Part shown: positions 1 through 64,000 of the stretch, piece by piece | Position numbering within the stretch: the first letter of the stretch is position 1 | Layout of the letters: every line of letters begins with the position of its first letter | Assembly: GCF_030408795.1 (NCBI RefSeq) | Contig: NZ_CP047211.1 | Coordinates: forward strand, 1 to 64,000 | Length of the DNA: 64,000 nucleotides | Direction of reading: 5' to 3' | From: Corynebacterium hansenii | GTDB taxonomy: Bacteria; Actinomycetota; Actinomycetes; Mycobacteriales; Mycobacteriaceae | Translations under genes and position numbers: made by a program | Notes under the pieces: generated by a model | What the model was told of the DNA's origin: nothing | The model's input: the letters and a program-made list of their open reading frames with translations, nothing else | Database searches by the model: none

Positions 1-285
1 ATGCGGCGGGGTGTGGATAGACTGTTGAGAAACCGACGCCGCGGAACGCTCCACACCTGTGCACCCAAGTGTGGAAGCCCTGGCCACCGGGCCAACACGG
101 TGTGGATCGAATTCCCACAACCGAAAGGCCCACCCGAAACACCCACCCCACCCCCGGCCGAACGACCAGCCATCGGCGCGGACGGGCGTGCCCGACCCTC
201 CACCCGAGGGCCCGGGCGCGGAAGAACCCCCGGAAACCCCGGGGGATGCGCAGACCGTCCGACCGACCCGAAAAGGATCACAGAG
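1..285. other. dnaA upstream region
   Basis: This stretch is open in frame with dnaA, but the encoded residues do not look like DnaA. It contains several TGTGG/CCACA motifs, for example TGTGGATAG at 11-19 and TGTGGATCG near 101, which resemble degenerate DnaA boxes. It probably holds the autoregulated dnaA promoter and part of the origin region. The window begins exactly at an in-frame ATG, which suggests the sequence was linearised at a predicted dnaA start; this is inference. Confidence 0.5.
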
Positions 286-2031
286 TTGACCACCCCCAGC
301 CGAAGCTTCCACGACACCTGGACCCGGGTCGTAGACATGCTCATCCAGGGCACGGACGTGCCCGAAGGGGACCCGCAGCCTCTCAAGACGAACCACAAGG
401 CGCTGCTCCGCTCCGTGCAACCGGTCGGCCAGGTCAACGGGTTCGTCCTGCTGGCCACCGGCAGCGAAATGGTCCAGACGCTGGTCAAGGAAGAGCTCGC
501 CGGCCGCATCGAGCGGGCCCTGGAGGCCATCACCGGCAGCCCGCAGCAGGTGGTGGTGACCATCTCGGAGGATTCCGGGCACGGCGACTCCGCCGACGCC
601 GGGCATGCCGCCGGCCAGGCCGGACCCGAGTCCGGCGCCGCCCCCGCCCACGGGCCCGGGCACGGCGGCGGGGATCCGCAGCATCGCGGCACCGATCGCA
701 TGCACCCCGCCCACCAGGCCGACGGCCGCGATTCCACCGCGTGGCGCACCCTCGAGTTCGAGCGGGACACACGCGATTCCGCCGAATTCGGCGACCCCCG
801 ACTCCGCCCCGCCGCGACGCACGTGCACGACCCGCGGTCGACGCAGATGCCCCAACCCAATCGCGGCCAGCAGCTGCCCAACCCCCCGCATGCGCCGCAC
901 CCCGGCGCCCCGCAGACGCAGGGGACGGCCGCCGACCTCTTCGGCCAGGGCAAATACCACCTGTCCGAGCTGCAGAACCCCATGAGCCAGCCGGTCGAGG
1001 AGCCGACGCTCAACCCGAAGTACACCTTCGAGACGTTCGTCATCGGCCCGCAGAACCGCTTCGCCGCCGCGGCGGCCGCCGCCGTCGCCGAGCAGCCGGC
1101 GCGCGCCTACAACCCGCTGTTCATTTCCGGCGGTTCCGGACTGGGCAAGACCCACCTGCTCCACGCGATCGGTCACTACGCGACGGCGCTCGACCCGAAG
1201 CTGCGCGTCCGCTACGTGTCGTCGGAGGAATTCACCAACGACTTCATCAACTCCGTCCGCGATGACGCGCAGGAGAGCTTCAAGCGCCGGTACCGCGACC
1301 TGGACATCCTCATCGTCGACGACATCCAGTTCCTGGAGGGCAAGGAAGGCACGCAGGAGGAGTTCTTCCACACCTTCAACGCGCTGCACCAGGCCGACCG
1401 CCAGATCGTGCTGTCCTCGGACCGCCCGCCGCGCGAGCTGAAGACGCTGGAGGAGCGCCTGCGCACCCGCTTCGAGTGGGGCCTGACCCCGGATCTGCAG
1501 CTGCCGGACCTGGAGACGCGCATCGCGATCCTGTCGAAGAAGGCGCAGCTCGACCGCCTCAACGTCCCGCATGACGTGCTGCAGTTCATCGCGGAGCACA
1601 CGGCGTCGTCGATCCGCGAGCTCGAGGGCCGCCTGCTGCAGGTCACCGCCCAGGCGTCGCTGCTGAAGATGCCGGTCACGCTGGCGCTGGCGGAGGAGAT
1701 CATCGGCTCGGACAGCGCCGTCGTCGAGATCACGCCGGACATCATCATTTCGGCGACCGCCGAGTTCTACGGCCTCACCGTCGCGGATCTCACGGGCCCG
1801 GGCAAGACCCGGCCGGTTTCGCATGCCCGCCAGGTGGCCATGTACCTGACCAGGTCGCTGATCGACATTTCCCTGCCGGCGATCGGCAAGGTCTTCGGCA
1901 ACCGCGACCATTCGACGGTCCTGTACGCCCACCGGAAGATCCAGAAGGAGATCACCGAAAAGCGCGCCACCCACGATCAGGTCAACGATCTGACCACGCG
2001 CATCCGCGAGCGATCCCGCACGGTCGGCTGA
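286..2031 (+). CDS. dnaA: Chromosomal replication initiator DnaA
   Basis: DnaA binds DnaA boxes and opens oriC. From the TTG at 286 the protein has 581 residues. The N-terminal helicase-interaction domain begins at once ([10 protein letters not shown]). A long Pro/Gly/His-rich linker follows at about 85-240, then the AAA+ domain with Walker A GGSGLGKT near residue 282 and Walker [11 protein letters not shown], and the C-terminal DNA-binding domain with the signature region [12 protein letters not shown]. The TTG start was chosen because AAAAGGA at 271-277 is a good ribosome-binding site with 8 nt spacing, and because homology to corynebacterial DnaA begins there. An in-frame ATG at position 1 would add 95 unrelated residues. 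The linker is longer than in C. glutamicum DnaA as recalled. Confidence 0.96.
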
Positions 2032-2629
2032 TCGTCGCCGGGGATCGGCCCTGGGCCGTCCACGTCGCCGGCGACCGCACCGGCCCGCGACGGCGAGCGA
2101 CCGTCGCGCGGCATGCGCGGGACGTTCGCGGCTCTTTCGCTTGACGACGAATCGGCCGCGAAATCACGAGTCGGACACGTAATTACATCTGTGTAATTAG
2201 GAGACCCCGGTCACACCGATCTTGTGGTTAACCAGCCGTTTTTCGTTCACAGACCTGTGGATGAACGGTGTCCGACTGTGGACAAATTCGATCGCCGGGA
2301 ATTCATCCACAGATTGGCCCATCCGTCCACAGATTCATCAACTTTCCCTCAACACGCGGATCCCCGCGCCGACCAGCGATCCGACGCCCGACCCACAGGA
2401 TTCACAGCCCCTACTGCTTCCCCCGACCCTTCATCTCAATCACCGTCCGAGAAAAAGGGGCGTGTCGACAAACCGCGGTGACCGAGTCGCCGAACGACAA
2501 GAACTCATCGACCGCCGACATCACGGCGGCGAAACTGGGTTAAGGTTGTGTTTCGAAGAACGGTCGGCGACGGCCGGTCCGTCCGCGATCGCGGAGGGAC
2601 GACAAAACCGTGGAACTCATGGAGGGACG
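2032..2629. other. dnaA-dnaN intergenic region, likely oriC
   Basis: About 600 nt lie between dnaA and dnaN, the usual place for oriC in Actinobacteria. DnaA-box-like 9-mers include TGTGGTTAA (2223-2231), TGTGGATGA (2256-2264), TGTGGACAA (2277-2285, which is TTGTCCACA on the minus strand), TCATCCACA (2303-2311) and CCGTCCACA (2323-2331). The segment from about 2160 to 2480 is visibly richer in A and T than the flanking genes. A copy of GCTTGACGACG lies at 2139-2149. No protein gene is convincing here. Confidence 0.75.
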
Positions 2630-3820
2630 ATGGAGCAGACGGACGTGCGTCTCCGCGCCGCCAAGGACGATCTCGCTGATGCGGTGGGGTGGGTTGCACG
2701 TAATCTGCCGACGCGCCCGACGCAGCCGATCCTCCGCGGCATGGTTTTCACGGCCGGCGACGACGGCCTGGAGATCGCCGGTTACGACTACGAGGTTTCG
2801 ACGCAGATCCGCATCGCCGCGGAAATCTCCGAAACCGGTCGTTTCGCCGTCAACGGCAAGCTCGTCTCGGACATCGTCTCGAAGCTGCCCAACAAGCCGA
2901 TCGACATGCACTACGACGGCACGAAGGTCCTGGTCACCTGCGGCAAGTCCCGTTTCGAGCTGCCGGCGATGACGCTCGAGGACTACCCGGCGCTGCCGTC
3001 GGTCCCCGCCGCCACCGGCACCATCGACCCGCAGCTGTTCACCGAGGCGATCGGCCAGGTCGCCGTGGCCGCCGGCCGCGACGAAACCCTGCCCATGCTC
3101 ACCGGCATCCGCATGGAAACCGAGGGCGACACGGTCACGTTGGCCGCCACGGACCGCTTCCGGCTGGCGGTGCGCACGTTCAAGTGGAACCAGATCCCGG
3201 AAGGCGACGCGGAGCTGCTCATCCCGGCCAAGACCCTGGCCGACACCGCCCGTTCGCTGGATTCCGGTTCGAGCGAGCCGGTGACCCTGGCCTTCGGCGA
3301 CGGTTCCGACGGCCGCGCGGTCGGCGCCGACGGTCTGCTGGGCATTCTCGCGGACCCGCGCCGCACGACCACCCGCCTGCTCGACGCGGAATTCCCGAAG
3401 TTCCGCCCGCTGCTTCCGAAGCAGCACTCGTCGCTGGCCTCGGTGCGCATCGATCCCCTGCGCGAGGCCATCCGACGGGTGTCCCTGGTCGCCGATCGCG
3501 GCGCCCAGATCCGCATGGATTTCTCCGAGGGCCAGGTCGTCCTCTCCGCCCACGGCGACGAAGCCGGCCGCGCCGAGGAAGTCCTGGAGTGCGCCTTCGT
3601 CGGCGAGCCGCTGCTCATCGCGTTCAATCCGGGGTACCTCTCGGATGGCCTGTCCGCGATCCACACCGACCGCGTGGTCATGGGCTTCACGCAGCCGTCG
3701 CGTCCGGCGGTGCTCATCCCGGAACCGGATGAGCTGCCCGAGGCCGGCGAAGACGGCATGTTCCCGAACCCGGAGACGGAATTCACGTATCTGCTGATGC
3801 CCGTCCGCCTTCCGGGCTGA
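2630..3820 (+). CDS. dnaN: DNA polymerase III subunit beta (sliding clamp)
   Basis: DnaN forms the dimeric ring clamp that tethers DNA polymerase III to the template. The 396-residue product starts [10 protein letters not shown] and shows the three-domain clamp layout, with conserved [11 protein letters not shown] near the N terminus, TDRFRLAVR in the middle and the C-terminal [11 protein letters not shown] end. GGAGGG at 2621-2626 is the ribosome-binding site for the ATG at 2630. The reading frame stays open far upstream into the origin region, but that extension carries no clamp homology. recF follows 52 nt downstream in the same direction. Confidence 0.96.
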
Positions 3821-3872
3821 CCGGCGACTCCGGGGCGGAAGGAAAGCGGGGCGACGTCCCCGCGGTGCCGAC

Positions 3873-5108
3873 ATGTATCTGCGTTCGCTGAGTTTGCGCG
3901 ACTTCCGGTCGTGGCCCGATCTCAGCCTGGAGCTCGAGCCGGGCATCACCGTGTTCACGGGGCGCAACGGCTACGGCAAGACGAACATCGTCGAGGCCGT
4001 CGGGTACCTGTCCACGCTGTCGTCGCATCGGGTGTCCACGGATGCGCCGCTGGTCAGGTCGGGTGCCGACTCGGCGCGGGTGTCCGCCACCGCCGTCAAC
4101 GACGGACGGGAACTCACCGCGCACCTGCTGATCAACCCGCATCGCGCGAATCAAGCGCAGCTCAACCGGACGCGGCTGCGCAGCCCGCGCGAGCTGCTGG
4201 GCACCGTGCGCTCGGTGTTCTTCGCGCCGGAGGACCTGGAGCTGGTCAAGGGCGAACCCGCCCAGCGGCGCCGCTACCTCGATGATCTGCTCGCCGTGCG
4301 CAGGCCGCGCATGGCCGGGGCCAGGTTGGAGTACGAGCGGATCCTGCGCCAGCGCAACGCGCTGCTCAAGACGGCCGGCGGTTCGCTGCGCCGCGGCTAT
4401 TCCTCCGCCGAGGGACAGGCGGCGCTGGCCACGCTCGATACGTGGGATGCGCAGTTGGCGCACGTCGGCGCGATCATCACGGCGGCGCGCATCGCGCTGG
4501 TCCGCGATCTCGCGCCCCGCGTCGTGGAGGCCTACGCCACCCTCGCGCCGTCGTCGCGGCCGGCCCACGTGGAATACCGCACGAAGCTGCCCGCCGACGA
4601 CCTCCCCGATGACCCCGAGATCATCGAGGCGCTGCTGCTCACCGAGCTCGGCGCCCGCCGCAACCGCGAAATCGAGCGCGGCATCAGCCTGGTCGGGCCG
4701 CATCGCGATGACCTGCAGCTCAATCTCGGCGACGCCGCGGCAAAGGGCTTCGCCAGCCACGGTGAGACCTGGTCGTTCGCGCTGTCGCTGCGGCTGGCGG
4801 CGTACCTCATGCTCCGCGAGGAGGGCCCGGACCCGATCCTCGTCCTCGACGACGTCTTCGCGGAACTCGACCGGCACCGGCGTGAAGCGCTGGTCGGCAT
4901 CGCGAAGGAGGCCGAGCAAGTGCTCATCACCTCCGCCGTCGGCGAAGAACTGCCCGAGGGGCTTGCCGACGCCCCGCGCGTGACCACCCACGTCGTGACC
5001 GTCGAAGACACCGAAGCGGGTCGGATCTCGGTGCTCGACGCCGACGTCGCCGAAGCCCCCGATACCGCAGCCACCGGCGACGTCACCTCACCCGAAGGTG
5101 ACCGGTGA
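3873..5108 (+). CDS. recF: DNA replication and repair protein RecF
   Basis: RecF is an SMC-like ATPase that helps load RecA at gaps. The product is 411 residues, slightly longer than usual because of a Thr/Ala/Asp-rich C-terminal tail. Visible motifs are the start [14 protein letters not shown], Walker [10 protein letters not shown] near residue 30, the ABC-like GPHRDDLQL and Walker [13 protein letters not shown]. Its stop overlaps the GTG/ATG start of the DUF721 gene, so the two are probably translationally coupled. Confidence 0.95.
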
Positions 5109-5743
5109 TGGTCGACGACGAAGCCCCCGACCTGGTCGGCGAGGTGTTCGAGCGGATGCGGTCGACGGCGAAAACCGGCGGCAAACACCCGCCCTCGCTC
5201 CAGCGGCCGCCCCGGAAGAATTCCGGGTTCACGCTGGACGCCGGACCGCGGGTGGTGAAGCGGGATGAGGAAGGCCGGATCGCCGGAGACGGCGGGGACA
5301 CCGCGCCCGTCGTGCGCGATCGCGCCGGCACGCGCGTGCCGCAACGCCTGCTCTACCGAGACGGCATCCGCATCCGCCGGCGCCGCGATCGAAGCCCCCT
5401 GACCTTCGGCGCGGTCCTGGCCGGACAGGCCAATGAGCGCGGGTGGCAGCGCAACATCGCCAACGGCATCATCATGTCGAAATGGCCGGACATCGTCGGC
5501 GAGGTCATCGCCGACCACGCGGAAGTCGTGGAGTTCAAGGAGAACACGCTGGTCGTCCAATGCGCGTCGAGCACGTGGGCGACGCAGCTGCGCCTCGCGC
5601 AATCCAAGATCCTGGCGACGATCGCGGAGGAGGTCGGGGACGGCATCGTCGAAAAGCTGCACATCAAGGGGCCATCCGGGCCGAGCTGGTCCAAGGGGCG
5701 GCTGCGGGTCAAGGGCCGGGGGCCGCGTGACACCTACGGCTGA
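5105..5743 (+). CDS. DUF721 (DciA-like) protein
   Basis: This gene encodes the DUF721 protein always found after recF in Actinobacteria. Members of the DciA family act as loaders or partners of the replicative helicase; the role here is inferred from family and position. The protein is 212 residues. It has a variable charged N terminus, then the conserved core at about 95-185 ([42 protein letters not shown]), and ends in a basic tail. The start is GTG 5105 or the adjacent ATG 5108; either overlaps the recF stop. Confidence 0.88.
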
Positions 5744-5920
5744 GCAGTGGAGCCGTGTTCCGGGCGGATCCCGCGCTCGAGGCCGAGGCCGACGGCGAAC
5801 CCGTGCCGCCGAATGGGGCGGCGGGTCGCGTGCGGCGTGTTTTGGCGGCGAAAGCGCGGATCACACCGACCCGATTTCCCGAAAATCGGCGCTCAAAGGC
5901 TTTCTGACGTGACCTGATGC

Positions 5921-8034
<2,114 letters not shown>

Positions 8035-8095
8035 TGAGTGCGCGGGTCGGCGGGCCGGACGTTGGACCGGCATCGACCTGCTGCTTTACGACGCC

Positions 8096-8146
8096 GATGG
8101 GGTGTCGGCAACAGTCTCGACATGAGATTGTCGCCGACACCCCATC
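8096..8146. terminator. Long hairpin between convergent gyrB and lipase genes
   Basis: Arms GATGGGGTGTCGGC (8096-8109) and GCCGACACCCCATC (8133-8146) are perfectly complementary. The inner sequences ACAGTCTC and GAGATTGT extend the stem to about 23 bp with one mismatch and one G-T pair. There is no T run on either side, so it resembles the tail-less terminators described in Actinobacteria. It probably serves both converging genes. Confidence 0.65.
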
Positions 8147-8221
8147 ATTGGCATCCGCCCATGGATGGCGCGGCGGGCCGTCGTCGAGCAAAGACGCCGG
8201 ACCGCCGCGGAGCGGGCCCGG

Positions 8222-9763
8222 TCAGGAAGCGGGGACCGGGATCTCGCCGGAGCCGCCCGGAATCACCGCGCCCGAACAGGCGCCGGCGGCAGGAGCGCCG
8301 TTGAACATGGCCAGAATGAAGCCGATGCCGAACGGGGCGCCGCTGACCGCCTGCGCGAAGTGGTTGTACGAGCCGATCTTCGGCAGGGCGTCGTCGAGGT
8401 AGAAGACCTCGCCGCCGTTGGAGCACCACGTCTCGGACAGATCGCGGGCCTGGCGGTACTCGACGTTCTCGTCGTGGCGGCCGGAGACGATCATCGTCGG
8501 TGCCGACGGCTTGCCGCGGCCGATGCGCTGGTCCTCCATCGCCGCGCGGCCCTCGGGAATCTCGCCGAGGATCTCGTCGAGGCTGCGGCCGCCGACGGTC
8601 CACTCGTTGGTGCGCTGGTAGCCGTAGGCCGAGGTGATCTCGTTGGTGCACATCGAGGACAGCGCGTCGAGCGTGGCCTGGCCCTGCTCGTTCATGTGGC
8701 GCTTCATCAGCGGGCCAATTTCGGGATAGCGCGCCGCGAGGCCGTTGATGGTGAAGCCGATCGCGCCGACCAGGTCGGAGCCGTCGATGTTGCGCTGGAC
8801 GGCGTCGAGGTCGGCCGGGGGCGCCGACGCGTACGCCGCGGCGACCGGGACGTCGGGGGCATAGGAGGCTGCTTCCTCCACGGCGGCGGCCGACGCGCCG
8901 CCGCCCTGCGAGTGGCCGTAGAAGGCGACCTTGCCGTTGCCGCCGGAAAGGTTCCGTGCCGCGCGGGCGCCGTCGAGCATCGCATGCGCCTGCTCCGCCC
9001 GGTTCATGTACGTGTGCATGCCGGGCGTGCCCATGCCGATGTAGTCGGTGACGAATACGCGGACCCCGGCGCCGGCGAAGACCCAGTCGTAGAGGCCCTC
9101 GAGATTGACCAGGCGCTTCGACGAAAACGGATCGGCCTGATTATCCAGCGGCCAGTTCCGCGACGGCGCGCACTGATCGCCCTGACCGACGGTGCCTCGG
9201 CCGATGACGACAGTCGGCCGCTCTCCCGCCCCGGTCCAGGGGACGGAGGGCTCGACCATGTAGCCGCTGACCGGAACCGCCTTGCCGTGCATGTCGGTGG
9301 TGGAATACAGGACCTTCGTCACCGACGACGGCAGGGGATAATCCAGCTCCGGCGGCATCGGCGCGGTGGGGGCGGTCGCCGTGCGCAGGATGGAGCCGGG
9401 GGCGCCCGGGGTGACGGTGGACGTGTCGTAGAAGGAATCGTCGATGGCGGGGGAGTCGTCGGAGGAGCCGGGGGAGGCCGCGGCCGGGCCTCCGGCGGAG
9501 CCCGGGAGTCCGTTGGCCGGACCATCGGAGGTCGGGGCGTCGCCGGCAGGATCGTCGGGGGCATCGGGACTTCCGGGCGAAGCCGCCGGCCCGCCCGGAA
9601 GGCCGGGGATGGCGGCCGGGTTGCCGGGGAGACCGGGGACGCCCGCCGGCAGGCCCGGGAGAACCGGGGCGGCGGAGGCCGGGGCGAGCACGCCGCCGAT
9701 CATGAAGGTGCTGACGAGGGCTGCTGCTGCGGCGCGGCGCCGGATGCGGGTGCGGAATGCCAT
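8222..9763 (-). CDS. Secreted lipase of the LIP (secretory lipase) family
   Basis: This is a 513-residue exported alpha/beta-hydrolase of the secretory lipase family, likely acting on triacylglycerols or esters outside the cell. It has a basic N terminus, a hydrophobic stretch and an Ala-x-Ala-like cleavage region near residue 32. A low-complexity Pro/Gly/Ser linker with repeated PGLP follows to about residue 100. The hydrolase domain carries the nucleophile motif GHSQGG with Ser at about residue 285 and a late SGRHDENV and YNHFA that fit the Asp and His of the triad. The start at 9763 was chosen because it directly precedes the signal peptide. The gene converges on gyrB. Confidence 0.88.
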   Translation of the reverse strand: MAFRTRIRRRAAAAALVSTFMIGGVLAPASAAPVLPGLPAGVPGLPGNPAAIPGLPGGPAASPGSPDAPDDPAGDAPTSDGPANGLPGSAGGPAAASPGSSDDSPAIDDSFYDTSTVTPGAPGSILRTATAPTAPMPPELDYPLPSSVTKVLYSTTDMHGKAVPVSGYMVEPSVPWTGAGERPTVVIGRGTVGQGDQCAPSRNWPLDNQADPFSSKRLVNLEGLYDWVFAGAGVRVFVTDYIGMGTPGMHTYMNRAEQAHAMLDGARAARNLSGGNGKVAFYGHSQGGGASAAAVEEAASYAPDVPVAAAYASAPPADLDAVQRNIDGSDLVGAIGFTINGLAARYPEIGPLMKRHMNEQGQATLDALSSMCTNEITSAYGYQRTNEWTVGGRSLDEILGEIPEGRAAMEDQRIGRGKPSAPTMIVSGRHDENVEYRQARDLSETWCSNGGEVFYLDDALPKIGSYNHFAQAVSGAPFGIGFILAMFNGAPAAGACSGAVIPGGSGEIPVPAS

Positions 9764-10127
9764 GGGTCGTATTATTGGCGAACGCAAAGGGAAACGCGGA
9801 CGTTTCGGCGGAAAACCGTGCCCTGCCTGTGAATTTGCGGCGGACGCGGGCCGCGGGGGTGCGGGGGTGCACTGCGCAACGGCGTTCGGCGCTCGCCCCG
9901 GTTTTCCCCCCGACGATTCCGGGGATATCGTATCGCCCGTGAACCAACACGATGAGCAGGCGAATCCCGGTGCCGTTCCCCGCAGGGGCGGCACCGGCGG
10001 TGACGCGGTAAACGCGCGCGGCGGCCGCGCGAATCATGCCGCCGAGATGCCCGGCGACTTCGTTGCGGGCCCCGGCGCCGGACATGAGCGCGTCGAGCCC
10101 GTCGCCCGCACGCGCGAGGAGCCCGAG
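9764..10127. other. Divergent intergenic region, lipase / hydrolase
   Basis: No separate gene is supported. The plus frame of the downstream hydrolase stays open through here, with possible starts at GTG 9939 and ATG 10046. The encoded residues are low-complexity and lack homology to the hydrolase core. Confidence 0.4.
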
Positions 10128-10991
10128 ATGATCGAGCGCGTCCTCCTCGACGGTTCGGTCACGCCCATGCAGATCCACCGCCCGAAGGGCAAGCCTCGGG
10201 CGATCGTCGTGTTCTTCCCCGGGTTCGGCATGGGCGCCCGGTACTACTGGCCGATGGCCCAGGAGCTCCGCGACCGCGGTTTCGCCGTGCTGGTCTCGGA
10301 GCTCCACGGCCAGGGCGGCCAGACCGCCCGCGCCACCCGCGGGCACCAGTGGGGTTACCACGAGATCGCGTCCGTGGATTACCCGGCGGCAGTCGCCGCG
10401 GCCCGCAAGGAATTCCAGGAACCGGGGGAGCGCCTGCCCCTGTATCTGATGTGCCATTCGATGGGCGGGCAAATCGGCTCGCTGTACCTCGCGCGCCCGG
10501 AAGCCGACGTCGACGGGATGATCACCATCGGTTCCGGCACCCCCCACTACATCCGGTTCACCGGCCGCGAATACACGCGGCTGTGCTGGGGCGGGCCGGT
10601 GATGTGGACCGTCTCCACGATTCTGGGGTACTGGCCGGCGGGCCCGTGGGACCTCGCCCGGTACGGGCGCCAGTCGGGCCGCCACGTCCGGGAGTGGGCG
10701 ATGTTCGCGCGCAACGGGCGGCTGCGCCCCACGCAGGCGGACATCGATTACTCGCGGGAGATGTTGAAGGTCACCACGCCCGTGCTCATGCTGACGTGCG
10801 ACGGCGACCGCGATTGCACGCCGGATTCGGCGATGGATCTGGCCTCGCGCCTGCCCGCCGCCGCTCGTTTCGAGTTCATCGACCGCCGCTTGGGCCACAA
10901 CCGCTGGGCGCGCGAGCCGGAGGCGGTGGCCGATCGATTCGAGCTGTGGCTCGAAGAGCTCGCAGTCGGGGGAACTCGCCCGCCCCGGTGA
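10128..10991 (+). CDS. Serine alpha/beta hydrolase
   Basis: This is an alpha/beta-hydrolase of 287 residues with no signal peptide, so it is probably cytoplasmic. It shows the oxyanion-hole strand VVFFPGFGMGA, the strand/loop VSELHGQGGQ, the nucleophile elbow CHSMGGQ (G-x-S-x-G type with Cys at the first position), and late acid and base candidates GDRDCTPDS and RRLGHNRW. The substrate is not predictable; it resembles lysophospholipase or monoacylglycerol-lipase-like hydrolases. ATG 10128 was chosen because AGGAG at 10117-10121 sits 6 nt upstream. In-frame starts further upstream (10046, 9939) lack such a site. Confidence 0.8.
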   Translation: MIERVLLDGSVTPMQIHRPKGKPRAIVVFFPGFGMGARYYWPMAQELRDRGFAVLVSELHGQGGQTARATRGHQWGYHEIASVDYPAAVAAARKEFQEPGERLPLYLMCHSMGGQIGSLYLARPEADVDGMITIGSGTPHYIRFTGREYTRLCWGGPVMWTVSTILGYWPAGPWDLARYGRQSGRHVREWAMFARNGRLRPTQADIDYSREMLKVTTPVLMLTCDGDRDCTPDSAMDLASRLPAAARFEFIDRRLGHNRWAREPEAVADRFELWLEELAVGGTRPPR

Positions 10992-10996
10992 CGGGC

Positions 10997-11437
10997 TCAG
11001 TGCGGCGGTGACGCAGGTGGGCCGGGCATGCGTGCACCGGCGATGGCTGCGGCCCGCTCGAGGGACATGGCCTCGCCCAGGAGCCGGCCGTGGACCAGCA
11101 CCGCCGTCACCGCGAACGCTGCATTGCCCCGGTCGAGGGGCTTGAGACGCCGGATGGTTACGGCCAGCGCCCGCATGCGCTCCTCGTCGGAGGCGCCGCC
11201 ATTCATGCTGGTCGCAGCGTTAAGGGCAATCGCCCCGGCTGCATCGCTGCGCGCGCCCGCATTCACGCCGTTCGCCCCGGGGTCGTGGACGTCGATGCCG
11301 GCGATCACCCCCTCCGCCGCGGCGGCCGCGGCCGGCAACGCCCACGGCCGCACGATGCGCACGTCCGCGAACTCGGGGAGCAGTTCCACCAGAACGTCGA
11401 TGACGGACACGAGGTCCTCGGCGGTCAAACCCCGCAT
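10997..11437 (-). CDS. Degenerate Doc/Fic-like toxin partner
   Basis: The 146-residue product begins MRGLTAEDLVSVIDVLVE, which resembles the N terminus of death-on-curing (Doc) toxins. It later carries IRRLKPLDRGNAAFAV-TAVLVHGRLLG, which aligns by eye with the Fic/Doc core HPFxDGNKRxAxxAxxxFLxxNG. The catalytic His is Lys and the GNKR element is GNAA, so AMPylation or phosphorylation activity is unlikely. It follows a ribbon-helix-helix antitoxin gene after a 103-nt gap with no clear ribosome-binding site. An ATG overlapping the antitoxin stop opens in a different frame that ends after about 40 codons, hinting at an old frameshift. It may be a decaying toxin. Confidence 0.55.
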   Translation of the reverse strand: MRGLTAEDLVSVIDVLVELLPEFADVRIVRPWALPAAAAAAEGVIAGIDVHDPGANGVNAGARSDAAGAIALNAATSMNGGASDEERMRALAVTIRRLKPLDRGNAAFAVTAVLVHGRLLGEAMSLERAAAIAGARMPGPPASPPH

Positions 11438-11540
11438 GCGGCACCGCCGGACATCGCGGCACGGTCCGCGCTTATTGGCGCATGGTTGGTCCGGAACCCC
11501 GCACCGCCGATGACTTTCCTCATTTCGCCCACCCCCGCGC

Positions 11541-11744
11541 TCATTTAGCCAGGCGCCGCAGCACGGCGGCGTGCGATTCGACGGTCTCCGCGGCGAGCAT
11601 CCGCACCTCGGCATCCCGCACCGAGCGGGCGGCCGCCTCCACGATCGCGCGCCGCGCCGCCTCCTGCTTCGACGTGCCCCTCGTGCCCGCCAGCAACGCC
11701 AGCGCCCGATCCTCCGCCGGGCTCAGCCTCAATGTCATCGCCAT
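11541..11744 (-). CDS. Ribbon-helix-helix (CopG-like) antitoxin
   Basis: This 67-residue protein starts MAMTLRLSPAEDRALALLA, and TSKQEAARRAIVEAAAR follows. That is the beta-strand plus two-helix pattern of RHH antitoxins found upstream of doc genes in Actinobacteria. It would bind its own promoter and neutralise the partner toxin. The first codon lies about 7 nt after a TATTCT -10 (11751-11756, minus strand), so the mRNA may be leaderless. A palindrome at 11775-11793 lies just upstream. Confidence 0.72.
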   Translation of the reverse strand: MAMTLRLSPAEDRALALLAGTRGTSKQEAARRAIVEAAARSVRDAEVRMLAAETVESHAAVLRRLAK

Positions 11745-11774
11745 GCCGACAGAATAACGCCGCGACGGCGAAAA

Positions 11775-11793
11775 CGGTATCACCCTGATACCG
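11775..11793 (-). promoter_or_regulatory. Palindromic operator of the antitoxin promoter
   Basis: CGGTATCA-CCC-TGATACCG is a perfect 8-bp inverted repeat with a 3-nt spacer. It lies 31 nt upstream of the antitoxin start and overlaps where the -35 of the TATTCT promoter should be. Autorepression by the ribbon-helix-helix protein is inferred. Confidence 0.6.
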
Positions 11794-11953
11794 CTCCCAC
11801 GGCGCGACATCGCAAAGCGGGCCCCGCAACGGCCCGCACGGCGCCGACGACGCATTCCCGGGGCGTATGCTGGGGGAGTAAAACTCTCGAACCCGCAATG
11901 CGCCGCCACCACCGGCGCCACCCGAGCGCGGGGAAGACCCGGAGGTAAAACGA

Positions 11954-14554
<2,601 letters not shown>

Positions 14555-14557
14555 GCC

Positions 14558-14890
14558 ATGGCCGACACGCAACTTCTGGTCCGGCGGATCAGCCCGTGGA
14601 CCACGATGCGGGTCACCGCGGCGATCAGCGTCATCGGGTTCCTGGCGTGGATGCTCGCGGTCGGGCTGCTCTACCTGCTGTTCGAGGCGATGGGCTTCCG
14701 CGACCGCTTCAACGACCTGCTCGGCGGCGATGCGGCCCTCGGCGTCGGAATGATCTTCGGCGTCGCGGCCGGCGTGGGTCTGCTGTGGGCGGTGCTGGTC
14801 ACCGCGCTGGCGACCCTCGGCACGGTGGTCTACAACGCCTGCTCCGACTTGGTCGGCGGCGTGACGGTGACCCTCGACGACGTTGAATAG
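14558..14890 (+). CDS. DUF3566 membrane protein
   Basis: This is a 110-residue protein with two predicted membrane helices (about 26-48 and 63-90), matching the DUF3566 proteins that follow gyrA throughout Actinobacteria. The N-terminal LLVRRISPWTTMRVT and the late YNACSDLVGGVTVTL are characteristic. The function is unknown. It starts 3 nt after the gyrA stop, so it is co-transcribed and perhaps co-translated with gyrA. Confidence 0.88.
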   Translation: MADTQLLVRRISPWTTMRVTAAISVIGFLAWMLAVGLLYLLFEAMGFRDRFNDLLGGDAALGVGMIFGVAAGVGLLWAVLVTALATLGTVVYNACSDLVGGVTVTLDDVE

Positions 14891-14907
14891 CGGACGTCGA
14901 ATAGCGG

Positions 14908-14955
14908 GGCTTCCCGCTTGTCGACGCCCACGTGGCCGTCGTCAAGCGGGAAGCC
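14908..14955 (+). terminator. Terminator after gyrA-DUF3566
   Basis: Arms GGCTTCCCGCTTG (14908-14920) and CAAGCGGGAAGCC (14943-14955) form a 13-bp stem. CGACG/CGTCG extends it inward past a T-T mismatch. There is no T run. The 3' arm contains CGTCGTCAAGC (14937-14947), one of the recurring 11-mers in this window. Confidence 0.7.
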
Positions 14956-15061
14956 GCCGGAGGCGTGCTTGCGAGTGCGTCGGAAGCGAAGCCCAAAAAG
15001 GTTGCTGACCTGCCGATTTGGTATCCCGCGAGCGTCCGGGTTAAGTTATATCCCGGTTCAG

Positions 15062-15135
15062 GGGCCTATAGCTCAGGCGGTTAGAGCACTTCGCTGATAA
15101 CGAAGGGGTCGGAGGTTCAAGTCCTCCTAGGCCCA
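15062..15135 (+). tRNA. tRNA-Ile (GAT anticodon)
   Basis: This is a 74-nt cloverleaf with acceptor stem GGGCCTA/TAGGCCC, D loop GCTCAGGCGGTTAGAGC, anticodon GAT inside CTTCGCTGATAACGAAG, and T arm GGAGGTTCAAGTCCTCC. CCA is encoded at 15136-15138. Confidence 0.96.
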
Positions 15136-15146
15136 CCACGAACGGG

Positions 15147-15184
15147 CCCCGCGCCGACGAAGTCGAAAGCTCGTCGACGCGGGG
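15147..15184 (+). terminator. Hairpin between tRNA-Ile and tRNA-Ala
   Basis: CCCCGCGCCGACGA (15147-15160) pairs with TCGTCGACGCGGGG (15171-15184) with a single mismatch. TTTCCCGTTTT follows. It probably ends the tRNA-Ile transcript. Confidence 0.6.
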
Positions 15185-15204
15185 TTTCCCGTTTTCCGTG
15201 AACC

Positions 15205-15277
15205 GGGGCATTAGCTCAATTGGTAGAGCACCACCTTTGCAAGGTGGGGGTCAGGAGTTCGATTCTCCTATGCTCCA
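15205..15277 (+). tRNA. tRNA-Ala (TGC anticodon)
   Basis: This is a 73-nt cloverleaf with acceptor GGGGCAT/ATGCTCC (one G-T pair), D arm GCTCAATTGGTAGAGC, anticodon TGC in CCACCTTTGCAAGGTGG, and T arm AGGAGTTCGATTCTCCT. CCA is not encoded. Confidence 0.96.
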
Positions 15278-15318
15278 CGACAGATCCCTGCGTGGCCCAC
15301 GCAGGATCCGCGCAACGA

Positions 15319-15346
15319 AGCCCCCGTCGGTTCGCCGGCGGGGGCT
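15319..15346 (+). terminator. Terminator after tRNA-Ala
   Basis: A 12-bp stem, AGCCCCCGTCGG / CCGGCGGGGGCT, is closed by a TTCG tetraloop (15331-15334) and followed by TTCGCGTTT. Confidence 0.8.
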
Positions 15347-15367
15347 TTCGCGTTTCGGGGCAAGCGA

Positions 15368-15406
15368 AAGCGGCGCCCTCCCGAGTGATTCGGGAGGGCG
15401 CCGCTT
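15368..15406 (-). terminator. Bidirectional hairpin ending the Ala/Lys-rich gene
   Basis: GCGGCGCCCTCCCGA (15370-15384) and TCGGGAGGGCGCCGC (15390-15404) are perfect complements around GTGAT. Two more A-T pairs extend the stem to 17 bp. It lies 47 nt past the stop of the minus-strand gene at 15453. Confidence 0.7.
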
Positions 15407-15452
15407 CGTCGTTCTGTGGCGGGGCCGATGCCACGGCCGGCCGCCGTGCCGG

Positions 15453-16655
15453 CTACTTGTTCTCGTCGTCGAGGATCGGCTTCGGGGCCTCGTCGACCTG
15501 CTCCGGCATCTGGCCCGGGTTCGGGGCGCCCGGCTTGGGGGCGTTGCCCTTGCCCTTGGCCGCACCCGGCTTCGGGGCCGCGCCCTTCGCGCCGCCCGGC
15601 TTCGGGGCGTTCGCCTTCGGGGCCTTGACCTCGGACTGGACCTTCACCTCGGTCGGGGCGACGTCGCCGGAGACGTCGGCGTCGGTGGACTTGGCGCCGC
15701 CGGCCTTCGCGGCCTCCTTCTGCGACTCCGCGGCGGCCTTCTCCTCGGCGGCCTTGGCCTCCTGGGTCTTCTTCTCGGCGGTGGCGCGCTCCTCGGCCGC
15801 CTTCTTTTCCGCGGCCTTCTTGGCGTCCTCGGCCTTCTCTGCGGCCTTCTCGGCGGCGTCGGCGCGCTTGTCGGCGGCGTCGGCCTGGGCGGCGGCCGTG
15901 GTGGACTTCGCGGCGGCGGCCTTCTCGTCGGCCGCGGCCTTGGCCTCATCGGCCTTCTTCTCCGCGGCGTCCTTGACTTCGGCGGCCTTGTCGGCGGCGG
16001 CGTCCTTGGCTTCCGCGGCCTTCGCGGCGACGGTGTCCTTGACCTCCGCGGCCTTCTGCTTCACCGGGGCGGGATCGACCGGCATCTTGTCGCCGGACTT
16101 CAGCTTCCAGACGATCGCGGCGACGACGGCGGCGACGACCGCGAAGATGATCGAACCGGTGGCGATGCGGCCGGCCTTGGCGCGGCGCGCCTCCTTGCCC
16201 GACAGCTTGTCGGCGGTCTGCTGGACCTTCTTCTCCAGGTCCTTCCGGCCGGCCTTCGCGCGCTTGGCCAGATCCTTGCGGGTCTTCTTGGCCTCGCGGC
16301 GGGCCTTCCAGCCCTTCTTGTCGGCCTTCTTGCGCAGCTTGGCCACCTTCTTGGCGCTCTGCTTGCGGTTCTTCTCGCCGGCCTTCTTCAGGTCGGCGAC
16401 GCCGTCGGCGGCGCGCTCGCGCAGGTCGTCGGCCTCGGAGGCGACGTCGTCGCCGAAGTCCTGGAGCTGGTCACGGGCCTGATCGGCGAGCGCCGAGGCC
16501 TTCTTCATGGTCTCCTTGTTCCGCTTTTCCGCGACCTTCTTTGCGTCTTGCAACGTGTCGTACAGTTCTGCGGCCTTCTTGTCGCGGTAGTCGGCGTATG
16601 TCTCGTAAGCCGACTTGGCGCCCTTGAGAGCCAGCGAAACGGTGCTGGGGTACAT
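15453..16655 (-). CDS. Ala/Lys-rich coiled-coil single-pass membrane protein
   Basis: No family was recognised. The 400-residue product has a short start MYPSTVSLALKGAKSAYETYADYRDKK, then highly charged Lys/Ala/Asp/Glu heptad-like sequence to about residue 160. One membrane helix follows at about 163-183 (SIIFAVVAAVVAAIVW). A long AxxKxxE-type repetitive segment with many KAAEEKAAAE-like blocks runs to about 330, and a Pro/Gly/Lys tail with repeated AxKPGxAKG ends the protein. It resembles apolipoprotein-like or cell-envelope tethering coiled coils. A role at the envelope is inference from composition only. Confidence 0.8.
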   Translation of the reverse strand: MYPSTVSLALKGAKSAYETYADYRDKKAAELYDTLQDAKKVAEKRNKETMKKASALADQARDQLQDFGDDVASEADDLRERAADGVADLKKAGEKNRKQSAKKVAKLRKKADKKGWKARREAKKTRKDLAKRAKAGRKDLEKKVQQTADKLSGKEARRAKAGRIATGSIIFAVVAAVVAAIVWKLKSGDKMPVDPAPVKQKAAEVKDTVAAKAAEAKDAAADKAAEVKDAAEKKADEAKAAADEKAAAAKSTTAAAQADAADKRADAAEKAAEKAEDAKKAAEKKAAEERATAEKKTQEAKAAEEKAAAESQKEAAKAGGAKSTDADVSGDVAPTEVKVQSEVKAPKANAPKPGGAKGAAPKPGAAKGKGNAPKPGAPNPGQMPEQVDEAPKPILDDENK

Positions 16656-16962
16656 GGTGTGGTGCTCTCCTCGTCAGTGTGGACAGTCTCCGTGGCCGAG
16701 CGCCCGGTGCGGGCGCACGATGGCACGATGTTCACCTTCCAGCGTATTCATTTCCGGCCGCTCCGGTGGCGGGTCCGCGGATGTCCCGCAGTTGCGCCGC
16801 CCCGTCCTCGGGTGCCGCCCCGGGAGCGCCGCATTGTCTGCCGTGTCGTCCGCCGGGTTGGCTCGTGGCGTACGCCGAGTCGTCCGCCGTGTCAGGTCCT
16901 GTGGCGTCCGCCGCGCCGACCGTCGTTGATGAAGTCGCGGAATGGCCGGTATCCTCGGCCAG
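16656..16962. other. Divergent promoter region, coiled-coil gene / ppiA
   Basis: About 300 nt without a supported gene. It must hold promoters for both divergent neighbours. GGTATCCT just before ppiA is a possible -10 context. Nothing else stands out. Confidence 0.35.
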
Positions 16963-17499
16963 GTGACCATGAAAACCGCCACCGCAACCGTCCACACCAA
17001 CCACGGTGACATCGTCATCGACCTGTTCGGCAACCACGCGCCCGTGACCGTCGACAACTTCGTCGGCCTCGCCGAGGGCACGAAGGAGTACTCCGGGCAG
17101 AACGCCTCCGGCACCGAGTCCGGCCCGTTCTACGACGAGGCGGTGTTCCACCGCATCATCGCCGGCTTCATGATCCAGGGCGGCGACCCGCTGGGCACCG
17201 GCACCGGTGGCCCGGGCTACAACTTCGACGACGAGATCCACCCGGAGCTCCAGTTCGACCGCCCGTACCTGCTGGCCATGGCCAATGCCGGCAAGCGCGG
17301 CGGCCGCGGCACCAACGGCTCGCAGTTCTTCATCACCGTCGTGCCGACGCCGCACCTCAACGGCAACCACACCATCTTCGGCGAGGTCGCCGACGACGAT
17401 TCCCGCAAGGTCGTCGACGAGATCGCGCGCGTCGCCACCGACCACTGGGATCGCCCGCTCGAGCCGGTCGTCATCACCGGCATCGACATCGCCAAGTAA
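16963..17499 (+). CDS. ppiA: Peptidyl-prolyl cis-trans isomerase (cyclophilin)
   Basis: This is a cytoplasmic cyclophilin of 178 residues. Motifs include FHRIIAGFMIQGGDP, the Gly-rich GTGTGGPGYNFDDE loop, LAMANAG and NGSQFFITV, the substrate-binding core, and HTIFGEV near the end. GTG 16963 was chosen because the resulting MTMKTATATVHTNHGDIVIDL matches the start of corynebacterial PpiA. An upstream ATG at 16942 would add seven residues. Confidence 0.94.
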   Translation: MTMKTATATVHTNHGDIVIDLFGNHAPVTVDNFVGLAEGTKEYSGQNASGTESGPFYDEAVFHRIIAGFMIQGGDPLGTGTGGPGYNFDDEIHPELQFDRPYLLAMANAGKRGGRGTNGSQFFITVVPTPHLNGNHTIFGEVADDDSRKVVDEIARVATDHWDRPLEPVVITGIDIAK

Positions 17500-17541
17500 T
17501 TCCCGGCCGGATCGCCCGGCCAGCGCCGACATCCGGCCCCG

Positions 17542-17570
17542 ACGCCGGCGGACATCACGTCCGCCGGCGT
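17542..17570 (+). terminator. Rho-independent terminator of ppiA
   Basis: ACGCCGGCGGAC (17542-17553) and GTCCGCCGGCGT (17559-17570) form a perfect 12-bp stem with loop ATCAC, followed directly by TTTTTT. Confidence 0.92.
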
Positions 17571-17607
17571 TTTTTCATGCCCGCGGGAGGGCAGCACCGG
17601 CGAAGAG

Positions 17608-17655
17608 AGGAGCCGCCGCACGGAGGAGCCGCCGCACGGAGGAACCGCCGCACCA
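17608..17655. repeat. Three 16-nt tandem repeats
   Basis: The unit AGGAGCCGCCGCACGG occurs at 17608-17623 and 17624-17639, and a third copy with small changes lies at 17640-17655. It is in non-coding sequence after the ppiA terminator. Confidence 0.75.
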
Positions 17656-17695
17656 AGGCACGGACCAAGGGCAGTGTGGAGCGCCTCCGGACGTT

Positions 17696-17761
17696 AAACC
17701 CACCCCGAATGTGCAGACCCACCTGCTGTAACGGGTGGCTCTGCGCATTCGGGGTGGGTTT
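17696..17761. repeat. Palindromic intergenic repeat, copy 1
   Basis: The outer arms ACCCACCCCGAATGTGCA and TGCGCATTCGGGGTGGGT and the inner arms CCACC/GGTGG enclose an asymmetric loop TGCTGTAAC. Copies 2 and 3 lie at 42652-42715 and 56690-56752. The loop gives the element a direction; copies 1 and 2 point the same way. Confidence 0.85.
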
Positions 17762-17893
17762 GCGGCAACGGAGGGGAGGCCGCCTGGGAATCGGGCGGGT
17801 GGAGCCGGGGGAAGCCCGAAGCGCTGAGTGATTCGTTGGCTGCACATGTGCGAACTCTCGATGTGAACTTCAGGGGTAGTGGGGGAGGGGGTG

Positions 17894-18300
17894 TCTTCCA
17901 CATGTCCACAGCCCTGTGGATGGTTTTCTCGACGGTCCGTCCACCCATCCATCAAGGTTTTGATCACTTTACGACGCAACCGTAGGAAACGAACGGCGTT
18001 CTCCGAAAGCTCCACAGGGATGTCCACACTTGTGGATAATTCCACTGTTGTAATTTACGAAAAGCCGTGCGAAACCGTTGAAAATCAGGTGAACAAGGGG
18101 TTACGACGAGACCCACTGGGGTATCTGCTGGTGTTGTGCACAGGATCATCCACAGGCTGTGGAGAATGTGGACAGTTTCACACGGTGTTAGTCGGCGAAC
18201 TTTACGGAAATCGTCGTCGAAACCATCCACAGGTGTCCACAGCGGAGGAACACCGTTCATCCACAAATTACACCGTTGATACACAGTTTTCTGTGGATAA
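17894..18300. other. Second cluster of DnaA-box-like sites
   Basis: Within about 410 nt there are at least 13 TTATCCACA-like 9-mers on either strand: 17894, 17902, 17915, 18008, 18020, 18031, 18134, 18146, 18158, 18167, 18223, 18233 and 18257, plus 18292. The sites at 18031-18039 and 18292-18300 are TGTGGATAA, the exact E. coli consensus on the minus strand. The stretch 17940-18110 is clearly AT-rich for this genome. The 11-mer ACTTTACGACG brackets the cluster in opposite orientations (17966-17976 and 18372-18382). No convincing gene lies between 17500 and 18617. Confidence 0.75.
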
Positions 18301-18558
18301 CTTCGACAAGGGTCCGTGGCCCATCAACCGGCGATTGGCGTTAACTGTTGCCCGATCCGGGGGTACGCAGGCGTCGTAAAGTACCCCCGCACCCGGGCAA
18401 AAGTGGATCCGTCCGGAAGCAGGAGCGCCCCGGACAAAGACGTTTGAGCACGAAGAACGGCGCAAAGATAGAAGAATCCGGATCGAGCCGAATTCAGACG
18501 AGGAAAGGCCCCGGTACGACGACCACTCCGCCGAAGAAGAAGGCCTCGCCAAAGAAAA

Positions 18559-18585
18559 ACGCCCCGCGCACGAGGCGCGGGGCGT
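18559..18585 (-). terminator. Rho-independent terminator of crgA
   Basis: On the minus strand ACGCCCCGCGC, loop CTCGT and GCGCGGGGCGT are followed by TTTTCTTT. It lies about 30 nt beyond the crgA stop. Confidence 0.88.
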
Positions 18586-18617
18586 GGGAAAAGCCGGAAG
18601 CCGGCTTGGGTGAGGCG

Positions 18618-18887
18618 TCAGCGCCAACCCATGGTCATCAGCAGGCCCAGGACGAACATGCCGAAGCCGATGACGTAGTTCCAGGCGTTGAGGTCCACCA
18701 TGAACGGGATCTTCGGGCCCGCGATGTAGTTGACCACCAGCCACAGCAGGCCCACGGCCATCAGGCCGAACATGATGATCTTGTACCACGTCGGGGTCTG
18801 GGTGGTGTTGATCTTCACCGGGGTGCGGCTGACCCCGGAGCCGCCGGCCGGCGCGTTGGTCGTGCGATTCACCTTTGCCTTGGGCAT
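18618..18887 (-). CDS. crgA: Cell division protein CrgA
   Basis: CrgA is a small actinobacterial membrane protein that interacts with FtsZ and the septal PBP machinery. The 89-residue product has a basic Thr/Asn-rich N terminus ([10 protein letters not shown]), the conserved [13 protein letters not shown] entry to the first helix (about 37-55), the loop [19 protein letters not shown] and a second helix ending at TMGWR. The length fits the family. It is divergent from pabA. Confidence 0.93.
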
Positions 18888-19036
18888 CGGATCCCCATTC
18901 CATCTCGTAGTCGGTGCTCGTGGTCGCTCGTCGCGGCCGATGCTCGCGATCGGCGCGGCGGCCACCGGGGCGGGAGGCGCCGGAAAACGGCGCCCGGCCC
19001 TCATCTGCGACCAATCTACCAGTATGATTCTGGCCC

Positions 19037-19702
19037 ATGCGCATCCTCGTCGTCGACAACTATGACAGCTTCGTCTTCAATCTGGTCCAGTACCTCGGCC
19101 AGCTCGGTGAGTCGACGACCGTGTGGCGCAACGACGACGAACGGCTCGCGGACCCCACCGCCGTCGCCCGCGACTTCGACGCCGTCCTGCTGTCGCCCGG
19201 CCCCGGCACCCCCGCCGACGCCGGGCAAACCCCCGCGATGGTCCGCGCCTGCGCCGACGCGCGCACCCCGCTGCTCGGCGTGTGCCTGGGCCATCAGGCC
19301 ATCGGCGAGGTCTTCGGCGCCACCGTCGTCCGCGCCGACGAGCTGCTCCACGGCAAGACCTCCCCGGTGTCCCACGACGGCACCGGCGTGCTGCGCGACC
19401 TGCCCGTCCCGTTCACGGCGACGCGGTACCACTCGCTGACCATCGACGAAAAGACGCTTCCCGACGAGCTCATCGCCACCGCGCACACCCCCTCCGGGAT
19501 GCTCATGGCCATGCGGCACCGCGACCTGCCCATCCACGGGGTGCAGTTCCACCCCGAATCCGTGCTCACCCAGTACGGCCACCGCATGCTGGCGAACTGG
19601 CTGGCGGAGGCCGGCGGGTCCTACCCCGAGTCCCTGCTCGCGTCGCTCGAGGAGGAGCAGGCCGGGTACCAGCGCGCCTTCGACGACGTCGTCGCCGGCT
19701 GA
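19037..19702 (+). CDS. pabA: Glutamine amidotransferase, aminodeoxychorismate/anthranilate synthase component II
   Basis: This is the class I glutaminase subunit that supplies ammonia for p-aminobenzoate (folate) or anthranilate (tryptophan) synthesis. The 221-residue protein has the start [26 protein letters not shown], the nucleophile motif [11 protein letters not shown] (Cys near residue 79), the oxyanion region HGKTSPV, and the His/Glu pair in [11 protein letters not shown]. In corynebacteria this orphan copy between crgA and pknB is usually named trpG or pabA. No component I gene is nearby, so the exact pathway is inferred. Confidence 0.9.
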
Positions 19703-19787
19703 CCCGGCGGCGGTCGCGGTCACGATCGCGGGCGCCCGCGATCAACCGGTTCCGCCCGCACCACCCCGACCGACCCCGCACACGCGA

Positions 19788-19824
19788 CGAGGCCCGGCCC
19801 CCCTTCGGGAGGGACCGGGCCTCG
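19788..19824. terminator. Bidirectional terminator between pabA and pknB
   Basis: CGAGGCCCGG (19788-19797) pairs with CCGGGCCTCG (19815-19824), and CCCTTCGGG lies at the tip. The convergent genes on both sides end within about 90 nt. Confidence 0.75.
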
Positions 19825-19855
19825 GTCGTCGTCGGCGCCTACGTGGCTACCACCT

Positions 19856-21877
19856 TCAATTCCCGGGCAATCTCGGGACGGGCAGCCCGCCGTCGTCCTC
19901 GGGCGGGTTGCTCACGCCCAGGACGAAGACCTCCAGTTCGACGGTTCCGCCCTTGCCCACCACGCCATCGCGGGCCGGGCGCTGCCCGTTGACGGTGTCG
20001 ACCCGCGTCGGGTCGAGGGTCGTGACCTCGCGGCGGTTGATCGTGCCGGTGAACCCGGCGTCGCGAAGCATCCGTTCGGCCTCCCCGAACTTGCGGCCCT
20101 GCAGGTCCGGCATGCGCACCTGGTTGCCGCGCGACACGCGGACCTCGATGGCGGTGCCGGTGGGCAGGCGCTCGCCGGCCTGCGGCACCTCGAGGACGCG
20201 GCCCTCCGGCTCGGGCGAGTCGACTTCGACGACCTGGACCACGAAGCCGGCGGATTCCAGCGTCGTGCGCGCCGACTCCAGATCCTGGCCCGCGACGTCG
20301 GGCACCGTCCGGGTCTCCGGGCCGGAGGACACCGTCAGAGTCACGCGCGTGCCCTTGGACACCTGCGAGCCCGCGGCCGGCGATTGGTCGATGACGTGCC
20401 CGCGCTTGATGTCGGGCGACGCCTGCTCGCGCAGCGACGGGTCGACCTGCAGGCCGGCCTCCTCCAGGAGCTTCCGCGCTTCCTCGGCGGGCTTGTCGCG
20501 CACGTCCGGGACGTCGGTGATCTCGCGGCCCGACGACACCTTCAGCACCACCGACGACCCCTTGGGCAGCCCCGACCCGAACGACGGCTCGGTGCCGATC
20601 ACGAACCCGCGCGCGATGTCCGGGTGCGGCTCATCCCGGCGGTCGACCTTGAAACCGGCGTCCTCGAGCATCTTCTGCGCCTGGTCGGCGGGCATCCCCT
20701 CGACCTGCGGGATGGCCACGGACTGGTTCTGCCCCGCATTGGTGAAGAGGTTGTAGGACACCATGCCCACCCCGCCGAGCAGCAGCACCGCGACGGCCAG
20801 CCACGCGATGGTGGCCAGCCGCGCCCGCTTGTTCTCGTCGTCGCGCTGGGCGGCCTCGCCCGCTTTGCGACGGGCCGGTGCGGCATCCGATCGCCGCGGA
20901 GTGGCGGCGGCGCCCGCTCCGGCACCGGCCGCGGCGGCGGTGCGCGTCCTGGTCGACGGACCGGCGGCGGCCATCGCCGTCGTGGGTTCGTCGTCGTCCA
21001 GATGCGGCAGCGCGGCCAGCGGGATCTCGCCACGGCTGATGCGGCGCAGCTCCTCGGCGAAATCCGCCGCCGTGTCGTACCGCTCCGAGGGATCCTTGGC
21101 CATCGCCGTGAGCAATACCGCGTCCAGCGCCGTGCCTTCTTCGTCGGAAAGCCCGCCGACCAGGCTCGACGGCAACGGGGGATCGTCCTGGACATGCTGG
21201 TACGCCACCGACAGGGGCGTTTCGCCCGTGAACGGCGGCTGGCCGGTCAGCGACTCGAAGAACACGCAGCCGAGGCTGTAGATGTCCGAGCGCGCATCGG
21301 CGGTCTTGCCGCGCGCCTGCTCCGGCGACAGGTACTGCGCCGTGCCAATCACCGCCGCGGTCTGCGTCATGGTCGTCGAATCGCCCATCGCGCGGGCGAT
21401 GCCGAAGTCCATGACCTTCACCGCGCCGGTGTTGGTCAGCATGATGTTCGCCGGCTTCACGTCGCGGTGGATGATGCCCTGCTGGTGCGAGAAATCCAGG
21501 GCGTCGCACACGTCCGCGAGGATCGACGCCGCCCGCCGCGGATCCATCGGGCCCTCGCGTCGCACGATGTCGCGCAGGGTCTCGCCCTGCACCAGCTCCA
21601 TGACGATGTACGGCACCGTGCCCATCGGGCCGGCGGTCTCGCCGGTGTCGAAGACGGAGACGATGACCGGGTGATTGAGGAACGCCGCGTTCTTGGCCTC
21701 GCGGCGGAAGCGTTCGAGGAAGTTCTCGTCGCGCGCGAGGTCCGCCCGCATCATCTTCACCGCGACCTCGCGGCCGAGCAACGTGTCGTTGGCGGAGTAG
21801 ACGTCGGACATGCCGCCGACGCCGATGAGCCCGCCGAGCCGGTAGCGGCCGGAGAGGAGTTCGTCGCCGGTGGTCAT
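19856..21877 (-). CDS. pknB: Serine/threonine protein kinase PknB with PASTA domains
   Basis: PknB is an essential transmembrane kinase that senses cell-wall fragments and controls growth and division. The product is 673 residues. The Hanks-type kinase domain (about 10-275) shows GVGGMSDVY, the ATP-anchoring Lys in VAVK at residue 41, HRDVKPAN and DFGIARA. A juxtamembrane Ala/Arg segment precedes one membrane helix at about 345-365. Four extracellular PASTA repeats follow (for example QVEGMPADQAQKMLEDAGF and DVRDKPAEEARKLLEEAGL). GCTTTGCGACG at 20862-20872 lies in the juxtamembrane codons. It is the last gene of the fhaA-to-pknB operon. Confidence 0.96.
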   Translation of the reverse strand: MTTGDELLSGRYRLGGLIGVGGMSDVYSANDTLLGREVAVKMMRADLARDENFLERFRREAKNAAFLNHPVIVSVFDTGETAGPMGTVPYIVMELVQGETLRDIVRREGPMDPRRAASILADVCDALDFSHQQGIIHRDVKPANIMLTNTGAVKVMDFGIARAMGDSTTMTQTAAVIGTAQYLSPEQARGKTADARSDIYSLGCVFFESLTGQPPFTGETPLSVAYQHVQDDPPLPSSLVGGLSDEEGTALDAVLLTAMAKDPSERYDTAADFAEELRRISRGEIPLAALPHLDDDEPTTAMAAAGPSTRTRTAAAAGAGAGAAATPRRSDAAPARRKAGEAAQRDDENKRARLATIAWLAVAVLLLGGVGMVSYNLFTNAGQNQSVAIPQVEGMPADQAQKMLEDAGFKVDRRDEPHPDIARGFVIGTEPSFGSGLPKGSSVVLKVSSGREITDVPDVRDKPAEEARKLLEEAGLQVDPSLREQASPDIKRGHVIDQSPAAGSQVSKGTRVTLTVSSGPETRTVPDVAGQDLESARTTLESAGFVVQVVEVDSPEPEGRVLEVPQAGERLPTGTAIEVRVSRGNQVRMPDLQGRKFGEAERMLRDAGFTGTINRREVTTLDPTRVDTVNGQRPARDGVVGKGGTVELEVFVLGVSNPPEDDGGLPVPRLPGN
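20862..20872 (+). repeat. GCTTTGCGACG copy 1
   Basis: Exact copy of the recurring 11-mer, inside pknB (read there as CGT CGC AAA GC). Confidence 0.85.
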
Positions 21878-21946
21878 CGGAGACTCCCTTCGGTCAGGTC
21901 CTGCAGTATGTGCGCATTTCCTCGGAAAAACATGGTGTCGCTTCCA

Positions 21947-23473
<1,527 letters not shown>

Positions 23474-23475
23474 GA

Positions 23476-24909
23476 TCAGCGCACCGACCTTTCGACGGCG
23501 GCGATGACGTCGCGGCCGATCGGGGCGGCGACGGAAGCGCCCGTCGCACCCTGGCCCTGGCCGCCGCCGGACTCGACGACCACCGCGACGGCGACGTCGG
23601 AATTCGGGGCGAACGCGATGTACCAGACGTGCGGGGCCAGCGCGCCACGCTCGGAGCCGTGCTCCGCGGTGCCGGTCTTCGAGGCGATGACCGAACCGTT
23701 GCCGCCGGAGTGGTTCTCGGACCCGCGCATCAGATCGGTGAGGATCGCGGCGGTGTCGGGGTGGATGGCCTGATTGACTTCCTTCGGCTTGATGGTCTTC
23801 AGCGGCGAGAGGTCCTGCCCCTGGACGGTCTTGACCAGGTGCGGCTCCATGCGCTTGCCCTTGTTGGCGATGGTTGCGGCGATGATCGCGTTCTGCAGCG
23901 GCGTGAAGGACACGTCGCGCTGGCCGATGGACGTCTGGGCCAGGGCAGCGTCATCCGGGATGTCGCCCAGGGTGGACTTCTCCTGGGGCACGCCCAGATC
24001 CTTGGCTTCCTCGCCGACGCCCATGCGCTCGGCGACGTCGCGCAGCGGATCGGCGCCGGTCTTGACGGCCAGCTCGGCGAACGCGGTGTTGCAGGACTGG
24101 GCGAAGGCGGCGCGCAGGGTGGTCATGCCGCCGCAGGACGAGCCGCCGTAGTTCTCCAGCGTCGTGTTCGTGCCCGGCAGCGTGATCCGCGCGGCGCCGG
24201 TGACCGGGGTCTCCGGGGTGGCGCCCTTCTCGATGCCCGCGATGGTCGTGAGCACCTTGAAGGTCGACCCCGGGGGCAGCGGCCGCTGCGTCGCGTGGTT
24301 GAGCAGCGGGGCGTTCGAATCGGAATTGAGCTGCTTCCACACGTCGGAATCGTTGCGGGCGATCTGGTTCGGGTCGTACGACGGCGTCGACGCCATGGCC
24401 AGGATTTCGCCGGTCGACGGGCGGATGGCCACGGCCGAACCGACGTAGCCCCGGTCGGCCAGCGCGCGGTAGGCGGTTTCCTGGGCCTCCGGGACGAGCG
24501 TCAGCTCGAGGTTCGCGCCGTTGCGGCCGCGCCCGGTGATCGTGTCGATGGCGCGGGATGCGAACAGCGACGGGTCGGAGCCGTTGAGGATGTCGTTCTG
24601 CGAACGCTCCAGGCCGCTGGACCCGTAGATGTCGGACAGGTAGCCCTCCACCGGGGCGTACGCCGCGGGGTTGGCGTCGTAGACGCGGGAGTAGTAGCCG
24701 TCGGGACCGAGCTCGGAGCGGGCGAGGATCTCGCCGCCCGCGCTGATCTGGCCGCGGTGGCGCGACTTCTCCTCGAGGAACTGGCGGGAATTGAGCGGGT
24801 TCTCGGCGTACTTCTCCGTGCGGAACGCCTGGACCCACGTGAGATTGGCCAGCAGCAGCACGATGAGGACCACCGTGAACATCATGACCTGGCGGATGGA
24901 CTTGTTCAT
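23476..24909 (-). CDS. pbpA: Penicillin-binding protein A (transpeptidase)
   Basis: This is a class B penicillin-binding protein that cross-links peptidoglycan with the RodA glycosyltransferase. Of 477 residues, an N-terminal membrane anchor (about 8-28) is followed by the dimerisation region with RHRGQISAGGEILA. The transpeptidase domain has the SxxK nucleophile in PGSTFK (Ser near residue 215), SCNTAF as the SxN motif and SKTGTAE as the KTG box. ATG 24909 overlaps the rodA stop, consistent with coupled expression. Confidence 0.94.
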   Translation of the reverse strand: MNKSIRQVMMFTVVLIVLLLANLTWVQAFRTEKYAENPLNSRQFLEEKSRHRGQISAGGEILARSELGPDGYYSRVYDANPAAYAPVEGYLSDIYGSSGLERSQNDILNGSDPSLFASRAIDTITGRGRNGANLELTLVPEAQETAYRALADRGYVGSAVAIRPSTGEILAMASTPSYDPNQIARNDSDVWKQLNSDSNAPLLNHATQRPLPPGSTFKVLTTIAGIEKGATPETPVTGAARITLPGTNTTLENYGGSSCGGMTTLRAAFAQSCNTAFAELAVKTGADPLRDVAERMGVGEEAKDLGVPQEKSTLGDIPDDAALAQTSIGQRDVSFTPLQNAIIAATIANKGKRMEPHLVKTVQGQDLSPLKTIKPKEVNQAIHPDTAAILTDLMRGSENHSGGNGSVIASKTGTAEHGSERGALAPHVWYIAFAPNSDVAVAVVVESGGGQGQGATGASVAAPIGRDVIAAVERSVR

Positions 24910-26261
24910 CGTGCGGTCACCTCCTCGGCCTGCTCGGGCGCCGGGGCCGCGGCGCCCCACGGGCGGCGGGCGGAATCGGAAATGCGCAGCAGGATCGCCA
25001 GCAGAATGTAGTTGGCCAGCAGCGAAGAGCCGCCCGCCGACATGAACGGGGTGGTCAGGCCGGTCAGCGGCATCATCTTGGAGATGCCGGCGACGACGAC
25101 GAACACCTGGATGGCGATGGTCAGCGCCAGACCCGAGGCCAGGAGCTTGCCGAAGGAATCGCGCACCTGCATCGCGGCGTTCATGCCGCGCGCGATGAGC
25201 ACGGCGAACAGCATGATGATCGCGGCCAGGCCCACGAAGCCGAGTTCCTCGCCGAAGGCGGCCAGGATGAAGTCGGAGTGGGCGACCGGGACGTTCTGCG
25301 GGTACCCGTTGCCCAGGCCGGTGCCGGTGACGCCGCCCCAGCTCATGCCGAACAGTGCCTGCGACAGCTGGTAGCCGCCGGAGTCGTAGTTGGCGATGGG
25401 ATCGACGAAGTGGTTGACGCGGTCCTGGATCTTCGCGGAGACCTGGTACACGCCGAAGCCGCCGACGGCGACGAGGATGAGGCCGATGACCAGCCAGGAC
25501 CCGCGCGCCGTGGCGATGTAGAGCATGCCCAGCACGGTGCCGAAGAGCAGCAGGGCCGGGCCGAAGTCGTTCTGCAGCGCCATGATGACCAGGGCGACGC
25601 CCCACACGACCAGGATCGGGCCGAGGTCGCGCAGGCGCGGGAAATCGAGGCCGAGGACGCGCTTGCCGGCGACGTTGAACAGCGAGCGCTTGATGACCAG
25701 CAGCTGCGCGAAGAAGATCAGCAGCAGCACCTTGGCGAATTCGCCCGGCTGGACGGAGAACGGGCCGATGGAGATCCAGATGCGCGCGTCGGCGTTGATC
25801 GACGACGGCCACACCAGCGGCAGCGCGAGCAGCACCAGGCCGACGAGGCCGAGGATGTAGGAATACCGCGACAGCGACCGGTGGTCGCGCAGCAGCACCA
25901 CGACGGCGACGAACATGCCGACGCCCAGCACGGTCCACATGACCTGGCTGCGCACCAGCGCGGTGTCATTGGCCATGTCGAGGCGGTGGATCATCACCAG
26001 CCCCAGACCGTTGAGCGCGGCGACCACGGGCAGCAGCACCTGGTCGGACCAGGGCGCGAAGAACCGCAGCACGGTGTGGGCGACGCCGAACACGAGGATG
26101 AAGCCGCCGACGATCCAGAGCATCTCGACGGTCGCCGTGTTGCCCTGGCCGAGTTCCGCGGAAACGAGGGCCAAAAGCGTGACGCCGCCGGCCAGCAGCA
26201 GCATCAGCAGTTCGCGGTGGCGTCCCGGGCGGGACTGGGTTTCGGTGCGGGGTGCGGTCAT
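24906..26261 (-). CDS. rodA: SEDS peptidoglycan glycosyltransferase RodA/FtsW
   Basis: This SEDS-family polymerase makes glycan strands from lipid II. It is 451 residues with about 12 membrane helices. Family motifs include DARIWISIGPFSVQPGEFAKVLLLIFFA, QNDFGPALLLFG, HSDFILAAFGEELGF and the C-terminal FMSAGGSSLLANYI. It sits between pstP and pbpA with 4-nt overlaps on both sides, the conserved partner arrangement for RodA and PbpA. Confidence 0.94.
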   Translation of the reverse strand: MTAPRTETQSRPGRHRELLMLLLAGGVTLLALVSAELGQGNTATVEMLWIVGGFILVFGVAHTVLRFFAPWSDQVLLPVVAALNGLGLVMIHRLDMANDTALVRSQVMWTVLGVGMFVAVVVLLRDHRSLSRYSYILGLVGLVLLALPLVWPSSINADARIWISIGPFSVQPGEFAKVLLLIFFAQLLVIKRSLFNVAGKRVLGLDFPRLRDLGPILVVWGVALVIMALQNDFGPALLLFGTVLGMLYIATARGSWLVIGLILVAVGGFGVYQVSAKIQDRVNHFVDPIANYDSGGYQLSQALFGMSWGGVTGTGLGNGYPQNVPVAHSDFILAAFGEELGFVGLAAIIMLFAVLIARGMNAAMQVRDSFGKLLASGLALTIAIQVFVVVAGISKMMPLTGLTTPFMSAGGSSLLANYILLAILLRISDSARRPWGAAAPAPEQAEEVTAR

Positions 26262-27664
26262 CGGCGGACCTCCCGGCAGTTGACGCCCGGTTCGGAGCCG
26301 GTGCCCGGATCCTCGCGGTTCGCGGCATCGCCGCCGCCGTCGCGGCCGTCGCGGCCGTCGTCCGGCGCCTGTCCGTCGCGGCCCTCGCCGCGGTCGACGG
26401 TCAGGCACACCGGCAGGGCCTGCTTGGCCAGGCGGCCGATCTGGCCGCGGATCTCGTCGTAGGAATTGGCGGGCAGGCCGTCGAGCTGGGCGCGCGCGGC
26501 CGGGGCGAGGTCGTCGGGCGACATCAGGTGGCAGTTGAGCGAGTCGCGGGCGGTGCCCGGTTCCGGCAGCGTCACCGAGTTGTCGTCGGCCAGGCAGACG
26601 TACTGGTGGTGCGAATGCAGGGAAATGCCCAGCAGGCTGCCCGGGACGCCGTGCATGACCTGGATGACGCCGTCCTCGACGGCCAGGTGGTACATCGAAT
26701 CGTTCTTGCGCCAGCCCCACACGCCGATGGCGGTGACGGCGACCAGCGCTACGACGACGAATGCCGCGACGAGCCAACGGCCGCGCGGCTTCTGGGGGCG
26801 GTCGACGGGCTCGGCCGTCACCGCGCGTTCCTGTTCGGCGGGCGGGCGCATCGCGGCGGCCCGGCCGGCCGACGTGTTCGGGCGCGGCGCCTCCGAATCG
26901 GTGGAGCCCAGCGCGCCGGCCAGCGCCGGCTCTATCGGGGTGTCGGCGGTGGAGTCGACGACGTCGGCGATGATGATGGTGACGTTGTCGGGCCCGCCGG
27001 AGCGCAGCGCCAGCTCCACCAGGCGGTTGGCGGCCTCGGCGGGAGTGCCCTCGGACAGCGCCTCGGCGATGGTGTCGCGGGACACCGGGTCGGACAGGCC
27101 GTCGGAGCACAGCAGGTACCGATCGCCCTTGCGGACCTCCCGGTACTTCAGCGTCGGCTCCACCGGCCGGCCGGTCAGCGCTTTGAGGATCAGCGAGCGC
27201 TGGGGATGCACCGACGCCTCTTCGGCGGACAGCGTCCCCTCGTCGACGAGCGACTGGACGTAGGTGTCGTCGCGGGTGATCTGCGTCAGCTCCCCGTCGC
27301 GGAGGAGGTAGCCGCGCGAGTCTCCGACGTGGCACAGTCCGACGCGCTCGCCGTCGAAAAGCAGCGCGGTCAGCGTGGTGCCCATGCCCTGCGTCACCGG
27401 GTTGGCGTCGATCTCCTCCGCGATGGAGGAATTGCCCTCGGCGCACGCCAGGGCGAGCGCGTCGAGCAGGTCGGCGTCGGGCTGGTCGGCGTCGAGCTTG
27501 GACACGTGGGCGATCATCAGCTGCGAAGCGACCTCGCCCGCGGCGTGGCCGCCCATGCCGTCGGCGAGGGCCAGCAGGCGGGGGCCCGCGTAGGCGGAGT
27601 CCTCGTTGTTCTGCCGGACCAGGCCCCGATCCGAAATGGCGGTGTAATCGAGCGAGTAATTCAC
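26258..27664 (-). CDS. pstP: PP2C-type Ser/Thr phosphatase PstP
   Basis: PstP dephosphorylates PknA, PknB and their substrates. The 468-residue protein has a cytoplasmic PP2C domain (1-about 235) with the metal-binding motifs RQNNEDS, ALADGMGGHAAGE, CHVGDSRGYLL, LCSDGLSDPV and SGGPDNVT. A linker, one membrane helix near 300-320 and an extracellular tail rich in Asp/Gly/Arg (GRDGRDGGGD) follow. Overlaps of 4 nt join it to fhaB and rodA. Confidence 0.95.
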   Translation of the reverse strand: MNYSLDYTAISDRGLVRQNNEDSAYAGPRLLALADGMGGHAAGEVASQLMIAHVSKLDADQPDADLLDALALACAEGNSSIAEEIDANPVTQGMGTTLTALLFDGERVGLCHVGDSRGYLLRDGELTQITRDDTYVQSLVDEGTLSAEEASVHPQRSLILKALTGRPVEPTLKYREVRKGDRYLLCSDGLSDPVSRDTIAEALSEGTPAEAANRLVELALRSGGPDNVTIIIADVVDSTADTPIEPALAGALGSTDSEAPRPNTSAGRAAAMRPPAEQERAVTAEPVDRPQKPRGRWLVAAFVVVALVAVTAIGVWGWRKNDSMYHLAVEDGVIQVMHGVPGSLLGISLHSHHQYVCLADDNSVTLPEPGTARDSLNCHLMSPDDLAPAARAQLDGLPANSYDEIRGQIGRLAKQALPVCLTVDRGEGRDGQAPDDGRDGRDGGGDAANREDPGTGSEPGVNCREVRR

Positions 27665-28128
27665 GGCTGCAACCTCAGAGTCGTTCGGCCGATGCGGATC
27701 TCCATGCCGGGCTGGAGCTTTTCGGGCTGGTCCACGCGCTGGCCGTTGAGGAACGTGCCGTTGCGCGAGTCCAGGTCCTCCAGGTACCAGTCGCCGTCGC
27801 GGGGGATAAGGCGGGCGTGGTGCGAGGAGGCGTAGTCGTCGTTGAGCACGAAGGCCGAGTCATCGGCGCGTCCGATGGTGATTTCCCGCTGGTTCGCCAG
27901 GTTCATCCGCGAACCCGCCAGCGGTCCCGCGGTCACCAGCAGCTGCTGGGGCGTCTGGGAACGCTGGAAGGGCCGCCCGCGCAGCGGAGGCGCGGCGGCG
28001 GATCGCACCGGGCGCAGCCCCGACGCGGCGTTGGCGTCGGCCCGCAGGGCGCGCAGGGTCATCCAGATGAAGAACCACAGCACGACCAGTACGGCGATGC
28101 GGGACAGCAGGAAGACGATCGCCTCCAC
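27661..28128 (-). CDS. fhaB: FHA-domain membrane protein FhaB (FipA-like)
   Basis: This is a 155-residue protein with one N-terminal membrane helix (about 8-26) and a C-terminal cytoplasmic FHA domain that binds phosphothreonine. The FHA signature residues are in ITIGRADDSAFVL, SSHHARLIPRD and LDSRNGTFLNGQRV. FhaB/FipA links PknA/PknB signalling to FtsZ in mycobacteria; the same role is inferred here. It is the second gene of the operon. Confidence 0.93.
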   Translation of the reverse strand: MEAIVFLLSRIAVLVVLWFFIWMTLRALRADANAASGLRPVRSAAAPPLRGRPFQRSQTPQQLLVTAGPLAGSRMNLANQREITIGRADDSAFVLNDDYASSHHARLIPRDGDWYLEDLDSRNGTFLNGQRVDQPEKLQPGMEIRIGRTTLRLQP

Positions 28129-28218
28129 GTACTTACCTCCTCTTCGCGGCGCCGGTTGCGGCGCCGGTTTCCCGGCCGGTGGGTGTTTTCCCTCCCGGCG
28201 CCGGGGCCGGTTGGCCCG

Positions 28219-29421
28219 TCAACGGATCCGGACCTCCATGACCGAATGGCCCATGGAGATCACGTCGCCGTCTGCGAGCAGCCAGTTGTCGATCGGTGAA
28301 TCGTTGACCATCGTGCCATTGGTGGAGTGCAAATCCACCAGCACGGCGTCGCGGCCGTCCCAGGTGATCTCCGCGTGCTGGCGGGACACTCCGGTGTCCG
28401 GCAGCCGGAAGTCGGAGATGGTGCCGCGGCCGATGATGTTCGATCCCGGCCTGACCTCGAACGTGCGGTTGGAACCGTCCTGCAGCAGCAGGGTCACCGT
28501 CAGCTGTTCCTCTTCCGGCGACGAGGGCCCCGGGGGGACCTGCACCGGGCGGTCGTGGGGGGACGGGGCATTGCTTTGCGACGCCCCGGCGCCCGCGGTT
28601 CCGGCGCCCATGGCTCCGGCGCCCATGGCTCCGGCGCCCGGGCCGGGTGCGGCGAAATCATCGTCGGCGTATCCGGTGGCGGGGGCGCGGGCGTCGGGCC
28701 GGGCGAAGGCCGGATCGGATTCTTCGCCGGGTGCCCGGTAGTGAGATTCGGTTTCCGAAGCGCCGCCCGGCACGGCCGTGGCCCCCGCCGCGCCCGCCCC
28801 GGCGGCACCGGCGGCACCGGCGGCTCCCGCGGCGGCGCCGGCGGCGGCTCCCGCGGCACCGGCGCCGTAGCCGTGTCCGTAATCGGAATCCGCGCCATCG
28901 CCGTCGCCGTACCGATCGGACGGCATGGCCGACTGCGCGGGCGCACTGCCGGTCGCGGCGGCGTCGTCAAGCGGGGCGGACGCGGGATCCACGGAGATCG
29001 GCTCCCCGTCCTCCCCGATGAAACCGGACTCGTCGCGGTAACCCTCGGTGAACTGGCTGGCCGTCTTCAACTGGCCGGTGTGCAGGGAATCCACCTGCTG
29101 GATGCGCACCGACACCGAACCGGACATCGCCCACCCGTTGTTGCGGCAGTAGCGCGCCATGCGGTCCGCCAGCTCCGACGGCAGCTCCGGGCCGCCGGCC
29201 GAAAGATTGGCGAAGTCCTTCGGGCTCACGCCGATGCGGAAATCATTGGGGGCCAGGTAGCGGCCCTCGGCATCCTGCATCAGGAAATCCTCGATCTCCT
29301 GCTTCAGGCACTCCTCCAACTCGTTGGGCACGACCTTGCCGCCGAAAACGCGCGCGAAGCTGTTGTCCAGCCCGCGCTGCAGCGAACTGTCGAGCTTCCT
29401 GATGCGTCCCAGAAAATCCAT
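28219..29421 (-). CDS. fhaA: FHA-domain protein FhaA (DUF3662)
   Basis: FhaA binds phosphorylated MviN/MurJ and helps regulate peptidoglycan synthesis. The 400-residue protein has an N-terminal DUF3662 domain (about 1-125, with DNSFARVFGGKVVPNELEECL). A long low-complexity linker follows, including a striking Ala/Gly run near 185-215 and repeated GAMGAG. The C-terminal FHA domain (about 300-400) has NIIGRGTISDFRL, SRQHAEITWDG and STNGTMVND. It is the first gene of the seven-gene operon. GCTTTGCGACG lies in the linker codons at 28573-28583. Confidence 0.94.
   Translation of the reverse strand: MDFLGRIRKLDSSLQRGLDNSFARVFGGKVVPNELEECLKQEIEDFLMQDAEGRYLAPNDFRIGVSPKDFANLSAGGPELPSELADRMARYCRNNGWAMSGSVSVRIQQVDSLHTGQLKTASQFTEGYRDESGFIGEDGEPISVDPASAPLDDAAATGSAPAQSAMPSDRYGDGDGADSDYGHGYGAGAAGAAAGAAAGAAGAAGAAGAGAAGATAVPGGASETESHYRAPGEESDPAFARPDARAPATGYADDDFAAPGPGAGAMGAGAMGAGTAGAGASQSNAPSPHDRPVQVPPGPSSPEEEQLTVTLLLQDGSNRTFEVRPGSNIIGRGTISDFRLPDTGVSRQHAEITWDGRDAVLVDLHSTNGTMVNDSPIDNWLLADGDVISMGHSVMEVRIR
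28573..28583 (+). repeat. GCTTTGCGACG copy 2
   Basis: Exact 11-mer inside fhaA. There it is read as TCG CAA AGC, a different frame from the pknB copy. Confidence 0.85.
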
Positions 29422-29801
29422 TAGCGGGTCGTTTCGCCTTCCCCCGAACCTGCCGGGGGCGGGCTCGGGCTATCGGTTGCGGACGGCGCCCGACGTGACC
29501 GCTGTGACGGCTGCGACTGCGACGCCCGCGCGTGCGTGCGTATGTGCGTGCCCCAGTATAGGGGCGCCCGCCCCAGAGAGAATGGTTGTTCATCTCCGGC
29601 GGACCGGGGTCGGAGGGCGTTGCGGGGCCCGTTTCGGCCGTGGCGGGCGGTTTTTCGGGGCCCGCGCGGGTGGGTTTTCGGGCCCTGGGGGCTGCTTCGC
29701 GACGTGTGGTCGGGGCCGTTTTGGTGTGCCCGGAAACATGCGCTGGCCTGCGGATTTGGTGCCCGCGGGAGTGCGGGTGTTATTGTATTCCTCGTTGCCA
29801 C
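29422..29801. other. fhaA / tRNA-Leu promoter region
   Basis: About 380 nt with no supported gene. On the minus strand TATACT (29555-29560) is a good -10 for the fhaA operon, although no clear -35 is seen. For tRNA-Leu, TATTGTATTC just upstream may contain the -10. Confidence 0.45.
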
Positions 29802-29884
29802 GGGCGAGTGGCGGAATGGCAGACGCGCTGGCTTCAGGTGCCAGTGTCCTTCGGGACGTGGGGGTTCAAGTCCCCCTTCGCCCA
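29802..29884 (+). tRNA. tRNA-Leu (CAG anticodon)
   Basis: This is an 83-nt class II tRNA. It has acceptor GGGCGAG/TTCGCCC, anticodon CAG in CTGGCTTCAGGTGCCAG, the variable arm TGTCCTTCGGGACG, and T arm GGGGGTTCAAGTCCCCC. CCA is encoded at 29885-29887. Confidence 0.95.
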
Positions 29885-29909
29885 CCACGAGCGGTTCTAC
29901 GAACTGCAA

Positions 29910-29952
29910 GGCCGGAGGTTACGAACTCGAAAAGGGTTCGTGACCTCCGGTC
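29910..29952 (+). terminator. Rho-independent terminator of tRNA-Leu
   Basis: A 19-bp stem including three G-T pairs joins GGCCGGAGGTTACGAACTC and GGGTTCGTGACCTCCGGTC around a GAAAA loop. It is followed by TTTTCGTC. Confidence 0.9.
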
Positions 29953-30027
29953 TTTTCGTCGTGCCACCCAGCTACTCGCGGGCCATTCGGTGCTTCGTCG
30001 TGTCGCCCAGGTGCCCGTTGTATCGAA

Positions 30028-30098
30028 TGATCAACGCTTGTGAAAACGGTGCCGAGAAACCGCTGGTGGTCAGAAGTGCTACTCGGGAGCGTTGATCA
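30028..30098. repeat. 71-nt inverted-repeat-bounded element, copy A
   Basis: Bounded by TGATCAACGCT (30028-30038) and AGCGTTGATCA (30088-30098), perfect inverted repeats. It contains CCGCTGGTGGTCAGAAGTGC, shared with copy B. Confidence 0.8.
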
Positions 30099-30307
30099 AA
30101 CGACACGAACGGTCCCTGGGCATCCGTCGTTGAGTCCAGGTCGTTCGTTGAGTATCGGTCGTTCGCAGGCCATCCGGTGTTCGGTGAGCTGCCCTGTCGT
30201 CCGTTGCATCTTCGGTCTATTCGTCGGGCTCCGGTTGTTCGCTAGCCCCGGTTGTTCGCGGGCCATTCTGTTCTTCGTCGAGCCACCCAACTGTCCGTTG
30301 TGTCAGA

Positions 30308-30378
30308 TGATCAACGTTGCCGAAATCCGCGTCGCGAATCCGCTGGTGGTCAGAAGTGCTACTGGGGAGCGTTGATCA
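30308..30378. repeat. 71-nt inverted-repeat-bounded element, copy B
   Basis: Same length and ends as copy A (left end TGATCAACGTT, right end AGCGTTGATCA). The right half is almost identical and the left half has diverged. It lies exactly 280 nt downstream of copy A. Confidence 0.8.
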
Positions 30379-30611
30379 AACGACATGAACGGTTCCCGGG
30401 CCACCGTCGTCAAGCGCCGGCCCACGAACGGTTCCTGGGCAAACGTCGTTAAGCGGCCGCTCGCGAACGATCTCCGGACAACCTCTGTCGACGCCCTCCG
30501 TAAAGGAAGGATGACGAGGCACCTCCGCAAAGGAAAGCCGGCGAGATTCCGCCAGATGGGAAGAAGACGGGGGCTTCCCGGAACGCTCGGAGGCGGAAAA
30601 GTAGGCGGCGC

Positions 30612-31328
30612 TCAGCTTTGGTCGCTGAACCCGTAGAACCACATGATGTGGTGGCGCAGCAGTTCCGCCGCGTCCTCGCCCCGGCGCTCGACCACGGCGG
30701 CGAGGATCTCGCGGTGCTGCTTCTGCAGGTTCCGGCTGATCTCCGGCCAGTTCTCCAGGCCCGACACGGTCTCCTGCACGTAACCGATCGTCGCCTGGCG
30801 CAGCGACGCCATGATCGTCTCCACCACCACGTTGCCGGCCAGCGAGGCGAGCAGGACGTGGAACTCGGCGTCGTTGGAGTGGAAGTCGCGGGCGGGGAGG
30901 TCGGGATCATCCATGATGTCCAGCAGCTCGCCGGCGCGTTCCAGGGTCTTCGCCCGTTCCTCGCCATCCGGGGCCGACGCCGCCTCGAGCGCGGACTGGG
31001 TCTCCAGGAGCAGGCGGGTCTGCACCAGGTCGCGCACGGGCAGGGAACGGGTGGCCACGTGCATGCGCAGCGCCCAGGCCAGCGCCGCCGACGGCTCCGA
31101 AATGACCACGGCGCCCGCCTTCGGGCCGGAACCGGTCGCGGAGCGCACCAGGCCCATGGCGTCGAGGACGCGGATGGCCTCGCGTACCGACGCCCGCGAA
31201 ATGCCGAAGTCCTCGGCGAACTGCCTTTCGCCCGGAAGCTTGTCGCCGACGGAGATGGCCCCGCTGCGGAGGCGTTCCTCCAGCCAATCGAGGACGACCG
31301 TGTAGGCGCGGGCGGTGGTGGCGGGCAT
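30612..31328 (-). CDS. lldR: GntR/FadR-family regulator, LldR-like
   Basis: This is a 238-residue repressor of the FadR subfamily that probably senses L-lactate. The N-terminal winged helix has LPGERQFAEDFGISRASVREAIRVLDAMGLV. The C-terminal FCD domain has metal-site His and Asp candidates in DFHSNDAEFHVLLA and LLRHHIMWFYG. It follows lldP by 71 nt on the same strand. Two palindromes matching the LldR pattern TNGTNNNACNA or close to it lie upstream of lldP and lutA, which supports control of both units. Confidence 0.85.
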   Translation of the reverse strand: MPATTARAYTVVLDWLEERLRSGAISVGDKLPGERQFAEDFGISRASVREAIRVLDAMGLVRSATGSGPKAGAVVISEPSAALAWALRMHVATRSLPVRDLVQTRLLLETQSALEAASAPDGEERAKTLERAGELLDIMDDPDLPARDFHSNDAEFHVLLASLAGNVVVETIMASLRQATIGYVQETVSGLENWPEISRNLQKQHREILAAVVERRGEDAAELLRHHIMWFYGFSDQS

Positions 31329-31399
31329 GAACGGGCCTCCTGGCGAAAACGACTTTCGTCGATGATAGGCCCGCACCGATCGGGCGTCCGACTTGGGCG

Positions 31400-33187
31400 T
31401 CAGACTCGGGCGCCGACCTTCACGGGCGACTCCTTGCGCCACAGGTGGTTGGCCAGGAATCCCAGCCCGGCGATCAGCGCCACGAGCATCACGGTGCCGA
31501 GGTTCAGCCCGAAGCCGTTGATGAACAGGTAGGCGACGACGCCGCCGGCGAGGCAGTAGTAGGTGGTGACCAGGATCGTCTGGCGCAGCAGGTCGCCTTC
31601 GCGGCCGAGCAGGCCGACCGTCGCGGAGGCGGCGACGATGTTGTGGATGGCGATCGGGTTGCCGCCCGCGCCGCCGATGGCCTGCGTGGCGACGATCAGC
31701 TCCGGCCGGTCGAGACCGATGGCGACGCCGGTGGAGTACTGGAACTGCGAGAACGTCAGGTTGGACACGGTGTTGGAGCCGGCGATGAAGGCGCCGAGCG
31801 CGCCGATCCACGGTGCGATCAGCGGCCACGCCGACCCGGAGATCAGCGCCGCGCCCTCGGCGAGGGTGACGGGCATGCTGGACAGGCCGGATTCGTTGAG
31901 GTCGGGGCCGGACTGGATGAGCACGCGCACCAGCGGCACGGCGAACACCAGCGCCGCGGCGGTGCCGGCGAGCTGGCCGCCGGAAATGCGCAGGGTTTCG
32001 CGGATCTGGGCGCCGTTCATGCGGTGCAGCACGTAGGCGAACACCGACGTGAGGATGAGCACGAAGCCGGGCAGGTAGAAGGGCTGGATGGTGGTGGAGA
32101 CCTCGGTGCCCAGGATGTTCTTGAAGGGGATGGCGATGCCCGTCAGCCACTCCTTCAGCGGGGCGATGACGCGGGTGGCCACGAGCAGGAGGGCCATGAG
32201 CACGTACGGCGCCCACGCGCGGGTCAGGCTCATGCGGGACGAGACGTCGGTGGCGGCGGCCGGTTCGATGGTGCCCATCCAGCGGGCGGGCCAGGATTCG
32301 CGGGGGCCGAAGCGGAAGGTGTCCTTCGGCATGAGGAAGCCCTTGCGGGAGGTGTACATGACCACGGCGAGGCCGATGATGCCGCCGAACATGGACGGGA
32401 ATTCGGGGCCGAGGAAGCGGGCGACCAGCACGTAGGGGATGGTCATGGCGACCGAGGCGTAGATGGCGAAGGGCCACACGGCCAGGCCGTCGCGGAAGCG
32501 GCGCTCGGGGCCGAAGAACCCGGTGAGCAGGGTGACGATGATCAGCGGGATGAGCACGCCGACGATGGCGTGGATGGCGGCGGTGTGGAACCCGATGGAG
32601 TTGATGAACTCCGGCATGGTGACGCCCAGTACCTTGACGCGCTCGGCGACGGCGGGGTCGCCGCCGAGGCCGTTGGCCACGCCGACGAGGATCGGCGTGC
32701 CCACGGCGCCGAAGCTGACGGGGGTGGACTGGACGATGAGCCCGACCATCACGGCGGACATGGCCGGGAAGCCCATGGCCAGCAGCAGCGGCGCGACGAC
32801 GGCGGCGGTGGTGCCGAAGCCGGAGACGCCCTCGATGAAGGACCCGAACAGCCAGCCGATGATGATCGCCTGGATGCGGCGGTCCTCGGAGATGTCGTTG
32901 AAGCCGGCGCGGATGGTGGCCATCGCGCCGCCGACGGTGAGCGTCGACAGCAGCAGCAGGGCGCCGAAGACGATGTAGAGCATGGTCGAGACGACGACGA
33001 GCCCCTCGATGGTCGCGGCGACGACGCCGGTGATGCTCATTTTCCAGACGGTGACGGCGACGATGACGGCGGCGACGTAGCCGACGGGCATGGCGCGTTT
33101 GGCGGGCCAGCGGAAGCCGGCGAGGAGGACGCCCACCAGCAGCAGGGGCAGCAGAGCCAGGAAGCTCAGCACGGCGAGATTGTCCAT
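31400..33187 (-). CDS. lldP: L-lactate permease (LctP family)
   Basis: This is a 595-residue polytopic transporter of the LctP family, which imports lactate (and glycolate) with protons. It has at least 12 hydrophobic helices and the conserved segments [62 protein letters not shown] and [15 protein letters not shown]. It is divergent from lutABC across a 426-nt regulatory region and is followed by lldR. Confidence 0.93.
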
Positions 33188-33335
33188 GTATCGGTCCTTT
33201 CGGCGGCCGGGCGCGTGCTCCTGGGTGGGGTTGTGCGCGGGGCCGGGGGTGCGTCGTTCGGGGATGCGGGGGGCATCCGTCCCCGATCGGAGGGGAGGGG
33301 TGTCTGCCTGACGCCGGGCGGAGGTCCCCGGGCCC

Positions 33336-33346
33336 GCTTTGCGACG
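33336..33346 (+). repeat. GCTTTGCGACG copy 3
   Basis: Exact 11-mer in the non-coding lldP-lutA interval. Confidence 0.85.
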
Positions 33347-33365
33347 GGGCCGATCGCCTTCTCCG

Positions 33366-33380
33366 TGTGGTCAGTCCACA
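33366..33380. promoter_or_regulatory. LldR-type operator, lldP side
   Basis: TGTGGTCAGTCCACA is an imperfect palindrome with one mismatch to TNGTNNNACNA. It lies about 180 nt upstream of lldP. Confidence 0.65.
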
Positions 33381-33463
33381 GGAGATTATGTGACTGCGGT
33401 CACCCAAATCAAGGGCCAAAACAAAAATGTTTCGGCATTTGCGTGACCTGCCTCACTGGTTTA

Positions 33464-33480
33464 CTGTGGTCTGACCACAG
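33464..33480. promoter_or_regulatory. LldR-type operator, lutA side
   Basis: CTGTGGTCTGACCACAG is a perfect 17-nt palindrome whose centre TGGTCTGACCA matches the published LldR motif TNGTNNNACNA exactly. It lies about 135 nt upstream of lutA. Confidence 0.8.
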
Positions 33481-33613
33481 CCCGGGACGGGGTCACGCTC
33501 GACTCCGCCCATCCCGCGCCGAGGCCGGAGGCGGCACCCGACGCACACCCCGGAATGCCGCTCCACCAGCTGTTTCGACGCAATCCCGGCTGCCCACCCA
33601 CCCTGGAGGTCCC

Positions 33614-34549
33614 ATGAGAATCGCGTTGTTCTCCACGTGCATCGTGGACGCGATGTACCCGAAGGTCGCCCTGGCCACCGTCCGCATACTCGAGCGCCTC
33701 GGCCACGAGGTCGTCTTCCCGCCCGGCCAAGGCTGCTGCTCGCAGATGCACGTCAACAGCGGGTACCTCGCCGACGCGCTGCCGGTCGTGCGCAACCACG
33801 TCGAGGCGTTCGAGTCCGCCGACTACGACGTCGCCGTCGCGCCATCGGGGTCGTGCGTCGCCTCCCTCGGGCACCAGCAGCCGATGGTCGCCCGCATCTG
33901 CGGCGACGACGGCCTGGCGCAGCGCGCCGCGGAGGTCGCCGGCACCACCTACGAGCTGTCGCAGCTGCTCGTCGACGTCCTCGGCATCACCGACGCCGCG
34001 GAACAGCTCGGCTCGTACTTCCCGCATCCGGTGACGTACCACCCCTCCTGCCACGGGATGCGGCTGCTGCGGCTGGGGGACCGGCAGCCCGGGCTGCTCC
34101 GCACGGTCGGCGGCATCGATTTCCGGGAGCTTCCCGACGCCGACGAGTGCTGCGGTTTCGGCGGCACCTTCGCCATGAAGAACCCGGGCGTGTCCGGGGC
34201 GATGGTCGACGCGAAGATCGGCAACATCGTCGGCACCGGCGCCTCGGTGTGCGCCGGCGGCGACGCCTCGTGCCTGATGCACATGGGCGGAGCCATGTCG
34301 CGGCGCGAGGTTCCCGTCACCGCGGTGCATTTCGCCGAGATCCTCGCCTCCACCCGCGAGGAGCCCCTGGAGGTGTCGGGCCCGGTCGAATTGTCCATCC
34401 CCGAACCGGGCCGGTTCCGCGGGCGGACCGGCCGCCGTGCCGGCTGCGCCGACCGTGCCGCTCACGCTGATCACGTCGACGGTGCCGCTCACGCCGTTCA
34501 CGCCGGTCACGACACGCGCAGCGCCGCGACCGAAGGGGGCCGACGATGA
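33614..34549 (+). CDS. lutA: L-lactate utilisation protein LutA (CCG-domain oxidoreductase)
   Basis: LutA is one subunit of the iron-sulphur LutABC complex that oxidises L-lactate to pyruvate. The 311-residue product carries two Cys-rich CCG-type domains, seen as PGQGCCSQMH with YHPSCHGMR, then DECCGFGGTFA with AGGDASCLMHM. TGGAGGT precedes ATG 33614. After about residue 255 it has an unusual Arg/Ala/His-rich tail with alternating AH/DH dipeptides, absent from typical LutA. Its stop overlaps lutB. Confidence 0.92.
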   Translation: MRIALFSTCIVDAMYPKVALATVRILERLGHEVVFPPGQGCCSQMHVNSGYLADALPVVRNHVEAFESADYDVAVAPSGSCVASLGHQQPMVARICGDDGLAQRAAEVAGTTYELSQLLVDVLGITDAAEQLGSYFPHPVTYHPSCHGMRLLRLGDRQPGLLRTVGGIDFRELPDADECCGFGGTFAMKNPGVSGAMVDAKIGNIVGTGASVCAGGDASCLMHMGGAMSRREVPVTAVHFAEILASTREEPLEVSGPVELSIPEPGRFRGRTGRRAGCADRAAHADHVDGAAHAVHAGHDTRSAATEGGRR

Positions 34550-36123
34550 CCGCCATCAACCTGGGCATCCCCGCCGCCCGCCCGGTCCACGGCCACGGGA
34601 ACCTGCACGCCACCAAGGCCTTCCCGGCGGCGGCGAAGGAGCAGATGAAAAACGGGCAGATGCGCGCGAACATCCGCCACGCCACCCACACCATCCGCGG
34701 CAAGCGCGCCGCGGTCGCCGCCGAGCTCCCCGACTGGGAGCTGCTCCGCGACGCGGGGTCGGCGCTCAAGCAGAACGTCGCCGCCAACCTCCCCGAGCTT
34801 CTCGAGGAATTCGAGCGCAACTTCACCGCCCGTGGCGGCACGGTGCATTGGGCACGCGACGCCGAAGAGGCCAACGCCATCGTCGCAAAGCTGATCCGGG
34901 ACACGGGATCGACCGAGGTCATCAAGGTGAAGTCCATGGCCACCCAGGAAATCGGGCTGGAGGCCCACCTGGCGCAGCAGGGGATCACCGCGACGGAGAC
35001 CGACCTGGCCGAGCTGATCGTGCAGCTGGGCCACGACAAGCCCTCGCACATCCTCGTGCCGGCGATCCACCGCAACCGCCACGAGATCCGCGACATCTTC
35101 CTCGCCGAGATGCCCGGCGCCGATGAGTCGCTGACCTCCGAGCCCCGCGACCTGGCCGAGGCCGCGCGGCTGCACCTGCGCGAGAAATTCCTGGGCACCA
35201 CCGTCGCGGTCTCCGGCGCGAACTTCGGCGTCGCCGAAACGGGCACGCTCACCGTCGTCGAATCCGAGGGCAACGGCCGCATGTGCCTGACGCTGCCGGA
35301 CACGCTGATCACGGTGATGGGCATCGAGAAGATCGTGCCGTCGTTCTCCGACCTGGAGGTGTTCCTGCAGCTGCTGCCCAGGTCCTCGACGGGCGAGCGC
35401 ATGAACCCGTACACCTCCATGTGGACCGGCGTCACCCCCGGCGACGGGCCGCAGAACGTGCACGTGGTGCTGCTGGACAACGGCCGCACCGCGGTCCTCG
35501 GCGACGAGGTCGGCCGCTCGGCGCTGCACTGCATCCGCTGCTCCGCGTGCCTCAACGTCTGCCCGGTGTACGAGCACGCCGGCGGGCACTCCTACGGGTC
35601 GACCTACCCCGGCCCGATCGGGGCGATCCTGTCGCCGCAGCTGACGGGCATCACCTCGGAGGAGAACGCGTCGCTGCCGTTCGCCTCGTCGCTGTGCGGC
35701 GCCTGCTACGACGTGTGCCCGGTGAAGATCAACATCCCCGAAATCCTCGTGCACCTGCGCGCGAAGGCGGTGGAGGCGCAGCGCGGGCCGGTGCCGTCGC
35801 AGATGGATCTGATGATGAAGGCCGCGTCGGCGGCGATGTCCTCCGGATCGCGCATGTCGCTGCTGGAAAAGGGCCTGCCGCTGGGCCGCCTCGTCGCCGG
35901 CCGCGACCGGAAGATCGGGTGGCTGCCCGGGTTGGCCGGCGGCTGGACCGATGAGCGCGACATCCCCGCCCCGCCGAAGAAGTCGTTCCGCGCGTGGTGG
36001 AGGAAGCACGGCGCGACCAACAGCGAGAGCGCGCCGGATGGGGCGCCCCGCAACGCCGGCGCGGCCGGAGAGCAGGAGCAGCCCCGGCAGCGGGCGCGGA
36101 GCGGAAAGCAGGAGCAGAAATGA
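34546..36123 (+). CDS. lutB: L-lactate utilisation protein LutB (iron-sulphur subunit)
   Basis: LutB is the iron-sulphur electron-transfer subunit, 525 residues. An N-terminal LUD domain (about 60-300, with TGSTEVIKVKSMATQEIGL and GVAETGTLTVVES) is followed by two 4Fe-4S clusters (HCIRCSACLNVCPVYE and CGACYDVCPVKINIPE), then a C-terminal domain with RAWWRKHG. A Lys/Gln/Arg-rich tail is added at the end. It overlaps lutA and lutC by 4 nt each, so translation is coupled. A minus-oriented GCTTTGCGACG lies at 34881-34891. Confidence 0.94.
   Translation: MTAINLGIPAARPVHGHGNLHATKAFPAAAKEQMKNGQMRANIRHATHTIRGKRAAVAAELPDWELLRDAGSALKQNVAANLPELLEEFERNFTARGGTVHWARDAEEANAIVAKLIRDTGSTEVIKVKSMATQEIGLEAHLAQQGITATETDLAELIVQLGHDKPSHILVPAIHRNRHEIRDIFLAEMPGADESLTSEPRDLAEAARLHLREKFLGTTVAVSGANFGVAETGTLTVVESEGNGRMCLTLPDTLITVMGIEKIVPSFSDLEVFLQLLPRSSTGERMNPYTSMWTGVTPGDGPQNVHVVLLDNGRTAVLGDEVGRSALHCIRCSACLNVCPVYEHAGGHSYGSTYPGPIGAILSPQLTGITSEENASLPFASSLCGACYDVCPVKINIPEILVHLRAKAVEAQRGPVPSQMDLMMKAASAAMSSGSRMSLLEKGLPLGRLVAGRDRKIGWLPGLAGGWTDERDIPAPPKKSFRAWWRKHGATNSESAPDGAPRNAGAAGEQEQPRQRARSGKQEQK
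34881..34891 (-). repeat. GCTTTGCGACG copy 4 (minus orientation)
   Basis: Exact 11-mer on the minus strand inside lutB, read there as GTC GCA AAG. Confidence 0.85.
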
Positions 36124-36773
36124 GCGACGCCAAAAACGAGATCCTCCGCCGCATCCGGGACGCGCTCGGCGACGGGCCGGTCGCCCCCGACGTCCCGCGC
36201 AACTACCGGCGCACCTCCGGCCGGGACGCCGCGGCGATCCTGGACATGCTGGAGGACCGGCTGATCGACTACCGGGCCAACGTCTACCGCGAGACCCCGG
36301 ACACCCTCCCGGCCAGGTTGGGGGAGCTGCTTTGCGACGCCCGCCGGGTCGTCGTCCCCTCCGGATTGGATCGGGCGTGGCTGCCCGAGGGCGGTGCCGG
36401 AAGCGACGGCGCGCCGGGTGCGGCCCGCTTCCACGCCGACACGGCCGATGCGCCGCTCGGGGTCCGCGAGCTCAACGACACGGTCGACGCCGTGGTGACG
36501 TCGTCGACGGTGTCCTGCGCGGAGACCGGGACGATCTTCCTCACCGGTCGGCCGGACGAGGGCCGCCGCGCCATCAGCCTGGTGCCCGACCACCACATCT
36601 GCATCGTGCCCGCCGGCAGCGTCACCGAACTCGTGCCCGAGGCGATGGCCCGGGTCGAGCCGACCGCGCCGATCACCATGATCTCCGGCCCCTCCGCGAC
36701 GTCGGACATCGAACTCGAGCGCGTCGAGGGCGTGCACGGGCCCCGCCGCCTGGACGTCATCCTCCTCGGCTGA
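36120..36773 (+). CDS. lutC: L-lactate utilisation protein LutC (LUD domain)
   Basis: LutC is the third subunit of the lactate oxidation complex, 217 residues with a single LUD domain. Motifs include EILRRIRDALG at the start, VVTSSTVSCAETGTIFL, SLVPDHHICIVPAGSV and GPSATSDIELERVEGVHGPRRLDVILL at the end. Its ATG overlaps the lutB stop (ATGA). GCTTTGCGACG at 36329-36339 gives the codons CTT TGC GAC. Confidence 0.93.
   Translation: MSDAKNEILRRIRDALGDGPVAPDVPRNYRRTSGRDAAAILDMLEDRLIDYRANVYRETPDTLPARLGELLCDARRVVVPSGLDRAWLPEGGAGSDGAPGAARFHADTADAPLGVRELNDTVDAVVTSSTVSCAETGTIFLTGRPDEGRRAISLVPDHHICIVPAGSVTELVPEAMARVEPTAPITMISGPSATSDIELERVEGVHGPRRLDVILLG
36329..36339 (+). repeat. GCTTTGCGACG copy 5
   Basis: Exact 11-mer inside lutC. 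Confidence 0.85.
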
Positions 36774-36849
36774 CCCGGCACGCACCACGCCCGACAACAG
36801 CCCCCGGCCGCCGGAACCCGCCGGCCGGGGCGGAAATGGAACCAACCTG

Positions 36850-39800
36850 ATGTTCAAGAAGATCCTCGTGGCCAACCGCGGCGAAATCGCCATCCGCGCC
36901 TTCCGCTCGGCCTACGAACTGGGAATCAAGACCGTCGCGGTGTACCCGCACGAAGACCGGTATTCGATCCACCGGCAGAAGGCCGACGAGGCCTACCAGA
37001 TCGGCGTCGAGGGCCACCCCGTCCGCGCCTACCTCGACGTCGGCGAGATCATCCGCGTCGCCGTGGAATCCGGGTGCGACGCCATCTACCCGGGCTACGG
37101 CTTCCTTTCGGAGAACCCGGATCTGGCCCGCGCCGCCGAGGAGGCCGGCATCACCTTCATCGGCCCCCGCGCCGAGGTGCTGGAGCTCGCGGGCAACAAG
37201 GTGGAGGCGCTGCGCGCGGCCCAGCGCGCGGGCATCCCGACGCTCCGGTCGACGGAGCCGTCCGACGACGTCGACGCGCTGCTGGAGCAGGCCGACGAAA
37301 TCGGTTTCCCCATCTTCGTCAAGGCCGTCGCGGGCGGCGGCGGGCGCGGCATGCGCCGGGTGGAAACCCGCGAGGCGCTTCCCGACGCCCTGGGCGCGGC
37401 GATGCGCGAGGCGGCGACCGCCTTCGGCGACGCGACGGTATTCCTCGAGCAGGCGGTGCTGCGGCCCCGCCACATCGAGGTGCAGGTGCTCGCCGACGCC
37501 ACGGGCGAAACGGTGCACCTCTTCGAGCGCGACTGCTCCCTGCAGCGGCGCCACCAGAAGGTGGTGGAGATCGCGCCGGCCCCCAACCTCGACGAGGGCA
37601 TCCGCGAGGCCCTGCACCGCGACGCCGTGAAGCTGGCCCGCGAGCTCGGCTACGTCAACGCCGGCACGGTCGAATTCCTGGTGGACACCGTCGGCGAGCG
37701 CGCCGGCGAGCACGTGTTCATCGAGATGAACCCCCGAATTCAGGTCGAGCACACGGTCACCGAGGAAATCACCGACGTCGACATCGTCCAGGCGCAGCTG
37801 TGCATCGCCGCCGGGCAGACGCTGGCGGACCTGGACATCGCCCAGGACCGGCTGCGCGTGCGCGGGGCGGCGATGCAGTGCCGCATCACCACCGAGGACC
37901 CGGCGAACGACTTCCGCCCGGACGTCGGGCGCATCTCGGCGTACCGCTCGGTCGGCGGCGCGGGCGTCCGGCTCGACGGGGGCACCATCTACGCGGGCGC
38001 GGAAATTTCCCCGCACTTCGATTCGATGCTGGTCAAGCTGATCTGCCGGGGCCGGGACCACCAGGCCGCCGTCCGGCGGGCGCGCCGGGCGCTGGCGGAG
38101 TTCCGCGTCCGCGGGGTGGCCACCAACATCAGCTTCCTCCGTGCGGTGGTCGCCGACGAGGAGTTCCTGGCGGGCAACGTGACCACCGACTTCATCGAGA
38201 AGCGGCCCGAGCTGCTCCGCGGCGAAGCGTCGGCCGATCGCGGCACGAAGGCATTGAGGTGGCTGGCCGAGGTGACCGTCAACAAGCCCCATGGCGAGCC
38301 CGTCGCGGGCCCGGACCCGCGCGCCAAGCTGCCCCGGCACCCCGGCGACAAGCTGGACGAACCCCTGCGCTCGCCTTTCGACGGCCCGTCGCGGCATGTC
38401 CCGCCGGCCGGGTGGCGGCAGGTGCTGCTCGAAGAAGGCCCCGAGGGGTTCGCCGCGAAACTGCGTGAGCAGCGGGCCGTGGCGGTGACGTCGACGACCT
38501 TCCGCGACGCCCACCAGTCCTTGCTGGCCACGCGCGTGCGCACCCGCGACCTGCTGGCCGCGGCGCCGGCGTACGCGCACACGCTGCCGCATCTGCTGTC
38601 GGTCGAGGCCTGGGGCGGCGCGACCTACGACGTCGCACTGCGCTTCCTGGGCGAGGACCCGTGGGAGCGGCTGCGCCTGCTGCGCGAGGCGATGCCGAAC
38701 ATTCCCATCCAGATGCTGCTGCGCGGGCGCAACACCGTCGGCTACACGCCGTACCCGGTGAAGGTGACCGATGCCTTCGTGCGCGAGGCCGCCGATACGG
38801 GCGTGGACATCTTCCGCATCTTCGACGCCCTCAACGATGTCGAGCAGATGCGCCCGGCGATCGAGGCCGTCCGCCGCACCGGCACCGCCGTCGCCGAGGT
38901 CGCCCTGTGCTACACCGGCAACCTCGCCGATCCCGCCGAGGACCTGTACACGCTCGACTACTACCTGGAGCTGGCGCAGCGCTGCGTCGACGCCGGCGCG
39001 CACATCCTGGCGATCAAGGACATGGCGGGCCTGCTGCGCCCGGCGGCGGCGAAGACGCTGGTCTCGGCGCTGCGGGAGCGTTTCGACCTGCCCGTCCACC
39101 TGCACACCCACGACACCGCGGGCGGCCAGCTGGCGACGATCATGGCGGCCGTGGAAGCCGGCGTGGACGCCGTGGACGTCGCCGATGCCTCGATGGCCGG
39201 CACGACGTCGCAGGTCTCCGCGTCCGCCCTGGTCGCCGCGCTCGAGCACACCGACCGCGACACCGGCATCCCGCTGGACGCGATCTCCGCGATGGAGCCG
39301 TACTGGGAGGTCATCCGCACGATGTACCGGCCGTTCGAGTCGGGGCTGACCGCCCCGACCGGCCGCGTCTACCGCCACGAGATCCCCGGCGGGCAGCTGT
39401 CCAACCTGCGCCAGCAGGCGATCGCCCTGGGCCTGGGCGATCGTTTCGAGGCCATCGAGGACATGTACGCCGCGGCCGACGCGATCCTCGGGAGGCTGAT
39501 CAAGGTGACGCCGTCGTCGAAGGTCGTGGGCGACCTGGCGCTGGCGATGGTGGGCATGGGCGTCGACCCGGCGGAGCTGGCCGCCGACCCCGCCAACTTC
39601 GACATCCCCGATTCGGTGGTGAACTTCCTGGCCGGCGAGCTGGGCACGCCGCCTGGCGGGTGGCCCGAACCGTTCCGGACGCGGGCCCTGCGCGGCCGCG
39701 GCGTCACCGGGGGAGTGAAGGACCTGAGCGAGGAGGATTCCCGTGCGCTCGCGGCGGATTCCGCGACGCGCCGGGCGACGCTGAACCGGCTGCTGTTCCC

Positions 39801-40314
39801 CGGCCCCACCCGCGACCACCTCGAACACCGCGCGAAGTACGGCGACCTGTCGTCCCTGCACACACGCGATTTCCTCTACGGCCTGACGCCGGAGCGGGAG
39901 CACGTGATCTCGCTGGGCAAGGGCGTCCGGCTGTTGGTCACGCTCGAGGCGATCTCGGAGCCGGACGAGAAGGGCATGCGCACCGTGATGGTCGCCCTCA
40001 ACGGCCAGCTGCGGCTCGTCGACGTCCGCGACCACTCGGTCGCCACCGAGATCCCGGAGGTGCGCCGGGCCGATCCCGCAGACCCCGGCCACGTCGCCGC
40101 GCCCTTCGCGGGTGCCGTCGCCGTCACGGTCGCGGAAGGTGACGTCGTGGAGGCCGGCGCCCAGGTGGCCACCATCGAGGCGATGAAGATGGAGGCGTCC
40201 ATCACCGCGCCCGTCGGCGGCACGGTCACGCAGGTGCCGCTGGCCGGGGTCACCCAGGTCAACGGCGGCGATCTGCTGCTCGTGCTCGACCCGGATGCGG
40301 GGGAGCCCGCCTAA
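36850..40314 (+). CDS. pyc: Pyruvate carboxylase
   Basis: This biotin enzyme makes oxaloacetate from pyruvate and bicarbonate. The 1154-residue chain has all three modules. Biotin carboxylase spans 1-about 455 (KILVANRGEIAIRAFR, the ATP loop GGGGRGM, FIEMNPRIQVEHTVTEE). Carboxyltransferase is at about 545-820 (TTFRDAHQSLLATRVRTRD, the metal-binding HLHTHDTAG). The C-terminal biotinyl domain has AMKMEAS with Lys near 1113. Start and length match the C. glutamicum enzyme. It lies 76 nt after lutC; a GC-rich hairpin (36802-36830) sits in the gap, so it may have its own transcript. Confidence 0.96.
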   Translation: MFKKILVANRGEIAIRAFRSAYELGIKTVAVYPHEDRYSIHRQKADEAYQIGVEGHPVRAYLDVGEIIRVAVESGCDAIYPGYGFLSENPDLARAAEEAGITFIGPRAEVLELAGNKVEALRAAQRAGIPTLRSTEPSDDVDALLEQADEIGFPIFVKAVAGGGGRGMRRVETREALPDALGAAMREAATAFGDATVFLEQAVLRPRHIEVQVLADATGETVHLFERDCSLQRRHQKVVEIAPAPNLDEGIREALHRDAVKLARELGYVNAGTVEFLVDTVGERAGEHVFIEMNPRIQVEHTVTEEITDVDIVQAQLCIAAGQTLADLDIAQDRLRVRGAAMQCRITTEDPANDFRPDVGRISAYRSVGGAGVRLDGGTIYAGAEISPHFDSMLVKLICRGRDHQAAVRRARRALAEFRVRGVATNISFLRAVVADEEFLAGNVTTDFIEKRPELLRGEASADRGTKALRWLAEVTVNKPHGEPVAGPDPRAKLPRHPGDKLDEPLRSPFDGPSRHVPPAGWRQVLLEEGPEGFAAKLREQRAVAVTSTTFRDAHQSLLATRVRTRDLLAAAPAYAHTLPHLLSVEAWGGATYDVALRFLGEDPWERLRLLREAMPNIPIQMLLRGRNTVGYTPYPVKVTDAFVREAADTGVDIFRIFDALNDVEQMRPAIEAVRRTGTAVAEVALCYTGNLADPAEDLYTLDYYLELAQRCVDAGAHILAIKDMAGLLRPAAAKTLVSALRERFDLPVHLHTHDTAGGQLATIMAAVEAGVDAVDVADASMAGTTSQVSASALVAALEHTDRDTGIPLDAISAMEPYWEVIRTMYRPFESGLTAPTGRVYRHEIPGGQLSNLRQQAIALGLGDRFEAIEDMYAAADAILGRLIKVTPSSKVVGDLALAMVGMGVDPAELAADPANFDIPDSVVNFLAGELGTPPGGWPEPFRTRALRGRGVTGGVKDLSEEDSRALAADSATRRATLNRLLFPGPTRDHLEHRAKYGDLSSLHTRDFLYGLTPEREHVISLGKGVRLLVTLEAISEPDEKGMRTVMVALNGQLRLVDVRDHSVATEIPEVRRADPADPGHVAAPFAGAVAVTVAEGDVVEAGAQVATIEAMKMEASITAPVGGTVTQVPLAGVTQVNGGDLLLVLDPDAGEPA

Positions 40315-40529
40315 CCGCGCGACTTGCCGGTGGTGAAGCCGATCAGCTTGTGCGTGCCGTCGCACAGCGGCTTGATGGAGGATGCCCCGCACCGGCACAG
40401 CGCCACCACCGCGCGATCGGGGCGTTCGGGGTCCGCGCCGGGTTCGGCGGCGATGGCGAAATCGCCGCGGACCAGCAGCGGGCCGTTCGGGCACGCGGTG
40501 ATCACGGTGCGAGCGTCGTCGTCGCTCAT
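40311..40529 (-). CDS. CDGSH iron-sulphur domain protein
   Basis: This is a 72-residue protein with one CDGSH [2Fe-2S] motif, CRCGASSIKPLCDGTH, giving three Cys and one His ligand. It begins ITACPNGPLLVRGDF, typical of actinobacterial CDGSH proteins. The function is redox or Fe-S transfer, not defined. Its start overlaps the stop of the upstream oxidoreductase by ATGA, and its 3' end overlaps the pyc stop tail to tail. Confidence 0.9.
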   Translation of the reverse strand: MSDDDARTVITACPNGPLLVRGDFAIAAEPGADPERPDRAVVALCRCGASSIKPLCDGTHKLIGFTTGKSRG

Positions 40530-41725
40530 CGGCCGGTACCCCCGTCCTCGCCGTCGGCCGGAGCCGGGTTCGGGCCGCCGGGTTCGCGCAGCGCGGACCG
40601 CCCGTCGGACCAGGCGGCGTCGATGTGCGCGCCGACGAGGTCGTCCATGTGCAGGCTCGCCGCCGCCCCGAAGAGGATGTCCGCGGCCAGCTCCGGCTCG
40701 TCGTCGGTCAGGCCGCCCGCCAGATCCCGGCCGGCGATCTGCTCGTGGACGGCGTCGGCTTCCACGTGCTCGTCGAAATACCAGGTGACGTCGTTCCCGT
40801 GCCCGTGGCGTCGGAAAGCCCGCGCGTAGTGCTTGTTCGGGATCGACGACGTCATCTCGAACGCCGCCAGATGCCCGACGACCGCCCCGCGCAGCCGGCG
40901 GTGCAGGCCGAAGAAGCTCATCATGTTCAGCGAGGCCAGCGTGATCGCGGGGACCCGGTCGACGTAGGCGTCGGGGGCGTCGGAAAGCCCCATGCCGCGC
41001 AGCGTGCCGGCGAAAATCTCGGCGTGCATGCGGCCGGGGCGGCCGTTGCCGTACTCGTCGGACTGGATCTCCACCAGCGCCGCCTTCGCCCGGCCGCGCA
41101 GGCGCGGGATCGCCCACGAATGCGGGTCGGCCTCGCGCAGCGTGTAAATCGAGCGCAGCACCAGCAGTTCGCGCAGCTGCTCCTCGGTCGCCTTGCGGCC
41201 CGCCCACATGGCCAGGCCCGGCTTTGCGACGGCATCCGTCATCGCGAACAGCGCCTCGGTCACGGTGCGGCCGGGGGCGGGTTCGGTGGCGGTGACGGCG
41301 GCGTCGGGAAGCTCGACGATGTCGTGCAGGACGGTGTCGAAGGCGTCCTCGATGCGGGCGCGGATGGCCAGGAGGTCGGGATCCCACTCGAAATCGCCCG
41401 CGATCCAGCGCGCCGGGCCGTAGTGGAGCAGGTAGAGGAGGAAAAGCGTCAGTTGCACGTCATCGTGGTGGAGGAGCGCGTCGCCGGTGTCTCCGGCGCA
41501 TTCGGCCAGCGCGCTGTCGACGTGATCGGCGAGCGCCCGCATCGTCTCGGGCGTGTGCGCGGTGCGGCCGGTGAGCAGATCGAGCAACAATGCGCTGGCC
41601 GGTCCGCGCGGCGCGGGTGGTCCGGGAACGGCGGCGCGGTCGTCGGACGCCGGGATTTCCGGGGCCTCCGGTGCGTGGTTCGCGAGGGTCATCGGGGACT
41701 CGTTTCGGGTCGGGGATGCGTCCAT
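40526..41725 (-). CDS. Iron-containing redox enzyme family protein (haem-oxygenase-like fold)
   Basis: This is a 399-residue protein of the iron-containing redox enzyme family, predicted to have the all-helical haem-oxygenase-like diiron fold. Candidate metal-ligand segments are HAEIFAGTLRGMG, FEMTSSIPNKHYARAFRRHG and YFDEHVEADAVHEQIAG. The substrate is unknown. It forms an overlapping pair with the CDGSH gene, a recurrent actinobacterial arrangement. The start is uncertain: ATG 41725 is used, ATG 41692 or TTG 41755 are alternatives, and none has a good ribosome-binding site. GCTTTGCGACG lies inside at 41221-41231. Confidence 0.8.
   Translation of the reverse strand: MDASPTRNESPMTLANHAPEAPEIPASDDRAAVPGPPAPRGPASALLLDLLTGRTAHTPETMRALADHVDSALAECAGDTGDALLHHDDVQLTLFLLYLLHYGPARWIAGDFEWDPDLLAIRARIEDAFDTVLHDIVELPDAAVTATEPAPGRTVTEALFAMTDAVAKPGLAMWAGRKATEEQLRELLVLRSIYTLREADPHSWAIPRLRGRAKAALVEIQSDEYGNGRPGRMHAEIFAGTLRGMGLSDAPDAYVDRVPAITLASLNMMSFFGLHRRLRGAVVGHLAAFEMTSSIPNKHYARAFRRHGHGNDVTWYFDEHVEADAVHEQIAGRDLAGGLTDDEPELAADILFGAAASLHMDDLVGAHIDAAWSDGRSALREPGGPNPAPADGEDGGTGR
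41221..41231 (+). repeat. GCTTTGCGACG copy 6
   Basis: Exact 11-mer inside the iron-containing redox enzyme gene, read there as GTC GCA AAG. Confidence 0.85.
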
Positions 41726-41775
41726 CGACGGCGCGGCACGCGCGCGCACCGGCAACGCCGCAAAAAGGTGAATGC

Positions 41776-41791
41776 CATTCTAACGAGAATG
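41776..41791. promoter_or_regulatory. Palindrome upstream of the redox enzyme pair
   Basis: CATTCT-AACG-AGAATG is a perfect 6-bp inverted repeat with a 4-nt spacer, 51 nt upstream of the chosen redox-enzyme start. It does not match DtxR, LexA or the mycobacterial Zur consensus as recalled. The cognate regulator is unknown. Confidence 0.5.
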
Positions 41792-41800
41792 CGGAAGCGG

Positions 41801-41870
41801 CGGACGGGCGTCGGCCCGGGCAGCGGATGGTGCGGCTGACGTGCGTCGGTCCGGGCGGTGGTTGGTGCGG
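41801..41870. repeat. Imperfect 35-nt tandem duplication
   Basis: The two units share GACGKGCGTCGGYCCGGGC and TGGTGCGG (41801-41835 and 41836-41870). Non-coding. Confidence 0.6.
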
Positions 41871-42139
41871 TGGTGCACGGGCGTCGAATGGTGTGGTGGA
41901 CGGCGGCGGATGGCGGTGGACGGGGCGGCACGGATCCGCGGCCGTCGCTACCATCGCGCACACCGGTGACCGAGCGGAGGCTGCGGCGCCCCGGAAGCAC
42001 GACGGCACCAAGCCAACGACGAGACCATTCGATCGACCGACCCCTTCGAACGACGGGGCAGGCAGACGCCGGCCCCGTCCGGCTGGAGCCGGACCGGATC
42101 GGGTCGGGTCGAGGATGAGCGCGAGAGGAAGTGCGGATC

Positions 42140-42484
42140 ATGGCCAGCGGCGACTCCGCCAAGAACGGGAAGAGCGGCAAGAGCGGCAAGAGCGGCTCGG
42201 GCCGCGGGAACTCAGGCGGCAAGGGCGACCCGGGCCCGTCCGTGAAGGACCCCGAGGTGTACGAGGCGCTGCGCGATGACGGCGCGAGCAAGGAGAAGGC
42301 CGCGCGCATCGCCAACGCCGCGGCGAACACCTCCCGCAAGAAGGTCGGCCGCAAGGGCGGCGAAGCCGGCTCCTACGAGGACTGGACCGTCGACGAACTG
42401 CGCGACCGGGCCCGCGAACTGGACGTCGATGGCCGGTCGTCGATGAACAAGGACGAGCTGATCGCGGCCCTGCGGGAGCACTGA
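42140..42484 (+). CDS. Small basic protein with Rho-N-like C terminus (DUF7218-like)
   Basis: This is a 114-residue protein. A Lys/Ser/Gly-rich N terminus with KSGKSGKSGSGRG is followed by the conserved DPEVYEALRDDGASKEKAARIANAAANTSRKKVGRKGG. It ends in a Rho-N/SAP-like helical motif, DWTVDELRDRARELDVDGRSSMNKDELIAALREH. Such proteins are widespread in Actinobacteria and may bind nucleic acid; this is inference. ATG 42140 is favoured over GTG 42131 because GAGAGGAA ends at 42130. Confidence 0.82.
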   Translation: MASGDSAKNGKSGKSGKSGSGRGNSGGKGDPGPSVKDPEVYEALRDDGASKEKAARIANAAANTSRKKVGRKGGEAGSYEDWTVDELRDRARELDVDGRSSMNKDELIAALREH

Positions 42485-42489
42485 GGGCC

Positions 42490-42559
42490 GCGTCCCGGTT
42501 CCCCGGTGCCGGAACAGTTGCCGGGCCCTGGCGCTCGCGGCCGTCACCGTCGCCAAGCG
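42490..42559. repeat. 70-nt direct repeat, left copy
   Basis: Shares CGGTTCCCCGGTGCCGGAAC and CGCGGCCGTCACCGTCGCC with 42794-42863. The two copies flank the palindromic repeat at 42652-42715. CGTCGCCAAGC (42548-42558) lies inside. Confidence 0.75.
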
Positions 42560-42651
42560 ACCGGCGCCGAACCGCCGCCCGCACACGCTGCACTCGCGGC
42601 GCCCGCCGCACTTGCCGCGCCCACCCATCCGTCTGGCGCAGCACGCACGCC

Positions 42652-42715
42652 AACCCACCCCGAATGCGCATACCCACCCGCTTTAACAGGTGGGTTGGCG
42701 CATTCGGGGTGGGTT
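42652..42715. repeat. Palindromic intergenic repeat, copy 2
   Basis: Outer arms ACCCACCCCGAATGCGCA / TGGCGCATTCGGGGTGGG and inner arms ACCCACC/GGTGGGT enclose the loop CGCTTTAACA. An isolated right arm, GATTCGGGGTGGGTTTGC, recurs at 42744-42761. Confidence 0.85.
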
Positions 42716-42793
42716 CGCAGAGGAGGGGACGGTGGTCGGGCGCGATTCGGGGTGGGTTTGCCATTGCGTACCGGCAGATCGCGATGGCCGAGC

Positions 42794-42863
42794 GCGTCGC
42801 GGTTCCCCGGTGCCGGAACATGTGCCGTCCCATGGCGCACGCGGCCGTCACCGTCGCCGAGCG
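42794..42863. repeat. 70-nt direct repeat, right copy
   Basis: About 85 percent identical by eye to 42490-42559 and in the same orientation. The interval 42560-42793 contains palindromic repeat copy 2 and no supported gene. Confidence 0.75.
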
Positions 42864-42921
42864 TCTCCGCTCCCGCGTAAGCCGTTCGCAACCTACCGGG
42901 ACAAGACAGCTACTCCTCGAG

Positions 42922-44859
42922 CTACTCCTCGAGCTGCTCTTCCGCGCGCTCGATGACCTCGTCCGGCGTGACCCCCTTGTCTTTCAGCGCGGCGAGGTCC
43001 TTCCGCTTGCCGCGCACGGCCCGCAGTTCATCGCCGAGACCCACCAGCCGCGTCGCATGCTTCACCGCATCGCCGACGGTCGGCTCGGTGAGCACATGCT
43101 CGGCCAGGCCCGCCTTACGGATGGCCCCCTGGACCGATCGGTTGGGGCGGGCGATGATCAGCGGCAGCATTTCCGCCTCGAGGTGGTCGATGATCGACGT
43201 CAGCGCCCCCGCGCCGGTGAAATCGACGTCGGCGATCGCCGCGGCGTCGAGGACGACCGCCGCGTAGGGCCCCTCGTCGCCATCGAGCTCCTCCTTGAGC
43301 TGGTCCACGACGAACTCGGAGTCGGCGTACCACAGCGACGCCTCCACCGACCACACCAGAACGCCCGGGACCTGCACCGTCGGGGTGCCGGCGTCGACGG
43401 GCACCCAATGGTTCGACTTCGGGATCATCCCCTTGCGGTGCGTCGGCGGGCGGGCCTCGCGCCGGGTCCGGTCGAGAAGCGTGACCAGCGCGGCGATGAG
43501 GACGCCCTGCACCACCCCGACGAACGCCACCAGCACCACGGTGGCCAGGCACACCGCGAATTCGATGCGGCTGAACCGGGCGATCCGCGACATCGACCGC
43601 ACCTTGATCAGCCGCGCCGCCACCGTGAGCAGCACCGCAGCCAGCGCCGCCGTCGGCAGCAGGGGAATGAGGCCCGCGCCCAGGAAACCGGCCGCCGCCA
43701 CGATCGCCGCGGCCACGAGCCCCGCGACCTGCGACTTCCCCTTCGCGGCGGTCACCACGGCCGTGCGGGGCGGGGAGGCGTTGACGGCGAACGAACCGAG
43801 CGCCCCGGCGATCGCCGACGCCACGCCGATGGTCCCGAGGTCGCGGTCCAGGGTCCGCCGCTCGCCGGGGAACGACGCCTCCGTCGCGCCGGTTTGGATG
43901 ACGATGAGAATCGAGATGACCAGCGCCGTCGGCAGCAGCGCCATCGCCGCCGACGGGGTCACCGACGCGAAGTCCAGGTTCGGCGGCGCCAGGTTCGGGC
44001 GCGGCACCGTGACCACGCCCCTGCCGCCCAAATCCGCCGCGGCGGAATAGGCCATGGCCGCGGCGATGCCGACCAGCGCGCCCGGCACCCGCGGGCCGAT
44101 CATCCGCGCCCCGAGGGTGAAGAACAGGACGAGGCCCGCCACCGACACCGTCAGCCAGTTGATCTCGCCGAGGCTGGTCAGCATTTCGACGACGCCGGAG
44201 ATGGCCCCGCCGCCGTGGCGCGGCAGACCCATCGCCACGGGCAGCTGGTCGACGATGATGTCCAGCCCGATCCCGGCCAGCAGGCCGATGGTCACCGGCC
44301 GGGACAGGAACTGGGTGATCCACCCGCCGCGGAACACCCCGACGATCAGCAGAATCGCGCCGACCAGCACCGACGTCAGCATGAGCGTCTCGGCGTGGAT
44401 GACCGGGTGCCCCGCCGGAGTGAGCTCGCCGACGGTGGCCGAGCCCGTGATGGCGCCGCCGGCCGCGGCCGCCGCGAGCATCGGGGCGATCGACGAATCC
44501 GCGCCGACCGACAGCGTGCGGTGCCCGCCGAGCAGCGCGAAGACCACGGACCCGACGATGAACGCCACCAGGCCGGCGATCGCGGGGGCGCCGACCAGCT
44601 GCGCGGTGCCCATCGACCCGGGCAGCGCAATCGCCGCCAGGGTCAGGCCCGCCATCGCGTCGCCGGGCAGGCTGCGCCGGGCGCCGACCAGCGCCGGCGG
44701 CACCAGACTCCGCAGTGACGGAGAACGCGGCACGAGACTGCGCGGCACCAGACGGCCCAGCCCCAGTCGGGGCGAGCCCGGACGCCGCGGCCGCGACGGT
44801 TCCCGGCCCGCGGCCGGTCGCCCGGCGCCGCCGCCCGTCTCGCTCCCGTCATTGCCCAT
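42922..44859 (-). CDS. SulP-family anion transporter with STAS domain
   Basis: This is a SulP/SLC26-type transporter, 645 residues. An Arg/Pro-rich N-terminal tail (1-about 65) is followed by the membrane domain with about 12-14 helices, including ALPGSMGTAQLVGAPAIAGLVAFIVGS and GVASAIAGALGSFAVNASPPRTA. A cytoplasmic C-terminal STAS domain follows (about 485-600, with VVLDAAAIADVDFTGAGAL). Substrates of the family include sulphate, bicarbonate and dicarboxylates; it cannot be assigned here. The family-typical first transmembrane motif is modified. The last 12 coding bases are duplicated just after the stop. Confidence 0.88.
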   Translation of the reverse strand: MGNDGSETGGGAGRPAAGREPSRPRRPGSPRLGLGRLVPRSLVPRSPSLRSLVPPALVGARRSLPGDAMAGLTLAAIALPGSMGTAQLVGAPAIAGLVAFIVGSVVFALLGGHRTLSVGADSSIAPMLAAAAAGGAITGSATVGELTPAGHPVIHAETLMLTSVLVGAILLIVGVFRGGWITQFLSRPVTIGLLAGIGLDIIVDQLPVAMGLPRHGGGAISGVVEMLTSLGEINWLTVSVAGLVLFFTLGARMIGPRVPGALVGIAAAMAYSAAADLGGRGVVTVPRPNLAPPNLDFASVTPSAAMALLPTALVISILIVIQTGATEASFPGERRTLDRDLGTIGVASAIAGALGSFAVNASPPRTAVVTAAKGKSQVAGLVAAAIVAAAGFLGAGLIPLLPTAALAAVLLTVAARLIKVRSMSRIARFSRIEFAVCLATVVLVAFVGVVQGVLIAALVTLLDRTRREARPPTHRKGMIPKSNHWVPVDAGTPTVQVPGVLVWSVEASLWYADSEFVVDQLKEELDGDEGPYAAVVLDAAAIADVDFTGAGALTSIIDHLEAEMLPLIIARPNRSVQGAIRKAGLAEHVLTEPTVGDAVKHATRLVGLGDELRAVRGKRKDLAALKDKGVTPDEVIERAEEQLEE

Positions 44860-44935
44860 GCCCCAATTAAACGTGGCGCCGCCGGAGGCCGGGGAAGCCG
44901 CTACCCTCGACGGCACGCCACCCGAAAGGAATCCC

Positions 44936-45739
44936 GTGACCCGGACCCGCACGCTGGGCGTCGTCATCCCATGCCTGAACGACGGCGAATTGCTGCGCCG
45001 CTGCCTCGCCGCCTTCGCGGCCCAATCGACACTTGCCGACGAAATCGTGGTGGTGGACAACGGCTCCACCGACGACTCCGCGGCCGTCGCCGCCGAGTTC
45101 GGCGCCCGGGTCGTCGACGAGCCCCGCCGCGGCATCACCTGGGCCACCCGCACCGGCTTCGACGCCTCGACCTGCGACGTCATGCTCCGCACGGACGCCG
45201 ATGTGGCTCCCGCGCCGGATTTCGTCGGCAAGCTGCATGCCGCGTGGGACGCCGCCGACGCCAACTCCGGGCCGGAGCACGGCCAGAGGGAGGTCGTCGG
45301 GGTGACGGGCTCGGGCCGGTTCGAACTCCCCGGCATCCGGGGGCGCTTGGCGACGGCCATGTACCTCGGGGCATACCGCGCATCCGTGGGTTCGGCCCTG
45401 GGGCATCAACCGTTCTTCGGGACGAATTACTCGATCCGCCGGTCGTGGTGGGAGGAGGTGCGCGGCGGCGTCGATTTCTCCGACGTCGAGGTCCACGAGG
45501 ACATGCACCTGTCCTTTGCCGTGCGCCCGCACGAGACGGTGTGGTTCCAGCGGGATCTGGTGCTGGACATGGACCCGCGGGCGCTCGTCGGCATGCGCCA
45601 GGTGGCCCGCCGGTTCCGGCGCGGCGCGCACACCATCCGGGTCAATTGGCGCGACCAGCACCCGCCCCGGCGCCTCGGCGAGCGCGGGCTGCTGCCCGGG
45701 TCGGCGGGCGCCGGGAAAAAGCCCGTTGTCCGGCGGTGA
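44936..45739 (+). CDS. Family 2 glycosyltransferase
   Basis: This is a 267-residue GT-A fold enzyme of family GT2. It has the nucleotide-binding start TLGVVIPCLNDGELLRRCL, the acidic EIVVVDNGSTDDS, the metal-binding Asp pair in MLRTDADVAPAPDF, and the acceptor-side VHEDMHLSF. GTG 44936 follows GAAAGGA at 44924-44930. No membrane helix is present. It is divergent from the SulP gene by 76 nt. The product glycan is unknown. GCTTGGCGACG occurs at 45345-45355. Confidence 0.88.
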   Translation: MTRTRTLGVVIPCLNDGELLRRCLAAFAAQSTLADEIVVVDNGSTDDSAAVAAEFGARVVDEPRRGITWATRTGFDASTCDVMLRTDADVAPAPDFVGKLHAAWDAADANSGPEHGQREVVGVTGSGRFELPGIRGRLATAMYLGAYRASVGSALGHQPFFGTNYSIRRSWWEEVRGGVDFSDVEVHEDMHLSFAVRPHETVWFQRDLVLDMDPRALVGMRQVARRFRRGAHTIRVNWRDQHPPRRLGERGLLPGSAGAGKKPVVRR

Positions 45740-45807
45740 TGACGGGCCTACCCTGGAAGTCGGAGGCGCATCAGCGTCTCCGCCCCAGAGCCGAGGAGGG
45801 ATCGGAC

Positions 45808-46128
45808 ATGGCCGTCGATTGGGTTGCGGACGTCAAGAAGTACGCACCGGATGCGGATGATGCCGTACTGGAGAACATGCTGAAGACCTACCGCCTGGTG
45901 CTGTCCCAGAGGGACTCCGCCGCCGTGGCCTTCAGCGACCCGGAGGAGCTGAAGACCGTCCGGGAGAGCTTCCTGAAGAAGAAGCTCGGCCTGACCGAAG
46001 ACGACGAGGCGCTCGACGCCGCGATCGCCGAGGTCGGGGAGAAGATGCGCGACGGCACCCGCAATGGCCGTCTCGCCGTTTACTACCTGTTGGCCGAGAA
46101 GTTCGGGAAGCTCGACGTCTTCCGCTGA
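45808..46128 (+). CDS. DUF2853 family protein
   Basis: This is a 106-residue acidic helical protein matching DUF2853: MAVDWVADVKKYAPDADDAVLENM, then FLKKKLGLTEDDEALDAAI and the C-terminal AVYYLLAEKFGKLDVF. The function is unknown. GAGGAGG at 45793-45799 is the ribosome-binding site. It lies 68 nt after the glycosyltransferase gene and 219 nt before the carotenoid operon. Confidence 0.88.
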   Translation: MAVDWVADVKKYAPDADDAVLENMLKTYRLVLSQRDSAAVAFSDPEELKTVRESFLKKKLGLTEDDEALDAAIAEVGEKMRDGTRNGRLAVYYLLAEKFGKLDVFR

Positions 46129-46229
46129 CCGGTGGTTGCCGCGGCCCGGGGCGGCGGCCGGGCGCGATTGCCGCAACCGATGAATCGGACGGCGTTTTCG
46201 CCTTCGCCGCTCCCGCGCCGGGAAACACC

Positions 46230-46235
46230 TATAAG
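46230..46235 (+). promoter_or_regulatory. Possible -10 of the carotenoid operon
   Basis: TATAAG lies about 110 nt upstream of crtB in a gene-free gap. No convincing -35 is visible. Confidence 0.35.
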
Positions 46236-46347
46236 CTCCGTTTGGTAGGGACGCAAATGTCGCCGGCCCCGGGTCCGCCCGCGGTCGGCCAACGGTCGTC
46301 GCGGCCGGCGGCCGTCGCCGGTCCTATCGAAGGGAGCTTGGTTCGCC

Positions 46348-47277
46348 ATGGCCGCCGAGGATGAGCGCCGGGACGTCGCAAAGCGGTTCACCCCGCGCTA
46401 CGACCGCATGGCGCGCAAGGCGAGCTCGACGGTGATCGGCACGTATTCCACCTCGTTTTCGCTGGCCACGCGCCTGTTGGGGAAGCGCGAGCGTCAGGAC
46501 ATACGGAACCTGTACGCGATGGTGCGCATCGCCGACGAGATCGTGGACGGCACCGCCGCGGAAGCGGGCTGTTCCGACGACGAGATCCGCGTGCTTCTCG
46601 ACGAATACGAGGAGCAGGTGCTGCGCGCGCCCTCGATTGCCTTCCACTCCGATCCCGTGCTGCACGCCTACGCGGGCACGGTGCGGCGCTGCGGGATCGA
46701 GGAAGACCACGTGCGGGCGTTCTTCCGGTCGATGCGCCGCGACCTGACCGAAACGACCTACGACCCCGACGCCCTGGACGAGTACGTATACGGGTCGGCC
46801 GAGGTCATCGGCCTGATGTGCCTGTCCATCTTCCTCGCCGGCCACCCAGCCGGCGCCGCCGACCGAGCCACCATGACGTCCGGGGCGCGGAGCCTGGGCG
46901 CGGCGTTCCAGAAGATCAACTTCCTCCGCGACCTGGCCGAGGACACCGGGCAGCTCGGGCGGACGTACTTCGACGAGCTGGACGGCCGGACGCTGACCGA
47001 GCCGATCAAGGGGAAGCTGCTCGACGACATCGACGCCGACCTCGCCGACGCGCGCGTGTCCATCCCCCTGCTGCCCGGCGCCGCCCGCGCGGGGGTGCTC
47101 GCGGCGACGGACCTGTTCGCCGAGTTGTCCCGGCGCCTGCGCGCGACGCCGGCGGAGCTGATCGCGACCTCCCGGATCCGCGTGCCCGGCCCGAAGAAGA
47201 CCGCCATCGCGGGCCGCGCCGTCGTCGCCGCCGCCCGGATGGGGCGTACGGGACGCGGGAGGCGGGCCCTCCCATGA
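46348..47277 (+). CDS. crtB: Phytoene synthase
   Basis: CrtB condenses two geranylgeranyl diphosphates to phytoene. The 309-residue product has both Asp-rich motifs of the squalene/phytoene synthase family: RIADEIVDGTAAE, and FLRDLAEDTGQLGRTYFDE (here DLAED). YGSAEVIGLMCLSIF lies between them. Its TGA overlaps the next ATG. The first codons contain a minus-oriented GCTTTGCGACG (46374-46384). Confidence 0.94.
   Translation: MAAEDERRDVAKRFTPRYDRMARKASSTVIGTYSTSFSLATRLLGKRERQDIRNLYAMVRIADEIVDGTAAEAGCSDDEIRVLLDEYEEQVLRAPSIAFHSDPVLHAYAGTVRRCGIEEDHVRAFFRSMRRDLTETTYDPDALDEYVYGSAEVIGLMCLSIFLAGHPAGAADRATMTSGARSLGAAFQKINFLRDLAEDTGQLGRTYFDELDGRTLTEPIKGKLLDDIDADLADARVSIPLLPGAARAGVLAATDLFAELSRRLRATPAELIATSRIRVPGPKKTAIAGRAVVAAARMGRTGRGRRALP
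46374..46384 (-). repeat. GCTTTGCGACG copy 7 (minus orientation)
   Basis: Exact 11-mer on the minus strand inside crtB, read there as GTC GCA AAG. Confidence 0.85.
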
Positions 47278-47627
47278 TCCCCGCCGCCGTGGAACCCTTC
47301 GTCTACCTGGTCATTTTGCTGACCACCCTGGTGTGCATGGTGCTGTGCGACTTTCGCTGGCGGCTGGTGTTCTTCCACGATGCGCGGCGGGCGTGGGCGG
47401 TCAGCGCGCTGATGCTGGCGCTGTTTCTGGCGTGGGATGCGCTGGGGATCGTCACCGGCGTGTTCTTCCGGGGTGGCTCGCCGTTCATGACGGGCATCGA
47501 GCTGGCGCCCGAGATGCCGCTGGAGGAGCCGATTTTCCTGTTCTTCCTGACGTACCTGACCATGAACCTGACCTCCGGGGCGCGATTGCTGCTGGGGGCG
47601 CGGGGTCCGGAAGGAGCGGCGCCATGA
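47274..47627 (+). CDS. crtYe: C50 carotenoid epsilon-cyclase subunit CrtYe
   Basis: This is one half of the heterodimeric lycopene cyclase that forms epsilon rings of C50 carotenoids. The 117-residue membrane protein has about three helices and the family motifs DFRWRLVFFHDARR and MPLEEPIFLFFLTYLTMN (the acidic EEP motif). Both of its ends overlap neighbours by ATGA. Confidence 0.88.
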   Translation: MIPAAVEPFVYLVILLTTLVCMVLCDFRWRLVFFHDARRAWAVSALMLALFLAWDALGIVTGVFFRGGSPFMTGIELAPEMPLEEPIFLFFLTYLTMNLTSGARLLLGARGPEGAAP

Positions 47628-47980
47628 CGTACCTGCTGATCAGCGTGCCGTTCATCGTCCTGGCGCTGGCCCTGTGGCTGTGGCGCCGAGGCAGCGCGCC
47701 CCGACAGCTCGCCGTCACGGCGCTCGTGGTGGCGGTGCTGGTGGTGCTGACCACCGTCTTCGACAACTTCATGATCCTCGCCGGACTGGTCGGCTACGAC
47801 GAGGCGCAGATGAGCGGCCTGTACATCGGCGCGATGCCCGTGGAGGATCTGCTCTACGCCATCGTCGCGGGCATTGCGGTGCCGGCGCTCTGGACGGGGC
47901 ACCGCGGTGGCCCGGCCGCCGCGAGAGGCGGCGGCGCGAATGACGAAGGGCACGACGAAGGGAAGGTGGATCCGACGTGA
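47624..47980 (+). CDS. crtYf: C50 carotenoid epsilon-cyclase subunit CrtYf
   Basis: This is the second cyclase half, 118 residues with three hydrophobic helices and the PVEDLLYAIVAGIAVPALW motif that parallels the EEP motif of CrtYe. The polar tail is rich in Gly/Asp. It overlaps crtYe upstream and the elongase downstream by 4 nt each. Confidence 0.87.
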   Translation: MTYLLISVPFIVLALALWLWRRGSAPRQLAVTALVVAVLVVLTTVFDNFMILAGLVGYDEAQMSGLYIGAMPVEDLLYAIVAGIAVPALWTGHRGGPAAARGGGANDEGHDEGKVDPT

Positions 47981-48837
47981 GGACGATTCTGAGCGTGCTG
48001 GGGGCCTCGCGCCCGATCAGCTGGGTGAACACGGCGTTCCCGTTCGGCGCCGCGTATCTCGTCTCCGGCGGCGGGTTCGACGCGGTCTTCTGGCTGGGGG
48101 TGCTGTTCTTCCTCGTGCCGTACAACATCGCGATGTACGGCATCAACGACGTCTTCGACTACGAGTCCGACATCCGCAATCCCCGCAAGGGCGGGGTCGA
48201 GGGCGCGGTGCTGTCGAAGGATCTGCATTCGGCGCTGTTGTGGGCGTCGGCGATCACCGTCGTGCCCTTCGCCGTCTATCTGTATGCGGTGGGCACGTGG
48301 GCGTCGGCGGCGTGGCTGACGCTGTCGCTGTTCGCGGTGGTGGCGTATTCGGCGCCCCACCTGCGCTTCAAGGAGCGCCCGTTCCTGGATTCGGTGACGT
48401 CGTCGACGCACTTCGTCACTCCGGCGCTGGTCGGCGGGGCGATGGCGCCGGGATCGCCGCCGGCGGGTTTCTGGGTCGCCGTCGCGTCTTTCTTCCTCTG
48501 GGGCGTCGCCAGCCACGCCCTCGGTGCGGTGCAGGACGTCCGCGCCGACCGGGAGGGCGGGCTGGACTCCATCGCGACGGTGCTGGGTGCGCGCGCCACG
48601 GTCCGCTTTTCGACGATCACGTACGCCGTCGCCGCCGCCCTCCTCCTGCTGTTGCCGTCGCCGGGTTGGGTGGTCGCGCTCGCCGCGATCACGTATGCCG
48701 TCAATGCCGGGCGCTTCTGGACGATCACCGACGACCGTTGCGAGGACGCCCACCGCGGTTGGACCGTGTTCCTGTGGCTGAACTTCCTGGTCGGGGCCGT
48801 GGTCACCATCACCATGCTGTGGGTGTGGGTGCGGTAG
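47977..48837 (+). CDS. crtEb: Lycopene elongase (UbiA-type prenyltransferase)
   Basis: CrtEb adds C5 units to lycopene, leading to C50 pigments such as decaprenoxanthin. The 286-residue polytopic protein has the two Asp-rich UbiA motifs NDVFDYESDIRNPRKGG and QDVRADREGGLDS, with about eight helices. GTG 47977 overlaps the crtYf stop. It is the last gene of the operon. Confidence 0.92.
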   Translation: MRTILSVLGASRPISWVNTAFPFGAAYLVSGGGFDAVFWLGVLFFLVPYNIAMYGINDVFDYESDIRNPRKGGVEGAVLSKDLHSALLWASAITVVPFAVYLYAVGTWASAAWLTLSLFAVVAYSAPHLRFKERPFLDSVTSSTHFVTPALVGGAMAPGSPPAGFWVAVASFFLWGVASHALGAVQDVRADREGGLDSIATVLGARATVRFSTITYAVAAALLLLLPSPGWVVALAAITYAVNAGRFWTITDDRCEDAHRGWTVFLWLNFLVGAVVTITMLWVWVR

Positions 48838-48863
48838 CCCCACCGGTCCGCTGACGCCGGACC

Positions 48864-49394
48864 TCAGTCGACCTCGCCGCGCAGCCACTCCGCCAGCACC
48901 AGGGCGTGGTTGTGGTCGCGGTCCTTCGCCGCGTAGACCAGGATCAGCGGCTTTGCGACGGTCGCCGCACCGGCCGCGCGGATCAGTTCCGCCAGTTCGG
49001 CCGCCTCGGAATCGGCGCCATCTGCCGCGACATCGTTCCCGCTTCCGCTCCCGGCCCCTTCATCTCCGCTGCCCCGACGTGATTCGGGGATCCGCTTGGC
49101 GCGCTCGTCGAGCTCATGGCGGTAGCGGTCGGCGAATCCTCCGAACTTGTCCGGGTCGTGGCCGAACCATTTCCGCAAGTCGGGGGAGGGGGCGACGTCC
49201 TTGAACCAATCATCGAGGTCGACGTCGTCCTTGGCCACTCCCCGCGGCCAGAGCCGGTCGACGAGCACGGTGCGCCCGCCGCCCGCGCCGTCGGCGCCGG
49301 ACCGAAGATCGTGGATTTTGGCCGTGCGGATCGACCCGCCGCCGGCGTCCCCCGATGCTTCGCCCGCCGACGTTTCTCGCGTTGAATCGCCCAT
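48864..49394 (-). CDS. DUF488 family protein
   Basis: This is a 176-residue member of the DUF488 family. The conserved core is VLVDRLWPRGVAKDDVDLDDWFKDVAPSPDLRKWFGHDP, then RYRHEL and the C-terminal LILVYAAKDRDHNHALVLAEWL. A poly-Gly/Ser/Asp insertion of about 25 residues (near 115-140) splits the domain. The function is unknown. GCTTTGCGACG is at 48950-48960. Confidence 0.88.
   Translation of the reverse strand: MGDSTRETSAGEASGDAGGGSIRTAKIHDLRSGADGAGGGRTVLVDRLWPRGVAKDDVDLDDWFKDVAPSPDLRKWFGHDPDKFGGFADRYRHELDERAKRIPESRRGSGDEGAGSGSGNDVAADGADSEAAELAELIRAAGAATVAKPLILVYAAKDRDHNHALVLAEWLRGEVD
48950..48960 (+). repeat. GCTTTGCGACG copy 8
   Basis: Exact 11-mer inside the DUF488 gene, read there as GTC GCA AAG. 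Confidence 0.85.
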
Positions 49395-49605
49395 GGCCCG
49401 ACCCTACGCGCGTGCGAGCCGAACGCCGTTCGGTTCGCCGAAGGGGCAGCGCCACACCGTTAACGGAGGTGAGCGGGGCTTCGGCTCTCCCGCCCATCTC
49501 CGCTCGGTGTTACCATTTCGTAGGCAAATGCAGGGCCGGAGTGATGGAATCGCGCCGCCGTCGGCGAAGGCGGTGCGCGCCCCCGGCAGTGAATGGAGGA
49601 ACGCC

Positions 49606-49941
49606 ATGCAGTATCTCCTGAGCGTCCACGGGCGCCGTGACATCAACCCCTACGACTCGGACGAGGACATGCACGCCGCGTTCGAACGCGTCGGCGTGTT
49701 CAACCAGTCCCTCCAGGACCGTGGCCATTGGGTGCTCGCCGGCGGGCTGGTCCCGCCGGAGGCGGCGAAGACCGTGCTTCCCGACGGGTCGGTCGTCGAC
49801 GGCCCGTACCTCGACGCCGACACGTTCCCGAGCGGCTTCTGGATCATCGAGGCAGACGGCGACGACATCGCCCTCGACCTGGCCTCCGAGGCCGCCGAGG
49901 CCTGCGCCAACACCGTGGAGATCCGCGCGCTGGCGGAGTAG
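49606..49941 (+). CDS. YciI/DGPF-domain protein
   Basis: This is a 111-residue YciI-like protein of the DGPF family. It starts MQYLLSVHG and has HWVLAGGLVPPEAAKTV, VVDGPYLDADTFPSGFWIIEADG (the DGP signature) and a C-terminal helix ending in VEIRALAE. Related proteins often accompany ECF sigma factors; none is adjacent here. TGGAGGAA at 49593-49600 supports the ATG. Confidence 0.88.
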   Translation: MQYLLSVHGRRDINPYDSDEDMHAAFERVGVFNQSLQDRGHWVLAGGLVPPEAAKTVLPDGSVVDGPYLDADTFPSGFWIIEADGDDIALDLASEAAEACANTVEIRALAE

Positions 49942-49992
49942 CCCGATAACCGGTTGCGGCGCGCGCCGCCGGATGGGACCTACCGTGGGGGC

Positions 49993-50529
49993 ATGACCCC
50001 GGAATTCATCGTGGAACTGCGCCGGCACCTCGGCCATGCGGAACTGTGGCTGATCGGCGTGACGGTCATCGTCGTGCGCGGCGACGACGGCGCCGAGGAG
50101 GTGCTGCTGGTCCGGCGCGCCGACGACGGCCGGTGGACGCCGGTGACCGGCATCGTCGACCCCGGCGAGGAACCCGACGTCGCCGGCGTGCGCGAGGTCC
50201 TGGAGGAAACGGCGCTGCACGTCGAGCTGGAATCGCTGCTGGCCGTGCAGGCCACCCGCGCCATCGAGTACCCCAACGGCGACCGGGCGCGGTACCTGGA
50301 CCATGCCTTCGTCGCCCGGGTGGCCGGTGACGGGGGCAGTGGCGAGGCCGGACAAGATGCCCGGCCACACCCCGCCGACGGCGAGAACACCGCCGCCGAA
50401 TGGGTGCCGCTGTCGCAGGTGCCGTCCATGGGGCCCCGCTTCGACCGCACCGTCGAGCTGGCCATCCGCGCCCGCCGCGGCGAATCCGACGGTGCGGTTC
50501 TCTTCGGCGAGGAGGAACGCCCCCGATGA
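49993..50529 (+). CDS. Nudix hydrolase
   Basis: This 178-residue protein hydrolyses a nucleoside diphosphate linked to another moiety; the substrate is unknown. The Nudix box is GIVDPGEEPDVAGVREVLEETAL (G-x5-E-x7-REVxEE). ATG 49993 is preferred over an upstream in-frame start because the preceding residues look like translated intergenic DNA. Its stop overlaps the mug start by ATGA. Confidence 0.9.
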   Translation: MTPEFIVELRRHLGHAELWLIGVTVIVVRGDDGAEEVLLVRRADDGRWTPVTGIVDPGEEPDVAGVREVLEETALHVELESLLAVQATRAIEYPNGDRARYLDHAFVARVAGDGGSGEAGQDARPHPADGENTAAEWVPLSQVPSMGPRFDRTVELAIRARRGESDGAVLFGEEERPR

Positions 50530-51104
50530 GCGGGGACCTCGACTCCTTCCGCGACGCGGTCATCGACGACATCAACGTCGATGCCTGCCGCCTGCTCGTC
50601 GTCGGCATCAATCCCGGCCTGTGGACGGCCAAGGTCGGCGCGCCCTTCGCCCGGCCGGGCAACCGCTTCTGGCCGGCGCTGCACGAGGCCGGCATCACGC
50701 CCCGGCTCGTCGACGCGCGCGAGGGGCTTTGCGACGACGACCTCCGCATGCTCGCCCGGGTGGGCCTCGGGTTCACCAACGTGGTGGCCCGTGCGACGGC
50801 GCGCGCGGGCGAACTGTCGGACGAGGAAATCCGCGCCGGCGGCCGCATCCTCGACGACAAGGTCGCCCGCCAGCGGGAGGCCCGGGGTGGCCCGGAGATC
50901 GTGATGGTCGCGGGCATCGGGGCATTCCGCACGGCGTTCGGAGCGAAAACGGCGGACGGGGAGCCGGTGGCCGTCGGCAAGCAGGACCGGGAAATCGGCG
51001 GCGCGGAGACGTGGGTCGTGCCCAACCCCAGCGGCCTCAACGCGCACGAGACGGTCGCGTCGCTGGCGCGGGCGTACCACGAGGTGTGGGAGCGACTGGG
51101 TTAG
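50526..51104 (+). CDS. mug: G/U mismatch-specific DNA glycosylase
   Basis: Mug/TDG removes uracil and thymine-derived lesions from G mismatches. The 192-residue protein has the catalytic motif GINPGLWTAKVGAPFARPGNRFWPAL with the Asn of GINPG, and the intercalation motif PNPSGLNAHET near the C terminus. It is translationally coupled to the Nudix gene, so the pair may form a nucleotide-sanitation operon (inference). GCTTTGCGACG gives CTT TGC GAC at 50726-50736. Confidence 0.92.
   Translation: MSGDLDSFRDAVIDDINVDACRLLVVGINPGLWTAKVGAPFARPGNRFWPALHEAGITPRLVDAREGLCDDDLRMLARVGLGFTNVVARATARAGELSDEEIRAGGRILDDKVARQREARGGPEIVMVAGIGAFRTAFGAKTADGEPVAVGKQDREIGGAETWVVPNPSGLNAHETVASLARAYHEVWERLG
50726..50736 (+). 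repeat. GCTTTGCGACG copy 9
   Basis: Exact 11-mer inside mug. Confidence 0.85.
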
Positions 51105-51622
51105 GCGCGGCCCGGCCGCAGCCGGGGCATGATGCGCTTTTCCGCCATGTGCAGCTGCATCGCCGGCATCCGGCCCAGGACCGACGCCGCCCGCGCGGGG
51201 CCCGGCATCATCAGGCCGCGCCGGGCGAGCGCCGGGCCGATCGTCGCCAGCAACTCCGCCGCCGACGCAACCGGGCGCATGAACAGGGTGATGCGGTCGA
51301 TCAGGCCGTCGGCGCCCAGGTGCAGCCACTGGATCTCCTCCAGCGGGCGGCCGTTGACGGTGTTCGTGGCATGGATCGCCCAGTCCGGCCCGGCGCCCGT
51401 CACGCGGGCGACGTCGACGTCGTCGAGGACGTCGAATGCCGCGGCGAACACCCCGGCGACGTCGACGGGGCCGGTGAAGTCGAAGGCATCCGTCAGGGGC
51501 GACACCAGCGTGACCCCGGGCGACATCAGGGCGCGCATGCCGTCCACGTCCATTGCGCGGTCCGCCGCGACCCATGCGGCAATGGGATCGGGGAGGTTGG
51601 TGGGCGGGGTGGAGTCGGTCAT
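51101..51622 (-). CDS. SnoaL-like (NTF2-fold) protein
   Basis: This 173-residue protein begins with a typical SnoaL/NTF2 helix (PIAAWVAADRAMDVDGMRALM). LVSPLTDAFDFTGPVDVAGVFAAAF and IHATNTVNGRPLEEIQWLHLGADGLIDRITLFMRP follow. The function is unknown; some relatives are isomerases or hydrolases. It is coupled to the MFS gene by a 4-nt overlap and converges with mug. Confidence 0.8.
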   Translation of the reverse strand: MTDSTPPTNLPDPIAAWVAADRAMDVDGMRALMSPGVTLVSPLTDAFDFTGPVDVAGVFAAAFDVLDDVDVARVTGAGPDWAIHATNTVNGRPLEEIQWLHLGADGLIDRITLFMRPVASAAELLATIGPALARRGLMMPGPARAASVLGRMPAMQLHMAEKRIMPRLRPGRA

Positions 51623-52959
51623 GGGGAGTCCTTTCGTCGGGCGAGTTTCAGGCCCCGCTCGGCGGCGCGGCCGACCGGCACCATCGACGCCACGCACACC
51701 GCCGCGCCGAAGAGCAGGCACAGGATGATGCCCCACTCGCCGCCCAGCCCCGTCACGCGCCCGACCAGCGGCGCGACGAGCGACAGCGTGAACGGCACGA
51801 AAAAGCCGATGTATGACAGCGCGTAGAACACGCCGATCAGCGCGCCGAGCTCGTCGGGGCGGGCGATGGCCTCGACCTCGCGGAGGCCGGCGACCATCAT
51901 GATGCCGTAGCTGGCGCCCAGCACGATCGCCGCGGGGAACACCATCGCCGCGCTGTCCAGCCACACCGTCGCCGCCGCGAGCAGCATGCCCGCGCACGCG
52001 ATGCCCAGCGCCATCACCGACAGCGGCAGCATGCCCTTCGCGGCGACGCGGGCGGCGGTCGGTTGGATGAGCATGCCCGCGATCATGGCCACGCCGGCGA
52101 GCGCGCCGATGTACGCCGTCTTCATGCCGACGTCCTGTGCGACGTAGACGGGCAGCGTCACGAAGGACACCGTCACCGTGCCGAACACCCACGGCGCCCA
52201 TGCCGCCACCGCCCACAGGAACGTGCCGGTCAGCGCGACCTTCGGGATCAGCGGGCCGCGCCGGGCGGTCGCCGCGCCGGTGCGGAACTGGGTTTCCGGG
52301 GTGGTCCACATGATCGGGATGACCACCGCCAGCACGCACAGGAACACCAGGTAGGGCACCAGTTTCGGGCCGGGAGCGAACTCGGCGACCAGGCCGGCGA
52401 CGAAGGGCCCGCCGCCGAACCCCGCGGATACGGCGACGGTTGCGCGCCGGGGGCCCGCGGCGGGCTTGTCGACGGAAAGCTGCTTGATCCACGCCGCCCC
52501 GCACGCCATTGCCATGCCCACCGAAGCGCCGACGACGAAGCGCCCGGGGAACAGCAGCCACTCCGGCCCGGCCGCCGCCGACGCCAGGATGACGGTGCCG
52601 GTGGCGGAGACGAGCATCGCCGGGCGCAGCACCGCACGGCGGCCGCGGCGGTCGGAGATGGGGCCGAAGATCAGCAGCGCGGGGACCAGCCCGGCGGCGT
52701 AGATGCCGAACATCGCCGTGACCGACGACTGGCTCGTGCCGTTGAGGTCCCGGTAGACCTCGAGCATCGGGGCGAAGAGGTTCGCGCCGTAGCCGATGGC
52801 GAACATCGCCAGGCCCACGCGGAGCCAGTCGCGGCGGCCGATGGCGGGGCGGGCGGGGGATTGCGGCGCGGTGGGGGCGTGGGATGTGCCGGAGTTTCCG
52901 GGCTCGATCGGGTCGTCCGGTGGGCCGGAGAACCCGGGTGTGTTCCGCGTCACAGTCAT
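51619..52959 (-). CDS. MFS transporter
   Basis: This is a 446-residue major facilitator with 12 predicted helices. The loop motif between helices 2 and 3 is GPISDRRGRRAVLRPAM. The N-terminal tail is Pro/Ser-rich. The substrate is unknown, with a drug-type or cyanate/NimT-like efflux profile. It probably forms a two-gene operon with the SnoaL-like gene. Confidence 0.88.
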   Translation of the reverse strand: MTVTRNTPGFSGPPDDPIEPGNSGTSHAPTAPQSPARPAIGRRDWLRVGLAMFAIGYGANLFAPMLEVYRDLNGTSQSSVTAMFGIYAAGLVPALLIFGPISDRRGRRAVLRPAMLVSATGTVILASAAAGPEWLLFPGRFVVGASVGMAMACGAAWIKQLSVDKPAAGPRRATVAVSAGFGGGPFVAGLVAEFAPGPKLVPYLVFLCVLAVVIPIMWTTPETQFRTGAATARRGPLIPKVALTGTFLWAVAAWAPWVFGTVTVSFVTLPVYVAQDVGMKTAYIGALAGVAMIAGMLIQPTAARVAAKGMLPLSVMALGIACAGMLLAAATVWLDSAAMVFPAAIVLGASYGIMMVAGLREVEAIARPDELGALIGVFYALSYIGFFVPFTLSLVAPLVGRVTGLGGEWGIILCLLFGAAVCVASMVPVGRAAERGLKLARRKDSP

Positions 52960-53069
52960 GCGGCAACCCTACCGGCGAAATCGGCTTCCGTGAATGGCGG
53001 CTAACGCTTTTGCTGGTGAAACCCCCCCGAACGGGGCCGGGGCGATGGTGGGGGCGGCCAGTGCCCCGG

Positions 53070-53747
53070 CTATCGGACCTCCGACCGCAGGTACGCGAGG
53101 ACGGCGGACACGCGGCGGTCGGCGCCGTCGTCAAGCGGAAGCTTGGAGAAGATCCCGCCGATGTGCTTGCGCACCGCCGCCTCCGACACCACCAGCTCCT
53201 CGGCGATCGCATGATTCGTACGGCCCTCCGCCATGAGCGACAGCACCTCGCGCTCGCGGGGCGTCAACGTGGCCAGCGGGCCCGACGCCGCCGCACCGCC
53301 GACCAGCGCGCGGACGACCTCCGGGTCGATGATCGTCTGGCCCGCCGCCACATCGGCGACGGCATCGAGGAAGTGGCGGACGTGGGCGACGCGGTCCTTC
53401 AGCAGGTACCCGAGGCTGCGGCCGCCGCCGGCCATCAAATCGTCGACGTACGCCACCGACACGTACTGCGACAACACGATCACCGGCAGCGTCGGCCGCT
53501 CGCGGCGCAGTTGGGCGGCGGCGCGCAGGCCCTCGTCGGAATGGCCCGGCGGCATGCGCACGTCGGTGATCACCAGGTCGGGCACCGTCGCGCGCACCGC
53601 GTCGACGAGGGCGTCGCCGTCGCCCACGGCCGCGACGACCTCATGGCCGCCGCGCGCCAAAACGGCCTCCACCCCCGCGCGGAGCAGGGGCGAGTCCTCG
53701 GCGAGGACGATGCGCAGCGGTTTCTGCGCGGGGGTGGCGGCGGTCAT
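53070..53747 (-). CDS. NarL/LuxR-type response regulator
   Basis: This is a 225-residue DNA-binding response regulator. The receiver domain has acidic pocket residues in IVLAEDSPLLR and the phospho-acceptor Asp in PDLVITDVRMPP near residue 59. The C-terminal LuxR helix-turn-helix is LTPREREVLSLMAEGRTNHAIAEELVVSEAAVRKHIGGIF. Its ATG overlaps the kinase stop, so the two form a two-component system. The 3' codons contain CGTCGTCAAGC (53126-53136). Confidence 0.93.
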   Translation of the reverse strand: MTAATPAQKPLRIVLAEDSPLLRAGVEAVLARGGHEVVAAVGDGDALVDAVRATVPDLVITDVRMPPGHSDEGLRAAAQLRRERPTLPVIVLSQYVSVAYVDDLMAGGGRSLGYLLKDRVAHVRHFLDAVADVAAGQTIIDPEVVRALVGGAAASGPLATLTPREREVLSLMAEGRTNHAIAEELVVSEAAVRKHIGGIFSKLPLDDGADRRVSAVLAYLRSEVR

Positions 53748-55276
53748 CGGCGGGAATCCTCCTCGGGGGACGGGGCGGTGGGCCCGGCGATGGTGCCGCC
53801 GGCACGGTCGGCGACCGCGGAATCGGCGGGACCGCCGGCGGCGGCGAGGGCACCCGTGCCCGCGCCACCATCGAACGCGGACGCCGCCTGGACGATCATC
53901 GCCGGGCACGTCAGCGTCACCGTCGTGCCGCGCCCGTCGGGGCTGGTCACGGTCACGGTACCGTCGACGCCCGCCGCGCGCTGGCGCATGCCGCGCAGCC
54001 CATGGCCGGAGCCGAGCGGATCCGCGGCCCGTTCCGCCGCGCCGCCACGGCCGTCGTCGGCGATGGTGAGGGTCAGCAGGCCACCCTCGATGCCGCCGAT
54101 CACCGTCGCCCGCGTGGCGCCGGAGTGCTTGGCCACGTTGGACAGCGCCTCGGCGGCGATGAAGAACGCCGCCTCCTCGATGTGGCGGGGCATCCGCGCC
54201 GACGGGACGTCGACGTCGACGGGCAGCGGCATCCCGGCGGCCAGGTCCGCCACCGCCGCCCGCAGCCCGCGCTCGGACAGGGCGCGCGGCTGGATGTTGC
54301 GGATCACGCGGCGCAGGTCGGCGAGGACCTCGTCGATCTCGCGGTGCACGTCGGCGGCCAGCTTGCCGGTGGGGCCGTCGGGATCCTCGGCCTCGGCCAT
54401 GCCGAGCTTCATGGTCAGGGCGACCAGGCGGTGCTGGACGCCGTCGTGGAGGGCCCCCTCGATCCGCGTGCGCTCCAGCGCGGCGGCGTCGAGGACGTCG
54501 GCGCGGGCGGACTCGAGACGGTCGACGTCGGCGCGCAGCTGCTCCTCGGTCGGCGCCATCAGCGTCTTCGCCAGCTTGCCCAGGGCCAGGGCCCACAGGC
54601 CGAACAGGTACAGCGAAACGATGATCGTCACCAGCGCCGCGACGATCACCCAGGCCGCGATGGCCCACGTGGGCAGCGGTGCGATGACGGCGTCGTACAC
54701 GGAAGCCACGTCGGCGGCCTCCTGCGGGGTGGCCCCGCTTTGCACCACGGCGACGTCGAAAAGCCACCAGGGGAACAGGACGGTGAAAGCCGCGAAGGGG
54801 ATGACGGCGGCCAGCGCCGTCGACAGCGGGCCGATGACGAACGTCACCAGCGCCAGGTGCGCGAACTGAGAGAACGTCGGCGTGCCGCCGTCTTCGACCA
54901 TCCGCGCGAGCGGAGGGGTCATCTGCTCGGACGCGGGGGCGTCGATGATGCCCAGCCGCCAGGCTTCGGCGCGCAGCAGCGCCGGCCAGATCATTGCCCG
55001 CAGCTGCGGCACCAGGCTCAGCAGCAGCAGAACCAGCAGCACCGACGACAGCGCCGAGGCCAGGACGACGCCGATCAGCGCGTAGCCGATGGCAAGCCAC
55101 GGCCATTTCGACACCAGGTAGCCGGGCCGTTTCAGCCCTTCGCCCAGCGTGCGGGGGCGGCGCGCGCCGGCATCGTCGGTTGCGGCGGTCGCGCCGCGCC
55201 GGTCGTCGCGCTTGGCGACGGACCGCGTGCCGCGCCCCTCGGCGGCGTCGTAAAGCGAAGTGTTGGGGGTGTTCAT
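53744..55276 (-). CDS. NarL-type sensor histidine kinase
   Basis: This is a 510-residue membrane kinase of the HisKA_3 class. The N terminus is cytoplasmic and basic. Two to four hydrophobic segments lie around 60-90 and 130-235. A dimerisation/phosphoacceptor helix contains ALERTRIEGALHDGVQHRLVALTMKLG with the His in LHDGVQH. The ATPase domain has AALSNVAKHSGA-like N box residues (EALSNVAKHSGATRA) and DDGRGG. An Ala/Gly-rich tail follows. ATG 55276 has GGAAGGA upstream. The signal is unknown; Lia/Des-type envelope sensing is possible. Confidence 0.9.
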   Translation of the reverse strand: MNTPNTSLYDAAEGRGTRSVAKRDDRRGATAATDDAGARRPRTLGEGLKRPGYLVSKWPWLAIGYALIGVVLASALSSVLLVLLLLSLVPQLRAMIWPALLRAEAWRLGIIDAPASEQMTPPLARMVEDGGTPTFSQFAHLALVTFVIGPLSTALAAVIPFAAFTVLFPWWLFDVAVVQSGATPQEAADVASVYDAVIAPLPTWAIAAWVIVAALVTIIVSLYLFGLWALALGKLAKTLMAPTEEQLRADVDRLESARADVLDAAALERTRIEGALHDGVQHRLVALTMKLGMAEAEDPDGPTGKLAADVHREIDEVLADLRRVIRNIQPRALSERGLRAAVADLAAGMPLPVDVDVPSARMPRHIEEAAFFIAAEALSNVAKHSGATRATVIGGIEGGLLTLTIADDGRGGAAERAADPLGSGHGLRGMRQRAAGVDGTVTVTSPDGRGTTVTLTCPAMIVQAASAFDGGAGTGALAAAGGPADSAVADRAGGTIAGPTAPSPEEDSRR

Positions 55277-55512
55277 GACGGGTCCTTCCGTTTCCCGGTG
55301 ACGGGGCCCGTTGCTCCGTCTGACCCAATTGCACCGCTTCACCTGCGAAAATACAGTGGCCCGCGCGCCCGTATCCGGGTGGCGCGCACGCTACCCCCGC
55401 CGCGGGCGGGAACCCGCGGGGGCGGCGGCCCGTTGTGGGGGAGTCGCCGAGGCGCGACAATCGGCGCAAGCGGCCGACGATCAGAACCCCCGAGCCGCGC
55501 TGGAGGAGCCCC

Positions 55513-56220
55513 GTGCAAACGATCATCGACTGGTCCGTGTCCCTGATGGGCACGCTGGGGCCGCCGGGCGTGGCGGTGGCCATTCTCGTGGAGACCATCA
55601 TCCCGCCGGTGCCGTCGGAGTTCTTCCTGCCGCTCGCCGGATTCACGGCGACGACGGGGAAGTTCAGCTGGTGGGCCGTGGTGGCGTGGGCGACGGGCGG
55701 ATCGGTGCTCGGCGCGTTCGTCCTGTACTGGGCGGGCGCGGCGCTGGGGGCGGAGCGCGTGCGGGCGTTGGCCGGGAAAATGCCGCTGGCGAGGACGTCG
55801 GACGTGGACAAGGCGCTGAGGTGGTTCGGCAAGCACGGCGACGCGTCGGTGTTCCTCGGCCGCATGGTGCCGGGCATCCGGTCGATCATCTCGATCCCCG
55901 CGGGCCTGAAGCGGATGCCGCTTCTGAAGTTCACCCTGTACACGACGGCGGGGTCGGCGATCTGGAACGGCGTGCTGGTGTACCTGGGCGTGCTGCTGGG
56001 CAATCGGTGGCACATCGTCGCGGAGTGGATCGACGGGTTCTCCGTGGTCCTGTACGTGCTGCTGGCGGTGGCCGCGGTGGTGGTCGTGGCGTTCGCGGTG
56101 CGGCGGTCGCGGCGAGAGCGGATGCGGGCCGAGCGCGCCCGTGCGCAGCGCCCGCGGGTCGAGCTGCTGAAGCTTGACGACGGCCCGCGTGACGCCACGA
56201 GCGGCGGGGGTCGATCGTGA
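55513..56220 (+). CDS. DedA family membrane protein
   Basis: This is a 235-residue DedA (VTT/SNARE-associated) membrane protein, a likely lipid flippase involved in undecaprenyl-phosphate recycling. Motifs are ETIIPPVPSEFFLPLAGF near the N terminus and the conserved FLGRMVPGIRSIISIPAG, plus GSAIWNGVLVYLGVLLG. GTG 55513 follows GGAGGAG at 55502-55508. The stop overlaps the next gene (GTGA). Confidence 0.92.
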   Translation: MQTIIDWSVSLMGTLGPPGVAVAILVETIIPPVPSEFFLPLAGFTATTGKFSWWAVVAWATGGSVLGAFVLYWAGAALGAERVRALAGKMPLARTSDVDKALRWFGKHGDASVFLGRMVPGIRSIISIPAGLKRMPLLKFTLYTTAGSAIWNGVLVYLGVLLGNRWHIVAEWIDGFSVVLYVLLAVAAVVVVAFAVRRSRRERMRAERARAQRPRVELLKLDDGPRDATSGGGRS

Positions 56221-56579
56221 TCGTCACCGCCACAGCGACCGCTGCCACCGCCACGCCGTCGTATATCGGCGACATCGAGATTCCCGAGAGCTTCGACATC
56301 ATGTGGATTCTCGGGATGATCGCGCTCGTCTTGGCGTGGGCGGTCGTCGCCGTCGAAGTCTGGCGAGGGCATTGGTTCGCCGCGTCACTGTGGTGGTTCA
56401 TCTGCGTCGTCCTGCCGTACGCCGGGCCGATCGCGTGGTGGGCGATTCGCCGCGACGAGGGGCGCGACAAGGGGCGCGACGAGGGGGAGGCCGGCGGCGG
56501 GGAAGACACCGCCGCCGAGGAAGGCGCCGCCGCTGAGCGCCCGCCAAACGGTCGGCCCGCTAAACCACCCGCACGCTGA
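56217..56579 (+). CDS. Small membrane protein with PLDc_N-like domain
   Basis: This is a 120-residue protein with two membrane helices (about 30-48 and 56-75). LWWFICVVLPYAGPIAWWAIRRDEG resembles the phospholipase-D N-terminal (PLDc_N) domain found in small actinobacterial membrane proteins. The C-terminal tail is Glu/Gly/Ala/Pro-rich. It is coupled to dedA by a GTGA overlap. The function is unknown. Confidence 0.75.
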   Translation: MIVTATATAATATPSYIGDIEIPESFDIMWILGMIALVLAWAVVAVEVWRGHWFAASLWWFICVVLPYAGPIAWWAIRRDEGRDKGRDEGEAGGGEDTAAEEGAAAERPPNGRPAKPPAR

Positions 56580-56689
56580 TCCGCCTGCACGCCAAACTGC
56601 CCGCCCGCTAAACCGCCGGCCCTGCTGACCCTCCGGCCCGTTAAACCACCCGCACGCTGCCTCCGGTGGCGCCCGGACCCCTGACGCAA

Positions 56690-56752
56690 GCCCACCCCGA
56701 ATGTGCAGACCCACCCGTTACAGCGGGTGGGGTTGCGCATTCGGGGTGGGTT
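56690..56752. repeat. Palindromic intergenic repeat, copy 3 (reverse orientation)
   Basis: Outer arms CCCACCCCGAATGTGCA / TGCGCATTCGGGGTGGG and inner arms CCCACCCG/CGGGTGGG. The loop TTACAG is the reverse complement of CTGTAA in copy 1, so this copy is inverted relative to copies 1 and 2. Confidence 0.85.
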
Positions 56753-56785
56753 AGCCGGGATGGGCCGGTGGTCCGGGAGGATGGG

Positions 56786-56858
56786 GCGGCGGCGGAGGAA
56801 GCTGGGCAGGCGAGGACCCAGCGGCGGCGGCGGGGGAAGCTGGGCAGGCGAGGGCCCA
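56786..56858. repeat. Tandem duplication of about 36 nt
   Basis: Two units share GGAAGCTGGGCAGGCGAGG and the flanking GCGGCGGCGG/CCCA (56786-56820 and 56821-56858). Non-coding. Confidence 0.7.
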
Positions 56859-56927
56859 GCGGCGGCGGCAACGGCGGCGGCGGAGGCGGTGGCCGGGGAG
56901 GTGGGCCGTGTGGTGCCTCGGTCGGGC

Positions 56928-57791
56928 CTACTTCAGCCCGTGCACACGTCGCATGAGGGCCAGCGTCGCCTCCGTCGGCAGGATGCGCGTCAACGGCACG
57001 ACCAGCCCAGCCCGCGATCCGCGCGCCACCAGGGGCAGCGGGCGGTCGGCGGTGATTTCGCGCGTGATCGTCTCGGCGACCTCCTCGGCGGAGATGCCCT
57101 TGGCCTCGTTGGCGTCGAGGTTGCGCACCATCGTGGTGGTGTCCTCGCGGTAGGGCGAGCCCTCGGCGGCACCGTACTTCGTGCGACGGGTGGAGATGCC
57201 GGTGTTGATGCTCCCCGGCTCCACGACGGTGACGCCGATGCCGAAGCGCGACACCTCGCCGCGCAGCGCCAGGCCGAAACCGCGCAGCGCCGCCTTCGTG
57301 GCCACGTACGACGACCGGTGCGGCAGCGGCAGGCTGCCCAGCATCGACCCGACCAGGATCACCCGGCCGCGGCCGGCGGCGCGCATCCCCGGCAGCAGCC
57401 GCTGCACCAGATCCACCTGGCCCAGCACGTTGACCTGGAACACCCTGTTCAGGGCGTCGGCGGGCAGCTCCTCGAAGGGGCCCGACTGGCTTTCGCCGGC
57501 GTTGGCGACGACGACGGTCGGCGCCCCGCCCTCCAGGACCCGGTCGGCCGCGGCGGCGATCGACGTGGGGTCGCCCATGTCGAGCGCCACCATCTCGATG
57601 CCCCCGGGATGCGGCGCGCCGGCGCCCTTGCGGGAGGTGCCGATCACCTCGAACCCGGCGTCGCGCAGCGCCTCCGCGCACGCCCAGCCGATGCCCGACG
57701 ACGCGCCGGTGACCAGCGCCCGGCCGCGCGCGGCGGGCAGCTTCGGCCCGTGGGTCAGCGCGGTGCGGGGCAGGCCCTTCGCGGCCGCCAC
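56928..57791 (-). CDS. Short-chain dehydrogenase/reductase
   Basis: This is a 287-residue classical SDR. It has the NAD(P)-binding TGASSGIGWACAEAL, the NAG motif in VVVANAGES, catalytic Ser in VGSMLGSLP and YxxxK in SYVATKAAL, then PGSINTGIS. The substrate is unknown. GTG 57791 lies only 1 nt after the stop of the upstream reductase-like gene, so they probably form an operon acting on a lipid or polyketide-like substrate (inference). Confidence 0.9.
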   Translation of the reverse strand: MAAAKGLPRTALTHGPKLPAARGRALVTGASSGIGWACAEALRDAGFEVIGTSRKGAGAPHPGGIEMVALDMGDPTSIAAAADRVLEGGAPTVVVANAGESQSGPFEELPADALNRVFQVNVLGQVDLVQRLLPGMRAAGRGRVILVGSMLGSLPLPHRSSYVATKAALRGFGLALRGEVSRFGIGVTVVEPGSINTGISTRRTKYGAAEGSPYREDTTTMVRNLDANEAKGISAEEVAETITREITADRPLPLVARGSRAGLVVPLTRILPTEATLALMRRVHGLK

Positions 57792-57792
57792 G

Positions 57793-59238
57793 TCACTTCA
57801 CCTTTCGGGCTTCGATCTTCATGCCGCCCTCGCGCAGGCGGTCGACCAGCGCGTCGCCGATGCCGGACGCCGGGGTGAGCACGCCGTACCGGTTCGGCAG
57901 GCGATCGCGGTCGAAGGCCAGGGCCAGCGCGGCGGCGGAGATCATCATCGCCGTGCCGTCGTAGCCGGGGTCTTTCTCCAGTTCGACGCGGCTGGTCCAC
58001 TGCGCGCCGGACAGCGTCACCGAGTGGACGTCGATGGTGAAGCGGCCGCGGGCGCGGCTTTCCTCCGACGGGCCTTCGCCGGGCGCCGGCAGCTTCTTGT
58101 CCAGCAGCTTCGCGGTGGGGCCGAACATCATGCCGCCGATCAGCGCGCCCATGCCGGCCTTCACGGCGCGGGCGCGGGCGGCCGACTTCAGGCCGCGGCC
58201 GACGGACATGACCTCGCGGTAGCGGAAGCCTTCGCCGTAGCCGACGGAATCGCCGGCGTTGGCGCCGTTGACGTTGGCGCCGCCGAGGCCCGCGCCGTCG
58301 GTGCCGGGATCGCCCTCGACCCCGCGCTGCCCGGCGTCGGCGTCGAGCAGCGCGGCGGTGCGGCGCACGATGCGGGTGTTGTACGGCGCCATGAAGAACG
58401 GCGCGAACGCCCCGGATTCGCCGGCGTAGACCTCTTCGCGGGCGACGATGGGCGCGTCGTCCTGGTAGGACGGCCCCGGGCCGCGCATGCCGGGGTTGAG
58501 GGAGTACGCCGACCGCACGATCCTGCCGAGCTCCTTGTTCTCCTTGAGCTCCTGCAGCTGCCGGCGCATCGAGTCGATCGTGCCGCCGGACACCCCGCCG
58601 CGCATGTGGGTGACCACGAGGGTGGTTTCTCCGAGGTTTCCGTCGCCGGCGGCCGCGGCGGCGTCGTGAAGCACCTTGACGCCGATGTCCGAGGGGATGG
58701 AATCGAAGCCGCACGAGTGGACGATGCGCGCGCCGGTGGACTTGGCCAGCTCGTGGTTGGCGGCGATGGAGTCGTGGGCGAAGAGGACCTCGCCGGTCAG
58801 GTCGACGTAATCCGTGCCGGCGGCGGCGCAGGCGTGGGCCAGCTTCCTGCCGTAGCTGGCGTAGGGCCCGACGAGGGTGAGCACCACGCGGGTGGATTCG
58901 GCGAGTTCGCGCATGTCCGATTCGGAGGAGGCGTCGGCGACGATGAGCGGCCAGTCCGCCGCCGTCGTCGCGCGGGCGCCGTCGCCGGCGGGGGCTCCGG
59001 CGAGGCCGTCGCGCACCGCGGAGAGCTTCGCGCGGTCGCGGCCGGCCAGGGCGATCGACGTCCCGGCGGGCGCGTGGGCGGCGAGATGCTTTGCGACGAG
59101 TTCGCCCACGAACCCGGTGGCGCCGAACACCACGATGTCGTGGGGGCGGCCGGCGCGGTCGGGCGCGGTGCGGTCCGTCGCGGTCGAAGCGTCGTCGATC
59201 CGGTCGGTTCGTTCAGAGGCGTTGTCGTCCCGTGTCAT
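57793..59238 (-). CDS. Trans-acting enoyl reductase / saccharopine dehydrogenase-like protein
   Basis: This 481-residue protein has an N-terminal Rossmann fold (DIVVFGATGFVGELVAKHLA). LVGPYASYGRKLAHACAAAGTDYVDLTGE and RIVHSCGFDSIPSDIGV follow, the pattern of mycobacterial trans-acting enoyl reductases and saccharopine-dehydrogenase-like proteins. A Gly/Asn-rich insertion occurs near residues 310-330. Lipid modification is the likely field. GCTTTGCGACG at 59088-59098 and CGTCGTGAAGC at 58662-58672 lie inside. Confidence 0.88.
   Translation of the reverse strand: MTRDDNASERTDRIDDASTATDRTAPDRAGRPHDIVVFGATGFVGELVAKHLAAHAPAGTSIALAGRDRAKLSAVRDGLAGAPAGDGARATTAADWPLIVADASSESDMRELAESTRVVLTLVGPYASYGRKLAHACAAAGTDYVDLTGEVLFAHDSIAANHELAKSTGARIVHSCGFDSIPSDIGVKVLHDAAAAAGDGNLGETTLVVTHMRGGVSGGTIDSMRRQLQELKENKELGRIVRSAYSLNPGMRGPGPSYQDDAPIVAREEVYAGESGAFAPFFMAPYNTRIVRRTAALLDADAGQRGVEGDPGTDGAGLGGANVNGANAGDSVGYGEGFRYREVMSVGRGLKSAARARAVKAGMGALIGGMMFGPTAKLLDKKLPAPGEGPSEESRARGRFTIDVHSVTLSGAQWTSRVELEKDPGYDGTAMMISAAALALAFDRDRLPNRYGVLTPASGIGDALVDRLREGGMKIEARKVK
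59088..59098 (+). repeat. GCTTTGCGACG copy 10
   Basis: Exact 11-mer inside the enoyl-reductase-like gene, read there as GTC GCA AAG. Confidence 0.85.
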
Positions 59239-59290
59239 GGCCCCACGCTAACGGCGCGGGTGGCTTTTCGCCCGCTTTTCGGGCGTTCTT

Positions 59291-59319
59291 TTGTAGACAG
59301 CTCGGTCTAAGGGCATAAT
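59291..59319 (+). promoter_or_regulatory. metB promoter overlapped by a McbR operator
   Basis: TTGTAG (59291-59296) and CATAAT (59314-59319) are -35 and -10 hexamers with 17-nt spacing. TAGACAGCTCGGTCTA (59294-59309) between them matches the McbR operator TAGAC-N6-GTCTA exactly and would block RNA polymerase. McbR is the corynebacterial repressor of methionine and cysteine genes, so control by sulphur-amino-acid status is strongly suggested. Confidence 0.88.
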
Positions 59320-59406
59320 GGCGTGAACCTCGCCCGCCGTCCGCCGGTTGCGCAGATGCGCAGCCAACGGCGGCGGGCACCAGTCACGAGCAGGAGACGA
59401 TCGCAG

Positions 59407-60648
59407 ATGAGCCAGGCCGACGCCGCCCAGTCCCAGGCCCCCGGGGACGGCGCCGACTACGACTCGACCCGCGGGGCGCAGCGCCCGGAGCGCCGCTTCG
59501 ACACCGCCGCGGTGCGCGCGGGCTACCACCCCGATTCGCTGTACGGCCCGGTCAACGTGCCCATCTACGCCAGCTCGACCTTCGCCCAGGACGGCGTCAA
59601 CGTGCTGCGCGGCGGTTTCGAGTACACGCGCGTGGCCAACCCGACGTCCGCCGCGCTCGAGTCCGCCATCGCCGAGCTGGAGGGCGCGAAGTACGGGCGC
59701 GCCTTCGCCTCCGGCATGGCGGCGACGGACATCCTGCTGCGCGCGCTGCTGCGGCCGGGGGCGCACATCGTCATCCCGAACGATGCCTACGGCGGCACGT
59801 ACCGCCTGGTGGACACCATGTTCGGCGACTGGGGCGTGGAGTACTCGGTGGCGGACCTCGGCAGCGTCGAGTCGGTGCGCGCGGCGATCAAGCCGACCAC
59901 CACCGTGGTGTGGATCGAAACCCCGACCAACCCGCTGCTCACCGTGGGCGACATCGCCGGCATCGCGGCGGCCGTCAAGGAGGCCAACGCGGAGCTGGGG
60001 GCGAACGCGAAGCTGATCGTGGACAACACCTTCGCGTCGCCGTATCTGCAGCGCCCGCTGGAGCTCGGCGCGGACGCAGTGTTGCATTCGACCACCAAGT
60101 ACATCGGCGGCCACTCCGACGTCATCGGCGGCGCGGTGGTCACCAACGATGCGGCGCTGGACGAGGAGCTGGATTTCCTGCGCGGCGGCATCGGCGCAAC
60201 GCCGAGCGCCTTCGACGCCTACCTGACCGCCCGCGGCCTGAAGACCCTGGGCCTGCGCATGGACCGCCACTGCGACAACGCGGAGAAGGTCGCCGCGTTC
60301 CTGGCGACCCGACCGGAGATCTCGCAGGTGCTGTACCCCGGCCTGGAGTCGCACCCCAACCATGAGGTGGCCAAGGCGCAGATGAAGCGCTTCGGCGGCA
60401 TGGTCTCGGCGCGCCTGGCCGGCGGCGCGGAGGCCGCGGCGAAGCTGTGCGAGTCGACCCGCGAGTTCCTGTTGGCCGAATCGCTGGGCGGCGTCGAGTC
60501 GCTCATCGAGGTCCCGGCGGGCATGACCCACCAGTCGACGGAGGGCACGCAGCTGGAAATCCCCGCCGACCTGGTCCGCCTGTCGGTGGGCATCGAGGAC
60601 GCCGACGACCTCATCGCCGACCTGGCGCAGGCGCTCGACCGGCTTTAG
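59407..60648 (+). CDS. metB: Cystathionine gamma-synthase
   Basis: This PLP enzyme joins cysteine and O-acetylhomoserine in methionine synthesis. The 413-residue protein has YGPVNVPIYASSTF, the phosphate-binding SGMAATDILLRALL, DNTFASPYLQRPLELGAD, and the PLP lysine in HSTTKYIGGHSDVIGG. The C-terminal SLGGVESLIEVPAGMTH and LVRLSVGIEDADDL are typical. ATG 59407 has AGGAG at 59391-59395. The closely related cystathionine gamma-lyase cannot be fully excluded, but the McbR site favours metB. Confidence 0.92.
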   Translation: MSQADAAQSQAPGDGADYDSTRGAQRPERRFDTAAVRAGYHPDSLYGPVNVPIYASSTFAQDGVNVLRGGFEYTRVANPTSAALESAIAELEGAKYGRAFASGMAATDILLRALLRPGAHIVIPNDAYGGTYRLVDTMFGDWGVEYSVADLGSVESVRAAIKPTTTVVWIETPTNPLLTVGDIAGIAAAVKEANAELGANAKLIVDNTFASPYLQRPLELGADAVLHSTTKYIGGHSDVIGGAVVTNDAALDEELDFLRGGIGATPSAFDAYLTARGLKTLGLRMDRHCDNAEKVAAFLATRPEISQVLYPGLESHPNHEVAKAQMKRFGGMVSARLAGGAEAAAKLCESTREFLLAESLGGVESLIEVPAGMTHQSTEGTQLEIPADLVRLSVGIEDADDLIADLAQALDRL

Positions 60649-60706
60649 GCGCAGTCGGCCGGGTGACCGACGTCACGGCGCAGCGCACCGTCGAGAGGTG
60701 CGCCGG

Positions 60707-61624
60707 TCAGCTCCCGCCCGTCGCCCAGTTCCCCGTGCCGGCCAGTGCGACGATGTCGTCGTGCAACGCGGCGACCGGCGGGGTCATGGCCGGCGTGCGG
60801 CGGCGGACCATCCCCAGATCCCGGTGGGCGGCCGGGGCGATCGGGCGCAGAACGACGCCGGTCGTGGGGAGGAAAGGGTCGTCGATGGGCAACAGCGCGA
60901 CGCCCAAACCGGCGCTGACCAGCCCGGCGACGGTGGTCAACTCCATCGACTCGAAGACGAGGCGGGGGCGGAAACCGGCGGCGTCGGCAAGCGAATCCAG
61001 CAACAGGCGCGTGCCGTAACCCGGCCGCATCGCTATGAACGGGTCGCGTTCCACCGACCGCAGGCGCAGCGGGGCGGTCGACCCGGCCAGCCGGTGGTCG
61101 GCGGGCATGCCGATGGCCAGCCGCTGGCGGGCCAGGGGCGTCCACTCCAGCGGCCCGCCGTCCAGTGACTCCGGTGGCCGGGGCCCCACGAGGGCGAGGT
61201 CGGCCTCGTCGGCGAGCACGCGATCGACCAGCAGGCGCGCCGCACCCTGGTGCAGCGTGATCTCCGCGTCCGGGCGGGCGGCCCGCGCGGCGCGGAGGAT
61301 TTCCGGGACCATCCACGTGCCCAGCGAATGCATGAAATCCAGGCGGACGGGACCGTGGGCCGGGTTGACCAGGCGGGAAACCTCGGCGGCGCCGGCGCGC
61401 AGGGACTCCGTCGCGGCGGTGGCGGCGTCGGCGAAGGCGCGGCCGCGGGCGTTGAGCTCGAGGCCCCGGCCATCGCGGTCGAACAGCTTCGCCCCGAGCG
61501 ACGCCTCCAGCCGCGCCAGACGACGCGACAGCGTGGGCTGCGGGATGCCCAGATTCGCCGCGGAATCCCCCATGTGGCGGGTCCGCGCGAGATCCAGGAA
61601 CCAGTCCAGGTCGGTGGGGATCAT
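60707..61624 (-). CDS. LysR-family transcriptional regulator
   Basis: This is a 305-residue LysR regulator. The N-terminal winged helix-turn-helix is LDWFLDLARTRHMGDSAANLGIPQPTLSRRLARLEASLG, and a periplasmic-binding-like effector domain follows (about 90-295). It is divergent from the MFS transporter at 61724, the classic arrangement in which the regulator controls the neighbour. The effector is unknown. Confidence 0.92.
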   Translation of the reverse strand: MIPTDLDWFLDLARTRHMGDSAANLGIPQPTLSRRLARLEASLGAKLFDRDGRGLELNARGRAFADAATAATESLRAGAAEVSRLVNPAHGPVRLDFMHSLGTWMVPEILRAARAARPDAEITLHQGAARLLVDRVLADEADLALVGPRPPESLDGGPLEWTPLARQRLAIGMPADHRLAGSTAPLRLRSVERDPFIAMRPGYGTRLLLDSLADAAGFRPRLVFESMELTTVAGLVSAGLGVALLPIDDPFLPTTGVVLRPIAPAAHRDLGMVRRRTPAMTPPVAALHDDIVALAGTGNWATGGS

Positions 61625-61681
61625 GGGTTTCACGGTAGCCGTGCAGGGGTGATGCTTCGCGGGCATCATGCGCGGCTTTCC

Positions 61682-61698
61682 CATGCATTGGACGCATG
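61682..61698. promoter_or_regulatory. LysR-type box between the regulator and the MFS gene
   Basis: CATGC-N7-GCATG is a perfect inverted repeat containing the T-N11-A core typical of LysR sites. It lies 26 nt upstream of the MFS start, in the 99-nt divergent gap. Confidence 0.6.
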
Positions 61699-61723
61699 TT
61701 CGCATTTCATGGAGGATTCGATC

Positions 61724-62959
61724 ATGGAGCAAGGTCGGACCCCGGAGGCCGGCGGCGGCCTGGCGCCCGGCGTGCCCGGCCACGGCCGCGCGCTGGTCGC
61801 CGTCGTGCTGGCGGGCGTGGCGTCGTACATGGCGCTGTACGCGACGCAGGCGCTGCTGCCGACGTTCACGTCGGACATGTCCGTCGATCCGGCGACGGCG
61901 GCGTTGACGGTGTCGGCGACGACGGGCGGCCTGGCCTGCGCGATCATCCCGGTGTCGGTGCTGTCGGAGCGTTTCGGGCGCCGCCGGGTGCTGCTCATCG
62001 GCGCACTGGCGGCCACGGCCCTGGGGCTGGCGTTGGCGGCCGCTCCGGGCATCGGGGCGCTGATCGCGATCCGCCTGCTGCAGGGCCTGGCCGTCGCGGG
62101 CGTGCCGGCGGTGGCCATGGCCTACGTGTCCGAGGAGGTCCACCCCGACCATGTGCCGCGGGTGATGGGCCTCTACGTCGCCGGCACGACGGTCGGCGGG
62201 TTGGCGGGCAGGATCATCCCGGCCGTGCTGGTCGACGTCGGCGGGTGGCGCGTCGCCGTGCTCGCATCGGCGGTCGTGTCCCTGGCGTTGGCGCTGGTCA
62301 CGGCGTGGGTGCTGCCGCGGCAGCGTCGCTTCACCCCCAAGGAGCTCACGGTGGGCGGCGAAATCCGGGCGTTCGTCGGCCACCTGCGAAACCCGCGCCT
62401 GCTCGGCCTGTACGCGCTGGCCTTCACGTCGATGGGCGCGTTCGTGTCCATGTACAACTACGTCGGTTTCCGCTTGCGCGACACATTCGGGCTGCCCGCG
62501 AGCCTGGCCGGGTTGGTGTTCCTGATGTACCTGGCCGGCACGTGGGGGTCGGCGCGGGCGGGCGATTTGTCGGGGAAGTTCGGGCGCAGGCCGGCGACCG
62601 TGGGGGCAATCGCTTTGGCGTTGGCGGGCGTGGCCCTGGCGGCGACGCCGTGGTTGGCCGCGCTTCTGCCGGGGGTCGCGGTGTTCACGGGAGGCTTCTT
62701 CATCGCCCATTCGCTTGCGTCGTCCGCGGTGGGGCTCATCGCGGTCCGCGACCGTGCGGAGGCCAGTTCGATGTACCTGTTCAGCTACTACCTGGGTTCG
62801 TCGATGGTCGGGTGGTTCTCCGGGCATGTGCTGGAATGGGGCGGCTGGGGGACGCTGATGGGATGGTTGGCCGTGCTTTTCACGGCCGCCGCCGTCGCGG
62901 CACTCGCGGGGACGCGGGGAATCCCCGACCCCACCGGCGATGATGCTGAAACGGAATGA
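61724..62959 (+). CDS. MFS transporter (YnfM/CynX-like), paralogue 1
   Basis: This is a 411-residue major facilitator with 12 helices. It has YATQALLPTFTSDM in helix 1, VLSERFGRRRVLLIG as motif A, YVSEEVHPDHVPRVMGLYVAGTTVGGLAGR in the middle of the N half, and SARAGDLSGKFGRR in the C half. GGAGGAT at 61711-61717 is the ribosome-binding site. The substrate is unknown; close relatives of this subfamily include arabinose- and drug-type efflux pumps. It is probably controlled by the divergent LysR protein. Confidence 0.9.
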   Translation: MEQGRTPEAGGGLAPGVPGHGRALVAVVLAGVASYMALYATQALLPTFTSDMSVDPATAALTVSATTGGLACAIIPVSVLSERFGRRRVLLIGALAATALGLALAAAPGIGALIAIRLLQGLAVAGVPAVAMAYVSEEVHPDHVPRVMGLYVAGTTVGGLAGRIIPAVLVDVGGWRVAVLASAVVSLALALVTAWVLPRQRRFTPKELTVGGEIRAFVGHLRNPRLLGLYALAFTSMGAFVSMYNYVGFRLRDTFGLPASLAGLVFLMYLAGTWGSARAGDLSGKFGRRPATVGAIALALAGVALAATPWLAALLPGVAVFTGGFFIAHSLASSAVGLIAVRDRAEASSMYLFSYYLGSSMVGWFSGHVLEWGGWGTLMGWLAVLFTAAAVAALAGTRGIPDPTGDDAETE

Positions 62960-63006
62960 AAACGACCATCGCAATGCATTTGACGAATATCTGACGTCGT
63001 CGCAGC

Positions 63007-64000
63007 ATGACGGGCATGAGCAACGTGCACCCCTCGGCCTCGGCACAGGAGTCCGCCGGCGCGGCCACGCCCGCGTCCACGGCGGCGGGCTCGCGTACGG
63101 ACGCTTCCGTGCCGCCGGGCCTGACGCCCACCGACCCCGGCTTCCGCCGTGCGCTGGTGGCGGTGCTGTTCGCGGGCATCGCGTCGTTCCAGGCGCTGTA
63201 CGCCACGCAGGCGCTGCTGCCGGTGCTGACGGATGACCTGGGCATCAGCCCGGCCACCGCCGCGCTGACGGTGTCGGCGACGACGGGTGGCCTGGCCTGC
63301 GCGATCATCCCGATGTCGGTGCTGTCGGAGCGTTTCGGCCGTCGCCCGATGATCCTCATCGGCGCGGTGCTGGCCACGGTGCTGGGCCTGACGCTGGCGC
63401 TGGCGCCCGGTGCGGCGGCGCTGATCGGAATGCGCCTGGTGCAGGGCGTGATCATCGCCGGCGTGCCCGCGGTGGCCATGACGTACGTGTCCGAGGAGGT
63501 CCACCCGCAGCACGTGCCGCGCATCATGGGCCTGTACGTGGCGGGCACGACGGTCGGCGGGCTGCTGGGCCGCATCATCCCGTCGGTGGTGCTGGAGTTC
63601 GGCGGGTGGCGCGTGGCGACGGTCGTGTCTTCCGTCGTCGCCTTCTCCTTCGCCCTGGCCACCGTGTGGCTGTTGCCGCGGCAGCGCCGGTTCACGCCGA
63701 AGACGCTGACGTTGGGCGGCGAGTTCCGGGCGATCGTCGGCCACCTGCGCAATCCCCGCCTGCTGGGCCTCTACGCCCTGGCGTTCCTGTCGATGGGCGG
63801 GTTCGTGTCGCTGTACAACTACGTCGGCTTCCGCCTGGGCGACACCTTCGGCCTGTCCGCCGGTGTCGCCGGGATGGTCTTCCTGCTCTATCTCACGGGC
63901 ACGTGGTCGTCGGCGCGCGCCGGCTCCTACGCGCAGCGCATCGGGCGTCGCGAAGCAATGCTCGCCGCCATCGTGACCGCCATCGCCGGCCTGGCGCTGG
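63007..64000 (+). CDS. MFS transporter, paralogue 2 (cut by window end)
   Basis: The gene runs off the window after about 331 codons without a stop. After a longer Ala/Ser/Thr-rich N-terminal tail it is closely similar to the upstream transporter, sharing YATQALLP, ATAALTVSATTGGLACAIIP, VLSERFGRR, YVSEEVHP and GHLRNPRLLGLYALAF. The pair therefore arose by tandem duplication. The start is ATG 63007 or ATG 63016. No ribosome-binding site is seen; GAATAT near 62984 could be a -10 giving a nearly leaderless mRNA. Confidence 0.88.
   Translation, partial: MTGMSNVHPSASAQESAGAATPASTAAGSRTDASVPPGLTPTDPGFRRALVAVLFAGIASFQALYATQALLPVLTDDLGISPATAALTVSATTGGLACAIIPMSVLSERFGRRPMILIGAVLATVLGLTLALAPGAAALIGMRLVQGVIIAGVPAVAMTYVSEEVHPQHVPRIMGLYVAGTTVGGLLGRIIPSVVLEFGGWRVATVVSSVVAFSFALATVWLLPRQRRFTPKTLTLGGEFRAIVGHLRNPRLLGLYALAFLSMGGFVSLYNYVGFRLGDTFGLSAGVAGMVFLLYLTGTWSSARAGSYAQRIGRREAMLAAIVTAIAGLAL

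Follow-up and report, generated by a model that had tools for sequence, protein, structure and literature searches.

Genomes across much of the genus Corynebacterium carry a short gapped word, GCTTNNCGACG, that is quite probably a self-recognition sequence of the DNA-uptake type. The word was analyzed in Corynebacterium hansenii from a stretch of 64,000 nucleotides (contig NZ_CP047211.1, positions 1 to 64,000; hereafter the window), for which an earlier note had described an over-represented 11-mer, GCTTTGCGACG, as a genomic signal acting at the DNA level. The existence of such a signal is strongly supported, but the 11-mer proved too narrow a description of it: two central positions are free, another varies between species, and GCTTTGCGACG, with 336 copies in the genome, is one filling of the gapped word, which has 1,889.

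Abundance and placement in C. hansenii

All ten copies of the 11-mer reported for the window were confirmed in position and strand. Those inside genes and antisense to them lie on the plus strand at 20862..20872, 28573..28583, 41221..41231, 48950..48960 and 59088..59098 and on the minus strand at 34881..34891 and 46374..46384; those inside genes in the sense orientation are at 36329..36339 and 50726..50736 (both plus), and the copy at 33336..33346 (plus) is intergenic. This density is far above composition, as dinucleotide shuffles of the window held a mean of 0.07 copies and none of 100 reached ten. Over the whole genome the 11-mer has 185 forward and 151 reverse copies, a mild strand imbalance, versus 3 and 7 for the reversed word.

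The gapped word occurs 47 times in the window, ten of these being the 11-mer, and the first 20 kb, described as free of the 11-mer and indeed so, hold nine copies of it. The filling GCTTGACGACG is found at 2139..2149 (plus, intergenic), 12904..12914 (minus), 28962..28972 (minus), 30405..30415 (minus, intergenic), 53126..53136 (minus), 56172..56182 (plus) and 14937..14947 (minus), the last being the right arm of an intergenic inverted pair whose left arm is GCTTGTCGACG at 14916..14926 (plus). Further copies of GCTTGTCGACG lie at 6606..6616 (minus) and 52464..52474 (plus), while GCTTGCCGACG is present at 4961..4971 (plus), 45223..45233, 50972..50982 and 60982..60992 (all minus), and GCTTTTCGACG at 48605..48615 (plus), 5647..5657, 27352..27362 and 54754..54764 (all minus). 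Another inverted pair joins GCTTGGCGACG at 55210..55220 (plus, left arm) to GCTTTACGACG at 55246..55256 (minus, right arm); GCTTGGCGACG recurs at 42548..42558 (minus, intergenic) and 45345..45355 (plus), and GCTTTACGACG at 8083..8093 (plus, intergenic). The remaining sites are GCTTCCCGACG at 19456..19466, 34129..34139, 37377..37387, 49776..49786 (all plus) and 41302..41312 (minus), GCTTCGCGACG at 20059..20069 (minus), 29694..29704 (plus, intergenic) and 63946..63956 (minus), GCTTTCCGACG at 21142..21152, 40809..40819 and 40978..40988 (all minus), GCTTAACGACG at 30444..30454 (minus, intergenic), GCTTCTCGACG at 46593..46603 (plus) and GCTTCACGACG at 58662..58672 (minus).

Counting both strands, GCTTNNCGACG reaches a genome-wide density of ~610 per Mb, and its reversed control has 118 copies. 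In an 864-kb sample, made up of the window and 40 stretches of 20 kb, 525 copies were observed versus 25.5 expected under a third-order Markov model. A scan of words of 4+5 bases with gaps of 0-6 returned this non-palindromic word, with its two free central bases, as the top word in all five enriched genomes sampled. Its flanks, which the earlier note had taken to be unconserved, show weak conservation of a pyrimidine at -2/-1 and of C at +12/+13. The over-representation of known uptake sequences declines gradually with mismatches, a footprint rather than a definition (PMC1939737, in excerpt); no such gradual fall-off was found here, as the one-mismatch neighbors at eight positions, a sum added by hand that leaves out the fourth position, total 406 observed versus 457.5 expected. 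The fourth position alone is relaxed (GCTC, 268 versus 81 expected; GCTG, 139 versus 80 expected).

Within genes lie 391 of the 525 sampled words, in both orientations and all frames. One sense reading frame is favored, with 217 copies observed versus 4.9 in 40 synonymous-codon shuffles, and this large excess bears out the earlier view that protein sequence does not explain the copies; inside genes the word is selected at the DNA level. Since the genome is ~85% coding and ~15% non-coding, there is also an excess between genes: as judged with a home-made gene caller, 56 of 101 11-mers and 134 of 525 gapped words fall at least partly outside the genes called. Among the pairs within 60 bp, 17 of 19 are inverted, and the number of such close pairs is not in excess (18.8 expected); some of the inverted pairs resemble terminators. 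Spacing is somewhat even (mean 12.0 and variance 8.2 per 20 kb; 8.5% of gaps under 200 bp versus 12.1% expected), a mild effect on which no conclusion rests.

Spellings and uptake genes across the genus

Comparison with related genomes, which the earlier note had proposed, extends the signal well beyond C. hansenii. In a survey of 242 Corynebacterium genomes, 173 are enriched at least 3-fold for GCTTNNCGACG (the ACG spelling), 13 further genomes are strong in an ATG spelling, GCTTNNCGATG, 11 are intermediate and 45 have neither, with the reversed word as the control for the 3-fold and 10-fold enrichment classes. The sampled members of other genera of the same family show no enrichment of the word. 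The ATG spelling is used by 14 genomes of the genus and was the top word in three of five further genomes submitted to the same scan. Its classes were drawn by eye from the 18 highest totals outside the clearly ACG-enriched genomes, plus one genome (G143) that carries both spellings (1,337 copies of GCTTNNCGACG and 352 of GCTTNNCGATG), and because the reversed GCTTNNCGATG control is low (~10-20 in most genomes, versus a background of ~30-90), totals of 400 or more were taken as strong; the 45 genomes with neither spelling all have GCTTNNCGATG totals of 87 or less, also by eye.

Related species thus share a core with dialects, as is typical of uptake sequences. When two related species of different spelling (G005 and G006) were aligned, 46 of 98 sites differed by exactly the dialect base, a comparison that takes in a smaller 40-kb alignment with 11 of 19, and the control for this exchange gave 2.7% per T in control words (~3%). 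Such exchange of spelling in place suggests that the reader of the word changes its specificity. The ATG-spelling species do not form one clade in a tree of TopA (one gene, 11 species).

The genes expected of an uptake route are widespread. The ComEC family was detected in 241 of 242 genomes and the T2SSE/TadA family in 239 at E 0.001 (235 above the cut-off); a tad operon and a comEA-comEC-holA locus are present, and ComEA was read in all three comEC loci inspected, one of them checked by Pfam. These genes do not separate species with the word from those without it: ComEC is nearly universal, and TadA is found in 44 of the 45 genomes with neither spelling. In a TadA follow-up of 60 genomes, seven were enriched genomes with weak or odd T2SSE matches and the other 53 had few copies or none; the 53 comprised the 45 with neither spelling, intermediate genomes and the 3.6-fold enriched G217. 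A TadA match was present in 58 of the 60, including 52 of the 53. No gene therefore tracks the word, since both ComEC and TadA also occur in species that lack it, and gene presence was rejected as the cause of its presence or absence. Across 11 tad loci from every dialect class, the three pilin-like proteins per locus showed no visible difference that would single one out.

Possible readers of the word

The earlier note had put forward four candidates: a Chi-like site, an FtsK-orienting sequence, an uptake sequence and a nucleoid-protein site. A polar chromosome signal, whether a Chi-like site for a RecBCD/AddAB/AdnAB-type enzyme or an FtsK-orienting sequence, would suit a short, over-represented word and the 8:2 strand bias of the 11-mer, which is real inside the window. 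That bias is a small-number effect: in the 864-kb sample the 11-mer counts, summed by hand, are +29/-25 on the right half of the genome and +26/-21 on the left, those of the gapped word are +137/-150 and +117/-121, and the strand totals of the 173 enriched genomes are 92,130 forward and 92,211 reverse. The polar readings rested on the bias and lose support with it, as neither strand nor replichore polarity appears in these counts; the excess outside genes and the inverted close pairs also speak against them, and a change in the reader's specificity would disable ~1,000 sites at once, which should hardly be viable, yet the spelling changes. We therefore regard a polar signal as very improbable. 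Strand balance, mild evenness and DNA-level selection accord with a protein inside the cell that organizes the nucleoid, or otherwise binds DNA, and requires many evenly distributed sites. But ~1,900 sites, each of which would have to be maintained by a fitness effect of its own even where this means rare codons, should be hard to sustain, neither spelling occurs in 45 of the 242 genomes of the genus, spellings change in place, and the plasmids examined carry few copies; this reading is unlikely, though the least so among the rivals.

The low counts on the plasmids and phages examined, together with the species dialects, could also fit a self-mark by which a defense or restriction-like system separates own from foreign DNA. 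Eight plasmids, whose host chromosomes lie outside the count, carry 18 copies over 371 kb, a density of 49 per Mb, and this number still exceeds the 5.9 expected under a Markov model, with all seven copies in the 50 kb of pTP10 analyzed falling within 7.4 kb that hold chromosomal-type genes, and two phages hold 2 copies in 92 kb versus ~1.1 expected. The phages infect C. glutamicum and Brevibacterium flavum, hosts outside the word count, and the restriction systems known to us mark by methylation and drive avoidance of a word rather than using thousands of unmodified non-palindromic ones, so a self-mark seems improbable. The excess between genes and the terminator-like pairs recall a transcriptional element, either a terminator stem or a regulator site, spread between genes; most copies are nevertheless inside genes in both orientations, and ~1,900 sites exceed what a single regulon could account for. 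Promoter and terminator elements were rejected because intergenic copies occur in every gene context, and a transcriptional role of any kind is highly improbable. In a GC-rich genome with one favored reading frame, composition, codon usage or a mobile repeat might be suspected of producing the signal artefactually, but this is excluded by the Markov models, the synonymous shuffles, the single-base neighbors and the control with the reversed word. The flanks are only weakly alike and 46 exchanges lie in place within aligned DNA, which leaves an artefact a negligible prospect.

A DNA uptake sequence is the candidate that fits best, and it is favored because the word matches features of the Neisseriaceae and Pasteurellaceae systems (copy number, lack of palindromy, strand balance, intergenic excess with inverted pairs, dialects of one core, and machinery genes) and clashes with the Chi-like, FtsK-orienting and transcription-factor readings. 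The low density on the plasmids, with the pTP10 copies clustered beside chromosomal-type genes, may point the same way. In this reading a putative surface receptor that recognizes DNA sequence-specifically would favor word-bearing DNA, which would pass through ComEC and then recombine; one of the Tad minor pilins, or a protein on the ComEA side, might fill that role. Word-bearing alleles would be copied in more often, so sites would pile up through uptake bias and need have no function of their own; if the receptor shifted in specificity, the genomic sites would follow. More broadly, it is likely that Corynebacterium evolved an uptake sequence with dialects independently, in which case self-specific DNA uptake would have arisen a third time and, for the first time, beyond Gram-negative families. 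Its putative receptor would lie on a Tad-pilus/ComEA route, and repeated changes of this receptor would lead to the rewriting of about a thousand genomic sites and raise barriers to mating between species.

Word-type labels for own-kind DNA have until now been known in just two Gram-negative families, and the pattern would extend the list to actinobacteria, in a genus with commensal, industrial and opportunistic members. If the proposal is true, natural transformation is frequent in Corynebacterium, which to our knowledge is not thought of as a competent genus; no report of it was found among the titles and the opening parts of abstracts of the papers listed. The dialect pairs offer material for a receptor search and for tests of molecular drive, and adding the word to DNA might render poorly transformable laboratory strains tractable.

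Comparison with known systems

Among frequent words, the HIP1 octamer of cyanobacteria is likewise very abundant and patchily distributed, but HIP1 is palindromic whereas GCTTNNCGACG is non-palindromic and gapped, and the two do not belong together. The DUS of Neisseriaceae is closer: a short non-palindromic word in thousands of copies, with dialects that keep a common core and diverge at a few bases around it, and with some family members that lack the word (PMC3630211, in excerpt), and uptake sequences are commoner in non-coding DNA than expected and unbiased in orientation (PMC1939737, in excerpt). Unlike the DUS, the Corynebacterium word has two free central bases, its one-mismatch forms are not enriched, and its sequence is unrelated. 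Corynebacterium belongs to a different phylum, its members have an outer layer of mycolic acids, and its pilus genes are of the Tad type, whereas DUS systems use type IVa pili. The USS of Pasteurellaceae is also an unrelated word, with an AT-rich flank where that of the Corynebacterium word is C-rich. The resemblance lies in the presence of two types within one group (Hin and Apl) and of a longer form that reaches past the 9-base core (PMC12616744, in excerpt). Micrococcus luteus, for which the excerpted report mentions no uptake sequence, is an actinobacterium and so of the same phylum as Corynebacterium; it transforms with Flp/Tad pili and has ComEA and ComEC homologs (PMC6370729, in excerpt), and all three gene sets are present in Corynebacterium.

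A gapped word dispersed over the chromosome

The ten copies in the window of GCTTTGCGACG, the 11-mer to which the earlier note drew attention, were all confirmed in place, and chance does not account for them. The C. hansenii genome is a single contig of 3,098,017 bases, with the window as its first 64 kb and dnaA at the window's start (the best named relatives of this DnaA are from an undescribed Corynebacterium, 85%, C. freneyi, 82%, and C. xerosis, 79-80%), and it contains 336 copies of GCTTTGCGACG versus 10 of the reversed word. Single-base neighbour counts in an 864-kb sample, made up of 40 stretches of 20 kb taken round the chromosome plus the window, revealed that positions 5 and 6 of the 11-mer are free, and the gapped word of which it is one filling, GCTTNNCGACG, was observed 525 times versus 25.5 expected. 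The remaining positions are almost fixed, the fourth alone accepting C and, to some degree, G. At the free positions TG and GA are favoured and A at position 5 is scarce (8 of 521), with AT favoured in several other genomes of the genus, and the flanks are weakly conserved, with pyrimidine at positions -2/-1 and C at both +12 and +13; the C at +12 is present in 93% of 183 sites in G005, another Corynebacterium genome. Genome-wide there are 952 + 937 copies of GCTTNNCGACG by strand (reversed control, 118), or 610 per Mb; the window accounts for 47, of which nine fall within the first 20 kb. Their spacing is even to a mild degree only. Closely repeated copies of GCTTTGCGACG were also seen on this contig, at 149850, 149888 and 149926 (38 bp apart) and at 1598976 and 1599016 (40 bp apart).

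The 8:2 strand bias from which a polar chromosomal signal had been proposed proved to be a small-number effect. When ter was assumed at the contig midpoint, the 864-kb sample contained 137 plus and 150 minus copies of GCTTNNCGACG in the right half and 117 and 121 in the left, the corresponding values for GCTTTGCGACG being 29 and 25, and 26 and 21. The split of GCTTTGCGACG over the whole genome is mild (185:151), and strand totals over 173 enriched Corynebacterium genomes are 92,130 and 92,211.

Genes were predicted with a home-made caller, which gave 728 genes and a coding share of 85%; 56 of 101 11-mers and 134 of 525 gapped words do not lie wholly within a gene. Inside genes the frame G-CTT-NNC-GAC-G prevails, and all six frames are represented. 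This favoured frame was seen 217 times versus 4.9 in 40 synonymous-codon shuffles, another 101 times versus 43, and the other four 9, 30, 13 and 21 times versus 0 to 3.4. Observed counts thus exceed the shuffles in every frame, which upholds the earlier view that protein sequence cannot explain the copies, and since the shuffled values fall so far below those observed, selection or drive acts at the DNA level. Pairs less than 60 bp apart show no excess (19 versus 18.8 expected); 17 of the 19 are inverted, and some of the close inverted pairs have a terminator-like shape.

A second dispersed element, unrelated to the word, lies at 17698-17759, 42653-42757 and 56740-56751 of the window and also in the 20-kb stretches sampled elsewhere (L031-L070). 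It consists mostly of a hairpin, CCCACCCG..CGGGTGGG, followed by TCTGCGCATTCGGGGTGGGTT, and all 41 copies of its TTCGGGGTGGGT in the 864 kb are intergenic. The best listed relatives of the pyruvate carboxylase encoded at 36850-40314 are from Micrococcales (up to 77% identity); nearer relatives may be absent from the collection compared.

Two spellings within one genus

Among 242 Corynebacterium genomes, GCTTNNCGACG reaches at least 3 times its reversed control in 173 and at least 10 times in 148. In a survey of 201 genomes that represent 31 genera of the family and include 16 Corynebacterium genomes, Corynebacterium alone was strongly enriched; elsewhere the ratio to the reversed word, as judged by eye, stayed below 2.7. 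A scan for gapped words placed GCTTNNCGACG (the ACG spelling) at the top in five of five enriched genomes, and in five unenriched ones it returned GCTTNNCGATG (the ATG spelling, one base apart) in three and no clear word in two. There are 490 to 1,337 copies of GCTTNNCGATG in each of 14 genomes, and in 13 of these the count of GCTTNNCGACG is close to its control. The remaining genome, G143, carries both spellings (1,337 ATG, 352 ACG), perhaps a dialect change in progress. Neither spelling is enriched in 45 of the 242 genomes, and eleven are intermediate.

G005 (ACG) and G006 (ATG) are sister tips in a TopA tree of 11 species, and their alignment covers 175,044 columns at 79.4% identity. Of 98 ATG sites in G006, 46 align to ACG in G005 and 3 to ATG; conversely, 46 of 77 ACG sites in G005 align to ATG in G006 and 8 to ACG. 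Shuffled control words underwent the given T-to-C change at 2.7% per T (n=443) and were fully conserved in 19.9% of cases. About half of the sites are therefore altered at exactly one base with the remainder intact, as would be expected had the reader of the word changed first and the sites adapted to it. In the TopA tree the ATG spelling does not form a single clade, and well-supported branches require at least two changes. The site of an essential chromosome protein could hardly behave in this way, as we infer that respelling at about a thousand places would hardly be feasible, whereas an uptake receptor could change specificity at small cost, after which biased uptake would rewrite the genomic sites.

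A putative uptake sequence and its candidate machinery

A putative DNA-uptake sequence explains the non-polarity of the word, its presence on both strands and in any frame, its excess outside genes, the inverted pairs, the dialects, the loss in some species and the rarity on plasmids. Eight Corynebacterium plasmids, which total 370,806 bases, contain 18 copies (49 per Mb; Markov expectation, 5.9 copies), a low density that is supporting only, as the 610 per Mb with which it is compared is for C. hansenii and not for the plasmid hosts' chromosomes; two bacteriophages contain 2 copies in 92,000 bases. All 7 copies in the 50,000 bases examined of plasmid pTP10 fall at 5777-13119, and five of these share a stretch with genes of chromosomal type, among them those for dihydroorotate dehydrogenase and mshC. 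On this plasmid the word marks a stretch of chromosomal-type cargo, with zero copies in the other part of the 50 kb.

Genes for ComEA (helix-hairpin-helix), ComEC and HolA are adjacent in G005 by Pfam matches, and by reading the same arrangement occurs in G006 as well as in G010, a genome that lacks the word; ComEC is present in 241 of 242 genomes. A tad operon adjoining topA encodes T2SSE (TadA) and a pair of T2SSF proteins, together with a DUF4244 protein interpreted as the Flp pilin, a TadE/G-like protein and, in the TadE position, a pilin-like protein that matched no Pfam family. Three pilin-like proteins per locus were seen in 11 of 11 loci read. TadA is equally present in genomes with neither spelling (44 of 45), so its presence does not point to the receptor. 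Because the Neisseria uptake receptor is a minor pilin, according to passages of one source (PMC12616744), the Tad minor pilins would be first candidates for this role, and nothing more.

Lesions in these genes were observed in three genomes: tadA is interrupted by two TGA codons in G205, which has 1,122 sites, the tadA match is split in G112, and the comEC of G195, a genome with only 102 sites, contains a single TGA. These are possibly lineages losing uptake, against which stands the number of sites that G205 keeps. T2SSE scores also tend by eye to be weaker in word-less than in enriched genomes, with exceptions both ways, a tendency that could stem from shared ancestry.

Some points count against the uptake reading. 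Among the matches listed in the open-licence literature, none described competence in Corynebacterium or mentioned this word there. In a search for spaced motifs across 569 genomes by Tong et al., the Corynebacterium hits, in main-text passages, are CRISPR repeats (PMC5217627). Also against it, one-mismatch forms of GCTTNNCGACG are not enriched in the 864-kb sample, unlike those in Neisseria and Haemophilus, where excerpts of PMC1939737 describe one-mismatch forms as enriched.
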